This document shows positions 1-40,920 of a DNA stretch of 40,920 nt, piece after piece. Location of the stretch: assembly GCA_947632155.1 (NCBI GenBank), contig CANROF010000020.1:1-40920 (forward strand), read 5' to 3'. The notes under the pieces were generated by a model. That model was given only the letters and a program-made list of their open reading frames with translations. It did no database searches and had not been told where the DNA came from. Origin of the DNA: an uncultured Oscillospiraceae bacterium. GTDB lineage: Bacteria; Bacillota; Clostridia; Oscillospirales; Oscillospiraceae. Made by a program: the position numbers and the translations under genes. The first letter of the stretch is position 1; each line of letters opens with the position of its first letter.

Positions 1-83
1 CAGCTATTGTATCACGGGCATCTTAAAGTCTGCTGATACTGAAATCTTTTTACTTGAAACTTATTATACGAGGAGAATAGATT

Positions 84-1355
84 ATGTTTACTGCTGTCGT
101 AGGCATCAACTGGGGCGATGAGGGCAAGGGCCGCATGGTGGACCTTTTGAGCTCCCAATATGACATCGTCGTCCGCTATCAGGGCGGCAACAACGCCGGC
201 CACACCGTGGTCAACGAGCGGGGCAAGTTCATTTTGAACCTGCTGCCCTCCGGCATTTTGCGGGACGAGACGGTGAACGTCATGGGCCCCGGCATGGTCA
301 TCGACTTAGAGCACCTCACCGGCGAGATTGGGCGCCTCCGGGAGAAGGGAATCGAGATAAGCCCCCGGCACCTTGTGATCTCCGACCGGGCCACCGTCTG
401 TATGCCCTACCACAAGATGATGGACATCTTGGAGGAGGAGCGCCTGGGCGGTAAGGCCTACGGCTCCACCCGCCGCGGCATCGCCCCGGTGTACGCCGAC
501 AAATACATGAAAAAGACCGTCCGCATGGGGGACCTTTTCCACCCCGAGACGCTGAAGGCCCACCTGCGGGACATCTGCCAGTGGAAGAACCTCACCGTGG
601 CCGGGGGCTATAAGCACGAGCCCGTCAGCGCGGACGAGATGTACGCCTGGCTTGAGAAGTACGGCTTCCCCCTCAGAGACTACGTGAAGGACACCACCCG
701 CTACCTCACGGACGCGGCGGAGAGCGGCAAGTCCGTGATGTTCGAGGCCCAGCTCGGGGCGCTGCGGGACATCGACTTTGGCATCTACCCCTATACCTCC
801 AGCTCCAGCACCATCGCCGCCTACGCCCCCATCGGCGCGGGCATCCCGGCCAAGCGGCTTGACAGCATCGTTGGCATCATGAAGGCCTACTCAAGCTGCG
901 TGGGCGCGGGCCCCTTCACCTGCGAGATGTTCGGCGCGGAGGCCGACGCCCTCCGGGAGGCCGGAGGCGAGTACGGCGCCGCCACGGGCCGTCCCCGGAG
1001 AGTGGGCGGCTTCGACGTGGTGGCCTCCCGCTACGGCTGCCTCGTCCAGGGCGCCACGGAGATCGCCCTCACGAAGCTCGATGTGCTCAGCTACATGGAC
1101 CGCATCCCCGTGGTCACCCACTACGACGTGAACGGCAAAATTGTGGACGATTTCCCCTCCGGCGACGAGCTGGAGGCCGCCAAGCCCGTGGTGGAGTACC
1201 TCCCCGGCTGGCACCGCGACATCTCCGCCTGCCGCAGCTTCGACGACCTGCCCCGGGAGGCCCAGGATTACGTAAACTTCATCGCCGAGTCCACGGGCAC
1301 CCACATCAAATACGTCTCCGTCGGCGCCGGGAGAGACGAGTATTTTGAGATGTGA
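84..1355 (+). CDS. purA: Adenylosuccinate synthetase
   Basis: Catalyses GTP-dependent condensation of IMP and aspartate to adenylosuccinate, the first committed step to AMP, in the cytoplasm. The 423-residue product has the family length. It shows the N-terminal GDEGKGRMVD loop (residues 12-21), which carries the catalytic Asp, and the NAGHTVV motif around residues 37-43 with the catalytic His. A C-terminal TGRPRRVGGFD segment matches the family's nucleotide/aspartate-binding loop. The ATG at 84 follows AGGAGA (71-76) with 7-bp spacing. It is followed 6 bp later by an unrecognised P-loop gene and then purC, so the three probably form one transcript. Identification is secure; the promoter is probably left of the window or in the first 60 bases, where I see no convincing -35/-10 pair. 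Confidence 0.97.
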   Translation: MFTAVVGINWGDEGKGRMVDLLSSQYDIVVRYQGGNNAGHTVVNERGKFILNLLPSGILRDETVNVMGPGMVIDLEHLTGEIGRLREKGIEISPRHLVISDRATVCMPYHKMMDILEEERLGGKAYGSTRRGIAPVYADKYMKKTVRMGDLFHPETLKAHLRDICQWKNLTVAGGYKHEPVSADEMYAWLEKYGFPLRDYVKDTTRYLTDAAESGKSVMFEAQLGALRDIDFGIYPYTSSSSTIAAYAPIGAGIPAKRLDSIVGIMKAYSSCVGAGPFTCEMFGAEADALREAGGEYGAATGRPRRVGGFDVVASRYGCLVQGATEIALTKLDVLSYMDRIPVVTHYDVNGKIVDDFPSGDELEAAKPVVEYLPGWHRDISACRSFDDLPREAQDYVNFIAESTGTHIKYVSVGAGRDEYFEM

Positions 1356-1361
1356 GGCGCG

Positions 1362-2060
1362 ATGAAAATCGAGATCAGTGACAACATCGTAAAGCATTAT
1401 CTTCAAAACGTCTACTTCCTAAGCGGCCACAGCTATGCCGGGAAGTCCACTATGGTTCGGATGCTCTCCGAGCGGTATGACATGATCGGCTGCGGGGAGA
1501 ACTACCACGACGTCTTTCCCCGGGACAGGCTCTCCCGCTGGCAGCAGCCAGCCCTCTCCTACTTTGACACCATGTCCGGCTGGCGGGAGTGGCTGAGCAT
1601 GACACCCGAGGAGCACTGGCGCTGGACCCAGGAGACAAGTCGGGAGTGCGCGGAGATCGAGATCATGGAGCTTTGCAGGCTCTCCGCGTCGGGGAAGAAG
1701 ATCGTGGCGGACACCAACATCCCGCCGGACATCCTCCAAAAAATCTCCGACTACGACCACGTGGCGATCCTCCTCACGGACCCGCCGGACATAACGGCGA
1801 AGAAATTTTTTGACCGGGACGACCCGGACAAGAAATTTATGCTGGAGCAGATAAAGCTCTGCCCCGACCCGGAGGCTGCCACGGAGAATTTCAGGTCCTG
1901 GCTCACCTACCGCCCGCCCCTGGACACGGACTGGGAGCACACGGGCTTTTGGACCTACACCCGCCGGGACTTTGAGCACGACACAAGGGAAAATATGCTC
2001 GCGGCTTTGGCGGAGCATTTCAAACTGACACAGACAAATCAAACCCAGGAGGTTTTATAA
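1362..2060 (+). CDS. P-loop kinase/AAA-like protein of unknown function in the purine operon
   Basis: 232 residues, function not recognised. The N-terminus has a Walker A motif, SGHSYAGKSTMV (about residues 21-32), after a short beta-strand, as in small nucleotide/shikimate-kinase-like folds. A strand ending in VADTN (about residue 115) and an ILLTDPPD strand (about 136-143) fit the core of such a fold. No signal peptide or membrane segment is seen. The start lies 6 bp after the purA stop, with GAGGCG as weak ribosome binding site. Its last codons contain the AGGAGG (2047-2052) that serves purC. The tight packing between purA and purC suggests co-expression and perhaps a nucleotide-related role, but that is inference from context. 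It could equally be a small-molecule kinase or a nucleotide-sensing protein. Confidence 0.85.
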   Translation: MKIEISDNIVKHYLQNVYFLSGHSYAGKSTMVRMLSERYDMIGCGENYHDVFPRDRLSRWQQPALSYFDTMSGWREWLSMTPEEHWRWTQETSRECAEIEIMELCRLSASGKKIVADTNIPPDILQKISDYDHVAILLTDPPDITAKKFFDRDDPDKKFMLEQIKLCPDPEAATENFRSWLTYRPPLDTDWEHTGFWTYTRRDFEHDTRENMLAALAEHFKLTQTNQTQEVL

Positions 2061-2063
2061 AAC

Positions 2064-2770
<707 letters not shown>

Positions 2771-2774
<4 letters not shown>

Positions 2775-2936
2775 AAGGCCTGGCGGCCTTTCAGTGCCAA
2801 AGGGGAACCTGCGGAAGTTTTTTCTGAATTCTGCGGAATTCAGAAAAAATTTCCTGCTGTCACGCTGCGCGCGCCGCAAGCGGCACACTTGCGTGACAAA
2901 AGGGATTTTTCTCAAGGCACATGTCCTTGAGAAAAA
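2771..2936 (+). repeat. Multi-hairpin intergenic repeat, copy 1
   Basis: Four consecutive hairpins. Stem 1 pairs 2771-2780 with 2785-2794 (10 bp). Stem 2 pairs 2818-2831 with 2836-2849 (14 bp, loop TGCG). Stem 3 pairs 2858-2865 with 2891-2898, with an inner GCCGC/GCGGC stem at 2873-2884. Stem 4 pairs 2906-2917 with 2925-2936 (12 bp). Linkers TGCGGAA, CTGCTGTC and GACAAAAGG are shared with the copies at 7665 and 16355, while the stem arms differ but stay complementary. It lies between purC and purF. It may be a transcribed 3'-UTR RNA, or the footprint of a palindromic mobile element. No transposase or target-site duplication is apparent. Confidence 0.85.
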
Positions 2937-3016
2937 TATATGAAAAAAATCTACGGTTGCACCGCTCAAAACTGAATGATCTGGTTTTGCAATGGGGCAG
3001 AAGGGATTCATAGCTT

Positions 3017-4447
3017 ATGGATAGCTTTGACCATATCCATGAGGAGTGCGGCGTATTCGGGATATACGCCGCAAATCCTTTTCATGTGGGAAATACTGTA
3101 TATTACGGCCTCTACGCCCTCCAGCACCGGGGGCAGGAGAGCTGCGGGATCACCGTCTCCAACAACGGGCGCTTCACCACCCACAAGGACCTGGGGCTGG
3201 TGAGCGACGTGTTCACCCCCGAGGAGCTGGAAAAGTTAGGGGAGGGGAGCATGGCGGTGGGGCACGTGCGCTACGGCACCACCGGCAATTCCGGGCGCGA
3301 GAACGCCCAGCCCATTGTGGTGAGCCACTTCACCGGGGCGCTGGCCACGGTCCACAACGGGAATTTGACCAACGCCGGGGAGCTCCGCCACGAGCTGGAG
3401 AGCCGCGGGGCCATCTTCCACACCACCTCGGACACGGAGATCATCTCCTACGTCCTGACCCAGGAGCGGCTGGAGACGTACACCCCGGAGGACGCGGTCC
3501 TGCGGGCCATGAACCGCTTAAAGGGCGCCTACTCCCTTATTTTGATGCTGGAGGACAAGCTCATCGCCGTCCGGGACAAGAACGGCTTCCGGCCCCTGTG
3601 CTACGGGCGCAACGGCCACGGGGATTATATCATCGCCTCGGAGACTTGCGCCCTCAGCTCCGTCTCCGCCGAGTACATCCGGGATATAAAGCCCGGGGAG
3701 GTGGTGGTATTCGACAAAACCGGCGTCCACAGCCTTTCGGATAACTGCGGCAAGGCCCCGGAGGCCCTGTGCATCTTCGAGTATATCTACTTTGCCCGCC
3801 CGGACTCCCGCATCGACGGGGCGTCCATCCACCACGCCCGGCTTCGCGCCGGGAAATTCCTGGCCCAGGACTACCCGGTGGAGGCGGACATCGTCATCGG
3901 CGTCCCGGACTCCGGCACCGACGGGGCCATCGGCTACGCCAAGGAGAGCGGCATCCCCTACGACATCGGCCTTATCAAAAACAAGTATATCGGCCGCACG
4001 TTCATAAGCCCCGGCCAGAAGTCCCGGGAAACCGGCGTGCGGATAAAGCTCAACGCCGTCCGGGAGACGGTGGAGGGCAAGCGGGTGGTTTTGGTGGACG
4101 ACTCCATCGTGAGGAGCACCACCATCGCCCGGACTGTCGCCATCCTCCGGGAGGCCGGAGCCACCCAGGTCCACGTCCGCATCACCGCGCCGCCGTTTTT
4201 GAACCCCTGCTATTACGGGGTGGACATCGACTCCCGGGAGAACCTCATCGCCTGCAAGTACACCGTTCCGGAGATCTGCCAGCTCATCGGCGCGGACTCC
4301 CTGGGGTATCTGGACATCCGCCACTTAAACGAGCTCCCGGGAAATGAGGGCCACACCTACTGCACCGCCTGCTTCACCGGCGACTACAAGACGCGCCTGC
4401 CGGAGGAGACGAAGCGGGATATGTTCGAAAAACCGGATAACGCATAG
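3017..4447 (+). CDS. purF: Amidophosphoribosyltransferase (glutamine PRPP amidotransferase)
   Basis: First committed step of purine synthesis: PRPP plus glutamine gives phosphoribosylamine. The 476-residue product starts with a 10-residue propeptide (MDSFDHIHEE) before CGVFGIY; Cys11 would become the N-terminal nucleophile after processing. The N-terminal Ntn glutaminase domain includes LQHRGQES and HVRYGTTG. The phosphoribosyltransferase domain has the PRPP loop VVLVDDSIVRSTT (about residues 357-369). A C-terminal YCTACFTG segment and Cys in ACKYT match ligands of the 4Fe-4S cluster in the B. subtilis-type enzyme. AAGGGA at 3001-3006 precedes the ATG by 10 bp. A multi-hairpin repeat separates it from purC, so it may have its own promoter, though none is clear at 2937-3016. 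Confidence 0.97.
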   Translation: MDSFDHIHEECGVFGIYAANPFHVGNTVYYGLYALQHRGQESCGITVSNNGRFTTHKDLGLVSDVFTPEELEKLGEGSMAVGHVRYGTTGNSGRENAQPIVVSHFTGALATVHNGNLTNAGELRHELESRGAIFHTTSDTEIISYVLTQERLETYTPEDAVLRAMNRLKGAYSLILMLEDKLIAVRDKNGFRPLCYGRNGHGDYIIASETCALSSVSAEYIRDIKPGEVVVFDKTGVHSLSDNCGKAPEALCIFEYIYFARPDSRIDGASIHHARLRAGKFLAQDYPVEADIVIGVPDSGTDGAIGYAKESGIPYDIGLIKNKYIGRTFISPGQKSRETGVRIKLNAVRETVEGKRVVLVDDSIVRSTTIARTVAILREAGATQVHVRITAPPFLNPCYYGVDIDSRENLIACKYTVPEICQLIGADSLGYLDIRHLNELPGNEGHTYCTACFTGDYKTRLPEETKRDMFEKPDNA

Positions 4448-4450
4448 GAC

Positions 4451-4482
4451 TGTCGGAAAAGCCCGTCAGGGCTTTTTCGACA
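4451..4482 (+). repeat. Solitary hairpin resembling stem 1 of the multi-hairpin repeat
   Basis: Arms 4451-4464 and 4469-4482 pair over 14 bp with a single G:T pair, loop GTCA. The sequence is nearly identical to stem 1 of the element copy at 16355-16386 (TGTCGAAAAAGCCC arms), but none of the other three hairpins follows. It lies just after purF and directly before a normal terminator. It could be a decayed or founder piece of the repeat family, or part of a tandem terminator. Confidence 0.7.
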
Positions 4483-4487
4483 GCCTG

Positions 4488-4516
4488 AAAGGGGACCTTT
4501 TCGGTCCCCTTTTATT
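4488..4516. terminator. Bidirectional terminator between convergent purF and yhaM
   Basis: AAAGGGGACC (4488-4497) pairs with GGTCCCCTTT (4503-4512) around a TTTTC loop and is followed by TTATTGT. The A-tract before and T-tract after allow it to work in both directions, which suits the convergent genes: purF ends at 4447 on the plus strand and yhaM ends at 4520 on the minus strand. Confidence 0.85.
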
Positions 4517-4519
4517 GTA

Positions 4520-5467
4520 TCATCCGTGCTTATATATCTTTTTGTCCAGCGCGAAGATGCGTTGGCTGAACTGGCCGGGGGATAGGGGCTCTAAGTTTTC
4601 GCGGTAGATCTCCATGCGGCTGTCGATGAGGTCGATGTAGGAGAGGAGCTCCGCCTCGGCGCACATGGGGCGGACGGCGGCGCCGAACTCCGGCTCGCCG
4701 TGGTGGGAGAGGAGCATGTGCTCCAAAAGCACCGCCTTTTCCTCCGGAGTGCCCAGCCTTTTGGCGGCCTCCGCCACCTCGCCGGCGCCCATGACCAGGT
4801 GCCCCAGAAGCTCGCCGCTGACGGAGTACTCCGTCACCAGACCCAGCTCCGTGAAGAGAAATTCCCGCTCCTTGCCGATGTCGTGGAGGCACGTCCCGGC
4901 CAGCAGGAGGCTCCTGTCCACGGTGCCGGCATAGAGCGTTGAGAGGAGATCCGCCTGCCGGACCATGTTGAGCGTGTGCATCAAAAGGCCGTTTAAAAAG
5001 CTGTGGTGGACGCTCTTGGCCGCCGGAATGGTCCGGAGAGCCTCGCCGTGGCGCTGGAGCACGTCCCGGCACACCGCCCGGTAATCGGGGTCGGCGATGG
5101 AGTCCACGAATTTCAGAAGCTCCGCCCAGGACGCCTCCGGGTCGATGGGAGCCGTGGGCACCAGCGACGCCGGGTCGTAGGCATCGCCGTCCTCGGCAAG
5201 GCGTATCTTGTCCACGTTCACCTGGAGGGCGCCGCGAAACTCCGTGACGGTCCCGCGTATTTTCAGGACCTGCCCCTCGTCCGCGGGGCCGATGGAGCCG
5301 TGGTAGTCCCAGACCTTGGCGTCCACGTCGCCGGTGGCGTCGCCCAGCACGGCGCTTAAAAAGGGCTTTCCGTTGGAGGATATTTTCGCCGCGGCGGACC
5401 TTAAAATGTAGAACCCCTCAAAGGTGTCGCCCACGCGCATATCCGAGACGCTGAGATCTTGTTCCAT
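4520..5467 (-). CDS. yhaM: 3'-5' exoribonuclease YhaM-like (OB fold plus HD domain)
   Basis: About 315 residues, the YhaM family length (B. subtilis YhaM is a 3'-5' exoribonuclease with some DNase activity). The first ~85 residues form an OB-type nucleic-acid-binding region (FEGFYILRSAAAKISSNGKP, then KVWDYHG). The HD domain follows, with SVHHSFLNGLLMHTLNM and AGTCLHDIGKEREF, then LLSHHGEPEFG, supplying the metal-binding His/Asp residues. Two in-frame ATGs exist at 5473 and 5467. I chose 5467 because GAGGG (5474-5478) is 6 bp upstream of it but abuts the other. In B. subtilis yhaM lies with yhaO and yhaN; here those genes are on the opposite strand 4 kb away. Confidence 0.9.
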   Translation of the reverse strand: MEQDLSVSDMRVGDTFEGFYILRSAAAKISSNGKPFLSAVLGDATGDVDAKVWDYHGSIGPADEGQVLKIRGTVTEFRGALQVNVDKIRLAEDGDAYDPASLVPTAPIDPEASWAELLKFVDSIADPDYRAVCRDVLQRHGEALRTIPAAKSVHHSFLNGLLMHTLNMVRQADLLSTLYAGTVDRSLLLAGTCLHDIGKEREFLFTELGLVTEYSVSGELLGHLVMGAGEVAEAAKRLGTPEEKAVLLEHMLLSHHGEPEFGAAVRPMCAEAELLSYIDLIDSRMEIYRENLEPLSPGQFSQRIFALDKKIYKHG

Positions 5468-5496
5468 ATCCATCCCTCACAAATCATTTTACCTCT

Positions 5497-5523
5497 ATTA
5501 TATCACCGAAAAAGTTTTTTTCA
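5497..5523 (-). promoter_or_regulatory. Probable sigma-A promoter for yhaM (extended -10)
   Basis: On the minus strand TATAAT (complement of 5497-5502) is preceded by TGA, giving an extended -10. TTGAAA (complement of 5518-5523) lies 15 bp upstream. The start codon is about 30 bp downstream. It faces away from the beta-helix gene promoter at 5542-5569. Confidence 0.6.
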
Positions 5524-5541
5524 ACGGGAAAATGCCGCGTC

Positions 5542-5569
5542 TTGACATTTGGGCGAGAGGGAATATAAT
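5542..5569 (+). promoter_or_regulatory. Consensus sigma-A promoter for the beta-helix gene
   Basis: TTGACA at 5542-5547 and TATAAT at 5564-5569 with a 16-bp spacer: both hexamers match consensus exactly. Predicted start near 5576 leaves a leader of about 55 nt with AAGGCGGG before the ATG at 5631. I see no operator-like palindrome beside it, so strong constitutive expression is plausible. Confidence 0.8.
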
Positions 5570-5630
5570 AAAAATGGTTGAATAAAACCCTAAATTCCAT
5601 TAAATAAATATTTCTGAAAGGCGGGATACC

Positions 5631-7658
5631 ATGTCGCAGCGCATCTGGCAGACAAGAGCATTCGGTCAGTCCACGGACCTCAATATGACCTCCACGCTGA
5701 AGCTCCCGGAGTACGCCCATAAGGTGGGCGTCAACACGGCGTATGTCTCGGAGGACGGCTCCGTCACCGTGGAGAGCCGCGGCGGCAAGATCGCCGGCGG
5801 CCACGACGGTATGGCGTACCACTACGTAAAGCTGGACCCGGACCGGGAGACGTTCCGCCTCTCGGCGCGGGTGAGGCCCCTCAACTACGGGCGCCTGGGC
5901 ACCCAGGACCTGCCCCAGCAGTGCGGCTTTGGCATCATGGCCCGGGACGCCCTGGGCACGGCCCGGCGGGACCCCTTTGACCCGGCCTTCCAGGAGCTGC
6001 CCGCGGCGTCCAATATGGTCTTCGTCGGCGTCCTGGCGGGGAGCCGCCAGGAGAACGAGCCCGTGGCCGTCTGCCGCCGGGGCGTGGCCAACATCCACGA
6101 TCTGGTGGGCGTGGAGCTCACTGAGCGCGGCATCCCGGGGGCAAGGACCATCGTCACCGGCGGGGAGGGCGTGCGCATGGAGCTGGGCCGGGACGGCCGG
6201 GGCTTCTACGCCGCCGTGGAGAGGCCCGACGGGACCATGTCGGAGCGCGTCTACCCCGAGGGATGCGGCGCGAATCTTCTCCAGCAGCTTGAGGGGGACG
6301 CCATGTACGTGGGCTTCTTCGCCTCCCGCAACGCCGAGGTCCGGTTTGAGGACATCGACCTTGAGATCGAGCCCTTCACGCCCCCGGCGGAGCTCCCGGA
6401 GCTCTGGCGGCCGGAGAATCACAACGTCCGGCCGAAGCTCTTCCTGCGCTCCGGGACCTACTCCTCCTCGGAGAGGTACATCCTGACCTTCCACGGCAAC
6501 AAGAGCGGCCTTGTGTACGTCAGCCGCGACGGGGAGAGCCTTGGCACCGCGGAGCTTTTGGACCGCCGCCCCTCCAACATGGAATTGCGTCTCCACCCGG
6601 GGGAGAACCGGCTGCGCTGCGATTACGACTTCCCCTCCGGGAGCCTCACGGAGACTTTCGCCGTCACCTACGAGCCCTCGGCGTACCCCAGCGACGTCCT
6701 CTGGGCCGCCCCCGACGGCGACCCCGACGCCCCGGGCACCAGGGAGGAGCCCGCCAGTCTCGCCGGGGCCGTCCGGCGATTGGGACAGGGCGGGACGGTC
6801 TACCTCCTGGAGGGCGTCTATAACGAGACGCTGCGCCTGGGGCCGGAGGATTCAGGCGCGCTGGACGCGGTAAAGACCGTGATGCCGGATGAGGGCGCGA
6901 AGGTGGTCTTCAAAAACGCGGGGCTCAAGCTGGGCGCCAACTTCTGGCACGTCTACGGCCTTGAGTTCACCGGAAAGCGCTCCGATGTCACCGGGAGCTT
7001 CAACACCGTGGAGCGCTGCCTCTTCCACCACTGCGACGAGACGGGCTTCCAGCTCGGCGGCGGTATGCCGGAGGGCTTCCAGTTCGCCTGGCCCTGCTAC
7101 AACACCGTCCGGGACTGCGAGTCCTACGGCAACCGGGACCGGCAGAACATGAACGCCGACGGCTTCGCCCCGAAATTGGGCGTGGGGCCGGGGAACGTAT
7201 TCGAGGGGTGCATCTCCCACGGGAACGTGGACGACGGCTTCGACCTCTACAACAAGGTGGAGAAGGGACCCAACGCCCCCGTGACGCTGCGCAACTGCGT
7301 GGCCTACGAGAACGGCGTCTGGGTGGACCCGGAGGACCCCGCCCACGTCATCGCCGGCGGCGGAGGCGGCAACGGCTTCAAGCTGGGCGGCGAGGGCATG
7401 CCCGTGGGGCACGTGGTGGAAAACTGCGTGTCGTTCAAAAACTCCATGGCGGGCTTTTCGGACAACTTCAACCCCGGGGCTCTGCGCGTCACCGGCTGTA
7501 CCGCCGTGGACAACCAGCAGCAGAATTTCATCTTCCGGGATAACCCCGTCTCCGCCCCCAGGGGCGTCTACCGCCGGAACATCTCCATCCGCACCGCCCC
7601 CAGCGCCTGGCACGACTCCGTCACCGGCGACGCGGACGGGACAAACAGGTTTATTTGA
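5631..7658 (+). CDS. Right-handed parallel beta-helix protein, pectate-lyase-like, without signal peptide
   Basis: 675 residues. The first ~215 residues look like a beta-sandwich/jelly-roll region (YHYVKLDPDRETFRLSARVR, then CGFGIMARDA), followed by a linker rich in Pro and Glu. From about residue 365 a parallel beta-helix begins (GTREEPASLAGAVRRLGQGG is a typical first rung). It has repeated turn motifs such as NTVERCLFHHCDETGFQL, YNTVRDCESYGNRD and NVFEGCISHGNVDDGFDLY. Such proteins include PL9-like pectate lyases and other polysaccharide lyases or hydrolases. The N-terminus is hydrophilic with no signal peptide or lipobox, so a cytoplasmic product acting on imported oligosaccharides, or a non-classical route, is implied. 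Substrate is unknown. It stands alone between its own promoter and a multi-hairpin repeat. Confidence 0.85.
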   Translation: MSQRIWQTRAFGQSTDLNMTSTLKLPEYAHKVGVNTAYVSEDGSVTVESRGGKIAGGHDGMAYHYVKLDPDRETFRLSARVRPLNYGRLGTQDLPQQCGFGIMARDALGTARRDPFDPAFQELPAASNMVFVGVLAGSRQENEPVAVCRRGVANIHDLVGVELTERGIPGARTIVTGGEGVRMELGRDGRGFYAAVERPDGTMSERVYPEGCGANLLQQLEGDAMYVGFFASRNAEVRFEDIDLEIEPFTPPAELPELWRPENHNVRPKLFLRSGTYSSSERYILTFHGNKSGLVYVSRDGESLGTAELLDRRPSNMELRLHPGENRLRCDYDFPSGSLTETFAVTYEPSAYPSDVLWAAPDGDPDAPGTREEPASLAGAVRRLGQGGTVYLLEGVYNETLRLGPEDSGALDAVKTVMPDEGAKVVFKNAGLKLGANFWHVYGLEFTGKRSDVTGSFNTVERCLFHHCDETGFQLGGGMPEGFQFAWPCYNTVRDCESYGNRDRQNMNADGFAPKLGVGPGNVFEGCISHGNVDDGFDLYNKVEKGPNAPVTLRNCVAYENGVWVDPEDPAHVIAGGGGGNGFKLGGEGMPVGHVVENCVSFKNSMAGFSDNFNPGALRVTGCTAVDNQQQNFIFRDNPVSAPRGVYRRNISIRTAPSAWHDSVTGDADGTNRFI

Positions 7659-7664
7659 ACTGGC

Positions 7665-7831
7665 TTTGAAGCCCGGAGGGCTTCAAATGCCATGGGGACA
7701 CTTGCGGAATCCCCTGGCTGAATTTTGCGAAATTCAGCCAGGGGATTCCTGCTGTCGCCCTGCGCGCGCCGCAAGCGGCACACTTGGGCGACAAAAGGAA
7801 TTTTTTCCAAGGCACATGTCCTTGGAAAAAA
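7665..7831 (+). repeat. Multi-hairpin intergenic repeat, copy 2
   Basis: Same four-hairpin layout as at 2771. Stem 1 pairs 7665-7674 with 7678-7687. Stem 2 pairs 7710-7725 with 7730-7745 (16 bp, loop TGCG). Stem 3 pairs 7753-7760 with 7786-7793 around the same GCCGC/GCGGC inner stem. Stem 4 pairs 7801-7812 with 7820-7831. The outer arms of stem 2 are G/C-rich here but A/T-rich in the other copies, and both arms change together. It begins 7 bp after the beta-helix stop codon and ends before a terminator-like hairpin at 7851. Confidence 0.85.
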
Positions 7832-7850
7832 TAATGAATTTGAGCTGTAG

Positions 7851-7872
7851 GGGCCGCCTCTCTTGGCGGCCC
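7851..7872 (+). repeat. Solitary GTAGGGGCC-type hairpin, possible weak terminator
   Basis: GGGCCGCC (7851-7858) pairs with GGCGGCCC (7865-7872), loop TCTCTT. With the preceding GTAG it belongs to the same hairpin family as the array at 13057-13406 (GTAGGGG followed by a short inverted repeat ending in CCC). The trailing CTCCCTTTTAT gives only a weak T-tract, so termination activity is uncertain. Confidence 0.55.
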
Positions 7873-7928
7873 TCTCCCTTTTATCCCCGTTTTTTGTCAA
7901 AAAGGGGGTTTTCTGTTTTGGGGGTTTG

Positions 7929-7937
7929 TGTTATAAT
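7929..7937 (+). promoter_or_regulatory. Extended -10 promoter for the cardiolipin synthase gene
   Basis: TGTTATAAT is a complete extended -10 element (TGnTATAAT, TATAAT at 7932-7937). The -35 region 17 bp upstream (TTTCTG-like) is poor, as is common for extended -10 promoters. The ATG at 7970 lies about 25 nt from the expected start, preceded by CGGAGG. Confidence 0.65.
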
Positions 7938-7969
7938 AAAATGTATTATTATTATCTCGGAGGCGCGGC

Positions 7970-9550
7970 ATGTCGGTCCCTGTCACTACTGATAACAAAA
8001 AGAAGATAAAGCGCGGCTTCTGGACCGTGGTCACCGGGCGCACGTTCATCGTCGTGGTGCTGCTGGCGGCGCAGGTGGGACTGCTGCTGTGGGGGTTTGA
8101 GAGGCTGGGCAATTACATCCATCTCGGCTCCGCCCTGGCCGCGGCGCTGATGCTCATCTACATCGCCAACTCCCGCTCCGACCCCACGGTGAAGCTCACC
8201 TGGTGCTTCGTGGTGGCGCTGGTGCCGGTGGTGGGGATACCCCTCTACTTCTTCATAAAGCTGGACATCGGCCACAGGGCCGTCCAGAGGTCCATCTCCA
8301 GGTGCGTCAACGAGACGATGCCCTATTTCCCCATACACCCGAAGTCCGAGGAGGAGGACGTGGTCCGTGCCATGCGCGACACCGACCCCGACGCCGCCTC
8401 CATCGCCGTGTACCTCCGGGACAGGGCGGGCTTCCCGCCCTACCGGGGCTCGGACGTTCAGTACTTCCCCCTGGGGGAGAACAAATTCGAGGCCATGCTC
8501 CGGGAGCTGGAGGCCGCGGAGCGGTTTATCTTCATGGAGTATTTCATCGTCTCCGAGGGCCGGATGTGGGACTCCATCCTGGAGATCCTGACCCGCAAGG
8601 CCAGGGCCGGGGTGGAGGTGCGCTTCATGTACGACGGCACCAACGCCTTCTCGAACCTGCCCAACGCCTATCCGAAGCAGCTTGAGGCCCGGGGCATAAA
8701 GTGCAAGGTCTTCGCCCCCGTGCGGCCCTTTGTGTCCACCCACTACAATAACCGCGACCACCGGAAGATCCTGGTGGTGGACGGCCGGGTTGCCTTTACC
8801 GGCGGGGTGAACCTGGCCGACGAGTATATAAACGAGAAGGTCCGCTTCGGCCACTGGAAGGACACGGCCATCATGGTGCGGGGCGAGGCCGTCCGGTCCT
8901 TTACGCTGATGTTTTTGCAGATGTGGCAGAGCTCCGAGCCCGCGGGGGGCTGCTACTATGAGCAGTACCTGCCGGACCCGCGTTCCATCCGCGTGGACGC
9001 CCCCGGCGTCGTCATCCCCTACGGCGACAGCCCCATGGACAACGAGCGGGTGGGGGAGACGGTGTATCTGCACCTTATCAACACCGCGGTCCGTTACGTC
9101 CACATCATGACGCCGTATCTCATCCTGGACGGCGAGACTGCCATGGCGCTGACCTCGGCGGCCAAGCGGGGGGTGGACGTGCGCATTATTCTGCCCCACA
9201 TCCCGGACAAGACCTACGCCTTCTGGCTGGCCAAGAGCCACTATAAGGAGCTTTTGGACGCCGGGGTGAAGCTGTACGAGTACACCCCCGGCTTCATCCA
9301 CGCCAAGGTCTTCCTCCAGGACGACCGGATGGGCGTGGTGGGGACGGTGAATTTGGACTACAGGAGCCTCTACCACCACTTTGAGTGCGCGGCGCTGCTG
9401 TGCGGCGTCCCGGCGCTGGAGGACATCAAAAAGGACTTCGCCCAGACGCTGGCGGCCTCCCACCGGGTGACCCGGGAGGACGCCGCCCACGAAAAGCTGC
9501 ACGTCAAGTTCTTCGGGGGGCTTTTGAAGATCGTGGCGCCCCTGATGTGA
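7970..9550 (+). CDS. cls: Cardiolipin synthase (phospholipase D family)
   Basis: Membrane enzyme that condenses two phosphatidylglycerol molecules into cardiolipin and glycerol. The 526 residues have three hydrophobic N-terminal segments: residues about 24-42, 50-62 and 70-92. Two HxK(x)4D catalytic motifs follow, in HYNNRDHRKILVVDGR (about residues 260-275) and FIHAKVFLQDDRMG (about 443-456), each followed by a G-G/T-x-N segment (TGGVNLAD, VGTVNLDYRS). Length and layout match bacterial ClsA-type enzymes of Firmicutes. It is followed 25 bp later by yhaO, so the three genes may share a transcript, but a functional link to DNA repair is not implied. Confidence 0.95.
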   Translation: MSVPVTTDNKKKIKRGFWTVVTGRTFIVVVLLAAQVGLLLWGFERLGNYIHLGSALAAALMLIYIANSRSDPTVKLTWCFVVALVPVVGIPLYFFIKLDIGHRAVQRSISRCVNETMPYFPIHPKSEEEDVVRAMRDTDPDAASIAVYLRDRAGFPPYRGSDVQYFPLGENKFEAMLRELEAAERFIFMEYFIVSEGRMWDSILEILTRKARAGVEVRFMYDGTNAFSNLPNAYPKQLEARGIKCKVFAPVRPFVSTHYNNRDHRKILVVDGRVAFTGGVNLADEYINEKVRFGHWKDTAIMVRGEAVRSFTLMFLQMWQSSEPAGGCYYEQYLPDPRSIRVDAPGVVIPYGDSPMDNERVGETVYLHLINTAVRYVHIMTPYLILDGETAMALTSAAKRGVDVRIILPHIPDKTYAFWLAKSHYKELLDAGVKLYEYTPGFIHAKVFLQDDRMGVVGTVNLDYRSLYHHFECAALLCGVPALEDIKKDFAQTLAASHRVTREDAAHEKLHVKFFGGLLKIVAPLM

Positions 9551-9575
9551 GGCCGCCTGTCGGAGGTGAAAAAGA

Positions 9576-10664
9576 ATGGTAAAAATACTTCACGCCGCGG
9601 ATTTCCACATGGACAGCCCCTTCGCCTCCCTCCCGGAGGAGAAGGCCGCCCAGCGCCGGCGTGAGCAGAGGGAACTTTTGGACGCCCTGGCCGCCGCGGC
9701 GGAGGGCGTGGACATCGTACTGCTGGCCGGGGACCTCTTCGACACCGGCGCGGGGTACTGGGAGACGACCCAGACGCTGACCAGGGTCCTGACCGGTATG
9801 CGCGCCCAGGTGTTCATCGCCCCGGGGAACCACGACTACTATACCGCCAAGTCGCCCTACGCCTTCATGGAGCTTCCGGAGAACGTACACATCTTCAAGA
9901 CGTCCCAGATACGCTCCGTCGAGCTTCCGGACCTGGGGGTGCGGGTGTGGGGCGCGGGCTTTACCTCCGCCGGGTGCGAGCCGCTGCTGGGCAGCTTCAG
10001 CATCCGGGACAGCGGCTTTGTGGAGTTGATGGTCCTCCACGGGGACCTGACCGCGTCCTCCCGCTACAACGCCATATCCGAGGAGGACATCGCCCGCTCC
10101 GGGCTTGACTACCTGGCCCTGGGCCACACCCACGCCTTCTCCGGCCTTAAAAGGGCGGGGAACACCTGGTACGCCTACCCCGGGTGCCTGGAGGGGCGCG
10201 GCTTTGACGAGCTGGGGCCCAAGGGGGTCCTGGTGGGCGGCGTCGGGAAGGGAGAGTGCGAGCTGGAATTCAAGCCCCTGGCCAAAAGGCAGTACCGGGT
10301 GATCGAGGCGGACCTCACCGGCTCCGACGACGCCCTGGCCTCCGCCGCCAGGGCCGTGGGGGAGGGATTCCCCGCGGATATAGCCAGGCTCATTTTAAAG
10401 GGCGAATTTTCCGGCGAGCCCGACACCGAGGCCATTGCCGCCGCGCTGGGGGATAAATTCTTCCACCTCACGGTACAAAACAGGACGCGTCCGGCCCGGG
10501 GCCTCTGGGACGGGGCGGGGGAGGACACCCTGACGGGGCTGTTCCTGGGGAAGCTCAAGGCCATGTACGACGGGGCCGGCGACGACGACACCCGCCGGCG
10601 CGTGGAGCTGGCCGCCCGCTGCGGCCTCGCGGCCCTGGAGGGCAGAGAGGAGTGGAGACTGTGA
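9576..10664 (+). CDS. yhaO: Metallophosphoesterase, SbcD/YhaO-like DNA repair exonuclease subunit
   Basis: 362 residues with the calcineurin-like phosphoesterase motifs in order: HAADFHMDSPF (residues 5-15), GDLFDTG (about 53-59), GNHDYY (about 85-90), VLHGDL (about 152-157) and LGHTHAF (about 184-190). These provide the two-metal site of Mre11/SbcD-type nucleases. The C-terminal ~150 residues are poorly conserved and probably bind the ATPase partner. Its stop overlaps the start of yhaN, typical of SbcD/SbcC-type pairs. GGAGGTG precedes the ATG. The YhaO subgroup assignment rests on the short SbcC-like partner with a membrane segment next door. Confidence 0.92.
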   Translation: MVKILHAADFHMDSPFASLPEEKAAQRRREQRELLDALAAAAEGVDIVLLAGDLFDTGAGYWETTQTLTRVLTGMRAQVFIAPGNHDYYTAKSPYAFMELPENVHIFKTSQIRSVELPDLGVRVWGAGFTSAGCEPLLGSFSIRDSGFVELMVLHGDLTASSRYNAISEEDIARSGLDYLALGHTHAFSGLKRAGNTWYAYPGCLEGRGFDELGPKGVLVGGVGKGECELEFKPLAKRQYRVIEADLTGSDDALASAARAVGEGFPADIARLILKGEFSGEPDTEAIAAALGDKFFHLTVQNRTRPARGLWDGAGEDTLTGLFLGKLKAMYDGAGDDDTRRRVELAARCGLAALEGREEWRL

Positions 10665-12952
10665 AGATAAGAAAGCTCTCGGCCACCTTCGGGAAGCTCA
10701 AAAACGCAAAGCTTGAGCTGGGGGACGGCCTCAACATCATCTCCGCCCCCAACGAATACGGAAAATCCACCTGGTGCGGCTTCATAAACGCCATGCTCTA
10801 CGGCGTGGACACCTCCGAGCGGGACAAGGCCGGGTACCTGTCCACCAAGACGCGCTACCGCCCCTGGGACGGCGGGGCCATGGTGGGCACCGCGGAGCTG
10901 GAGGCCGGCGGTCGGGAGATCACCGTCCAGCGCACGGCCAGGGGCTCCAGCCCCATGAAAAACTTCATCGCCGTCAAGACCGGCACCGCGGAATTTTTGC
11001 GGGACCTCACCGGCGAGACCGCCGGGGAGGCGCTTACCGGCGTCACCCGCGGGGTCTTCGAGCGCACGGCCTTCATCCGCCGGGCGGACATCCGCGTGAA
11101 TCAGACCGCGGATCTGGAGAAAAAGATCGCGGATATAGTCTCCACCGGCGACGAGAGCACGTCGTACTCCGGCTCCGCCGCCCTCCTGGGGCGCTGGCAG
11201 AGGAAGCTCCGGTACAACAAATCCGGCACGCTTCCGGCCATGGAGCAGGAGCTGGCCGCCCAGCGCCGGGCGCTGGAGAAGATACACGAGTCCTCCGAGG
11301 AGGCGGCGGGCCTGCGCTCCACCATGTCAAGGCTGGAAAAGCAGCTCGATATGATGCGCCAGGACCTGGTCATCCACGATAAGCTGGATAAGCGCGCCGC
11401 CGCGCGGCGGCTCAAAGAGGCGAAGCACAGCGCCGAGACTGCCGAGGAGGACGTCCGGCGCCTCACCGCCGCCGTCACGAAAAACGGCAAGCGCATGACC
11501 CGGGAGGACATCACCTCCATCCGCGAGACGGCCGCCGCCGTCATGCCCCTTAAAAAAGTGGCAAACGACGCGGAGCGGGCCCTGTGGCGGGCGGAGAAGG
11601 AGCTGGTGGACGCCGACGCCCGCCGGTCGGCGTCGCCGCTCCACGGCAGGGACGACGGGAAGCTCAGCGAGGACATACAAAAGGGCCGGGAGCTGGAGCG
11701 GAAGGCCCGGGAGAAAAAGGACCCGAAAATCCCTAAATTCATCCCCATTATCCTGTGCGTGCTGGCCGTTTTGGGCCTTGTGCTGACCACGGGGCTGTTG
11801 GAGCCGGCGCTGAAGAACATCCCCGGGACCGCCGGACTGTTCGAATTTGACCTCATAGGGGTCGCGGCGTCCCTTGCCATAGGCGCCGCGGGGCTGGTGC
11901 TCTTCTTCGTAAAGCCCAGGCGTCGCCGCTCGCCGGAGGACGATCTGAGGGAGCTGTTGGACGGTTACGGCGTGCCCTCGGTGGAGAAGCTGGCCTCTCT
12001 CAGGGAGGCCTACAAGGCCCTGACGGCCGACGAGGACCGGCTTCGCGCCGCCCGGGACGCCGCCAGGAGCGCCTATGAGAGCGCCGGGACCGCCGCCCAG
12101 GAGGCGGGGGAGCGGGCCGTCAGGGAGCTTTCGGCGTTCATGCCGGAGATCTCCTCCGGCGAGGCGGTGCTGGACGCCCTGAACGAGACGGAGCGGGAGA
12201 TCGACGAGCTCACCCGCGCCGAGTTCGACGCCGTGGCGGCCCGGAATGTCTATGAGACGCTGCTGGCCGAATATGACCCGTCGGAGGAGCCGGACGACAC
12301 CTTCCTGCCCACGCCCATGAGGAGCCGGGAGGACACCCTGGCGGCTATCGAGCGCATAAACGCCCAGCTCTCCGCCGCCACCAGGGACTACGATTTGGCC
12401 TCCGGCGGCCAGAGGACCCTGGGCGACCCCGCCGTCATCGAGGGCCGCATCCGGGAGCTTGAGGAGCGCATCGAGGCGGACAACCGCCGGTACAGCGCCC
12501 TGACGCTGGCCATCGACACCCTGGCGGAGGCCAACACCCAGCTCCAGACCCGCTTCTCCCCGGAGGTCAGCCGCCGGGCGGGGGAAATCCTGAGCCGCCT
12601 CACCGGGGGAAAATATGAGCGCCTTTACTTTGACAAGGGCTTCGACGCCTCGGCAAAGGAAGAGGACGGCGTGGAGGCCCACAACGTCCTGACGCTCTCC
12701 GACGGCACCGGGGACGAGATCTACCTCTCCCTGCGGCTGGCCATGTGCGAGCTCATCTTGGGCGGCGACGACCCCTGCCCCATCATTCTGGACGACGCCC
12801 TGGCCAATTTCGATGACGCCAGATGCCGCCGGGCCCTGGAGCTTCTGGCGGAGCTTTCGGAAAAGCGCCAGATCATCCTCTTCACCTGCCACACCCGCGA
12901 GGCCGACATGCTCTCAGCCCGCCCGGGCGTCAATATCATCCGGGAGCAGTAA
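10661..12952 (+). CDS. yhaN: YhaN-like ATPase, SbcC/Rad50-related, with central membrane segments
   Basis: About 763 residues. The N-terminal ATPase half has Walker A SAPNEYGKSTW (around residues 27-37). The C-terminal half has LTLSDGTGDEIYLSLRLA (signature region) and Walker B PIILDDALANFDD. Between them are coiled-coil regions and, unlike SbcC, two hydrophobic helices (KFIPIILCVLAVLGLVLTTG and DLIGVAASLAIGAAGLVLFF, about residues 360-430), which mark the YhaN subgroup. I place the start at GTG 10661 because AGAGAGGAG (10644-10652) lies 8 bp upstream, and the product then begins (M)KIRKLSATFGK as relatives do. A GTG at 10652 sits inside the ribosome binding site. It overlaps the yhaO stop. 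The pair probably forms a membrane-associated nuclease complex. Confidence 0.9.
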   Translation: MKIRKLSATFGKLKNAKLELGDGLNIISAPNEYGKSTWCGFINAMLYGVDTSERDKAGYLSTKTRYRPWDGGAMVGTAELEAGGREITVQRTARGSSPMKNFIAVKTGTAEFLRDLTGETAGEALTGVTRGVFERTAFIRRADIRVNQTADLEKKIADIVSTGDESTSYSGSAALLGRWQRKLRYNKSGTLPAMEQELAAQRRALEKIHESSEEAAGLRSTMSRLEKQLDMMRQDLVIHDKLDKRAAARRLKEAKHSAETAEEDVRRLTAAVTKNGKRMTREDITSIRETAAAVMPLKKVANDAERALWRAEKELVDADARRSASPLHGRDDGKLSEDIQKGRELERKAREKKDPKIPKFIPIILCVLAVLGLVLTTGLLEPALKNIPGTAGLFEFDLIGVAASLAIGAAGLVLFFVKPRRRRSPEDDLRELLDGYGVPSVEKLASLREAYKALTADEDRLRAARDAARSAYESAGTAAQEAGERAVRELSAFMPEISSGEAVLDALNETEREIDELTRAEFDAVAARNVYETLLAEYDPSEEPDDTFLPTPMRSREDTLAAIERINAQLSAATRDYDLASGGQRTLGDPAVIEGRIRELEERIEADNRRYSALTLAIDTLAEANTQLQTRFSPEVSRRAGEILSRLTGGKYERLYFDKGFDASAKEEDGVEAHNVLTLSDGTGDEIYLSLRLAMCELILGGDDPCPIILDDALANFDDARCRRALELLAELSEKRQIILFTCHTREADMLSARPGVNIIREQ

Positions 12953-12964
12953 AACGCAAAAAGC

Positions 12965-13000
12965 CATCGCCGCGCACCTCGGTGCGCGGCGATGATGTTT
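12965..13000 (+). terminator. Rho-independent terminator after yhaN
   Basis: CATCGCCGCGCACC (12965-12978) pairs with GGTGCGCGGCGATG (12981-12994) over 14 bp with a two-base turn, followed by ATGTTTT. It closes the cls-yhaO-yhaN unit 12 bp after the yhaN stop. Confidence 0.8.
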
Positions 13001-13056
13001 TCTGAAGGCGTATTGCGCCATAATAAACGAAAAATCCGATTTCAACGTCCACCAGT

Positions 13057-13406
13057 TCCGTAAGGGCCGGACACCGTGCCGGCCCGTTCTCCCGATTCGC
13101 TCATACCTCCCGACAAAAAACTTAACCCCAATTTCCGCCGTAGGGGCCGATGACCACATCGGCCCGTGCCGCGATTTCGGATAACCCCAAAATCATCGCG
13201 AAAACCCCTGAATTTGGCGTAAGGGCCGGACACCGTGCCGGCCCGTCCCTCCGATTCGCAACTGTCTCCCCGAAGACGCATAATCCCAAAACCTCGCCGT
13301 AGGGGTCGCCGTCTCGGCGACCCGTTCTACCGGGTTACAACACCCTCCGTTCACGGGATGCTGCGAAAAACGAAGGAACGGGCCGACACGGTGTCCGGCC
13401 CTTACG
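13057..13406. repeat. Array of five GTA(A/G)GGGCC hairpins, about 80-bp period
   Basis: Four direct units start with CGTAAGGG or CGTAGGGG near 13059, 13139, 13218 and 13298. Each contains a short perfect inverted repeat ending in CCCGT: 13064-13085, 13144-13165, 13223-13244 and 13303-13323. A fifth unit at 13379-13406 is inverted. Stem sequences differ: units 1 and 3 have GGGCCGG arms, unit 2 GGGCCGATG, unit 4 GGGTCGCCG, all perfectly paired. The DNA between hairpins shares fragments such as CGATTCGC and runs of CCCCAA. A single related hairpin is at 7851. It fills the gap between yhaN and mutS2 and holds no plausible gene. Such GTAGGGG palindromes occur scattered in many genomes; a tandem arrangement is less usual. 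Confidence 0.8.
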
Positions 13407-13432
13407 ACATGCTTAGGTCCTTTTCCCCGCAC

Positions 13433-13461
13433 TTGAAAACGGGACAATTGTATGGTAGAAT
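13433..13461 (+). promoter_or_regulatory. Probable sigma-A promoter for mutS2
   Basis: TTGAAA (13433-13438) and TAGAAT (13456-13461) are separated by 17 bp. The predicted start near 13468 gives a leader of about 35 nt with GGAGG at 13491-13495. Confidence 0.7.
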
Positions 13462-13503
13462 TATAAAATAAGAATGCTGTATATCCCCACGGAGGCGATC
13501 GAA

Positions 13504-15870
13504 ATGACGCTTTATGAAAAATCTCAGGCTATACTGGAGCTGCCGGCGGTGCTGGAGCTTTTGGCGGCGGAGGCCGTGTCCGACGGGGCCAAGGAGGCCG
13601 CCAGGCTCCTGACCCCCTCCTCCGACAAGGCGGAGGTGGAAAAGCGGCTCCAGGAGACGACCGACGCCCGGGAGCTCATGACCCTCCACTCCGCGCCCTC
13701 CTTTTCCGGGGTGAAGGACATCCGGGACAGCCTCCGCCGGGCCGACGCCGGGGGGATGCTGAACACCCGGGAGCTGACGGACATCGCCCAGGTCCTCCGG
13801 GAGGCCCGGAGCGCCATCGCCTACGCCTCCGGCGACGAGAAGGGCGCCGGGAGCATCGGGTATCTCTTCTCCTCCCTCCACGCCAACAAGTATCTTGAGG
13901 AAAAAATCACCAATTCCATCATCGGCGAGGGGGAGCTGGCGGACTCCGCCTCCGCGGAGCTTGCGGACATCCGCCGGGCCATGCGCGTGGCGGGGAGCCG
14001 TGTACGGGAGGCCCTCCAGAAAATCATCACCTCCCCCAGCTACGCCAAGGTGCTCCAGGAGCCCATCATCACCATGAAAAACGGCCGCTACGTGGTGCCG
14101 GTGAAGGCCGAGCACAAGGGGGCCGTGCCGGGGCTCACCCACGACATCTCCTCCTCCGGCGCCACGCTCTTCATCGAGCCCATGAGCGCCGTGAAGGCAA
14201 ACAACGAGATCCGGGAGCTGCTGGCCCGGGAGGAGCGGGAGATCGAGCGCATTTTGCGGGAGCTCTCCGCCGAGGCCTCGGATTTCGGGGAGGACATAGC
14301 CCTCGACTATAACGTCCTCACCGAGCTCGACCTCATTTTCGCCAAGGCCAAGCTGAGCTACCGCCTCAACTGCGCCTGCCCCGCGCTCTCCGACGGCGGG
14401 GAAATCGTCCTCAAAAAGGCCCGACACCCCCTTTTGAAGCAGTCCGAGGCCGTGCCCATCGACATCGAGCTGGGCGTGGACTTCGACACCCTGGTCATCA
14501 CCGGCCCCAACACCGGCGGCAAGACGGTGAGCCTCAAGACCCTGGGGCTTCTGAGCCTCATGACCCAGTGCGGCCTCCACATCCCGGCGGGGGACGAGAG
14601 CCGCCTGCCCCTTTTCGAGAAGGTCCTGGCGGACATCGGCGACGAGCAGTCCATCGAGCAGTCCCTCTCCACCTTCTCCTCCCACATGACCAACATCGTG
14701 GGCATCCTCTCGGAGTGCGGGGAGGGGACCCTGGCGCTCTTTGACGAGCTGGGCGCCGGCACGGACCCGGCGGAGGGCGCGGCGCTGGCCGTGGCCATCA
14801 TCGAGTACTGCCGGTCCCTGGGGGCCAGAATCGCCGCCACCACCCACTACGCGGAGCTGAAGATCTACGCCATGACGGAAAAGGGCGTCATGAACGCCTC
14901 CTGCGAGTTTGACGTGAAGACCCTGAAGCCCACCTACCGGCTCTTGATGGGCATCCCCGGCAAGTCCAACGCCTTCGCCATCTCCCAGCGCTTAGGGCTT
15001 CCCGGGCACATCATCGACGACGCCCGCCGGCGGATGGACAAGGTGGACACCGACTTTGAGGAGGCCCTCTCGAAGTTAGAGGAGAACCGCAAGGCCGCCG
15101 AGGAGCGAAAGGCCCAGACCGACGCGGCCCTCCAGAAGGCCCGCGACGACCTGACGGCGGCGGAGAAGGAGCGCCGGAGAGCCGAGGAGGAGCGCCTGAA
15201 ATTCACCAAAAACGCCCGCAGCGAGGCCGAGCGCATCTTAGAGGACGCGAGACGCGCCGCGGACGAGGCCTTCCGGGAAATCGAGCGGATGCGCCGGGAG
15301 GCCGCGTCGGACACCGACTGGCAGCGCCTCAACGAGGCCAAGGCCAGGCTGCGCCACGACTTGAACGAAGCCGCCGCCAAGGTGACGCCGGAGGGCGCGA
15401 AGCCCGTGGAGCGGCAGCGCACCCGGGACGCGGAGGCGGGGGACACGGTGGAGATCGTCTCCATCGGCACCAGGGCCCAGGTCCTCTCCGTGAAGCCCGA
15501 CGGGACGCTGGAGCTCCAGGCGGGTATCATGAAGGTCACGGCCCGCCAGGACGAGGTCCGGGTAGTGGAGGCGGAGAAGCCCAAGACGAGGCCCGCCGCG
15601 GTCCACGTCCCCGTCTCCACCGAGAGCGCCAAATCCGAGCTGGACGTCCGGGGCATGACGGCGGACGAGACGGTGGCGCTGGTGGAGCGCTTCATCGACG
15701 GCGCCCAGATGCGCCACGTGAACACCGTCACCATCATCCACGGCAAGGGCACCGGGGTCCTCCGGAAGGCCGTCCACGAGTGCCTGAAGCGCTCAAAGCA
15801 GGTGAAGAGCTACCGCCTGGGGCGCTTCGGCGAGGGCGAAAGCGGCGTCACCATCGTGGAGATTCGTTGA
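13504..15870 (+). CDS. mutS2: Endonuclease MutS2
   Basis: 788 residues, the expected MutS2 length. MutS2 is a MutS-family ATPase linked to suppression of recombination and to rescue of collided ribosomes. It lacks mismatch-binding domain I. The ATPase has Walker A TGPNTGGKTVSLKT (Lys about residue 340) and Walker B ALFDELGAGTDP. A long Arg/Glu/Ala-rich coiled coil covers about residues 515-625. The C-terminal Smr nuclease domain (from about residue 712) has LDVRGMTADE and the HGKGTGVLR motif. I start at ATG 13504 because GGAGG (13491-13495) is 8 bp upstream; an in-frame ATG at 13474 has no ribosome binding site and lies close to the -10. Confidence 0.95.
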   Translation: MTLYEKSQAILELPAVLELLAAEAVSDGAKEAARLLTPSSDKAEVEKRLQETTDARELMTLHSAPSFSGVKDIRDSLRRADAGGMLNTRELTDIAQVLREARSAIAYASGDEKGAGSIGYLFSSLHANKYLEEKITNSIIGEGELADSASAELADIRRAMRVAGSRVREALQKIITSPSYAKVLQEPIITMKNGRYVVPVKAEHKGAVPGLTHDISSSGATLFIEPMSAVKANNEIRELLAREEREIERILRELSAEASDFGEDIALDYNVLTELDLIFAKAKLSYRLNCACPALSDGGEIVLKKARHPLLKQSEAVPIDIELGVDFDTLVITGPNTGGKTVSLKTLGLLSLMTQCGLHIPAGDESRLPLFEKVLADIGDEQSIEQSLSTFSSHMTNIVGILSECGEGTLALFDELGAGTDPAEGAALAVAIIEYCRSLGARIAATTHYAELKIYAMTEKGVMNASCEFDVKTLKPTYRLLMGIPGKSNAFAISQRLGLPGHIIDDARRRMDKVDTDFEEALSKLEENRKAAEERKAQTDAALQKARDDLTAAEKERRRAEEERLKFTKNARSEAERILEDARRAADEAFREIERMRREAASDTDWQRLNEAKARLRHDLNEAAAKVTPEGAKPVERQRTRDAEAGDTVEIVSIGTRAQVLSVKPDGTLELQAGIMKVTARQDEVRVVEAEKPKTRPAAVHVPVSTESAKSELDVRGMTADETVALVERFIDGAQMRHVNTVTIIHGKGTGVLRKAVHECLKRSKQVKSYRLGRFGEGESGVTIVEIR

Positions 15871-15905
15871 GTGCGGCGCGGTTTGTCAAAATCGCACTAA
15901 TTTTT
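15870..15905 (+). terminator. Possible weak terminator after mutS2
   Basis: AGTGCG (15870-15875) can pair with CGCACT (15893-15898), followed by AATTTTT. The stem is only 6 bp with a large loop, so this is tentative. Confidence 0.35.
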
Positions 15906-15940
15906 CACGTTTTGGGCATAATATTCAACACTATTATTTC

Positions 15941-15969
15941 TTGACGGGCAAGTGCGCGTTTGATAGAAT
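15941..15969 (+). promoter_or_regulatory. Sigma-A promoter for the HPr-like gene
   Basis: TTGACG (15941-15946) and TAGAAT (15964-15969) are 17 bp apart, and a TG dinucleotide at 15961-15962 makes the -10 extended. The leader of about 55 nt ends in AAGGAGGGG before the ATG at 16034. Confidence 0.8.
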
Positions 15970-16033
15970 ACAGAATAAGTATTACTGACCACCAGGCGCG
16001 GGTCATACCGGCGCGATTTTAAGGAGGGGCAAT

Positions 16034-16297
16034 ATGTTCGTTAAAACAGTCGAGGTTATGAACCAGGTCGGTCTTAGGGCCAGGCCCGCCACTTTCTTCA
16101 CCCAGAAGGCCAACGATTTCAAGTGCCAGGTCTGGATCGAGAAGGACGAGCGCCGCGTCAACGCCAAGAGCCTCCTGGGCGTGCTGTCCCTTGGTATCAT
16201 CAAGGGCATGACCGTCTCCATCTCCGCCGACGGGGAGGACGAGGAGCGCGCCGTTGAAACGCTCTGCGAGCTCATCACCCGCGATTTTGCCGAGTAA
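16034..16297 (+). CDS. crh: HPr-family protein, Crh-like (Arg in place of His15)
   Basis: 87 residues with the HPr fold signature. The active-site segment reads VGLRARPATFF, so residue 15, the histidine phosphorylated by enzyme I in HPr, is Arg (codon AGG at 16076-16078). The regulatory serine is kept as Ser46 in RVNAKSLLGVLSLGI. This is the pattern of B. subtilis Crh, which has Gln15 and Ser46, cannot carry phosphate for sugar uptake, and acts as a CcpA co-regulator when phosphorylated by HprK. The flanking segments (FFTQKANDFKCQVWIEKDER) also resemble Crh more than HPr. It is a single-gene unit with a strong promoter and terminator. Function as a regulator rather than a PTS carrier is inferred; ccpA and hprK are not in this window. 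Confidence 0.85.
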   Translation: MFVKTVEVMNQVGLRARPATFFTQKANDFKCQVWIEKDERRVNAKSLLGVLSLGIIKGMTVSISADGEDEERAVETLCELITRDFAE

Positions 16298-16317
16298 TTT
16301 CAAACCGCATCATCAAA

Positions 16318-16351
16318 CGGCCTGTTTCACCCCCTGAAACAGGCCGCTTTA
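16318..16351 (+). terminator. Terminator after the HPr-like gene
   Basis: CGGCCTGTTTCA (16318-16329) pairs with TGAAACAGGCCG (16335-16346), loop CCCCC, followed by CTTTA. A 12-bp perfect stem makes it a convincing terminator despite the short T-tract. Confidence 0.75.
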
Positions 16352-16354
16352 GAA

Positions 16355-16529
16355 TGTCGAAAAAGCCCTGACGGGCTTTTTCGACAGGGGGGAACGTGCG
16401 GAAAAATATTCTGAATTTTGCGAAATTCAGAATATTTTCCCTGCTGTCGATTTTTGCGCACGGCCCGCAGGGCCGCACACGAAAATCGACAAAAGGGATT
16501 TTTCCCGACGTACATGCCGCCGGGAAAAA
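16355..16529 (+). repeat. Multi-hairpin intergenic repeat, copy 3
   Basis: Four hairpins as in copies 1 and 2. Stem 1 pairs 16355-16368 with 16373-16386 (14 bp). Stem 2 pairs 16403-16418 with 16423-16438 (16 bp, loop TGCG). Stem 3 pairs 16445-16454 with 16482-16491, with an inner GGCCC/GGGCC stem at 16462-16474. Stem 4 pairs 16499-16507 with 16521-16529. The inner stem of hairpin 3 is recoded relative to copies 1 and 2, and stem 3 is A/T-rich instead of G/C-rich, yet pairing is kept. It lies between two terminators (16318-16351 and 16558-16590). The downstream TGAATTTGAG is shared with copy 2. Confidence 0.85.
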
Positions 16530-16557
16530 TATTGAATTTGAGTTTGTGACAGACGAT

Positions 16558-16590
16558 GGCCTGCTTCAATATTTGAAGAGGCCGTTTTTC
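16558..16590 (+). terminator. Rho-independent terminator downstream of repeat copy 3
   Basis: GGCCT-G-CTTCAA (16558-16569) pairs with TTGAAGAGGCC (16573-16583) with one bulged G, followed by GTTTTTC. A second complete terminator after the HPr-like gene implies that transcription reaches or starts within the repeat between them. Confidence 0.75.
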
Positions 16591-16654
16591 TGTAAAATAG
16601 GCCGCCTCTTCCCGGCCCGCGTCCCTCAAAATCCCCATAAAAGGAGCTGCGACC

Positions 16655-18484
16655 ATGAATCCCAACCTTGACACTCTCCGCGAAAAGGCGAACGCCCTGC
16701 CGCTGAAGCCCGGGTGCTACATCATGCACGCCGAGGACGGCACGGTCATCTACGTGGGCAAGGCCAAGGCGCTGAAAAACCGCGTGAGCTCCTACTTCCA
16801 CGGCTCCCACAACCTGAAGACCGAGGCCATGATCTCCAACATCCGGGATTTTGAGGTCATCATCGCCAAGTCCGAGTTTGAGGCGCTGGTGCTGGAAAAC
16901 TCCCTCATCAAGCACTACTCCCCGAAGTACAACATCCTTTTGAAGGACGACAAGGGCTACCCCTTTGTCAGGCTCGACATCAAAAGCCCCTACCCGCGCT
17001 TTTCCATCGCCTCCAGAAGGGCAAAGGACGGGGCGGAGTATTACGGGCCCTTCGGCTCACGGGGCAACACCAAGGCGGCGCTGGAGCTGCTGCTCAAGGC
17101 GCTGAAGCTGCCCACCTGCTCCAAGCGCTTCCCCCGGGACATCGGCCGGGAGCGGCCATGCCTTAATCACCACATGGGCGTCTGCGACGCCTGGTGCCGC
17201 GGCGTGCTCACCGGGGAGGAGTACAGGGACCGCGTCAGCCAGGCCGTCATGGTGCTCAAGGGCAAGGGCCGTGAGCTCACCCAGGAGCTGACGGAGAAGA
17301 TGGCCCGGGCGGCGGAGGACCTGCGGTTCGAGGAGGCCGCCAAGCTCCGGGACACCGTGCGCGCCCTGGAGCTTTTGGAGACGCGCCAGACGGTTTTGAA
17401 CAAGGGCGCCTCCGACACCGACGCCGTGGGGTACTTTGAGGGGGAGGTCCGCTCCGCCTTCGCCGTCCTCCACTATGTCCAGGGACAGCTTTTGGCCAAG
17501 GACGCGGAGCTTTTGGAGGACCCACTGGGAGATTTTACCGAGAGCCTTTCCCTCCTGGTGCGGCAATACTATTATGACGCGGAGCTCATCCCCTCCCGCG
17601 TCCTCCTGCCGGTGGAGACGGAGGACATGGAGGAGCTGGGCCGGTTCCTGACGGAGAAGGCCGGCCACAATGTGGAGCTTTACGTCCCCCAGCGGGGGAT
17701 GTACCGGGAATTCCTGTCCGCCGCCCAGGAGAACGCCCGGGAGGAGGTGGAGCGCGTCACCACACGGGAGGAGCGCGTCTCCAAGACCGCCCAGTGGCTC
17801 CGGGACGCCCTGGGGCTTGCGGAGGCGCCGGGGCGGATCGAGTCCTTCGACATCTCCAACACCGGGGCCGACGACATCGTGGCGTCCATGGTGGTGTTCG
17901 TGGACGGCAAGCCCAAAAAGAGCGATTATAAGAAGTTCAAAATGAGGACCGTGGAGGGCCAGGACGACTACGGCTCCATGCGGGAGGCCGTGGGGAGGAG
18001 ATTTGCCCGATACGCCTCGGGGGACAGCGGATTTGCGGCGCTGCCGGACCTTCTGCTCATCGACGGCGGCGACAGGCACGCCTCCGCCGCCCGGGAGGCC
18101 ATGCGCGCCGCCGGGGCGGACGTGCCGGTATTCGGCATGGTGAAGGACGACCGCCACCGCACCCGGGCCCTGGTCACGCCGGAGGGGCAGGAGATCTCCA
18201 TCCAGGCAAACCCCGCCGTCTTCGCCTTCATCGGCAATATCCAGGAGGAGACGCACCGCTTCGCCATCGAGTTCCACCGCTCTCTCCAGTCCAAGCGGGT
18301 GAAAAAATCGAAGCTGGACGGCATCCCCGGGGTGGGGGAGGCCAGAAAGGCCCAGCTATTGAAGCATTTCAAGAGCGTAAAGGCCGTGGAGGCGGCCGGC
18401 TACGAGGAGCTTTGCGCCGCGGTGCCGAAAAATACGGCCCGGGCGGTCTATGAACACTTCCACACGGGGGAGAGAGGAACATGA
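16655..18484 (+). CDS. uvrC: Excinuclease ABC subunit C
   Basis: Dual-incision nuclease of nucleotide excision repair, recruited by UvrB to damaged DNA. 609 residues, normal length. The N-terminal GIY-YIG domain (about 15-95) has PGCYIMHAEDGTVIYVGKAKALKNRVSSYF. A UVR segment (about 205-240, MARAAEDLRFEEAAKLRDTV) binds UvrB. The RNase H-like nuclease domain contains SFDISNTGADDIVASMVVF, with Asp399. The C-terminal helix-hairpin-helix has LDGIPGVGEARKAQLLKHF. AAAGGAG precedes the ATG. Its stop overlaps the rsmD start (ATGA), beginning a uvrC-rsmD-coaD operon. Confidence 0.97.
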   Translation: MNPNLDTLREKANALPLKPGCYIMHAEDGTVIYVGKAKALKNRVSSYFHGSHNLKTEAMISNIRDFEVIIAKSEFEALVLENSLIKHYSPKYNILLKDDKGYPFVRLDIKSPYPRFSIASRRAKDGAEYYGPFGSRGNTKAALELLLKALKLPTCSKRFPRDIGRERPCLNHHMGVCDAWCRGVLTGEEYRDRVSQAVMVLKGKGRELTQELTEKMARAAEDLRFEEAAKLRDTVRALELLETRQTVLNKGASDTDAVGYFEGEVRSAFAVLHYVQGQLLAKDAELLEDPLGDFTESLSLLVRQYYYDAELIPSRVLLPVETEDMEELGRFLTEKAGHNVELYVPQRGMYREFLSAAQENAREEVERVTTREERVSKTAQWLRDALGLAEAPGRIESFDISNTGADDIVASMVVFVDGKPKKSDYKKFKMRTVEGQDDYGSMREAVGRRFARYASGDSGFAALPDLLLIDGGDRHASAAREAMRAAGADVPVFGMVKDDRHRTRALVTPEGQEISIQANPAVFAFIGNIQEETHRFAIEFHRSLQSKRVKKSKLDGIPGVGEARKAQLLKHFKSVKAVEAAGYEELCAAVPKNTARAVYEHFHTGERGT

Positions 18485-19029
18485 GAGTTATCACCGGCTC
18501 GGCCCGGGGCAGAAGGCTCCGGGAGCCCTCCAATTACGACATCCGGCCCACCACCGACAAGGTGAAGGAGTCGATATTCAACATCATCCAGTTTGACGTC
18601 CCCGGCGCCAGGGTCCTGGACCTCTTCGCCGGGACGGGGCAGCTCGGCATCGAGGCCTTGAGCCGCGGGGCGGAGAGCTGCGTCTTCGTGGACAGGGCCC
18701 CGGAGGCCGTGAGGCTCGTCACGGAGAATTTGAAGGCCACGGGGCTGGAGGCCCGGGCGAAGGTGGTGAAGAGCGACTCCATCGCCTATCTCCGGTCCGC
18801 CCGGGACATGGATATCGTGCTTTTGGACCCGCCCTACGCCTCCGATTTATTGGAAAAAGCATTAAATCTTCTCTTTGGGTTTGACATATTGCGGGAAAAT
18901 GGTATAATCATCTGTGAAAGCGACGTCTCCCTCACGCTGCCGGAGCCCCCGGCGGAGCTCTTTTCCGTGCGGGAGTATGTCTACGGACGCATTAAGCTCA
19001 CGACGATGACAAGGAATCTGACAAAATGA
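18481..19029 (+). CDS. rsmD: 16S rRNA (guanine(966)-N(2))-methyltransferase
   Basis: Methylates G966 of 16S rRNA in the assembling small subunit using S-adenosylmethionine. 182 residues. It opens with MRVITGSARGRRLREP, then RPTTDKVKESIFNI, typical of RsmD. The SAM-binding loop is VLDLFAGTGQLGIEAL (about residues 43-58), and the catalytic DPPY motif is at residues 116-119. The start overlaps the uvrC stop by 4 bases and the end overlaps coaD, so the three are translationally coupled. The pairing rsmD-coaD is widespread in bacteria. Confidence 0.95.
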   Translation: MRVITGSARGRRLREPSNYDIRPTTDKVKESIFNIIQFDVPGARVLDLFAGTGQLGIEALSRGAESCVFVDRAPEAVRLVTENLKATGLEARAKVVKSDSIAYLRSARDMDIVLLDPPYASDLLEKALNLLFGFDILRENGIIICESDVSLTLPEPPAELFSVREYVYGRIKLTTMTRNLTK

Positions 19030-19514
19030 AAATTGCCGTATACCCCGGAAGCTTCGACCCCATCACCCTGGGGCACCTCAATATCATCAAGCGGGCCTCC
19101 AGGCTCTTTGACAAGGTCTACGTCTGCGTGGCGGTGAATTCCTCGAAAAAGCCCCACTTCTCCATTGCGGAGCGGGTGGATTTCGTTCGCCGGGTCACCG
19201 GCAAGTACGGAAACGTGGAGGTGGACTCCTGCGGCGGCCTTTTGGTGGATTTCGCCCGGGAGCGGGGGGCTACCTTCATCGTCAAGGGCCTCCGGGCGGT
19301 GTCGGACTTTGAGATGGAGTTCCAGATAGCGCTCCTCAACAAAAAGCTCTCCCCGGAGATCGAGACGGTGTTCCTCACCGCCGAGGAGAAGTACACCTAC
19401 CTGTCCTCCACCATAGCCCGGGAGATGGCCATGTACAGGGCGGACATATCAAAGGCCGTTCCAAGGGAGATCGTCCCCGACGTTCTGGAGCGGCTGGCAC
19501 TGGATAAAGAATAA
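19026..19514 (+). CDS. coaD: Phosphopantetheine adenylyltransferase
   Basis: Penultimate step of coenzyme A synthesis: ATP plus 4'-phosphopantetheine gives dephospho-CoA. 162 residues, the usual length. The nucleotidyltransferase motif YPGSFDPITLGH (residues 5-16) is at the N-terminus. The substrate and nucleotide segments VVDFARERGATFIVKGLRA-type and EKYTYLSSTIAREMA (the ISSTxxR-like motif) are present. The start overlaps rsmD by 4 bases. Confidence 0.97.
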   Translation: MKIAVYPGSFDPITLGHLNIIKRASRLFDKVYVCVAVNSSKKPHFSIAERVDFVRRVTGKYGNVEVDSCGGLLVDFARERGATFIVKGLRAVSDFEMEFQIALLNKKLSPEIETVFLTAEEKYTYLSSTIAREMAMYRADISKAVPREIVPDVLERLALDKE

Positions 19515-19547
19515 AATATCACAATATATAAAGAAAGGACGACAGAT

Positions 19548-20036
19548 ATGGGTAACGATGTTCAGGAGCTCATCGACATGCTCTACAACATGATAACGGA
19601 GGCATGGGGCCTGCCCCTGGGCGCGGAGAAGTGCGTCATCGAGCGCGACAAGGTGCTGGACCTTTTGGACGAGATCAAGGCCCAGCTCCCCACCGAGCTT
19701 GCGGAGGCCAAGAGGCTCGTCACCTCCCGCGCCGAGTATATCAGCAACGCCAAGCGCGAGGCCGAGTCCATGCGCAAGGTGGCCGAGCAGCGGGCCCGCC
19801 AGATGGTGGACCAGGAGGAGATCGTCCGGGCCGCCAAGCAGCGGGCCAACGAGATCATCGCCGCCGCGGAGGCCAAGTCCAACGAGCTCAAGCGCGTGGC
19901 CAACGACTACGCCGACGATGCCCTCCGGCGCACGGAGGAGGCCATCTCCGAGGCCCTAAACGAGGTCCACACCTCCCGTTCCCGCTTCCGCTCCGTCTCC
20001 GCCTCCGCCATGCCCCAGAGAACGCCCGAGCAGTAA
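19548..20036 (+). CDS. Coiled-coil protein of unknown function downstream of coaD
   Basis: 162 residues. The N-terminal ~40 residues are a compact segment (ELIDMLYNMITEAWGLPLGA) reminiscent of proteins with a DivIVA-like head. Residues about 45-140 are almost entirely helical, rich in Ala, Glu, Arg and Lys, with heptad-like spacing (RAEYISNAKREAESMRKVAE), as in ATP synthase b-subunit or DivIVA-like stalks. There is no membrane segment and no Walker motif. It starts 33 bp after coaD with AAAGGACG upstream and is probably the last gene of the uvrC operon, given the strong terminator after it. Relatives are often labelled ATPase in databases, which the sequence here does not support. Confidence 0.85.
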   Translation: MGNDVQELIDMLYNMITEAWGLPLGAEKCVIERDKVLDLLDEIKAQLPTELAEAKRLVTSRAEYISNAKREAESMRKVAEQRARQMVDQEEIVRAAKQRANEIIAAAEAKSNELKRVANDYADDALRRTEEAISEALNEVHTSRSRFRSVSASAMPQRTPEQ

Positions 20037-20072
20037 AAAAGTACGAGCAGTAAAACAGAATGCCGCGGTCAA

Positions 20073-20105
20073 CCCCCCGGAGGGTATCCCCTCCGGGGGA
20101 TTTTT
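20073..20105 (+). terminator. Strong terminator after the coiled-coil gene
   Basis: CCCCCGGAGGG pairs with CCCTCCGGGGG around a short loop and is followed by ATTTTT. It ends the uvrC-rsmD-coaD unit before the dcw cluster. Confidence 0.88.
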
Positions 20106-20142
20106 ATGTCCACCGGGGGATTTTTTATGTCCACCGGGGGAG
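20098..20142 (+). repeat. Short tandem duplication of the terminator tail
   Basis: A unit reading GGGGGATTTTTATGTCCACC occurs twice in a row, with an extra T in the second copy and a third partial CCACCGGGGG. It looks like slippage duplication of the terminator's 3' arm and T-tract. Confidence 0.65.
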
Positions 20143-20242
20143 GGGAAAAAAGGCGGCGGGGGCGGGCTCACAGCATATTTTGTGGGAAACTCGTTATGTC
20201 AACACAACTCAGAAATTATTTTGACAAATTTGAAAAAACTTC

Positions 20243-20271
20243 TTGCATTTTCCTGCGGGGCACTCTATAAT
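20243..20271 (+). promoter_or_regulatory. Sigma-A promoter of the dcw cluster
   Basis: TTGCAT (20243-20248) and TATAAT (20266-20271), 17-bp spacer, giving a start near 20278. It drives mraZ and probably the whole cluster through ftsQ, because gene spacings downstream are short or overlapping. Confidence 0.75.
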
Positions 20272-20283
20272 TAAGTCCATAGA

Positions 20284-20322
20284 TGTGGGGAAGAGTGGGG
20301 AGAAATGTACCACTTCCCCACA
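20284..20322 (+). promoter_or_regulatory. Candidate MraZ-binding repeats within an inverted repeat
   Basis: TGGGG occurs at 20286-20290 and 20296-20300, that is, two TGGGN boxes separated by 5 bases. A degenerate third (TGTAC) is at 20306. MraZ is known to repress its own operon in E. coli by binding TGGGN repeats spaced in this way upstream of mraZ. In addition, TGTGGGGAAG (20284-20293) forms a perfect 10-bp inverted repeat with CTTCCCCACA (20313-20322), lying just after the predicted transcription start. Autoregulation by MraZ is inferred. Confidence 0.65.
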
Positions 20323-20348
20323 CGGATACCACGTAAGGAGGGAAAGCG

Positions 20349-20765
20349 ATGACCGGCGTATACAGACACAGCATCGACGCCAAGGGCCGTCTCGCCATAC
20401 CCTCCCGCATACGTGAGGAGCTGGGCGAGGTCTTTTACGTCACCATCTCCCAGGAGCGGTGCCTTGCGGCGTACTCCGCGGAGAGCTGGGACAGGATGAT
20501 GGAAAAAATCAAGGCCATGCCCAGGGTCAAGCAGACAAAGATGCGCCCGCTCTTTGCCCACGCGGCCAAGTGCGAGCTGGACAGCCAGGGGAGGATCCTT
20601 CTTCCCCAGGCGCTTCGTGATTTTGCGGGGCTCACCCGGGACGTGGCCGTGGTGGGCGCCGGAGAGTGTGCCGAGTTTTGGGATGAGGCCGCCTGGGATG
20701 CCGTTGACGTCGTGGAGACGACTCCGGAGAACATCGCCGAAGTGCTTCAGGAGCTTGACTTCTGA
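20349..20765 (+). CDS. mraZ: Transcriptional regulator MraZ
   Basis: DNA-binding protein with two AbrB-like swapped-hairpin repeats; it binds upstream of its own gene and controls the division/cell-wall cluster. 138 residues. The first repeat is YRHSIDAKGRLAIPSRIREEL (residues 5-25) and the second is CELDSQGRILLPQALRDFA (about 77-95), each with the DxKGR/DxxGR motif. AAGGAGG lies 7 bp before the ATG. The stop TGA overlaps the ATG of rsmH (TGATG at 20763). Repeats that it may bind are at 20286-20300. Confidence 0.96.
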   Translation: MTGVYRHSIDAKGRLAIPSRIREELGEVFYVTISQERCLAAYSAESWDRMMEKIKAMPRVKQTKMRPLFAHAAKCELDSQGRILLPQALRDFAGLTRDVAVVGAGECAEFWDEAAWDAVDVVETTPENIAEVLQELDF

Positions 20766-21694
20766 TGGAGGCCCATGTACCCGTGCTCCTGCGGGAGTGC
20801 GTCGAGGGGCTCAATATCCGCCCCGACGGCACCTATGTGGATGGCACTCTTGGGCGAGGGGGCCATTCCGCGGCGATAGCCGCGCACCTGACCACGGGCC
20901 GTCTTATCGGCATCGACCGGGACAGGACGGCCATTGACGAGGCCGGAGAACGCCTCCGGCCCTTATGTGCGCGGCTCGACCTCATACACGGGAATTTCCG
21001 GGACCTGGGGGAGATACTGGACGGCCTGGGCGTTGAGAGGGCCGACGGGATGCTCTTCGACTTGGGCGTCTCCTCCCCGCAGCTCGACAACGGGGAGAGG
21101 GGCTTTTCCTATATGCGCGACGCCCCGCTGGACATGCGCATGGACAGGGACGACGCCCTGACGGCCAGGGACATCGTGAACGGCTGGAGCGAGGCGGAGC
21201 TGAGGCGGATATTTTTTGAGTACGGCGAGGAGCGGTACTCCCAGAAAATAGCCGCCGCCATTGTGAGAAAACGGGCCCAACGGCCCATCGGGACCACCCT
21301 TGAGCTGGTGGACATCATAAGATCGGCCATGCCCCCCCAGGCCCTGCGGGAGAAGCAGCACCCGGCGAAGCGGTGCTTCCAGGCCCTCCGGATCGCCGTC
21401 AACGACGAGCTGGGGGCCCTCCGGCAGATGCTGGACACGGCCATTGAGAGGCTTGCGCCGGGGGGCAGGCTTTGCGTCATAAGCTTCCACTCCTTGGAGG
21501 ACCGAATCGTGAAGGGCGCCATACGCTCCCACGAGAACGGATGCACCTGCCCGCCGGAATTTCCGGTGTGCGTGTGCGGCTTTGTGAAGACCCTCCGGTC
21601 GGTGACGCGCCATCCGGTGACGGCCGCGGAGGATGAGCTCCAAATGAACCCCCGCTCCCGCAGCGCCAAGCTTCGGATAGCGGAGAGAATATAA
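20765..21694 (+). CDS. rsmH: 16S rRNA (cytosine(1402)-N(4))-methyltransferase
   Basis: Methylates N4 of C1402 in the 16S rRNA decoding centre with S-adenosylmethionine; formerly MraW. 309 residues, normal length. It begins HVPVLLRECVEGL, then YVDGTLGRGGHSAAIAAHL (SAM-binding loop, about residues 22-40). LFDLGVSSPQLDNGERGFSY, PLDMRMD and the late RLCVISFHSLEDRIVK follow. A Cys-rich segment GCTCPPEFPVCVCG (about 259-272) near the end is common in the family. It is translationally coupled to mraZ by a 1-base overlap. Confidence 0.97.
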   Translation: MEAHVPVLLRECVEGLNIRPDGTYVDGTLGRGGHSAAIAAHLTTGRLIGIDRDRTAIDEAGERLRPLCARLDLIHGNFRDLGEILDGLGVERADGMLFDLGVSSPQLDNGERGFSYMRDAPLDMRMDRDDALTARDIVNGWSEAELRRIFFEYGEERYSQKIAAAIVRKRAQRPIGTTLELVDIIRSAMPPQALREKQHPAKRCFQALRIAVNDELGALRQMLDTAIERLAPGGRLCVISFHSLEDRIVKGAIRSHENGCTCPPEFPVCVCGFVKTLRSVTRHPVTAAEDELQMNPRSRSAKLRIAERI

Positions 21695-21741
21695 AAGGAA
21701 CGCCGCCCGACGGCGGACAGACCTGCGAAAGGACAATTGCG

Positions 21742-22332
21742 ATGGCAACAGCAGCGGCGATAGGAACCAGGTACGCCACAGGGGCGGTGTACGGCAGCGA
21801 GGCTTACGACCTCCGGCGCGTCCCCGGCTATTATGAGGACATCCCCCAGGGCGAGACGAAGGTCCTCCCCACACCGGAGGAGCTGGCCCGCGAGCGGCTG
21901 GAGCGCCGTGCCCGCGAGCGGGCGCAGGAGCGCGCCAGGGCCCAGGAGGAGAAAAGAGCCCAGGCCTTCGGCCTCCCGGTGCTGGGACTTATCGGCGGCG
22001 TCGCCGCGGCGGCCATGCTGGTGCTGATGCTGCTGGGCTTTGTGCAGCTCGCGGCGCTCTCCGGCCAGACCAACGCCGTCAGAGCCGAGATCGCGGCCCT
22101 CCAGGAGGAGAACGAGGCCATAAAGGTCCGCTACGAGACTACCTTTGACATGGACGAGATCGAGATGTACGCCGTGAACATTCTGGGAATGGTGAAGGGC
22201 GACACCGAGGACCAGGTCATCTACACCTCCGCCCTGGGCGACAGGGCCCAGGTGCTCTCCAAGGACGAGACTTCGGGCCTCCTTGCCAGGCTCAGCGCCT
22301 TTTTCAAGGACATATCGGAATATTTCGGCTGA
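21742..22332 (+). CDS. ftsL: Cell division protein FtsL-like (septum formation initiator)
   Basis: 196 residues, bitopic. A cytoplasmic N-terminus of about 77 residues rich in Arg, Glu and Ala (ERLERRARERAQERARAQ) precedes one membrane helix (VLGLIGGVAAAAMLVLMLLG, about 79-98). A short extracellular leucine-zipper coiled coil follows (QTNAVRAEIAALQEENEAIK, about 109-128). FtsL forms the FtsL-DivIC-FtsQ subcomplex that activates septal peptidoglycan synthesis. Sequence similarity in this family is low, so the call rests on topology and on its place between rsmH and spoVD. The cytoplasmic tail is longer than the ~35 residues of B. subtilis FtsL. Confidence 0.88.
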   Translation: MATAAAIGTRYATGAVYGSEAYDLRRVPGYYEDIPQGETKVLPTPEELARERLERRARERAQERARAQEEKRAQAFGLPVLGLIGGVAAAAMLVLMLLGFVQLAALSGQTNAVRAEIAALQEENEAIKVRYETTFDMDEIEMYAVNILGMVKGDTEDQVIYTSALGDRAQVLSKDETSGLLARLSAFFKDISEYFG

Positions 22333-22399
22333 GGGGCCAATAAGCTGATGGTGAGGGCCGGCGCGGCGGACGCGCACATACTGATTTAGGAGCTTCACA

Positions 22400-24736
22400 A
22401 TGGCAAAATCCAAAGGCGCCTCCGGGCAAAGAACAAATAAAACCATCCTCGGCCGCACACTTGTATTGGCACTGGTGTGCGGCGTAGTTGCGTTTTCCGT
22501 TCTGGCGGTCCGGCTCTACAAGCTGATGATAACGGACCACGACTTCTATGAGGAACACGCGGTGAGCCAGCAGACCCGCACCGTGTCGGTGGCGGCGTCC
22601 CGGGGGACCATCTATGACGTCAACGGCAACACCCTGGCGAAGAGCTCCACGGCCTACACCGTCTTTATCTCGCCCTATGAGATCAAGTACTACCACGAAA
22701 AGGAATATAAATCCAACGAGATACACTATAACGACGAGCCCACCCTCATCGCCCGGGAGCTCAGCCGCATCCTGGGCGTGGACTACGACTGGATCATGAA
22801 GCTCACGGAGCGCACCGATTCCTGGTATGAGAGGGTGGCCACGAAGATCGACGGGGACCTGGCCGACCAGGTCCGTCAGTTCAAGGCCGACAACAAGATC
22901 GTGGGCGTCCACATCGAGGAGGACTCCAAGCGGTATTACCCCTATGGGAGCCTCGCCTGCCATGTGGTGGGCTTTGTGGGCACCGACAACTACGGCCTCG
23001 AGGGCATCGAGGCGCTGTACGACTCCAGCCTTGAGGGGACCAACGGCTCCATCGTGCGGCTGGTGGCAAATAACGGCACGGAGATGCTCTTCGAAAATTA
23101 CCAGAACTACAACGACGCCATCGACGGCTGCGACATGACTCTGACGCTGGACTACGAGATCCAGTCCGTCATCGAAAAGTACCTCCAGGACGCCATCAAG
23201 GCCAACTATATCTTAAACGGCGGCTGCTGCATCGTCATGAACGTCAAGACCGGGGAGATTCTGGGCCTCGCCAACGCCAACGCCTACGACTTAAACTCCC
23301 CCTGGGACCTGGCGGAGGAGGTCAAGGAGCAGATCGCCCAGGTGGAGGACGAGAAGGAGCGGGACAACGCCCAGACTCAGGCCCTCTACGACCAGTGGCG
23401 CAACCGGGCCATCTCCGACACCTACGAGCCGGGCTCGGTCTTTAAGATCATCACCATGTCCATCGGCCTGGAGGAGGGGGTCCTCCACGAGAACGACTCC
23501 TTCTACTGCGGCGGAAGCATCCCCGCCGGGAACATCCCCGGGCGCACCACCGACCTCAACTGCTGGGAGCTCTCGGGACACGGGAACCAGAATTTGCGGG
23601 AAGCGGCCATGCACTCGTGCAACGTGGCCTTCACCAATATGGCGCTGAAGATCGGCGCCAAGACGTATTACGACTACGTGGACGCCTTCGGGCTGTTCGA
23701 CTACACGGACATCGACCTCTCCGGCGAGGGCGGCAGCCAGTGGTGGACCCGGGAGGACTTTGAGAATCCCCTGGATAAATCCTCTCTCGCCGCCACGGGC
23801 TTCGGCCAGACCTTCGCCGTGACGCCCATCCAGATGATCACCGCCGTGGCCGCCGCGGTGAACGGCGGGTATCTCATGCAGCCCTACATCGTCAAGGAGA
23901 TGCGGGGTGCCGACGGCGAGGTGGTCTACTCCAAGGAGCCCACCGTGGTCCGCCAGGTCATCAGCGAGGAAACCAGCGCCCTGGTGGCAAGCATCTTAGA
24001 GTCCGTGGTGGGCGACCCCGGCGGCACCGGCTCCAACGCCTACGTCCCCGGCTACCGGGTGGGCGGCAAGACCGGTACCACCACCAAGACCCCCATCGAG
24101 GCCGCGGAGCACAGGAAGGAATACATGGTGTCCTTCTGCGGCATCGCCCCCTGCGACGACCCGGAGATCGCGGTCCTGCTGGTGCTGGACAATCCCGACC
24201 AGACCAGCGGCATTTATGTCAGCGGCGGCGGAATGGCCGCGCCCTATGTGGGCAAAATAATGGGAGAGATCCTGCCGTATCTGGGCATCCAGCCCAACTA
24301 CTCCCCCGAGGAGGAGGCGTATCTGGACGTCACCGTCCCGCGCCTCGTGGGCAAGGACCTGGTCACCGCCCGGGAGACGCTGAACTCCCTGGGCCTCAGC
24401 TTCCGGGAGGTGGGGGAGGGCTCTACGGTCACCTCACAGCTTCCGGTGACGGGCGCGCAGGTGGCGGCGGGCAGCCAGATCATACTCTATCTCAGCGACG
24501 TGCCGCAGGAGGAGCCGGTGACCGTGCCGCTCCTATACGGGATGACGGTGAACGAGGCCAGGAACACCCTGCAAAATCTGGGCCTGTTCCTGGATACCTC
24601 CGGCGCGTCCCCGGCCATACGGGGCGTCAAGGTCCAGGCGCAGGCCATCCCGGAGGGGGAGACGGTCCCCTACGGGGCGGTGATCAACGTGACGCTTGTG
24701 GACACCAGCAATCTCAGCAGCGATGTTTTGGCGTAA
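22400..24736 (+). CDS. spoVD: Class B penicillin-binding protein with two PASTA domains (SpoVD/FtsI-type)
   Basis: Septal or spore-cortex D,D-transpeptidase that crosslinks peptidoglycan made by the SEDS partner encoded at 26493. 778 residues. One membrane helix near the N-terminus (TLVLALVCGVVAFSVLAVRL, about 17-36) is followed by the dimerisation domain (SRGTIYDVNGNTLAKS). The transpeptidase has Ser346-VFK349, Ser406-C-Asn408 and Lys557-TGT. Two PASTA domains close the protein: VPRLVGKDLVTARETLNSLG from about residue 647, and VPLLYGMTVNEARNTLQNLG from about residue 711. SpoVD-type PBPs carry a PASTA domain, so SpoVD is favoured over PbpB; whether it serves division, sporulation or both cannot be told. 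TTAGGAG precedes the ATG. Confidence 0.93.
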   Translation: MAKSKGASGQRTNKTILGRTLVLALVCGVVAFSVLAVRLYKLMITDHDFYEEHAVSQQTRTVSVAASRGTIYDVNGNTLAKSSTAYTVFISPYEIKYYHEKEYKSNEIHYNDEPTLIARELSRILGVDYDWIMKLTERTDSWYERVATKIDGDLADQVRQFKADNKIVGVHIEEDSKRYYPYGSLACHVVGFVGTDNYGLEGIEALYDSSLEGTNGSIVRLVANNGTEMLFENYQNYNDAIDGCDMTLTLDYEIQSVIEKYLQDAIKANYILNGGCCIVMNVKTGEILGLANANAYDLNSPWDLAEEVKEQIAQVEDEKERDNAQTQALYDQWRNRAISDTYEPGSVFKIITMSIGLEEGVLHENDSFYCGGSIPAGNIPGRTTDLNCWELSGHGNQNLREAAMHSCNVAFTNMALKIGAKTYYDYVDAFGLFDYTDIDLSGEGGSQWWTREDFENPLDKSSLAATGFGQTFAVTPIQMITAVAAAVNGGYLMQPYIVKEMRGADGEVVYSKEPTVVRQVISEETSALVASILESVVGDPGGTGSNAYVPGYRVGGKTGTTTKTPIEAAEHRKEYMVSFCGIAPCDDPEIAVLLVLDNPDQTSGIYVSGGGMAAPYVGKIMGEILPYLGIQPNYSPEEEAYLDVTVPRLVGKDLVTARETLNSLGLSFREVGEGSTVTSQLPVTGAQVAAGSQIILYLSDVPQEEPVTVPLLYGMTVNEARNTLQNLGLFLDTSGASPAIRGVKVQAQAIPEGETVPYGAVINVTLVDTSNLSSDVLA

Positions 24737-24754
24737 GTGAAAGGCGGTGCGCGC

Positions 24755-25444
24755 ATGGTATCCGAAATGCCCAGACCCGGCAGGACCCCGGACACGTCTT
24801 TGGCGCGGGGGCTCAAGCTCATAGGCGTTTCGGGCGCCGGCGGCGGCGCCGCGGCGGCGGAGCTGACGGCGGGGATATTAGAGGGCGCCGGCAAACGGGC
24901 GGCGCTTTTGCGGCGCGGGGAGCATACCGGCGCGGGCCGGGAGCTTCGCGACGCCCTGCGGCGGATGTCCGACGCCGGCCTTGACTACGCCGTCTTGGAG
25001 CTTCCGCCGGAGGGGCGGGACCTTGAGGAGCTTTCGGACCTTGCGTTTTTCCAGCGCGTCTACACGGAGCTTCCGGAAAACGCCTCCGCCGCGCTTTTTA
25101 AAAGGGGCGGCATCAACATTTTGAATCTGGACGCGCCGGGGGCCGAGGAGGCCGTCAGGGCCGCCGGGGGAGGGATATACACCTACTCCGCCCGGTCCGA
25201 CGCCGCGGACCTCTCGGCGAAGAACATAAAGCTGGGGCCTGACTCGGTGTGCTTCGCGGCGCTGATGACCGGGAGGCTGGAAAAGCTGCGGGTCGCCCGC
25301 CCCGGCATGGAGTCGGTCTACGGGACCCTGGCCGCCGCGGCCTCGGCGGTGAACGCCGGGATCGGCCTCGAGGCCGTCCGGGGAGCCCTGGGCCAGGGCG
25401 GGGGAGAGGCAAAAAGCCGCAATACGCTGGGGAGGACCCTTTGA
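24755..25444 (+). CDS. MurE-like remnant or pseudoenzyme lacking the ATP-binding residues
   Basis: 229 residues at the place of murE between spoVD and mraY. Residues 25-37, VSGAGGGAAAAEL, align without gaps to the Mur ligase P-loop VTGTNGKTTTTYL, with Lys and every Thr replaced by Gly or Ala. The later part still resembles the MurE middle domain: ILNLDAPGAEEAVRAA, then AADLSAKNIKLGPD, then a stretch like PGxFNVYNALAAxAAA (RPGMESVYGTLAAAASAVNA). The N-terminal UDP-binding domain and the C-terminal ligase domain are missing (MurE is about 480-500 residues). It cannot be an active ligase. The reading frame is intact, with a 1-base overlap to mraY, so it may be retained for coupling or a structural role. 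I start at ATG 24755, 7 bp after AAAGGCGG; a GTG at 24737 is less likely. Confidence 0.75.
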   Translation: MVSEMPRPGRTPDTSLARGLKLIGVSGAGGGAAAAELTAGILEGAGKRAALLRRGEHTGAGRELRDALRRMSDAGLDYAVLELPPEGRDLEELSDLAFFQRVYTELPENASAALFKRGGINILNLDAPGAEEAVRAAGGGIYTYSARSDAADLSAKNIKLGPDSVCFAALMTGRLEKLRVARPGMESVYGTLAAAASAVNAGIGLEAVRGALGQGGGEAKSRNTLGRTL

Positions 25445-26448
25445 TGGACACACAGACGATAGTTGATCTCATTTGGGCCTTTCTGGGCTCCTTCCTGGTG
25501 ACGGTGATCACCGGCATAGCCCTGGTCCCCGCCCTCCGGAGGATGAAGGCGGGCCAGACCATACGCTCCGACGGGCCCACCTGGCACCTTTCCAAGCAGG
25601 GCACCCCCACTATGGGCGGCATCATGTTCATCACCGGCATCTTCGCCATGTGCGTCCTGGGCGGCATCGACGACATCGCCGCCGGGGACTGGCGGCACAT
25701 CATCATTTTCGGCTTCTCCTTCCTTTTCGGCCTCATCGGCTTTTTGGACGACTACGAAAAGGTGAAGAAAAAGCAAAACCTGGGCCTCACCGCCGGGCAG
25801 AAGCTCATCCTTCAGATAGCCGCGGCCATTGTGCTGGTGGTGCTCCTGCGGTTTGAGGGGCACTTGAGCTCCAACCTCTACGTGCCTTTTTTTGACGTGA
25901 CCATCCACCTGCCTTACCCCGTCTATCTGGCGCTGGCGGTATTTATCATCGTGGGCTGCGTCAACGCCGTCAACATCACCGACGGCATCGACGGGCTCTG
26001 CACCGGCGTGACGCTCCCCGTGGCGCTGTGCTACACGGCGGTGGCGGCGGCCTGGGGCTACGGCTCCGTGGGCCTCTTCGGGGCGGCGATGGCCGGGGGC
26101 CTGACGGGCTTTCTCATCTTCAACTTCTACCCCGCCAAGGTGTTCATGGGCGACACGGGCTCGCTTTTTTTGGGCGGCGCCGTCTGCGCCGCGGCCTTCG
26201 CGCTGGATATGCCCCTGGCGCTGGTGCCCCTGGGGCTCATCTATATCGTTGAGACGCTTTCGGACATCATCCAGGTCCTCTACTTCAAGGCCACACACGG
26301 CAAGCGAATCTTCAAAATGGCCCCCATCCACCACCACCTGGAGATGAGCGGCTGGGGCGAGAGGCGCATTTTCACGGTCTTTACGGCCGTCTCGGCGGCC
26401 ATGGCGGTACTTACGTTCTTCGCCGTGCGCCAGAGATACGGCATCTGA
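25444..26448 (+). CDS. mraY: Phospho-N-acetylmuramoyl-pentapeptide-transferase
   Basis: Transfers phospho-MurNAc-pentapeptide from UDP to undecaprenyl phosphate, giving lipid I at the membrane. 334 residues with about ten membrane helices. Motifs are GTPTMGGIMF (about residues 55-64), LIGFLDDYEKVKKKQNLGLT with the DD pair, NAVNITDGIDGL, FMGDTGSLFLGG and the late APIHHHLEMSGW with the catalytic-site His residues. The start is the ATG overlapping the previous stop (TGATG at 25442). An in-frame upstream extension would lack a ribosome binding site and run inside the preceding gene. Confidence 0.97.
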   Translation: MDTQTIVDLIWAFLGSFLVTVITGIALVPALRRMKAGQTIRSDGPTWHLSKQGTPTMGGIMFITGIFAMCVLGGIDDIAAGDWRHIIIFGFSFLFGLIGFLDDYEKVKKKQNLGLTAGQKLILQIAAAIVLVVLLRFEGHLSSNLYVPFFDVTIHLPYPVYLALAVFIIVGCVNAVNITDGIDGLCTGVTLPVALCYTAVAAAWGYGSVGLFGAAMAGGLTGFLIFNFYPAKVFMGDTGSLFLGGAVCAAAFALDMPLALVPLGLIYIVETLSDIIQVLYFKATHGKRIFKMAPIHHHLEMSGWGERRIFTVFTAVSAAMAVLTFFAVRQRYGI

Positions 26449-26492
26449 GCATTACCTGAGCATTACCTGAGCACGAAAAGGGGGAGACGAGC

Positions 26493-27719
26493 ATGGACAG
26501 ATACGTTGGGGAGCCGGTGACCGGCAGCGCCTCCGACGGACGGGCGGCGGCGCCGGAGCGGGAGCTCCGCGACCGTGTCCGCGAGAGCCGCAGGGTGGAG
26601 CGCGGCGCCTTTGACATGCCCTTTTTCCTGCTGACGCTGCTCATTCTCACCATCGGCGTCATCATGGTCCTGTCGGCCAGCTTCGCCAGGGCCTACTATT
26701 ACGGCGGCAACGCCACATATTTCTTCGTAAGGCAGCTCGGCTTCGCCCTCTTCGGCGTGGTGCTGATGCTGGTGGCCTCCCACGTGACGCCGGCCTTCAT
26801 GCGTTCGGTGTCCCTGCCGTTCCTCCTTTTCACATGGGTCCTTTTGTTCATGGTGCTCATCGTCGGCACCGGCGGCGAGGAGGTGGGCGCCAACCGCTGG
26901 CTGGACCTGGGCTTTGTGCAGTTCCAGCCCTCGGAGCTTGCCAAGATCGCGGAGATCCTCTTCTTCGCCACGCTCATATGCACCTACAAGGACAAGATGA
27001 AGACTTTCAAATACGGCGTCCTGCCCTTCGGCATCGTCATCGGAATCACCGTGCTGCTGTTGTATTTTGAGCCGCACCTGTCCGCCTCCGTCATCATCAT
27101 CGCCCTGGGGGCCATCATGATGTGGGCCGGCGGCACCCGCTGGCAGTATTTCGCCGTGGGCGGCGCGGCGGTGGGAGCCGTGGGGTATCTGGTGGTCACC
27201 AAGATGGCCTACGCCTCCGCCCGCATCACCGCCTGGCTGGACCCCTGGTCCGACCCGCTGGACTCGGGCCTCCAGACCATCCAGTCGCTGTACGCCATCG
27301 GCTCCGGGGGCCTTCTGGGCCTGGGGCTGGGGCAGGGGAGGCAGAAGTACATGTACCTCCCCGAGGAGCACAACGACTTCATCTTCTCCATTGTATGCGA
27401 GGAGCTGGGCTTTGTGGGCGCCATGCTCATTTTAGTCCTCTTCGCCCTCCTTATCATACGCGGCTACTGGCTGGCCGTCCACGCCCGGGACCGCTTTGGG
27501 GCGCTGGTCATCACCGGCATCACGAGCCTTTTGGCCATACAGGTGATCCTCAACGTGGCGGTGGTCACGAACCTTGTGCCCTGCACCGGCATTTCGCTGC
27601 CGTTTTTCAGCTACGGCGGCACGGCGCTCTTACTTCAGCTCGCCGAGATGGGGATCGTGCTCTCCGTCTCCAGGGAGATTCCGCTCAGAAGGAGCAAGAG
27701 CGACGGAGGGGAAAAATGA
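26493..27719 (+). CDS. spoVE: SEDS peptidoglycan glycosyltransferase, SpoVE/FtsW type
   Basis: Polymerises lipid II into glycan strands at the septum, paired with the class B PBP of the same cluster. 408 residues: a hydrophilic N-terminus of about 40 residues, then about ten membrane helices. Signature segments are ANRWLDLGFVQFQPSELAKI (about 132-151), GGLLGLGLGQGRQKYMYLPE (about 272-291), HNDFIFSIVCEELGFVGA and the late TGISLPFFSYGGTALL. The last two match FtsW/SpoVE rather than RodA context. The short gap after mraY holds a direct repeat of TGAGCATTACC. The stop overlaps murG (ATGA). In B. subtilis this position is held by spoVE, hence the symbol; ftsW is equally defensible. Confidence 0.93.
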   Translation: MDRYVGEPVTGSASDGRAAAPERELRDRVRESRRVERGAFDMPFFLLTLLILTIGVIMVLSASFARAYYYGGNATYFFVRQLGFALFGVVLMLVASHVTPAFMRSVSLPFLLFTWVLLFMVLIVGTGGEEVGANRWLDLGFVQFQPSELAKIAEILFFATLICTYKDKMKTFKYGVLPFGIVIGITVLLLYFEPHLSASVIIIALGAIMMWAGGTRWQYFAVGGAAVGAVGYLVVTKMAYASARITAWLDPWSDPLDSGLQTIQSLYAIGSGGLLGLGLGQGRQKYMYLPEEHNDFIFSIVCEELGFVGAMLILVLFALLIIRGYWLAVHARDRFGALVITGITSLLAIQVILNVAVVTNLVPCTGISLPFFSYGGTALLLQLAEMGIVLSVSREIPLRRSKSDGGEK

Positions 27720-28861
27720 GATTTCTATTTGCCTGCGGCGGCACCGCGGGACACATCAACCCGGCCCTGGCGGTGGCCGGAAGGCTCCGGGAGATCTTCC
27801 CGGACGCCGAATTCAAATTCGTGGGCGCCAACGGCGAGCTGGAAAACCGCCTCGTCCCCGCCGCGGGATATGAGCTGGTGAACATCGACGTCTACGGCCT
27901 TTCCAGAAGCCACAGCATGAGGGCCATAAAATACAACATCAAGGTGATGGAGAAGCTGAATCTGGCCATCCATGAGAGCGCCGGCATCATCGACTCCTTT
28001 AAACCGGATCTGGCGGTGGGGACCGGCGGATACGTCTGCTATCCCGTCCTCCGGGTCGCCGCCCGGCGGGGCATCCCCACCGTCATACACGAATCCAACG
28101 CCGTCCCCGGCCTTACGACGAGGCTCGTCTCCGGCAGCGTTGACCGGGTCCTGGCGGCGTTCCCCTCCGTGGCCGCCCACTGCAAAAGGCCCGACCGGGT
28201 GGTCCTCACCGGCACCCCGGTGCGGGAGGACTTTTTGAAGCTCACCCGCGGGGAGGCCAAGCGCAAGCTGGGCCTTGTGGGAAAGCCCCTGACCGTCTCC
28301 TTCTGGGGGAGCCTGGGCGCGGAGAGGATGAACGGCATGATGGCGGACTTCATACGCCTCAATTCCCGCTCCGGCGAGATGCTGCACATCCACGCCACAG
28401 GCGGCGGGGAGGAGGGCCGCGAGGCCATGATGGAAAGGCTCAGGGCGATGGACCTCCACGGCCTGCCCGATTGGGAGGACGTGGAGCCCTATATCGACAA
28501 CATGGGCCTTGTGATGGCGGCGGCGGACCTGATCCTCTGCCGCGCCGGGGCGTCCACGCTGGCGGAGATAACGGCCCTGGGCCGGGCCTCCGTCCTGGTC
28601 CCCAGCCCCAACGTCACCAACGACCAGCAGACGAAAAACGCCCGGGAGCTGGAGCGCGCCGGCGGGGCCCTGGTCCTCACCGAGGAGGGCCTCACGGGAG
28701 AAAAACTCTACAACACCGCCGTGACGCTCCTGCGCGACCGGGATAGGCTCCGAAGATTGGAGGACAACGCCAGGACCCTGGGGGTCACCGACGCCTCCAC
28801 CCGCATCTGCGGGGAGATACTTGCGCTTTTGGAGAAAAAGGGCGGACTTCAAGGAAAGTAA
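27716..28861 (+). CDS. murG: Lipid II synthase (UDP-GlcNAc transferase) MurG
   Basis: Adds GlcNAc from UDP-GlcNAc to lipid I on the inner membrane face, giving lipid II. 381 residues, slightly longer than the usual ~360. The N-terminal acceptor-side loop is CGGTAGHINPALAVAG (residues 7-22). TGGYVCYPVLRVA and HESNAVPGLTTRL follow. The C-terminal donor domain has SFWGSLGAERMN, then LILCRAGASTLAEI with the UDP-binding Glu, and NVTNDQQTKNAREL. The true start is the ATG overlapping the spoVE stop, with GGAGGGG upstream; an in-frame longer form inside spoVE is not credible. Confidence 0.96.
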   Translation: MRFLFACGGTAGHINPALAVAGRLREIFPDAEFKFVGANGELENRLVPAAGYELVNIDVYGLSRSHSMRAIKYNIKVMEKLNLAIHESAGIIDSFKPDLAVGTGGYVCYPVLRVAARRGIPTVIHESNAVPGLTTRLVSGSVDRVLAAFPSVAAHCKRPDRVVLTGTPVREDFLKLTRGEAKRKLGLVGKPLTVSFWGSLGAERMNGMMADFIRLNSRSGEMLHIHATGGGEEGREAMMERLRAMDLHGLPDWEDVEPYIDNMGLVMAAADLILCRAGASTLAEITALGRASVLVPSPNVTNDQQTKNARELERAGGALVLTEEGLTGEKLYNTAVTLLRDRDRLRRLEDNARTLGVTDASTRICGEILALLEKKGGLQGK

Positions 28862-28920
28862 CCGGAAATGACGCGGCGGCATAGTATGACCTGAAATTCT
28901 TCTTGATTTCGGGGGGTACT

Positions 28921-30207
28921 ATGAGCACCATAAAAATAACCGGCGGCCGCGCCCTTTCGGGACAGATACGGGTCCAGGGCGCGAAGAACAGCGTCCTGCC
29001 CATCATGGCGGCGTCCATACTTTCCGGCGGGGAGACGGTCATCCATAACTGCCCGCGCCTTACGGACGTGGAGGCGGCCATAAGCATCCTCCGGCACCTT
29101 GGCTGCCGGGCGGAGCTGCGCGGCAGCACGGCGTATATCGACTCCTCCGCCATGACGCGCTGGGACATCCCCGACGTACTCATGCGCAGGATGCGCTCGT
29201 CGGTGATCTTCCTGGGGGCCATCCTGGCCCGCTGCCATGAGGCGCGGCTCTCCATGCCCGGCGGCTGCGAGCTGGGCCCCAGGCCCATCGACCTGCACCT
29301 TTCGGCCATGGAGCGCCTGGGCGCCGAGATCACCGAGCGGGGCGGGGACCTGAACTGCCGCGCGGGACGTCTCACCGGCGGCAGGATAGACCTTGCCATC
29401 CCCAGCGTGGGGGCCACGGAGAACGCCATGATCGCCGCCTCCGGCGCCGGGGGCGTCACCCTTATAACCAACGCCGCCAGGGAGCCGGAGATCCGGGACC
29501 TGGGGGATTTCCTCACCGCCATGGGCGCCCGCGTCCACGGCGCGGGGACCTCCACCGTCACGGTGGAGGGCGGCGCCTTCAGGGAGCACACCGAGCACAC
29601 GGTCATCCCCGACAGGATCGCCGCGGCCACATACATAGCGGCCCTCACCGCCGCGGGAGGGGACCTGACCCTCACGGGCGTGGACAACCGGGATCTGTCG
29701 GCGGTGACGGAGGTCTTCCGGGCCATGGGCGTGGAGCTCACGCCCTCCGGCGATACGCTGCGGGTCCGGGCCTCCGGGCGGCCAAACCCGCCGGGGACGG
29801 TGGTGACGAAGCCCTATCCCGGCTTTCCCACCGACGCCCAGCCGCCGCTGATGGCGGCGGCCCTCCGGGCCGCGGGGACGGTAGTGTTTGTGGAGACGAT
29901 CTTCCAAAACCGCTACCGCCACGTCCCCGAGCTTGCGCGCATGGGCGCGGACATTCGGCTGGACGGCCGTGTGGCCATCGTCCAGGGCGTGAGCGCCCTC
30001 CACGGCGCGCGGGTGGAGGCCACGGACCTCCGGGGCGGCGCGGCGCTGGTGGTGGCGGCGCTGGCGGCCCAGGGCGAGACGGAGATCACCCAGGTCCGGC
30101 ACATAGACAGAGGCTACGAGAATATTACGGATGAGCTCAGCTCCGTTGGGGCGGCCGCCGAGAGAATAGACGGAAAGGACGAGACAGATGGAAATGAACG
30201 GGCGTAG
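28921..30207 (+). CDS. murA: UDP-N-acetylglucosamine 1-carboxyvinyltransferase
   Basis: First committed step of peptidoglycan precursor synthesis: transfers enolpyruvate from PEP to UDP-GlcNAc. 428 residues. It opens with IKITGGRALSGQIRVQGAKN with the catalytic Lys/Asn pair, followed by SVLPIMAASILSGG. The loop PGGCELGPRPIDLHL (about residues 112-126) carries the Cys that is attacked by fosfomycin, so the enzyme should be fosfomycin-sensitive. TDAQPPLMAA and the late GGAALVVAALAAQGETEI match the family. GGGGGG at 28911-28916 is close to the ATG (4 bp). Firmicutes often carry two MurA paralogs; this one sits where B. subtilis has murB. Confidence 0.95.
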   Translation: MSTIKITGGRALSGQIRVQGAKNSVLPIMAASILSGGETVIHNCPRLTDVEAAISILRHLGCRAELRGSTAYIDSSAMTRWDIPDVLMRRMRSSVIFLGAILARCHEARLSMPGGCELGPRPIDLHLSAMERLGAEITERGGDLNCRAGRLTGGRIDLAIPSVGATENAMIAASGAGGVTLITNAAREPEIRDLGDFLTAMGARVHGAGTSTVTVEGGAFREHTEHTVIPDRIAAATYIAALTAAGGDLTLTGVDNRDLSAVTEVFRAMGVELTPSGDTLRVRASGRPNPPGTVVTKPYPGFPTDAQPPLMAAALRAAGTVVFVETIFQNRYRHVPELARMGADIRLDGRVAIVQGVSALHGARVEATDLRGGAALVVAALAAQGETEITQVRHIDRGYENITDELSSVGAAAERIDGKDETDGNERA

Positions 30208-30940
30208 AAGACGCGGCAGCGGCGCGGCGCTGTATGTGACGATGGCGGGGGCGTTCCTCGTCATCGCCGCGGTGACGGCGATGGGGCTGTTCTTTAAAAT
30301 ATCGAAGATCACCGTCAACGGCGCCGGACGGTACACCGCCCAGGAGATCATCGCGGCCTCCGGCGTGGAGCCCGACAACAGCATCTTTTTCGTCAGCATG
30401 AGCAGGGCGGAGGTGCGCATAAAAAGCGCCCTGCCGTATATCGACTCCGTGAAGGTCACCCGGGTCCTGCCCGGGACCGTGATCATCGACGTCACGGAGG
30501 CCAAGAGGGCCGCGTCCTTCACCTACGGCGGCAGCACCTGGGTGACGGACGTCAAGGGCCGGATCCTGGAGGAGACGGACGCCGCCGGCGCCGCGGGGAC
30601 CGTGGAGCTCCGGGGCGTCGCCCCGGAAAAGCCCGAGGTGGGCAAGAGCCTCAGCCTCGGTCAGGCGGAGACGGTCAGGCTCCGGTGTCTCCTCAACACG
30701 CTGAGCATCCTGGACGCCTCCGGGCGGCTGGCGCTGACGGAGTGGCTGGACCTGTCCAATTTGGCCGCCGTGACCTTTTACTGCAACGGCTACCGCATAA
30801 ACCTCAACAAGGCCGACGACATGACGGACCTTGAGGCGAAATTTGACATTCTGGAGGACTTCTTCGCCGACCACCCGGACGCCGGATACGGCCAGAACGT
30901 GTGGTACGAGGAGGACGGAAGGCTCCACTTCAAGCCGTGA
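30188..30940 (+). CDS. ftsQ: Cell division protein FtsQ/DivIB
   Basis: Bitopic divisome protein of the FtsQLB complex. 250 residues: a short basic cytoplasmic tail (MEMNGRRRRGSG), a membrane helix (AALYVTMAGAFLVIAAVTAMGLFF, about 13-36), then a POTRA domain. The POTRA domain starts ISKITVNGAGRYTAQEIIAA and includes LPYIDSVKVTRVLPGTVIIDV. The C-terminal beta domain ends at WYEEDGRLHFKP. It overlaps the end of murA by 20 bases, so translation is coupled. It closes the mraZ-led cluster; a separate promoter lies between it and ftsZ. Confidence 0.93.
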   Translation: MEMNGRRRRGSGAALYVTMAGAFLVIAAVTAMGLFFKISKITVNGAGRYTAQEIIAASGVEPDNSIFFVSMSRAEVRIKSALPYIDSVKVTRVLPGTVIIDVTEAKRAASFTYGGSTWVTDVKGRILEETDAAGAAGTVELRGVAPEKPEVGKSLSLGQAETVRLRCLLNTLSILDASGRLALTEWLDLSNLAAVTFYCNGYRINLNKADDMTDLEAKFDILEDFFADHPDAGYGQNVWYEEDGRLHFKP

Positions 30941-30996
30941 GGCCGCAAAATCAGGTGAAAATGACGCCGATTGAATAAAAATTCCATACAAAACTA

Positions 30997-31025
30997 TTGA
31001 CCCGCGGGAAAAAAGCGTATAAAAT
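30997..31025 (+). promoter_or_regulatory. Promoter for ftsZ
   Basis: TTGACC (30997-31002) and TAAAAT (31020-31025) are 17 bp apart. The -10 could also be read as TATAAA at 31018 with a 15-bp spacer. Start near 31032 gives a leader of about 55 nt ending in GGGGAGGAT before the ATG at 31087. Confidence 0.65.
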
Positions 31026-31086
31026 AGAACTACAGGTATATACAAAAAGAGCGGCACGTTTTCGCGCCGCGGGGAGGATATAAAAA

Positions 31087-32223
31087 ATGCCAAATCCTAA
31101 TACATTAGAGTCGGGTCCCGACAATGTTGTTGAGATAAAGGTCATCGGCATCGGCGGCGCCGGCAACAACGTCGTCAACCGCCTTGCCAAGATTGGCACC
31201 GCCGGGGTGGAGCTTATCGCCATCAACACCGATAAGCCCGCGCTGGCCATTTCCGCCGCCGACACCAAGGTCCAGATCGGCGAAAAGCTCACCCACGGCC
31301 AGGGCGCCGGTTCCAATCCGGAGGTGGGCAAGAAGGCCGCGGAGGAGAGCCGCAACAACGTCTCCAAGGCCCTGGAGAACGCCGACATGGTCTTCATCGC
31401 CGCCGGCATGGGCGGCGGCACCGGCACCGGCGCGGCCCCCGTTGTGGCCGACATCGCCCGGGAGATGGGCATCCTCACCGTGGGCGTGGTCACAAAGCCC
31501 TTCGCCTTTGAGGGCAAGCGCCGCATGGACCAGGCCAACGACGGCATCGCCACCCTGCTCACCAAGGTGGACGCGCTTTTAGTCATTCCCAACGACCGCT
31601 TAAAGCACGCCACCGACCAGAAGATCACCTTCGCCAACGCCTTTGAGATCGCCGACTCCGTCCTCCAGCAGGCCGTCAGCAGCATCTCCGAGCTCATCAA
31701 GCAGACGGGCTTCATCAACCTCGACTTCGCGGACGTCACCGCCATCATGAAGGACGCCGGCTACGCCCACATGGGCGTGGGCAAGGCCGCCGGCAAGGGC
31801 AAGGCCGAGGACGCCGCCCGCGCCGCCATCTCCTCGCCGCTGATGGAGACATCCATAAACGGCGCCCGGGGCGTCCTGGTGAACATCACCGGCTCCCTGG
31901 ATATGGGCCTGGACGACATCGAGGCCGCCGCCACCCTGGTCCAGGAGTCCGCCCACCCCGACGCCAACATCATCTTCGGCGCCATCTTCGACGAGACGAT
32001 GGACGACGAGATCCGCGTCACCGTCATCGCCACCCGCTTTGACGAGAAACCCACCCTCAAGCCCTCCTCCTCCGCCGCCACCGCCGCGCCCGCCCGCCCC
32101 GGCCTTTACACCGAGGCCCGTGAGAGGGTGGACACCGCCCCCGACCCCGTCCCCGAGCCCCACGACGCCCCCCAGGAGGAGGACCCCTTCGACAAGATCT
32201 TCAAGATCTTCAACAACAAATAA
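31087..32223 (+). CDS. ftsZ: Cell division protein FtsZ
   Basis: Tubulin-like GTPase that forms the Z ring. 378 residues. The GTP-binding core includes GIGGAGNNVVNRL (residues about 20-32), the tubulin signature GGGTGTGAAPVVADIA (about 111-126) and the T7-loop region NLDFADVTAIM with its Asp. After residue ~320 there is a Pro/Ala/Ser-rich linker (SSSAATAAPARP, then APDPVPEPHDAPQEEDP). The C-terminal tail is FDKIFKIFNNK rather than the usual DIPxFLR-type peptide that binds FtsA, SepF or ZapD, so the tail's partner may differ. It is transcribed from its own promoter 146 bp after ftsQ. Confidence 0.97.
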   Translation: MPNPNTLESGPDNVVEIKVIGIGGAGNNVVNRLAKIGTAGVELIAINTDKPALAISAADTKVQIGEKLTHGQGAGSNPEVGKKAAEESRNNVSKALENADMVFIAAGMGGGTGTGAAPVVADIAREMGILTVGVVTKPFAFEGKRRMDQANDGIATLLTKVDALLVIPNDRLKHATDQKITFANAFEIADSVLQQAVSSISELIKQTGFINLDFADVTAIMKDAGYAHMGVGKAAGKGKAEDAARAAISSPLMETSINGARGVLVNITGSLDMGLDDIEAAATLVQESAHPDANIIFGAIFDETMDDEIRVTVIATRFDEKPTLKPSSSAATAAPARPGLYTEARERVDTAPDPVPEPHDAPQEEDPFDKIFKIFNNK

Positions 32224-32241
32224 CCAAATACGCCCCCATGT

Positions 32242-32275
32242 CCCCGCCGGAGCTCCGGCGGGGATTTCTATTATT
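32242..32275 (+). terminator. Terminator after ftsZ
   Basis: CCCCGCCGGAGCTCCGGCGGGG (a 22-bp perfect palindrome at 32242-32263) is followed by ATTTCTATTATT. It is a strong stem with an imperfect T-tract, 18 bp past the ftsZ stop. Confidence 0.75.
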
Positions 32276-32366
32276 AAAATGTTTACAAATCCTTAAACAA
32301 CATACCAATTTTTTGGCTAAAATAGAATGTATCAGAATTGTATCAAGGCATAAAGAGGTGCCGCTT

Positions 32367-32771
32367 ATGATAAGGCGTTTTCTATACAATTTTTTCCAGG
32401 GGCGAAACGGCTTCGACCCCATCGCCAAGCTGACGGTGGCGCTGGCCCTGGCGGCGGCGCTGCTGACGCTGTTCGGCGGCTGGGTGGGCCTCGTATTCGA
32501 CCTTGCGGCCATGGCCCTGATGGTCTACACCTGGTGGCGGGTGCTCTCCCGCAACATCTACAAGCGCCAGGAGGAGGTCCGGCGGTATCTGGACCGCACC
32601 TCCGGCCTCCGCCAGTATTTCCGGAATCTCAGGACCCGCTTTTCCCAGCGCCGGGAGTACAAATTTTTCACCTGCCCCACCTGCCACACCATGCTTCGCG
32701 TCCCCAGGGGCAAGGGGAAGATCCAGATCACCTGCCGCAAGTGCGGCAACCGCTTCTCCGGCAAGACCTGA
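32367..32771 (+). CDS. Small membrane protein with C-terminal zinc ribbon
   Basis: 134 residues, function not recognised. Residues about 20-55 form two closely spaced hydrophobic helices (LTVALALAAALLTLFGGWVG, then FDLAAMALMVYTWW). A basic helical region with many Arg follows (YKRQEEVRRYLDRTSGLRQY). The end is a zinc ribbon with two CxxC pairs, CPTC (about 105-108) and CRKC (about 125-128), spaced like a rubredoxin-type knuckle. AGAGGT lies 8 bp upstream of ATG 32367; a longer in-frame start at 32238 would run through the ftsZ terminator. It is a single-gene unit between terminators, conserved-looking but without a known partner. Confidence 0.85.
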   Translation: MIRRFLYNFFQGRNGFDPIAKLTVALALAAALLTLFGGWVGLVFDLAAMALMVYTWWRVLSRNIYKRQEEVRRYLDRTSGLRQYFRNLRTRFSQRREYKFFTCPTCHTMLRVPRGKGKIQITCRKCGNRFSGKT

Positions 32772-32805
32772 CGGCACATAAAGGCGAGAGCCGTAATAGA
32801 ATAAA

Positions 32806-32840
32806 GGAGCAGAGGCCCCGCGCCCTGCTCCCTTTTTCTT
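32806..32840 (+). terminator. Terminator after the zinc-ribbon gene
   Basis: GGAGCAG (32806-32812) pairs with CTGCTCC (32825-32831), enclosing a G/C-rich loop, followed by CTTTTTCTTT. A typical Rho-independent terminator. Confidence 0.8.
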
Positions 32841-32871
32841 TGCCCGGCGGGGGAGGGGGCGGCCTTAAAAA

Positions 32872-33037
32872 TTGCGTAAAATTTTAAAAAATGATTGATT
32901 TTCCTTGACTGATGTGATAAATTTAAAAAAGGTATAGGTTGCCGTAGTATACCTGTTTTTTCCTCCCGGGGCGAAGCGCCGGGCAATCGCGGAACTGGAA
33001 AATGCTCCGTACATTTTTATTTCGGAGGTAAAAGTCC
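32872..33037 (+). promoter_or_regulatory. A/T-rich leader of the giant surface-protein gene
   Basis: A stretch rich in A and T (32872-32930) contains TTGACT at 32905-32910, but no good -10 at the right spacing. GGTATA (32931-32936) and TATACC (32948-32953) form an inverted repeat. CCCGG and CCGGG near 32965-32985 form a hairpin closed by GCGAAGC, and CGGA/TCCG repeats follow before GGAGGT (33024-33029). It may be a structured 5' UTR or an operator. I do not recognise a known riboswitch class here. Confidence 0.4.
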
Positions 33038-36000
33038 ATGAGACAAAAGACCTTTTACGGAATATACCGCAGATTTTTGGCGGGACTGCTGTGCTTCTGC
33101 ATGGTCATGTCCACCGTCAGCGGCGCCTTTGTGATCACCGCCCTCGCCGAGGGCTCCGAAAGCGGGACCGGCGGCTCCAACATCGGCCCCACCCGGCACA
33201 TTGTGGCCGACAGCCGCGTGGCGGACCCGGACACCATGGACGACTATCTGAACCGTCTGCTCACCCAGGCCAGCGGCTCCCGCTACGCCGGTCGCGTCTG
33301 GACGGACAAGACCGTGTTCGCCTACGGCGACAGCGCCAGGGCGGCGGACAGCCACTTTGACGGCAAAGATACTATTACCCTGAATATGGACACTGACGGC
33401 TACAATGGCGATGTCACCTTTAACGCTGACTTCGCCCACGTTTTCAGCGCGCTTTCAAGCTCTCAGGTAGTCAACGAGTATCCCCCCAGCCCGGTGGACC
33501 TGGTGATCGTCTTCGACATGTCCGGCTCCATGGGCCAGGACACGCGGTATGGAATCGACCCGGGCAATAATAATTATCAGGCTCATGTGACAAAGGAAGG
33601 CGAGAAATGGCCCGCGGAAGGCGTACTCATGTCCAAACGCATTAAGAATTCCCGCGTCCAGGCGACTTTGGATGCCATTAACAAGACCATCGACACCCTC
33701 ATGGCCCAGAACCCCCAGAATCGCGTAGCCGTCTGCGGCTACGGCGCAAATGCAGTTGTATTGATGCCTCTTGGACATTATAAGAGAGTAGACGACAAGA
33801 CGCCCTACCTCTCCGTGGGCGGCATGGAGACATTGTATCACCCCAGCGATCTGGTGTATAGAAAACCCGGCGAAACGGTGAATAAAAACGGAAGTCCACT
33901 TCCCGAAGTTAAAGAAGCCGGTTGGTACTGGATGAACAACCGCGACACATGCTACACGGTTGTAGTAAATGCTCAGATGAACAACTATACCGGTGTACTC
34001 AATAAGGCGACGGGGGATGGAACGGGTTGCTCAGATGATAAGGATAAAGACCAGTGGCATGCAGTTAAGAAAACCGTCAGCAACAATGTACTTTCGGACG
34101 ATGGAACACCCGTCAAGGCTTTCCCGGGCGATTGGGATGATGACGGCAACCCGACGGCTGAATATGCCGAAAAGAACAGGGAGGTCTATGAAGCAACAAG
34201 CAAAGGTGATGAAAAATATGCAACCGGTATGCAGGGAATACTGAACTGCAAGGAAGGCGAAAATTTTCTGACTGATGAAGAACTCAAAACGCCAACTTCC
34301 AAACTTAAACTGGCTATGAAAAAAACCTCCGGCCTCACAGCCGACGACTACGTGGGCTACTTCACGAACACGCAGGGCGGTATCTACCTCGCGTATAAGC
34401 AGTTAGCGGATTCAACGGCTACGACATACACCGAGACGCTCACGAGCGGCGTGGTGTCCACGGTCGCGCGCATCCCCGCCGCGATCATAATGTCCGACGG
34501 CGGCGCGAACTTCTCGTTCAACGAGATGGGACAGGAAGGCCAGCCATATACCGCCGAAGACTGGAATGCTCGCTACGGACAGAGATTTTATAATAGTGAT
34601 ACGGCCACATTAACATATGATTATATAGGCGACGACACATGGACTAATAATAACACCTTTAGGTGGAAATCCAAAGAAGGCATGACAGAAGACGGCAAAC
34701 GCAAATTAATTGACGGTCGTTACAAAGACGCAAGCCATCGACTCGGCGGAATTCCAGTGGATAATATTGAGCAGGACAGCAAAGAATGGTATAAGGTTTT
34801 TATACCCGGAAAAGATACGCTCGGGGACAAATGGAACGGCCTGCACGGTATATACAACCAGGGTGCCGATATATTTGAGGACGGTACGCTTTCAACCGGA
34901 CCGGCATGGAGCCATCCGGGCATATTTTACAGCAGCGACAACAATGTGACGGGTACGGCGGGCACGGTCATGGAGGTGCTGCTCACCGCGTCATATATGA
35001 GTAGTGTTGTGAAGAAGCACTATTCAAACGGCTGGACTAAGAACAACGCGTCAGAGGGAAGCAAAAGCGATCTCTTTACCTACACGATGAACGTGGACAC
35101 GGAGCACGTTCCGCTTTGGGGCAGAATGCGTCTGTATCCTACGCTCGACCCGAAGGAGTATAACCTCAACGATATTGATGAGTGGTATAATAAGGAGGAG
35201 AACAAAGACAAATTCGGTACGGATGCGGAGATACAAAATACACTTTATGGTATGGACGTTGTAAAAGAGCATATCACAAAGAAACTTCTGTTTGTTGGAG
35301 GTACGATCGAAGCCCTTGGAGAGATAGGGAAAGATGGCGATGGTAACTCTGTTAAGGACAATGATCTTGATGACATCGTCGGTCTTAAACAGGCATGGGA
35401 GGCATTTTCGAACGGGGAAAAAACATACGGACCGAATGAAATCGGCGGCAACGGATCGCCTGTAAAGATCTTCATCGAACCGATACCTGCTGGCGGCGTT
35501 ACATACACCGCCGGCGGCGAGGATGCTATTAACATCACAAATCAGGATGTTGTAGACAACATCGCCTACAACGACGGCTTCTACGACGTCACCACGGCGG
35601 ACCTGTCAAACACCTTCGATGAGATCCTCACCCTCATTCTCGGCAAGGTGTTTGTGCCCGTGTCCGGCGACAACGACGCCGGGGTGGGCGACTCCATCAC
35701 CTATCAGGACCCCATCGGCGAGTACATGGAGATCAAGAACGGCTCCATCAAGGCCGAAGACAGCGACTACGACATGGCCCTGCTGCTCTTCGGCGAAATG
35801 CACGGCCTCAACCGCGCCGGTGTGTACGATTACCATTGGAACGACGCGTGGATGGAAGCCAACAAAGGGAAAGATAACCCGGCGACAGAGGAATCTGACC
35901 AGATAGAACCGAGCACGACGCCGTTTCCCCAGGGCTGGTATTACGGCGACGCGAAAACCGCTGAATGGAAAGGTACGGGGACTGTCCCGAATGGGACGGA

Positions 36001-39000
36001 TTATAAAACCGCCACCGTTGCCCGGGCGGCGGGCTGGGTGTACCGGCTGAATTTCAGTACGGCGGCCCAGTACGTCCCCATCCTTGGCGACATTGACAGT
36101 CCGGCCAATATTCCGGAGCAGATGAAGAATACGGTTTACACCATCTACCAATTTGCCGATAAAGATGCTGCCGCCAATAAGGTGCGCCGCAATCCCATCT
36201 ACGGCAGCACCATTCCGGAGGACGTGCAGGAAAAATGGGATGCTTTGAAAGGCAACTATCCCAACAACACCTATGACGTCGAGGGCCTTGACCCGTCTAC
36301 CTGTCCCGGCCTCTACCGGCTCAACGACATCCGCGTGTGGGTGGAGGACACCGGGGACTTCGTGGACCAGGACGGCGCCATAACGCCCAACTCCGGCTAC
36401 GACAGGTCCCTCTACGTGAACATCCCCGCCGCCGCTATCCCCACGGAGCTGGCCACCATCACCCTGGGCCGTGACGGCGTGCTGTCCTACGAGACAAATC
36501 TGGGCAGCGACCATGAGGCGGGCACTAAATACGGAAAAGATGCTGACGGCAACCCGCATGAAGTCACACAGGAAGAATATGAGAACTTCTGCGCCCAGTC
36601 CACCCCGCTGCGCCTCTTCTACGCCGTGGGACTGGAGGAGGACCTGATTCTCCGCGACGATAACGGCAACGAGACGGGCGTTGACTTCAACGCCATCTCC
36701 CCGGAGTACATAAGCTCCCACACCGTGGCCGGACAGGATTACGTCTGGTTCATTTCCAACTTCTACTCCGCGACGCGCTACGGCGACTACGCCACCGACG
36801 ACGCCTCCCACACCCGCGGCGACCCCACCGTCACGTTCTCCCCCAGCGCGGACAACCGCTACTACGTCTTCCAAAAGCCCCTCCCGCTGTACGCCCACGC
36901 GTACAGGGTACAGTCCAACGGCACCCTCAAGCCCGTTGACCGGACAGACGGAGAGAAATTTGGAAATAACAAGGAGGGTAACGGCAAGACCACCTGGGAG
37001 GGTGGTGAAAAAGGCGGCGCCGGTTGGACTGGCGGCCAGTACATGGGGACGTATGAGAGTGAGGAAGCGTTCAAGGAAGCTGATCGCGATAATGATAAAG
37101 GTATAATCACCGACAGCACCGGCATTAAATATCCGATTGTTGATAACGGTATTGTCTTCCTCCAGGACGACCTCCTTGACCATGTAACGTCAAAAGTTGA
37201 CGGCACGGGATATGAAAATGATTCCATCTCTTTCAGCTCCGACGATTACTTCTTCCTGCTGGTGGAGTACTATGTACCCGGCAACGGAGTTGGCAAGGAT
37301 GATCTTAAAAATGACGTCCCCGGCACCAAGGACGGCAAGATGGTCCAGTACGCCCTGGCGCGGAAAGGGAGCGAGTTTGGCTCCGGCTACGCCTCCGATA
37401 ACATCTCCAACGGCGACATGCTCTGCTGGACGGACACCAAAAACAACCTGAACGTGGAATTTGCCTATGTCTCCCGCTCCGACACCGGCGACAACACCCG
37501 CGGCGAGCCGACGTTCGAGAAGCTGACGAAGACCGAAGAAAAGGATTTGCGGGATTACCTCCAGAAGACCTGCGGCATTAAGGAAGATGCACTTGATGAA
37601 CAGGTAGCGTACTGGCAGAAAATGCAGAAAGATCCCCTCGTCCAGGCCGCTTTGAAAGCTGCTGCAAAGAGCGGAGAAAAGCTGACCGAGGATGAATTCA
37701 AAGAGTACTTCACCTTCGCCGTTGCGGCGCGCCCCGGCGGCATCCGCTCCGGCGACATGTCCAGCAACCTCCAATACAAGGGCACGACTTACAATTCCGC
37801 CACGCAGCTTTACGACAAAAACGTGACCCAGACCTCCAACACCTACTACCTGCCCACGGTGTCCGACCACTCCGGCACCAACAACAATATCATCATCAAC
37901 AACTACCTGGGCAACAACGGGCGGCTGGAGATTGCAAACCAGATGCTCCACGTGACGAAGATTCTCTCCGCCCCGGACGGCTACACGCTGACGGACGATC
38001 AGAAGAACCAGACTTTCAACTACCAGATCTTCGTCCAGGGCGTCACCGGCACCCGCACCGCCGTAAAGACCGAGTACAACGAGTACAGCGGCAACTGGGA
38101 GCGGATGCTGGCCTCCATCGACGTCCTCACCGACAACAGCGACCTGGTCCTGACCTCCTACAACACCCGCGCGCTGTTCGTGTGGGACGAAAAAACAAAC
38201 ACCGCCAGACAGGTGGTAGAAAACGCTGGAAATTACTATTACGCCAATGAGGACGGAACACAGGGCGAGACGGCAGTAGAGAATCAAAGCCAGCAAATTT
38301 ACTACCTCTACCTGCCCTCCAACGGCACCGGCACAGAGACACAGCACGTCCGCCGCCTGTATCAGGCCGATAACTATTCCGGCGAGGATAAGGGAGATTT
38401 TAATCTTACCAATAACGGCACCACCCTTATCCAAGAGGACGGTACTTACCCCGCCGGCACCCGGACCTACTGGGCGAAGGACGCGGAGCTGATTCCGGTG
38501 AATGAGGTGCAGAAAGCCGAGGGCCTGTTAAACACGGAGCCCAGTGTAAGTCCCGCATCCTTCGGGACGGAGAGCCTGAAAATGTGGACGCATGAAAATC
38601 ATGTGACAGAACATGACAGCGCCCACAAGTGCCTGACCTACCACACCTTCCTTATCCGCAAACCCAACGACGAAACCAGCGACACCAACTTCACCTCCCC
38701 CTTCAACACGCGCAGCCAGTACATCACCGTGGAGCTGAAATTCGGCGAGAACGCCAACAATGATGGCGGCCCCGGCGGAGATTCTGGCCCGATGCAGGTG
38801 GGCGACCTCTACGACGGAATCATCCCCAGCGGCGACCGGCCCGACCTGTTTACAAACGTGAAGGATCTCAACGGCAGCGGAAATGATGGCAATATTGATG
38901 CCGCCTACATCGCGCAGCACACCGCCGAATTCACCCTGAAGCACGGCGAGGGCCTGCTTCTCACGGGCCTAGAAAACCGCGTCGCCTACCGCTTCACCGA

Positions 39001-40920
39001 AAAGCTCACGGACACTCAACTGAGCGCGGGCTACACTCTCCAGAAAATCAGCCACATCCAACAGCGCGGCTCCGAAAGCATCTACAAGCCCGGAACGCAG
39101 GAGATACCGATCTACTCCTACGATGGCGCGACTTATGGCGATAAGTATCCCGGAGCTTCGAATTATAAGACCGAGAACGGCCTGACCTGGGCAGGTAACC
39201 CTGACGCGACGATGACAAAGGAGCCTTTCGCCCACACCAACGCCGTCATGTGGGAGTACTACGCCACCATGGCCAAAGGCGCCTCCGGCAACCACCACCA
39301 GCCGACGGGCACTACAGCCGAAGTGGAGCAAACAATTCAGGTTTGGACGGGAGAAAAAGCGAACGAATACAAGACTGTATCAACTCCTCATACCGTCTCT
39401 AATAACCCCAACTGCGAGAATTGCGACAAGAAACTGGACGACGGCTCCATCCTCCACTACATGTACCGCGAGGGCAAGCTCGTTGACCCGCACTACGAGG
39501 GCGAGGCGTCAACCTACCTGCGCAACATGGCCCGCTACGGCGTCAGCCCGACCGTCCATTTCGCGGTGAACGACGAGAGCCAGGCGAGCGCTAACGCCGC
39601 CCCGCCGGCGACGCCCAGCGAAAATTACACCGGCGTCTACTCCGTTTTCGGCAACACCGGCTGGTTTGAGGAGCAGGTAAACTTCATCAACACCTTCGAG
39701 CCGGGCCAAATCTCCGTCACCAAGAAGCTGTCGGCCGAAAGCGGCACGGAGCTTAATGCAAAAGACCTGGACACCAAATTCAGCTTCACGCTGACGATCA
39801 ACCCGGATGAAGGCGTCGGGCTTTCCAACGGCGTGTACAACTACACCATCACCGGCGGAAACAGTGGCCGCTTGATTCCGAAAGACTATTCAGATAAAAA
39901 AGATGGCGATATTGCCGCCAATCCTGACAACACCTGGTCCTTCACCCTCAAGGGCGGGCAGACCATGACCGTCACCGGCCTCCCGGTAGATTCCGGCTAT
40001 ACCTACACCGTCACGGAGACGACCGAGGGCGGCTACACGGTGACGGACAGCGGTAATACCTCCGGCACTGTTGAAGCCGGCTCCGGCATCCCGGTGAAAG
40101 TGACGTTCACCAACACCAAGAGCACCCCGACGCCCGCGAGCGTTGACCTGAAGCTTCAAAAGACGGTTAGCGGAACAGGATTTGATTGGACCGGCAAGAG
40201 CTTCACATTCCTTGTGACCCCGGATACAGGTAACCCGGAGGGCGACCCGGTAGTCGGCCATAATAAAGTTCAGGTAACCTCAGAAACCCCGGTAAATGTT
40301 TTCGAAAACCTGGAATTCAAAAAGCCCGGGACCTACACCTACACCATTTCCGAGCAGCTCAGCGACATCCCCGGCATTTCCACCGACGGTAAGACTTATA
40401 CGGTGGTCGTTGTGGTGACGGAGAAGTACAACGGCAGCCTCTACACCGGCCAGCTTGAGGCGGAAGTCAAGGTCAACGGCGCGGCCCAGGCAAGCCCTGT
40501 CGTGCTCACGTTCAATAACACCTACGACAAAGACAAGATCAGCGTTCCTTTCAGCGCCAAAAAGATTCTGGTGGACGGCACGCTGACCAAGAATCAGTTT
40601 GAGTTTGAGCTGAGCGGACCTAACGTGTCAAAGACGGCCAAGAACGACGCGGAAGGAAATGTTTCTTTCGGCTCCGTGGAATTCACCGAGCCGGGCACCT
40701 ATACCTACAAGATAAGGGAGCTCCCGGGCAAGGATTCCAGAATCAAGTACGATGACACCGTTTACACCGTCACCGTCGAGATTACCCAAGAAAGCGGCGC
40801 GCTGAAGAGCACCGTCACGTATGCTCCGGGAATTCCGACCTTCACCAACAAGGTGGAGGGCGGCGGCCTCACCGTCACCAAGACCGTCACCGGCGACGCG
40901 GGGGATACAACCAAGGAATT
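33038..40920 (+). CDS. Giant secreted surface protein with vWA domain and pilin-type isopeptide repeats (partial, runs off the right edge)
   Basis: The frame is open from ATG 33038 to the window end, at least 2,627 residues with no stop. GGAGGT is 8 bp upstream. A signal peptide (RRFLAGLLCFCMVMSTVSGA, cleavage probably after ALA at about 36) begins it. A von Willebrand A domain starts near residue 154 with the MIDAS motif D160-M-S162-G-S164; its RIPAAIIMSDGG strand comes only at about 477-489, so a long insertion splits the domain. Beta-rich modules follow, with a NNYLGNNGRLEI boundary near 1622. Near the edge are an isopeptide/Cna-B-like module from about 2223 (QISVTKKL, then TYTVTETTEGGYTV) and FctA-type pilin repeats from about 2369 and 2499 (KPGTYTYTISE, EPGTYTYKIRE). 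A further module starts at about 2609. It is probably a pilus-tip or cell-wall adhesin; sorting signal and sortase would lie beyond the window. Confidence 0.88.
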   Translation, partial: MRQKTFYGIYRRFLAGLLCFCMVMSTVSGAFVITALAEGSESGTGGSNIGPTRHIVADSRVADPDTMDDYLNRLLTQASGSRYAGRVWTDKTVFAYGDSARAADSHFDGKDTITLNMDTDGYNGDVTFNADFAHVFSALSSSQVVNEYPPSPVDLVIVFDMSGSMGQDTRYGIDPGNNNYQAHVTKEGEKWPAEGVLMSKRIKNSRVQATLDAINKTIDTLMAQNPQNRVAVCGYGANAVVLMPLGHYKRVDDKTPYLSVGGMETLYHPSDLVYRKPGETVNKNGSPLPEVKEAGWYWMNNRDTCYTVVVNAQMNNYTGVLNKATGDGTGCSDDKDKDQWHAVKKTVSNNVLSDDGTPVKAFPGDWDDDGNPTAEYAEKNREVYEATSKGDEKYATGMQGILNCKEGENFLTDEELKTPTSKLKLAMKKTSGLTADDYVGYFTNTQGGIYLAYKQLADSTATTYTETLTSGVVSTVARIPAAIIMSDGGANFSFNEMGQEGQPYTAEDWNARYGQRFYNSDTATLTYDYIGDDTWTNNNTFRWKSKEGMTEDGKRKLIDGRYKDASHRLGGIPVDNIEQDSKEWYKVFIPGKDTLGDKWNGLHGIYNQGADIFEDGTLSTGPAWSHPGIFYSSDNNVTGTAGTVMEVLLTASYMSSVVKKHYSNGWTKNNASEGSKSDLFTYTMNVDTEHVPLWGRMRLYPTLDPKEYNLNDIDEWYNKEENKDKFGTDAEIQNTLYGMDVVKEHITKKLLFVGGTIEALGEIGKDGDGNSVKDNDLDDIVGLKQAWEAFSNGEKTYGPNEIGGNGSPVKIFIEPIPAGGVTYTAGGEDAINITNQDVVDNIAYNDGFYDVTTADLSNTFDEILTLILGKVFVPVSGDNDAGVGDSITYQDPIGEYMEIKNGSIKAEDSDYDMALLLFGEMHGLNRAGVYDYHWNDAWMEANKGKDNPATEESDQIEPSTTPFPQGWYYGDAKTAEWKGTGTVPNGTDYKTATVARAAGWVYRLNFSTAAQYVPILGDIDSPANIPEQMKNTVYTIYQFADKDAAANKVRRNPIYGSTIPEDVQEKWDALKGNYPNNTYDVEGLDPSTCPGLYRLNDIRVWVEDTGDFVDQDGAITPNSGYDRSLYVNIPAAAIPTELATITLGRDGVLSYETNLGSDHEAGTKYGKDADGNPHEVTQEEYENFCAQSTPLRLFYAVGLEEDLILRDDNGNETGVDFNAISPEYISSHTVAGQDYVWFISNFYSATRYGDYATDDASHTRGDPTVTFSPSADNRYYVFQKPLPLYAHAYRVQSNGTLKPVDRTDGEKFGNNKEGNGKTTWEGGEKGGAGWTGGQYMGTYESEEAFKEADRDNDKGIITDSTGIKYPIVDNGIVFLQDDLLDHVTSKVDGTGYENDSISFSSDDYFFLLVEYYVPGNGVGKDDLKNDVPGTKDGKMVQYALARKGSEFGSGYASDNISNGDMLCWTDTKNNLNVEFAYVSRSDTGDNTRGEPTFEKLTKTEEKDLRDYLQKTCGIKEDALDEQVAYWQKMQKDPLVQAALKAAAKSGEKLTEDEFKEYFTFAVAARPGGIRSGDMSSNLQYKGTTYNSATQLYDKNVTQTSNTYYLPTVSDHSGTNNNIIINNYLGNNGRLEIANQMLHVTKILSAPDGYTLTDDQKNQTFNYQIFVQGVTGTRTAVKTEYNEYSGNWERMLASIDVLTDNSDLVLTSYNTRALFVWDEKTNTARQVVENAGNYYYANEDGTQGETAVENQSQQIYYLYLPSNGTGTETQHVRRLYQADNYSGEDKGDFNLTNNGTTLIQEDGTYPAGTRTYWAKDAELIPVNEVQKAEGLLNTEPSVSPASFGTESLKMWTHENHVTEHDSAHKCLTYHTFLIRKPNDETSDTNFTSPFNTRSQYITVELKFGENANNDGGPGGDSGPMQVGDLYDGIIPSGDRPDLFTNVKDLNGSGNDGNIDAAYIAQHTAEFTLKHGEGLLLTGLENRVAYRFTEKLTDTQLSAGYTLQKISHIQQRGSESIYKPGTQEIPIYSYDGATYGDKYPGASNYKTENGLTWAGNPDATMTKEPFAHTNAVMWEYYATMAKGASGNHHQPTGTTAEVEQTIQVWTGEKANEYKTVSTPHTVSNNPNCENCDKKLDDGSILHYMYREGKLVDPHYEGEASTYLRNMARYGVSPTVHFAVNDESQASANAAPPATPSENYTGVYSVFGNTGWFEEQVNFINTFEPGQISVTKKLSAESGTELNAKDLDTKFSFTLTINPDEGVGLSNGVYNYTITGGNSGRLIPKDYSDKKDGDIAANPDNTWSFTLKGGQTMTVTGLPVDSGYTYTVTETTEGGYTVTDSGNTSGTVEAGSGIPVKVTFTNTKSTPTPASVDLKLQKTVSGTGFDWTGKSFTFLVTPDTGNPEGDPVVGHNKVQVTSETPVNVFENLEFKKPGTYTYTISEQLSDIPGISTDGKTYTVVVVVTEKYNGSLYTGQLEAEVKVNGAAQASPVVLTFNNTYDKDKISVPFSAKKILVDGTLTKNQFEFELSGPNVSKTAKNDAEGNVSFGSVEFTEPGTYTYKIRELPGKDSRIKYDDTVYTVTVEITQESGALKSTVTYAPGIPTFTNKVEGGGLTVTKTVTGDAGDTTKE

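What the first reader, a model, noticed from the sequence alone, without database searches (positions are those of the whole stretch)
2771..16529. A family of four-hairpin, ~170-bp intergenic elements with compensatory changes in the stems
Three copies (2771-2936, 7665-7831, 16355-16529), all on the plus strand and all just after a gene, share one architecture of four consecutive hairpins. The arms differ between copies but stay fully paired. Stem 2 outer arms are TTTTTT/AAAAAA, TCCCCTGG/CCAGGGGA and AAAATATT/AATATTTT. Stem 3 is TGTCACGC/GCGTGACA, TGTCGCCC/GGGCGACA and TGTCGATTTT/AAAATCGACA. Loops and linkers (TGCG, TGCGGAA, CTGCTGTC, GACAAAAGG, ACATG) are conserved. That is the signature of selection on structure, as for a non-coding RNA, or of an element copied through hairpin DNA. 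I do not know a described RNA family with this layout. Covariation is seen directly; function is unknown.
Basis: partly seen in the sequence, partly recalled or inferred. Interest (0 to 1): 0.8.

Follow-up and report, generated by a model that had tools for sequence, protein, structure and literature searches.

The report
Mobile modular hairpin repeats at gene ends
The three four-hairpin elements belong to a family of more than a hundred scattered, apparently mobile DNA repeats in an uncultured bacterium; they sit at the ends of genes, and their paired stems keep matching although the stem sequence is often replaced wholesale.

Summary
Observation confirmed. The genome holds at least 141 copies, and 32 of 34 genomes of the genus have at least one match. 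Covariation is strong: 29 of 56 pairs change on both sides, shuffles 17.1. No Rfam match. The elements behave as a mosaic, non-autonomous mobile repeat. Class A has imperfect inverted ends (CAGN-CTGTC ... GACANN-CTG) and flanking repeats, often a whole terminator-like hairpin: 38 of 89 copies share at least 12 bp, swapped controls 0.1%; 37 of 80 in other species. Class B follows a stop triplet by 0-2 nt in 30 of 39. Related species show filled and empty sites. G-U pairs are rare on the gene-sense strand (45 of 7534 pairs, A-C 188), so the stems lack the usual signature of selection on a gene-sense RNA. Hairpin exchange plus palindrome correction in DNA, or folding of the other strand, fits better but is inferred. 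Nearest known kind: Yersinia YPAL, then pneumococcal BOX. No mobiliser was found; ISAs1 and a tyrosine transposase were tested and not supported. An effect on mRNA is inferred only.

The parts
2766..2938 (+). copy 1 (class B, stem 1 begins CTGGC); overlaps the stop codon (2772-2774) of the frame 2064-2774
   Evidence: covariance-model hit E 2.2e-46; frame
2766..2799 (+). copy 1 hairpin 1
2811..2857 (+). copy 1 hairpin 2 with its GCGG/CCTGC base
2858..2898 (+). copy 1 hairpin 3
2905..2937 (+). copy 1 hairpin 4
4450..4487 (-). solo hairpin like stem 1 of class A, ends CAG...CTG, after the next gene's stop
   Evidence: pattern hits, sequence, place
7660..7833 (+). copy 2 (class B), 1 nt after the stop codon of the frame 5631-7658
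   Evidence: covariance-model hit E 1.2e-46
7660..7692 (+). copy 2 hairpin 1
7704..7752 (+). copy 2 hairpin 2
7753..7793 (+). copy 2 hairpin 3
7800..7832 (+). copy 2 hairpin 4
16317..16350 (+). terminator-like hairpin before copy 3; a single such hairpin follows the same upstream gene in relatives without the element
16354..16531 (+). copy 3 (class A type), 56 nt after a stop codon
   Evidence: covariance-model hit E 7.0e-42
16355..16386 (+). copy 3 hairpin 1
16400..16440 (+). copy 3 hairpin 2
16445..16491 (+). copy 3 hairpin 3
16498..16530 (+). copy 3 hairpin 4
16556..16589 (+). second terminator-like hairpin after copy 3; at best a diverged duplicate of 16317-16350 (20 of 34 positions identical, ungapped)

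Best explanation
A family of modular, multi-hairpin, non-autonomous mobile repeats (core about 175 bp; own-genome forms from 84 to 246 bp) that accumulate at the 3' ends of genes, mostly in gene-sense orientation. SHOWN by sequence: at least 141 copies in this genome; class A ends CAGN-CTGTC ... GACANN-CTG; flanking direct repeats of class A, many of them whole terminator-like hairpins; class B 0-2 nt after stop triplets; filled and empty orthologous sites; hairpin types in many combinations. INFERRED: class A transposes into terminators, so that the element lies between two copies of the terminator hairpin and is transcribed as 3' UTR before the copy that keeps the T-run. Class B came by an older or different route, often between genes of one strand. 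Stems stay paired because hairpins are exchanged among copies at the conserved linkers and because near-perfect palindromes are corrected arm-to-arm in DNA, or because a single strand other than the mRNA must fold. LIKELY EFFECT, not shown: the co-transcribed hairpins change processing or stability of the upstream or intercistronic mRNA, as proposed for YPAL.
For: Copy number and control. Flanking repeats: class A 38 of 89 own copies and 37 of 80 in other species share at least 12 bp across the element, swapped-flank controls 0.1% and 0; sequences of the repeats and element ends. Stop-codon spacing: 35 of 39 class B copies have a same-strand upstream gene, 24 of them at 0 or 1 nt. Orientation: class A 73 of 94 same-strand upstream gene. 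Filled and empty sites at purC (8 filled, 10 empty, 9 with another neighbour, of 27) and before uvrC. Mosaic of hairpin types. Near-absence of wobble: 45 G-U in 7534 pairs of 475 unique hairpins. YPAL behaviour from passages of PMC2229807.
Against: No transposase or autonomous partner was found. Class B shows no flanking repeats in this genome (0 of 39), so its mobility rests on filled and empty sites alone. In other species 43 of 80 class A copies also have a stop triplet within 2 nt, partly because their own 5' end reads TAGA or TGAGA, so the spacing test separates the classes less well there. Palindrome correction and hairpin exchange are inferred; the wobble deficit is partly one ancestor's mismatches and loses significance under stricter dereplication. 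No expression data.
Confidence: 0.6

Rival explanations
1. A structured non-coding RNA or 3'-UTR RNA module read on the + strand and kept by compensatory mutation for its RNA function; copying is incidental.
For: Strong covariation; gene-sense orientation next to gene ends; very stable folds.
Against: G-U pairs are rare on the + strand and fewer than A-C mismatches (45 against 188; distinct contexts 39 against 109), whereas terminator hairpins of the same genome have 13 G-U and 9 A-C in 575 pairs (low power). Sites come and go between species.
Confidence: 0.2
2. The - strand is the molecule that folds: an antisense RNA started in the class A right end, or a single-stranded DNA intermediate.
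For: The - strand folds better in 198 of 215 unique copies and 65 of 75 dereplicated ones; with DNA parameters 68 of 75. A-C on + is G-U on -: stems 3 and 4 in other species 19 against 5. In G042 the - strand folds better in 21 of 30, + in 7. A promoter-like TTGTCA-N17-TATTTT type motif on - is at the right end of 53 of 93 class A copies, though those copies are near-identical.
Against: Stems 1 and 2 in other species are even (29 A-C, 24 G-U); class B has the motif in 1 of 39; most - strand transcripts would be antisense to the upstream gene.
Confidence: 0.15
3. REP-like hairpins moved by a REP-associated tyrosine (Y1) transposase.
For: High-copy palindromic repeats at gene ends; one Y1 gene of this type in the genome (PF01797 over its cut-off; best NCBIfam model REP_Tyr_transpos, 56.5 bits, below its cut-off of 80).
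Against: Relatives of that gene are in 4 of 34 genus genomes while 32 have element matches; no element motif cluster lies beside it in the 2.1 kb held; flanking duplications are not expected of that chemistry (recalled). A second weak Y1 hit (C66:5458) was not characterised.
Confidence: 0.04

Closest known systems
YPAL / RU-2 (Yersinia palindromic sequences; PMC2229807, passages seen)
   Same: About 170 bp, intergenic, internal inverted repeats, target duplications of variable length (3-26 bp there), targets that span or adjoin dyad symmetry, filled and empty sites, proposed effect on upstream transcripts. Recalled only: location closely after stop codons and in rho-independent terminators.
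   Different: Another phylum; four separate hairpins with exchangeable arms; terminal CAG...CTG inverted ends; a second class fixed at stop codons. Sequence similarity to YPAL was not tested.
Pneumococcal BOX elements (PMC3049150, passages seen)
   Same: Modular interspersed repeat (boxA, variable boxB, boxC) with strong secondary structure, often co-transcribed.
   Different: BOX varies by number of boxB units; here whole hairpin arms are replaced while pairing is kept, and terminator-like hairpins are duplicated.
MITEs in general
   Same: Short, non-coding, repeated, inverted ends and flanking direct repeats (class A).
   Different: No parent insertion sequence found; duplications are long and hairpin-shaped; several hairpins instead of one.
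REP/BIME elements
   Same: High-copy palindromes at gene ends; insertion sequences entering a hairpin loop (recalled for BIMEs; here hairpin 4).
   Different: Much longer, four hairpins, no supported link to a Y1 transposase.

Membership tests
YPAL / RU-2 | variable-length target duplications at targets with dyad symmetry | tested here: met
   class A 38 of 89 own, 37 of 80 other species share >=12 bp; repeats listed, many are hairpins
YPAL / RU-2 | sequence homology to Yersinia YPAL | not tested
   no YPAL sequence was fetched or compared
YPAL / RU-2 | element raises level of the transcript that carries it | not testable with these tools
   no expression data
MITE | terminal inverted repeats | tested here: met
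   class A ends read: imperfect, short; class B lacks them
MITE | target-site duplications | tested here: met
   class A yes, class B 0 of 39 own and 2 of 16 elsewhere
MITE | mobilised by a transposase of an insertion sequence with the same ends | tested here: inconclusive
   no such sequence found; ISAs1 copies have other ends
REP elements with REP-associated tyrosine transposase | repeats flank, or co-occur with, the transposase gene | tested here: not met
   gene in 4 of 34 genomes, elements in 32 of 34; none beside it
Functional structured RNA on the + strand | base-pair covariation | tested here: met
   shuffles and slides; R-scape not run
Functional structured RNA on the + strand | wobble pairs tolerated more than A-C mismatches | tested here: not met
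   39 G-U against 109 A-C distinct contexts; even in stems 1 and 2 of other species
Any Rfam family | score above the gathering threshold | tested here: not met
   window 0 matches; 11 loci gave only malK-I and a tRNA, outside the elements
BOX | boxA-boxB(n)-boxC modules | not tested
   no BOX sequence was compared

The most novel reading that the evidence does not exclude
A bacterial transposon-like cassette of exchangeable hairpins that finds its targets by shape (terminator hairpins duplicated whole), evolves by swapping and self-copying its hairpin arms while single-stranded, and so spreads ready-made 3' ends through operons. The stem covariation would then be a product of DNA hairpin copying that looks like RNA selection but lacks its wobble pairs.
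Probability: 0.3. Interest if true: 0.8.

Novelty: new variant of a known kind. Interest (0 to 1): 0.6.

Why it matters
Covariation is the standard argument that an RNA structure is functional. Here more than a hundred copies in one genome covary strongly yet almost without wobble pairs, which suggests that palindrome correction and module exchange in DNA can mimic that argument; the family makes this testable. It also adds a lineage unrelated to Yersinia in which repeats duplicate terminator-like hairpins, and so poses a concrete question about how an insertion machinery sees a hairpin target. If the elements act, they reset 3' ends and operon joints (purC-purF among them) across a genus.

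Tried and rejected
ISAs1 as mobiliser: recalled features (CAG ends, 8-10 bp repeats) prompted the test; 3 hits, 2 of them full genes, but the ends read beside them are CGGCAACAGCAT (by eye), so rejected. REP-type tyrosine transposase: 2 Y1 hits; one looked at, relatives in 4 of 34 genomes, nothing beside it; the other hit was not characterised. DDE_Tnp_1: 6 hits, two of them the ISAs1 genes; flanks of the other four showed no pair of element ends (the ORF picker chose unrelated frames there, so only flanks were judged). L394 has an element beside its transposase but not around it. Solitary ends: 57 right-end matches, 10 without a model hit nearby, all looked at; 98 left-end matches, of which 10 places without a hit were looked at, the window's, and C9:27489 not at all. 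They gave truncated copies, solo hairpins and contig ends inside hairpin 2, no autonomous element.

Controls that were weak or failed: terminator control 13 G-U against 9 A-C in 575 pairs of 48 hairpins; no tRNA control, ARAGORN found one tRNA in 12 loci; wobble asymmetry loses significance when hairpins are dereplicated at 80-85%. 28 of 225 copies could not be split by anchors and were left out; one search used all 265 (256 distinct places). The pattern caught one unrelated place (L016), dropped from the element set. Gene calls come from a home-made codon-usage ORF finder on 615 kb. Own-genome hit count is a lower bound (150 candidates scored); counts in relatives are capped at 46 and single weak hits (for example G016, G027) may not be elements. 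Paper searches returned nothing; in the listings of 34, 56, 61, 63 and 67 no title or abstract start names this family.
Full report
CHECK. The three copies are at 2766-2938, 7660-7833 and 16354-16531, all on +, each with four hairpins. Single-sequence folding is far outside shuffles (z -9.44, -9.04, -8.14). The stem-3 frame CCTGCTGTC...GACAAAAGG occurs three times in the window and in none of 100 shuffles. No Rfam model reaches its gathering score in the window; at E up to 1 the one match, a His_leader at 20068-20199 on -, is below its threshold and lies elsewhere.

FAMILY. In the window's own genome (2.50 Mb, 89 contigs) the stem-3 pattern has 66 matches and its reversed control none; one of them, L016, is not an element. 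A covariance model from 30 copies finds 141 matches at E<=0.01; only 150 candidates were scored, so this is a lower bound, and it includes a few fragments. At about 180 bp each that is about 1% of the genome (my estimate). Among 60 genomes, own included, 33 match at E<=0.001: 32 of 34 in the genus and 1 of 26 outside it, G042, of another family of the same order.

COVARIATION. On 30 own copies 97.4% of 1664 cells pair, 29 of 56 pairs change on both sides, and the covariation score is 0.322 against 0.109 (sd 0.007) in shuffles; none of 500 shuffles reaches any measure; slid partners pair 42-59%. Outer stem 2 is 53% identical between copies, the linkers 87-100%. Stem 1 is replaced outright in several copies and still pairs, for example C8:57635, C30:23099, C1:73271, C42:11267.

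TWO CLASSES. Of 141 own copies 94 are class A (stem 1 mostly TGTCG), 39 class B (CTGGC), 8 other. With my own gene calls, class B has a same-strand upstream gene in 35 of 39, 24 of these at 0 or 1 nt; 28 of 39 lie between two genes of the element's strand. Class A has a same-strand upstream gene in 73 of 94, 39 of these 25-56 nt away. A stop triplet ends 0-2 nt before the element in 30 of 39 class B and 17 of 94 class A own copies, and in 13 of 17 class B but also 43 of 80 class A copies of other species, where the class A 5' end itself often reads TAGA or TGAGA. So the contrast is clear in this genome and confounded elsewhere.

TARGETS. Class A runs from CAGN-CTGTC to GACANN-CTG. Exact stretches of at least 12 bp shared by the two flanks occur in 38 of 89 own copies (swapped flanks 0.1%) and 37 of 80 in other species (0); class B 0 of 39 own and 2 of 16 elsewhere. 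Most of the long ones that I read contain a whole terminator-like hairpin, and the downstream copy keeps the T-run; a few copies have only 7-9 bp abutting both ends, a length that chance alone can give. Half or more of class A copies show no clear repeat. For copy 3 in the window the downstream hairpin is at best a diverged second copy, 20 of 34 positions.

ORTHOLOGOUS SITES. The upstream gene of copy 1 (purC by my reading; not tested with a family model) was found in 27 of 34 genus genomes. Eight carry the element at its end (G000, G025, G015, G001, G006, G019, G031, G010), ten keep the same next gene without it (G033, G011, G028, G002, G023, G012, G020, G005, G022, G032), nine have another neighbour. 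G015, G001 and G019 have hairpins 1 and 4 only. G025 and G019 keep a normal stop codon followed at once by CTGGC; the other six use a TGA inside the element, as if the piece between two CTGGC-like repeats had been lost. Of the five full copies G000 and G010 are near-identical, hairpin 2 of G025, G006 and G031 is unlike theirs, and hairpin 3 of G006 is another type. Before uvrC (Pfam) I read 20 of the 30 loci fetched: full copies after the terminator of the HPr-like gene in G000 and G011 with unrelated arms; a full copy in G018 with the terminator out of view; a reversed remnant in G025; solo hairpins in G005 and G020; eight empty (G013, G031, G022, G033, G015, G017, G002, G006); six without the HPr-like gene in view (G028, G010, G032, G001, G012, G019).

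MODULES. Stem-1 classes, stem-3 types, a 62-nt double hairpin inside stem 3 and stem-4 types occur in many combinations in 141 own copies (many stem-4 forms are lumped as 'other'). Two-hairpin (84 nt) and three-hairpin forms exist. G042 has 51 weaker matches, arrays of other hairpins that share hairpin 4 and end in a further hairpin.

STRAND AND WOBBLE. In 475 unique hairpins of 265 copies 7214 pairs are Watson-Crick, 188 A-C, 45 G-U, 87 other; distinct contexts 109 A-C against 39 G-U, singletons 77 against 34. Terminator hairpins of the same genome have 13 G-U and 9 A-C in 575 pairs. The - strand folds better in 198 of 215 unique copies, + in 10; 65 against 7 of 75 dereplicated. But in other species stems 1 and 2 are even (29 A-C, 24 G-U), the own excess in stem 2 (25 against 4) partly descends from one ancestor, and stricter dereplication loses significance. 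What I hold firmly is that wobble pairs are not favoured on the gene-sense strand. That argues against ordinary compensatory evolution of a + strand RNA and favours arm-to-arm correction of palindromes in DNA with exchange of hairpins, or folding of the other strand (stems 3 and 4 in other species 19 against 5). Both are inferences.

MOBILISER. None found. ISAs1 rejected by its ends; a REP-type tyrosine transposase is too rare in the genus; stray element ends lead to no transposon.

COMPARISON. Passages of PMC2229807 describe YPAL/RU-2: about 168 bp, intergenic, internal inverted repeats, duplications of 3-26 bp, targets spanning or next to dyad symmetry, possible influence on upstream transcripts. 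That is the closest match in behaviour. Passages of PMC3049150 describe modular BOX elements; I saw passages of PMC10969869 and the abstract of PMC2267715, surveys in which nothing I saw names this family. The original YPAL paper was not read. My paper searches listed no title or abstract start that describes it.

VERDICT. A real, large, mosaic family of mobile-looking hairpin repeats at gene ends, a new variant of the YPAL/BOX kind. The RNA reading is weakened by the missing wobble pairs and the hairpin-DNA reading is strengthened; neither is proved.

Noticed in passing
L042 and L059 (contig ends), L272 near 1501, L188 491-672: Another sequence with ends like CTGCTCGTGGGGATATGGAAACATTGTGAACC / GGTTCACTATGTTTCCCTATCCCACGGGGTC lies inside the loop of hairpin 4 (at CAT) in at least three element copies of two species, as if an insertion sequence prefers that loop.
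   Followed up: partly
L271 (around 1300-1490), L139 (around 2290), L276 (after 2027): A second repeat, ATACTAATCCCTGATTAAAAGCTCAAACCGAGCGGCGAGGATTTTT..., with inverted ends, occurs next to or inside copies and looks like another small mobile repeat.
   Followed up: no
L177, L196, L238, L195, L173, L180, L213, L214, L233; own C9:25066: A different insert of about 110 nt (TCGTCGTCGC...CTCTCCCCACGCAATC...) sits inside hairpin 3 of some copies.
   Followed up: no
L116, L320-L348 (genome G042): Another family of the order has arrays of different strong hairpins sharing hairpin 4 and ending in TTTCGCGCC..GGCGCGAAACTCTGCGAGG; one begins at a tRNA-Pro gene.
   Followed up: partly
L133 15019-15198 (-): malK-I RNA (Rfam RF03069, 98.1 bits) in the same genome, outside the elements.
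   Followed up: no
window 33038-40918: Open reading frame of 2627 aa running off the contig; by eye a large repeat-rich surface protein, not tested with a family model.
   Followed up: no
L254 and purC loci of G000, G006, G010, G031, G015, G001: The stop codon of the upstream gene is supplied by the element itself, apparently after loss of the piece between two CTGGC-like repeats.
   Followed up: partly
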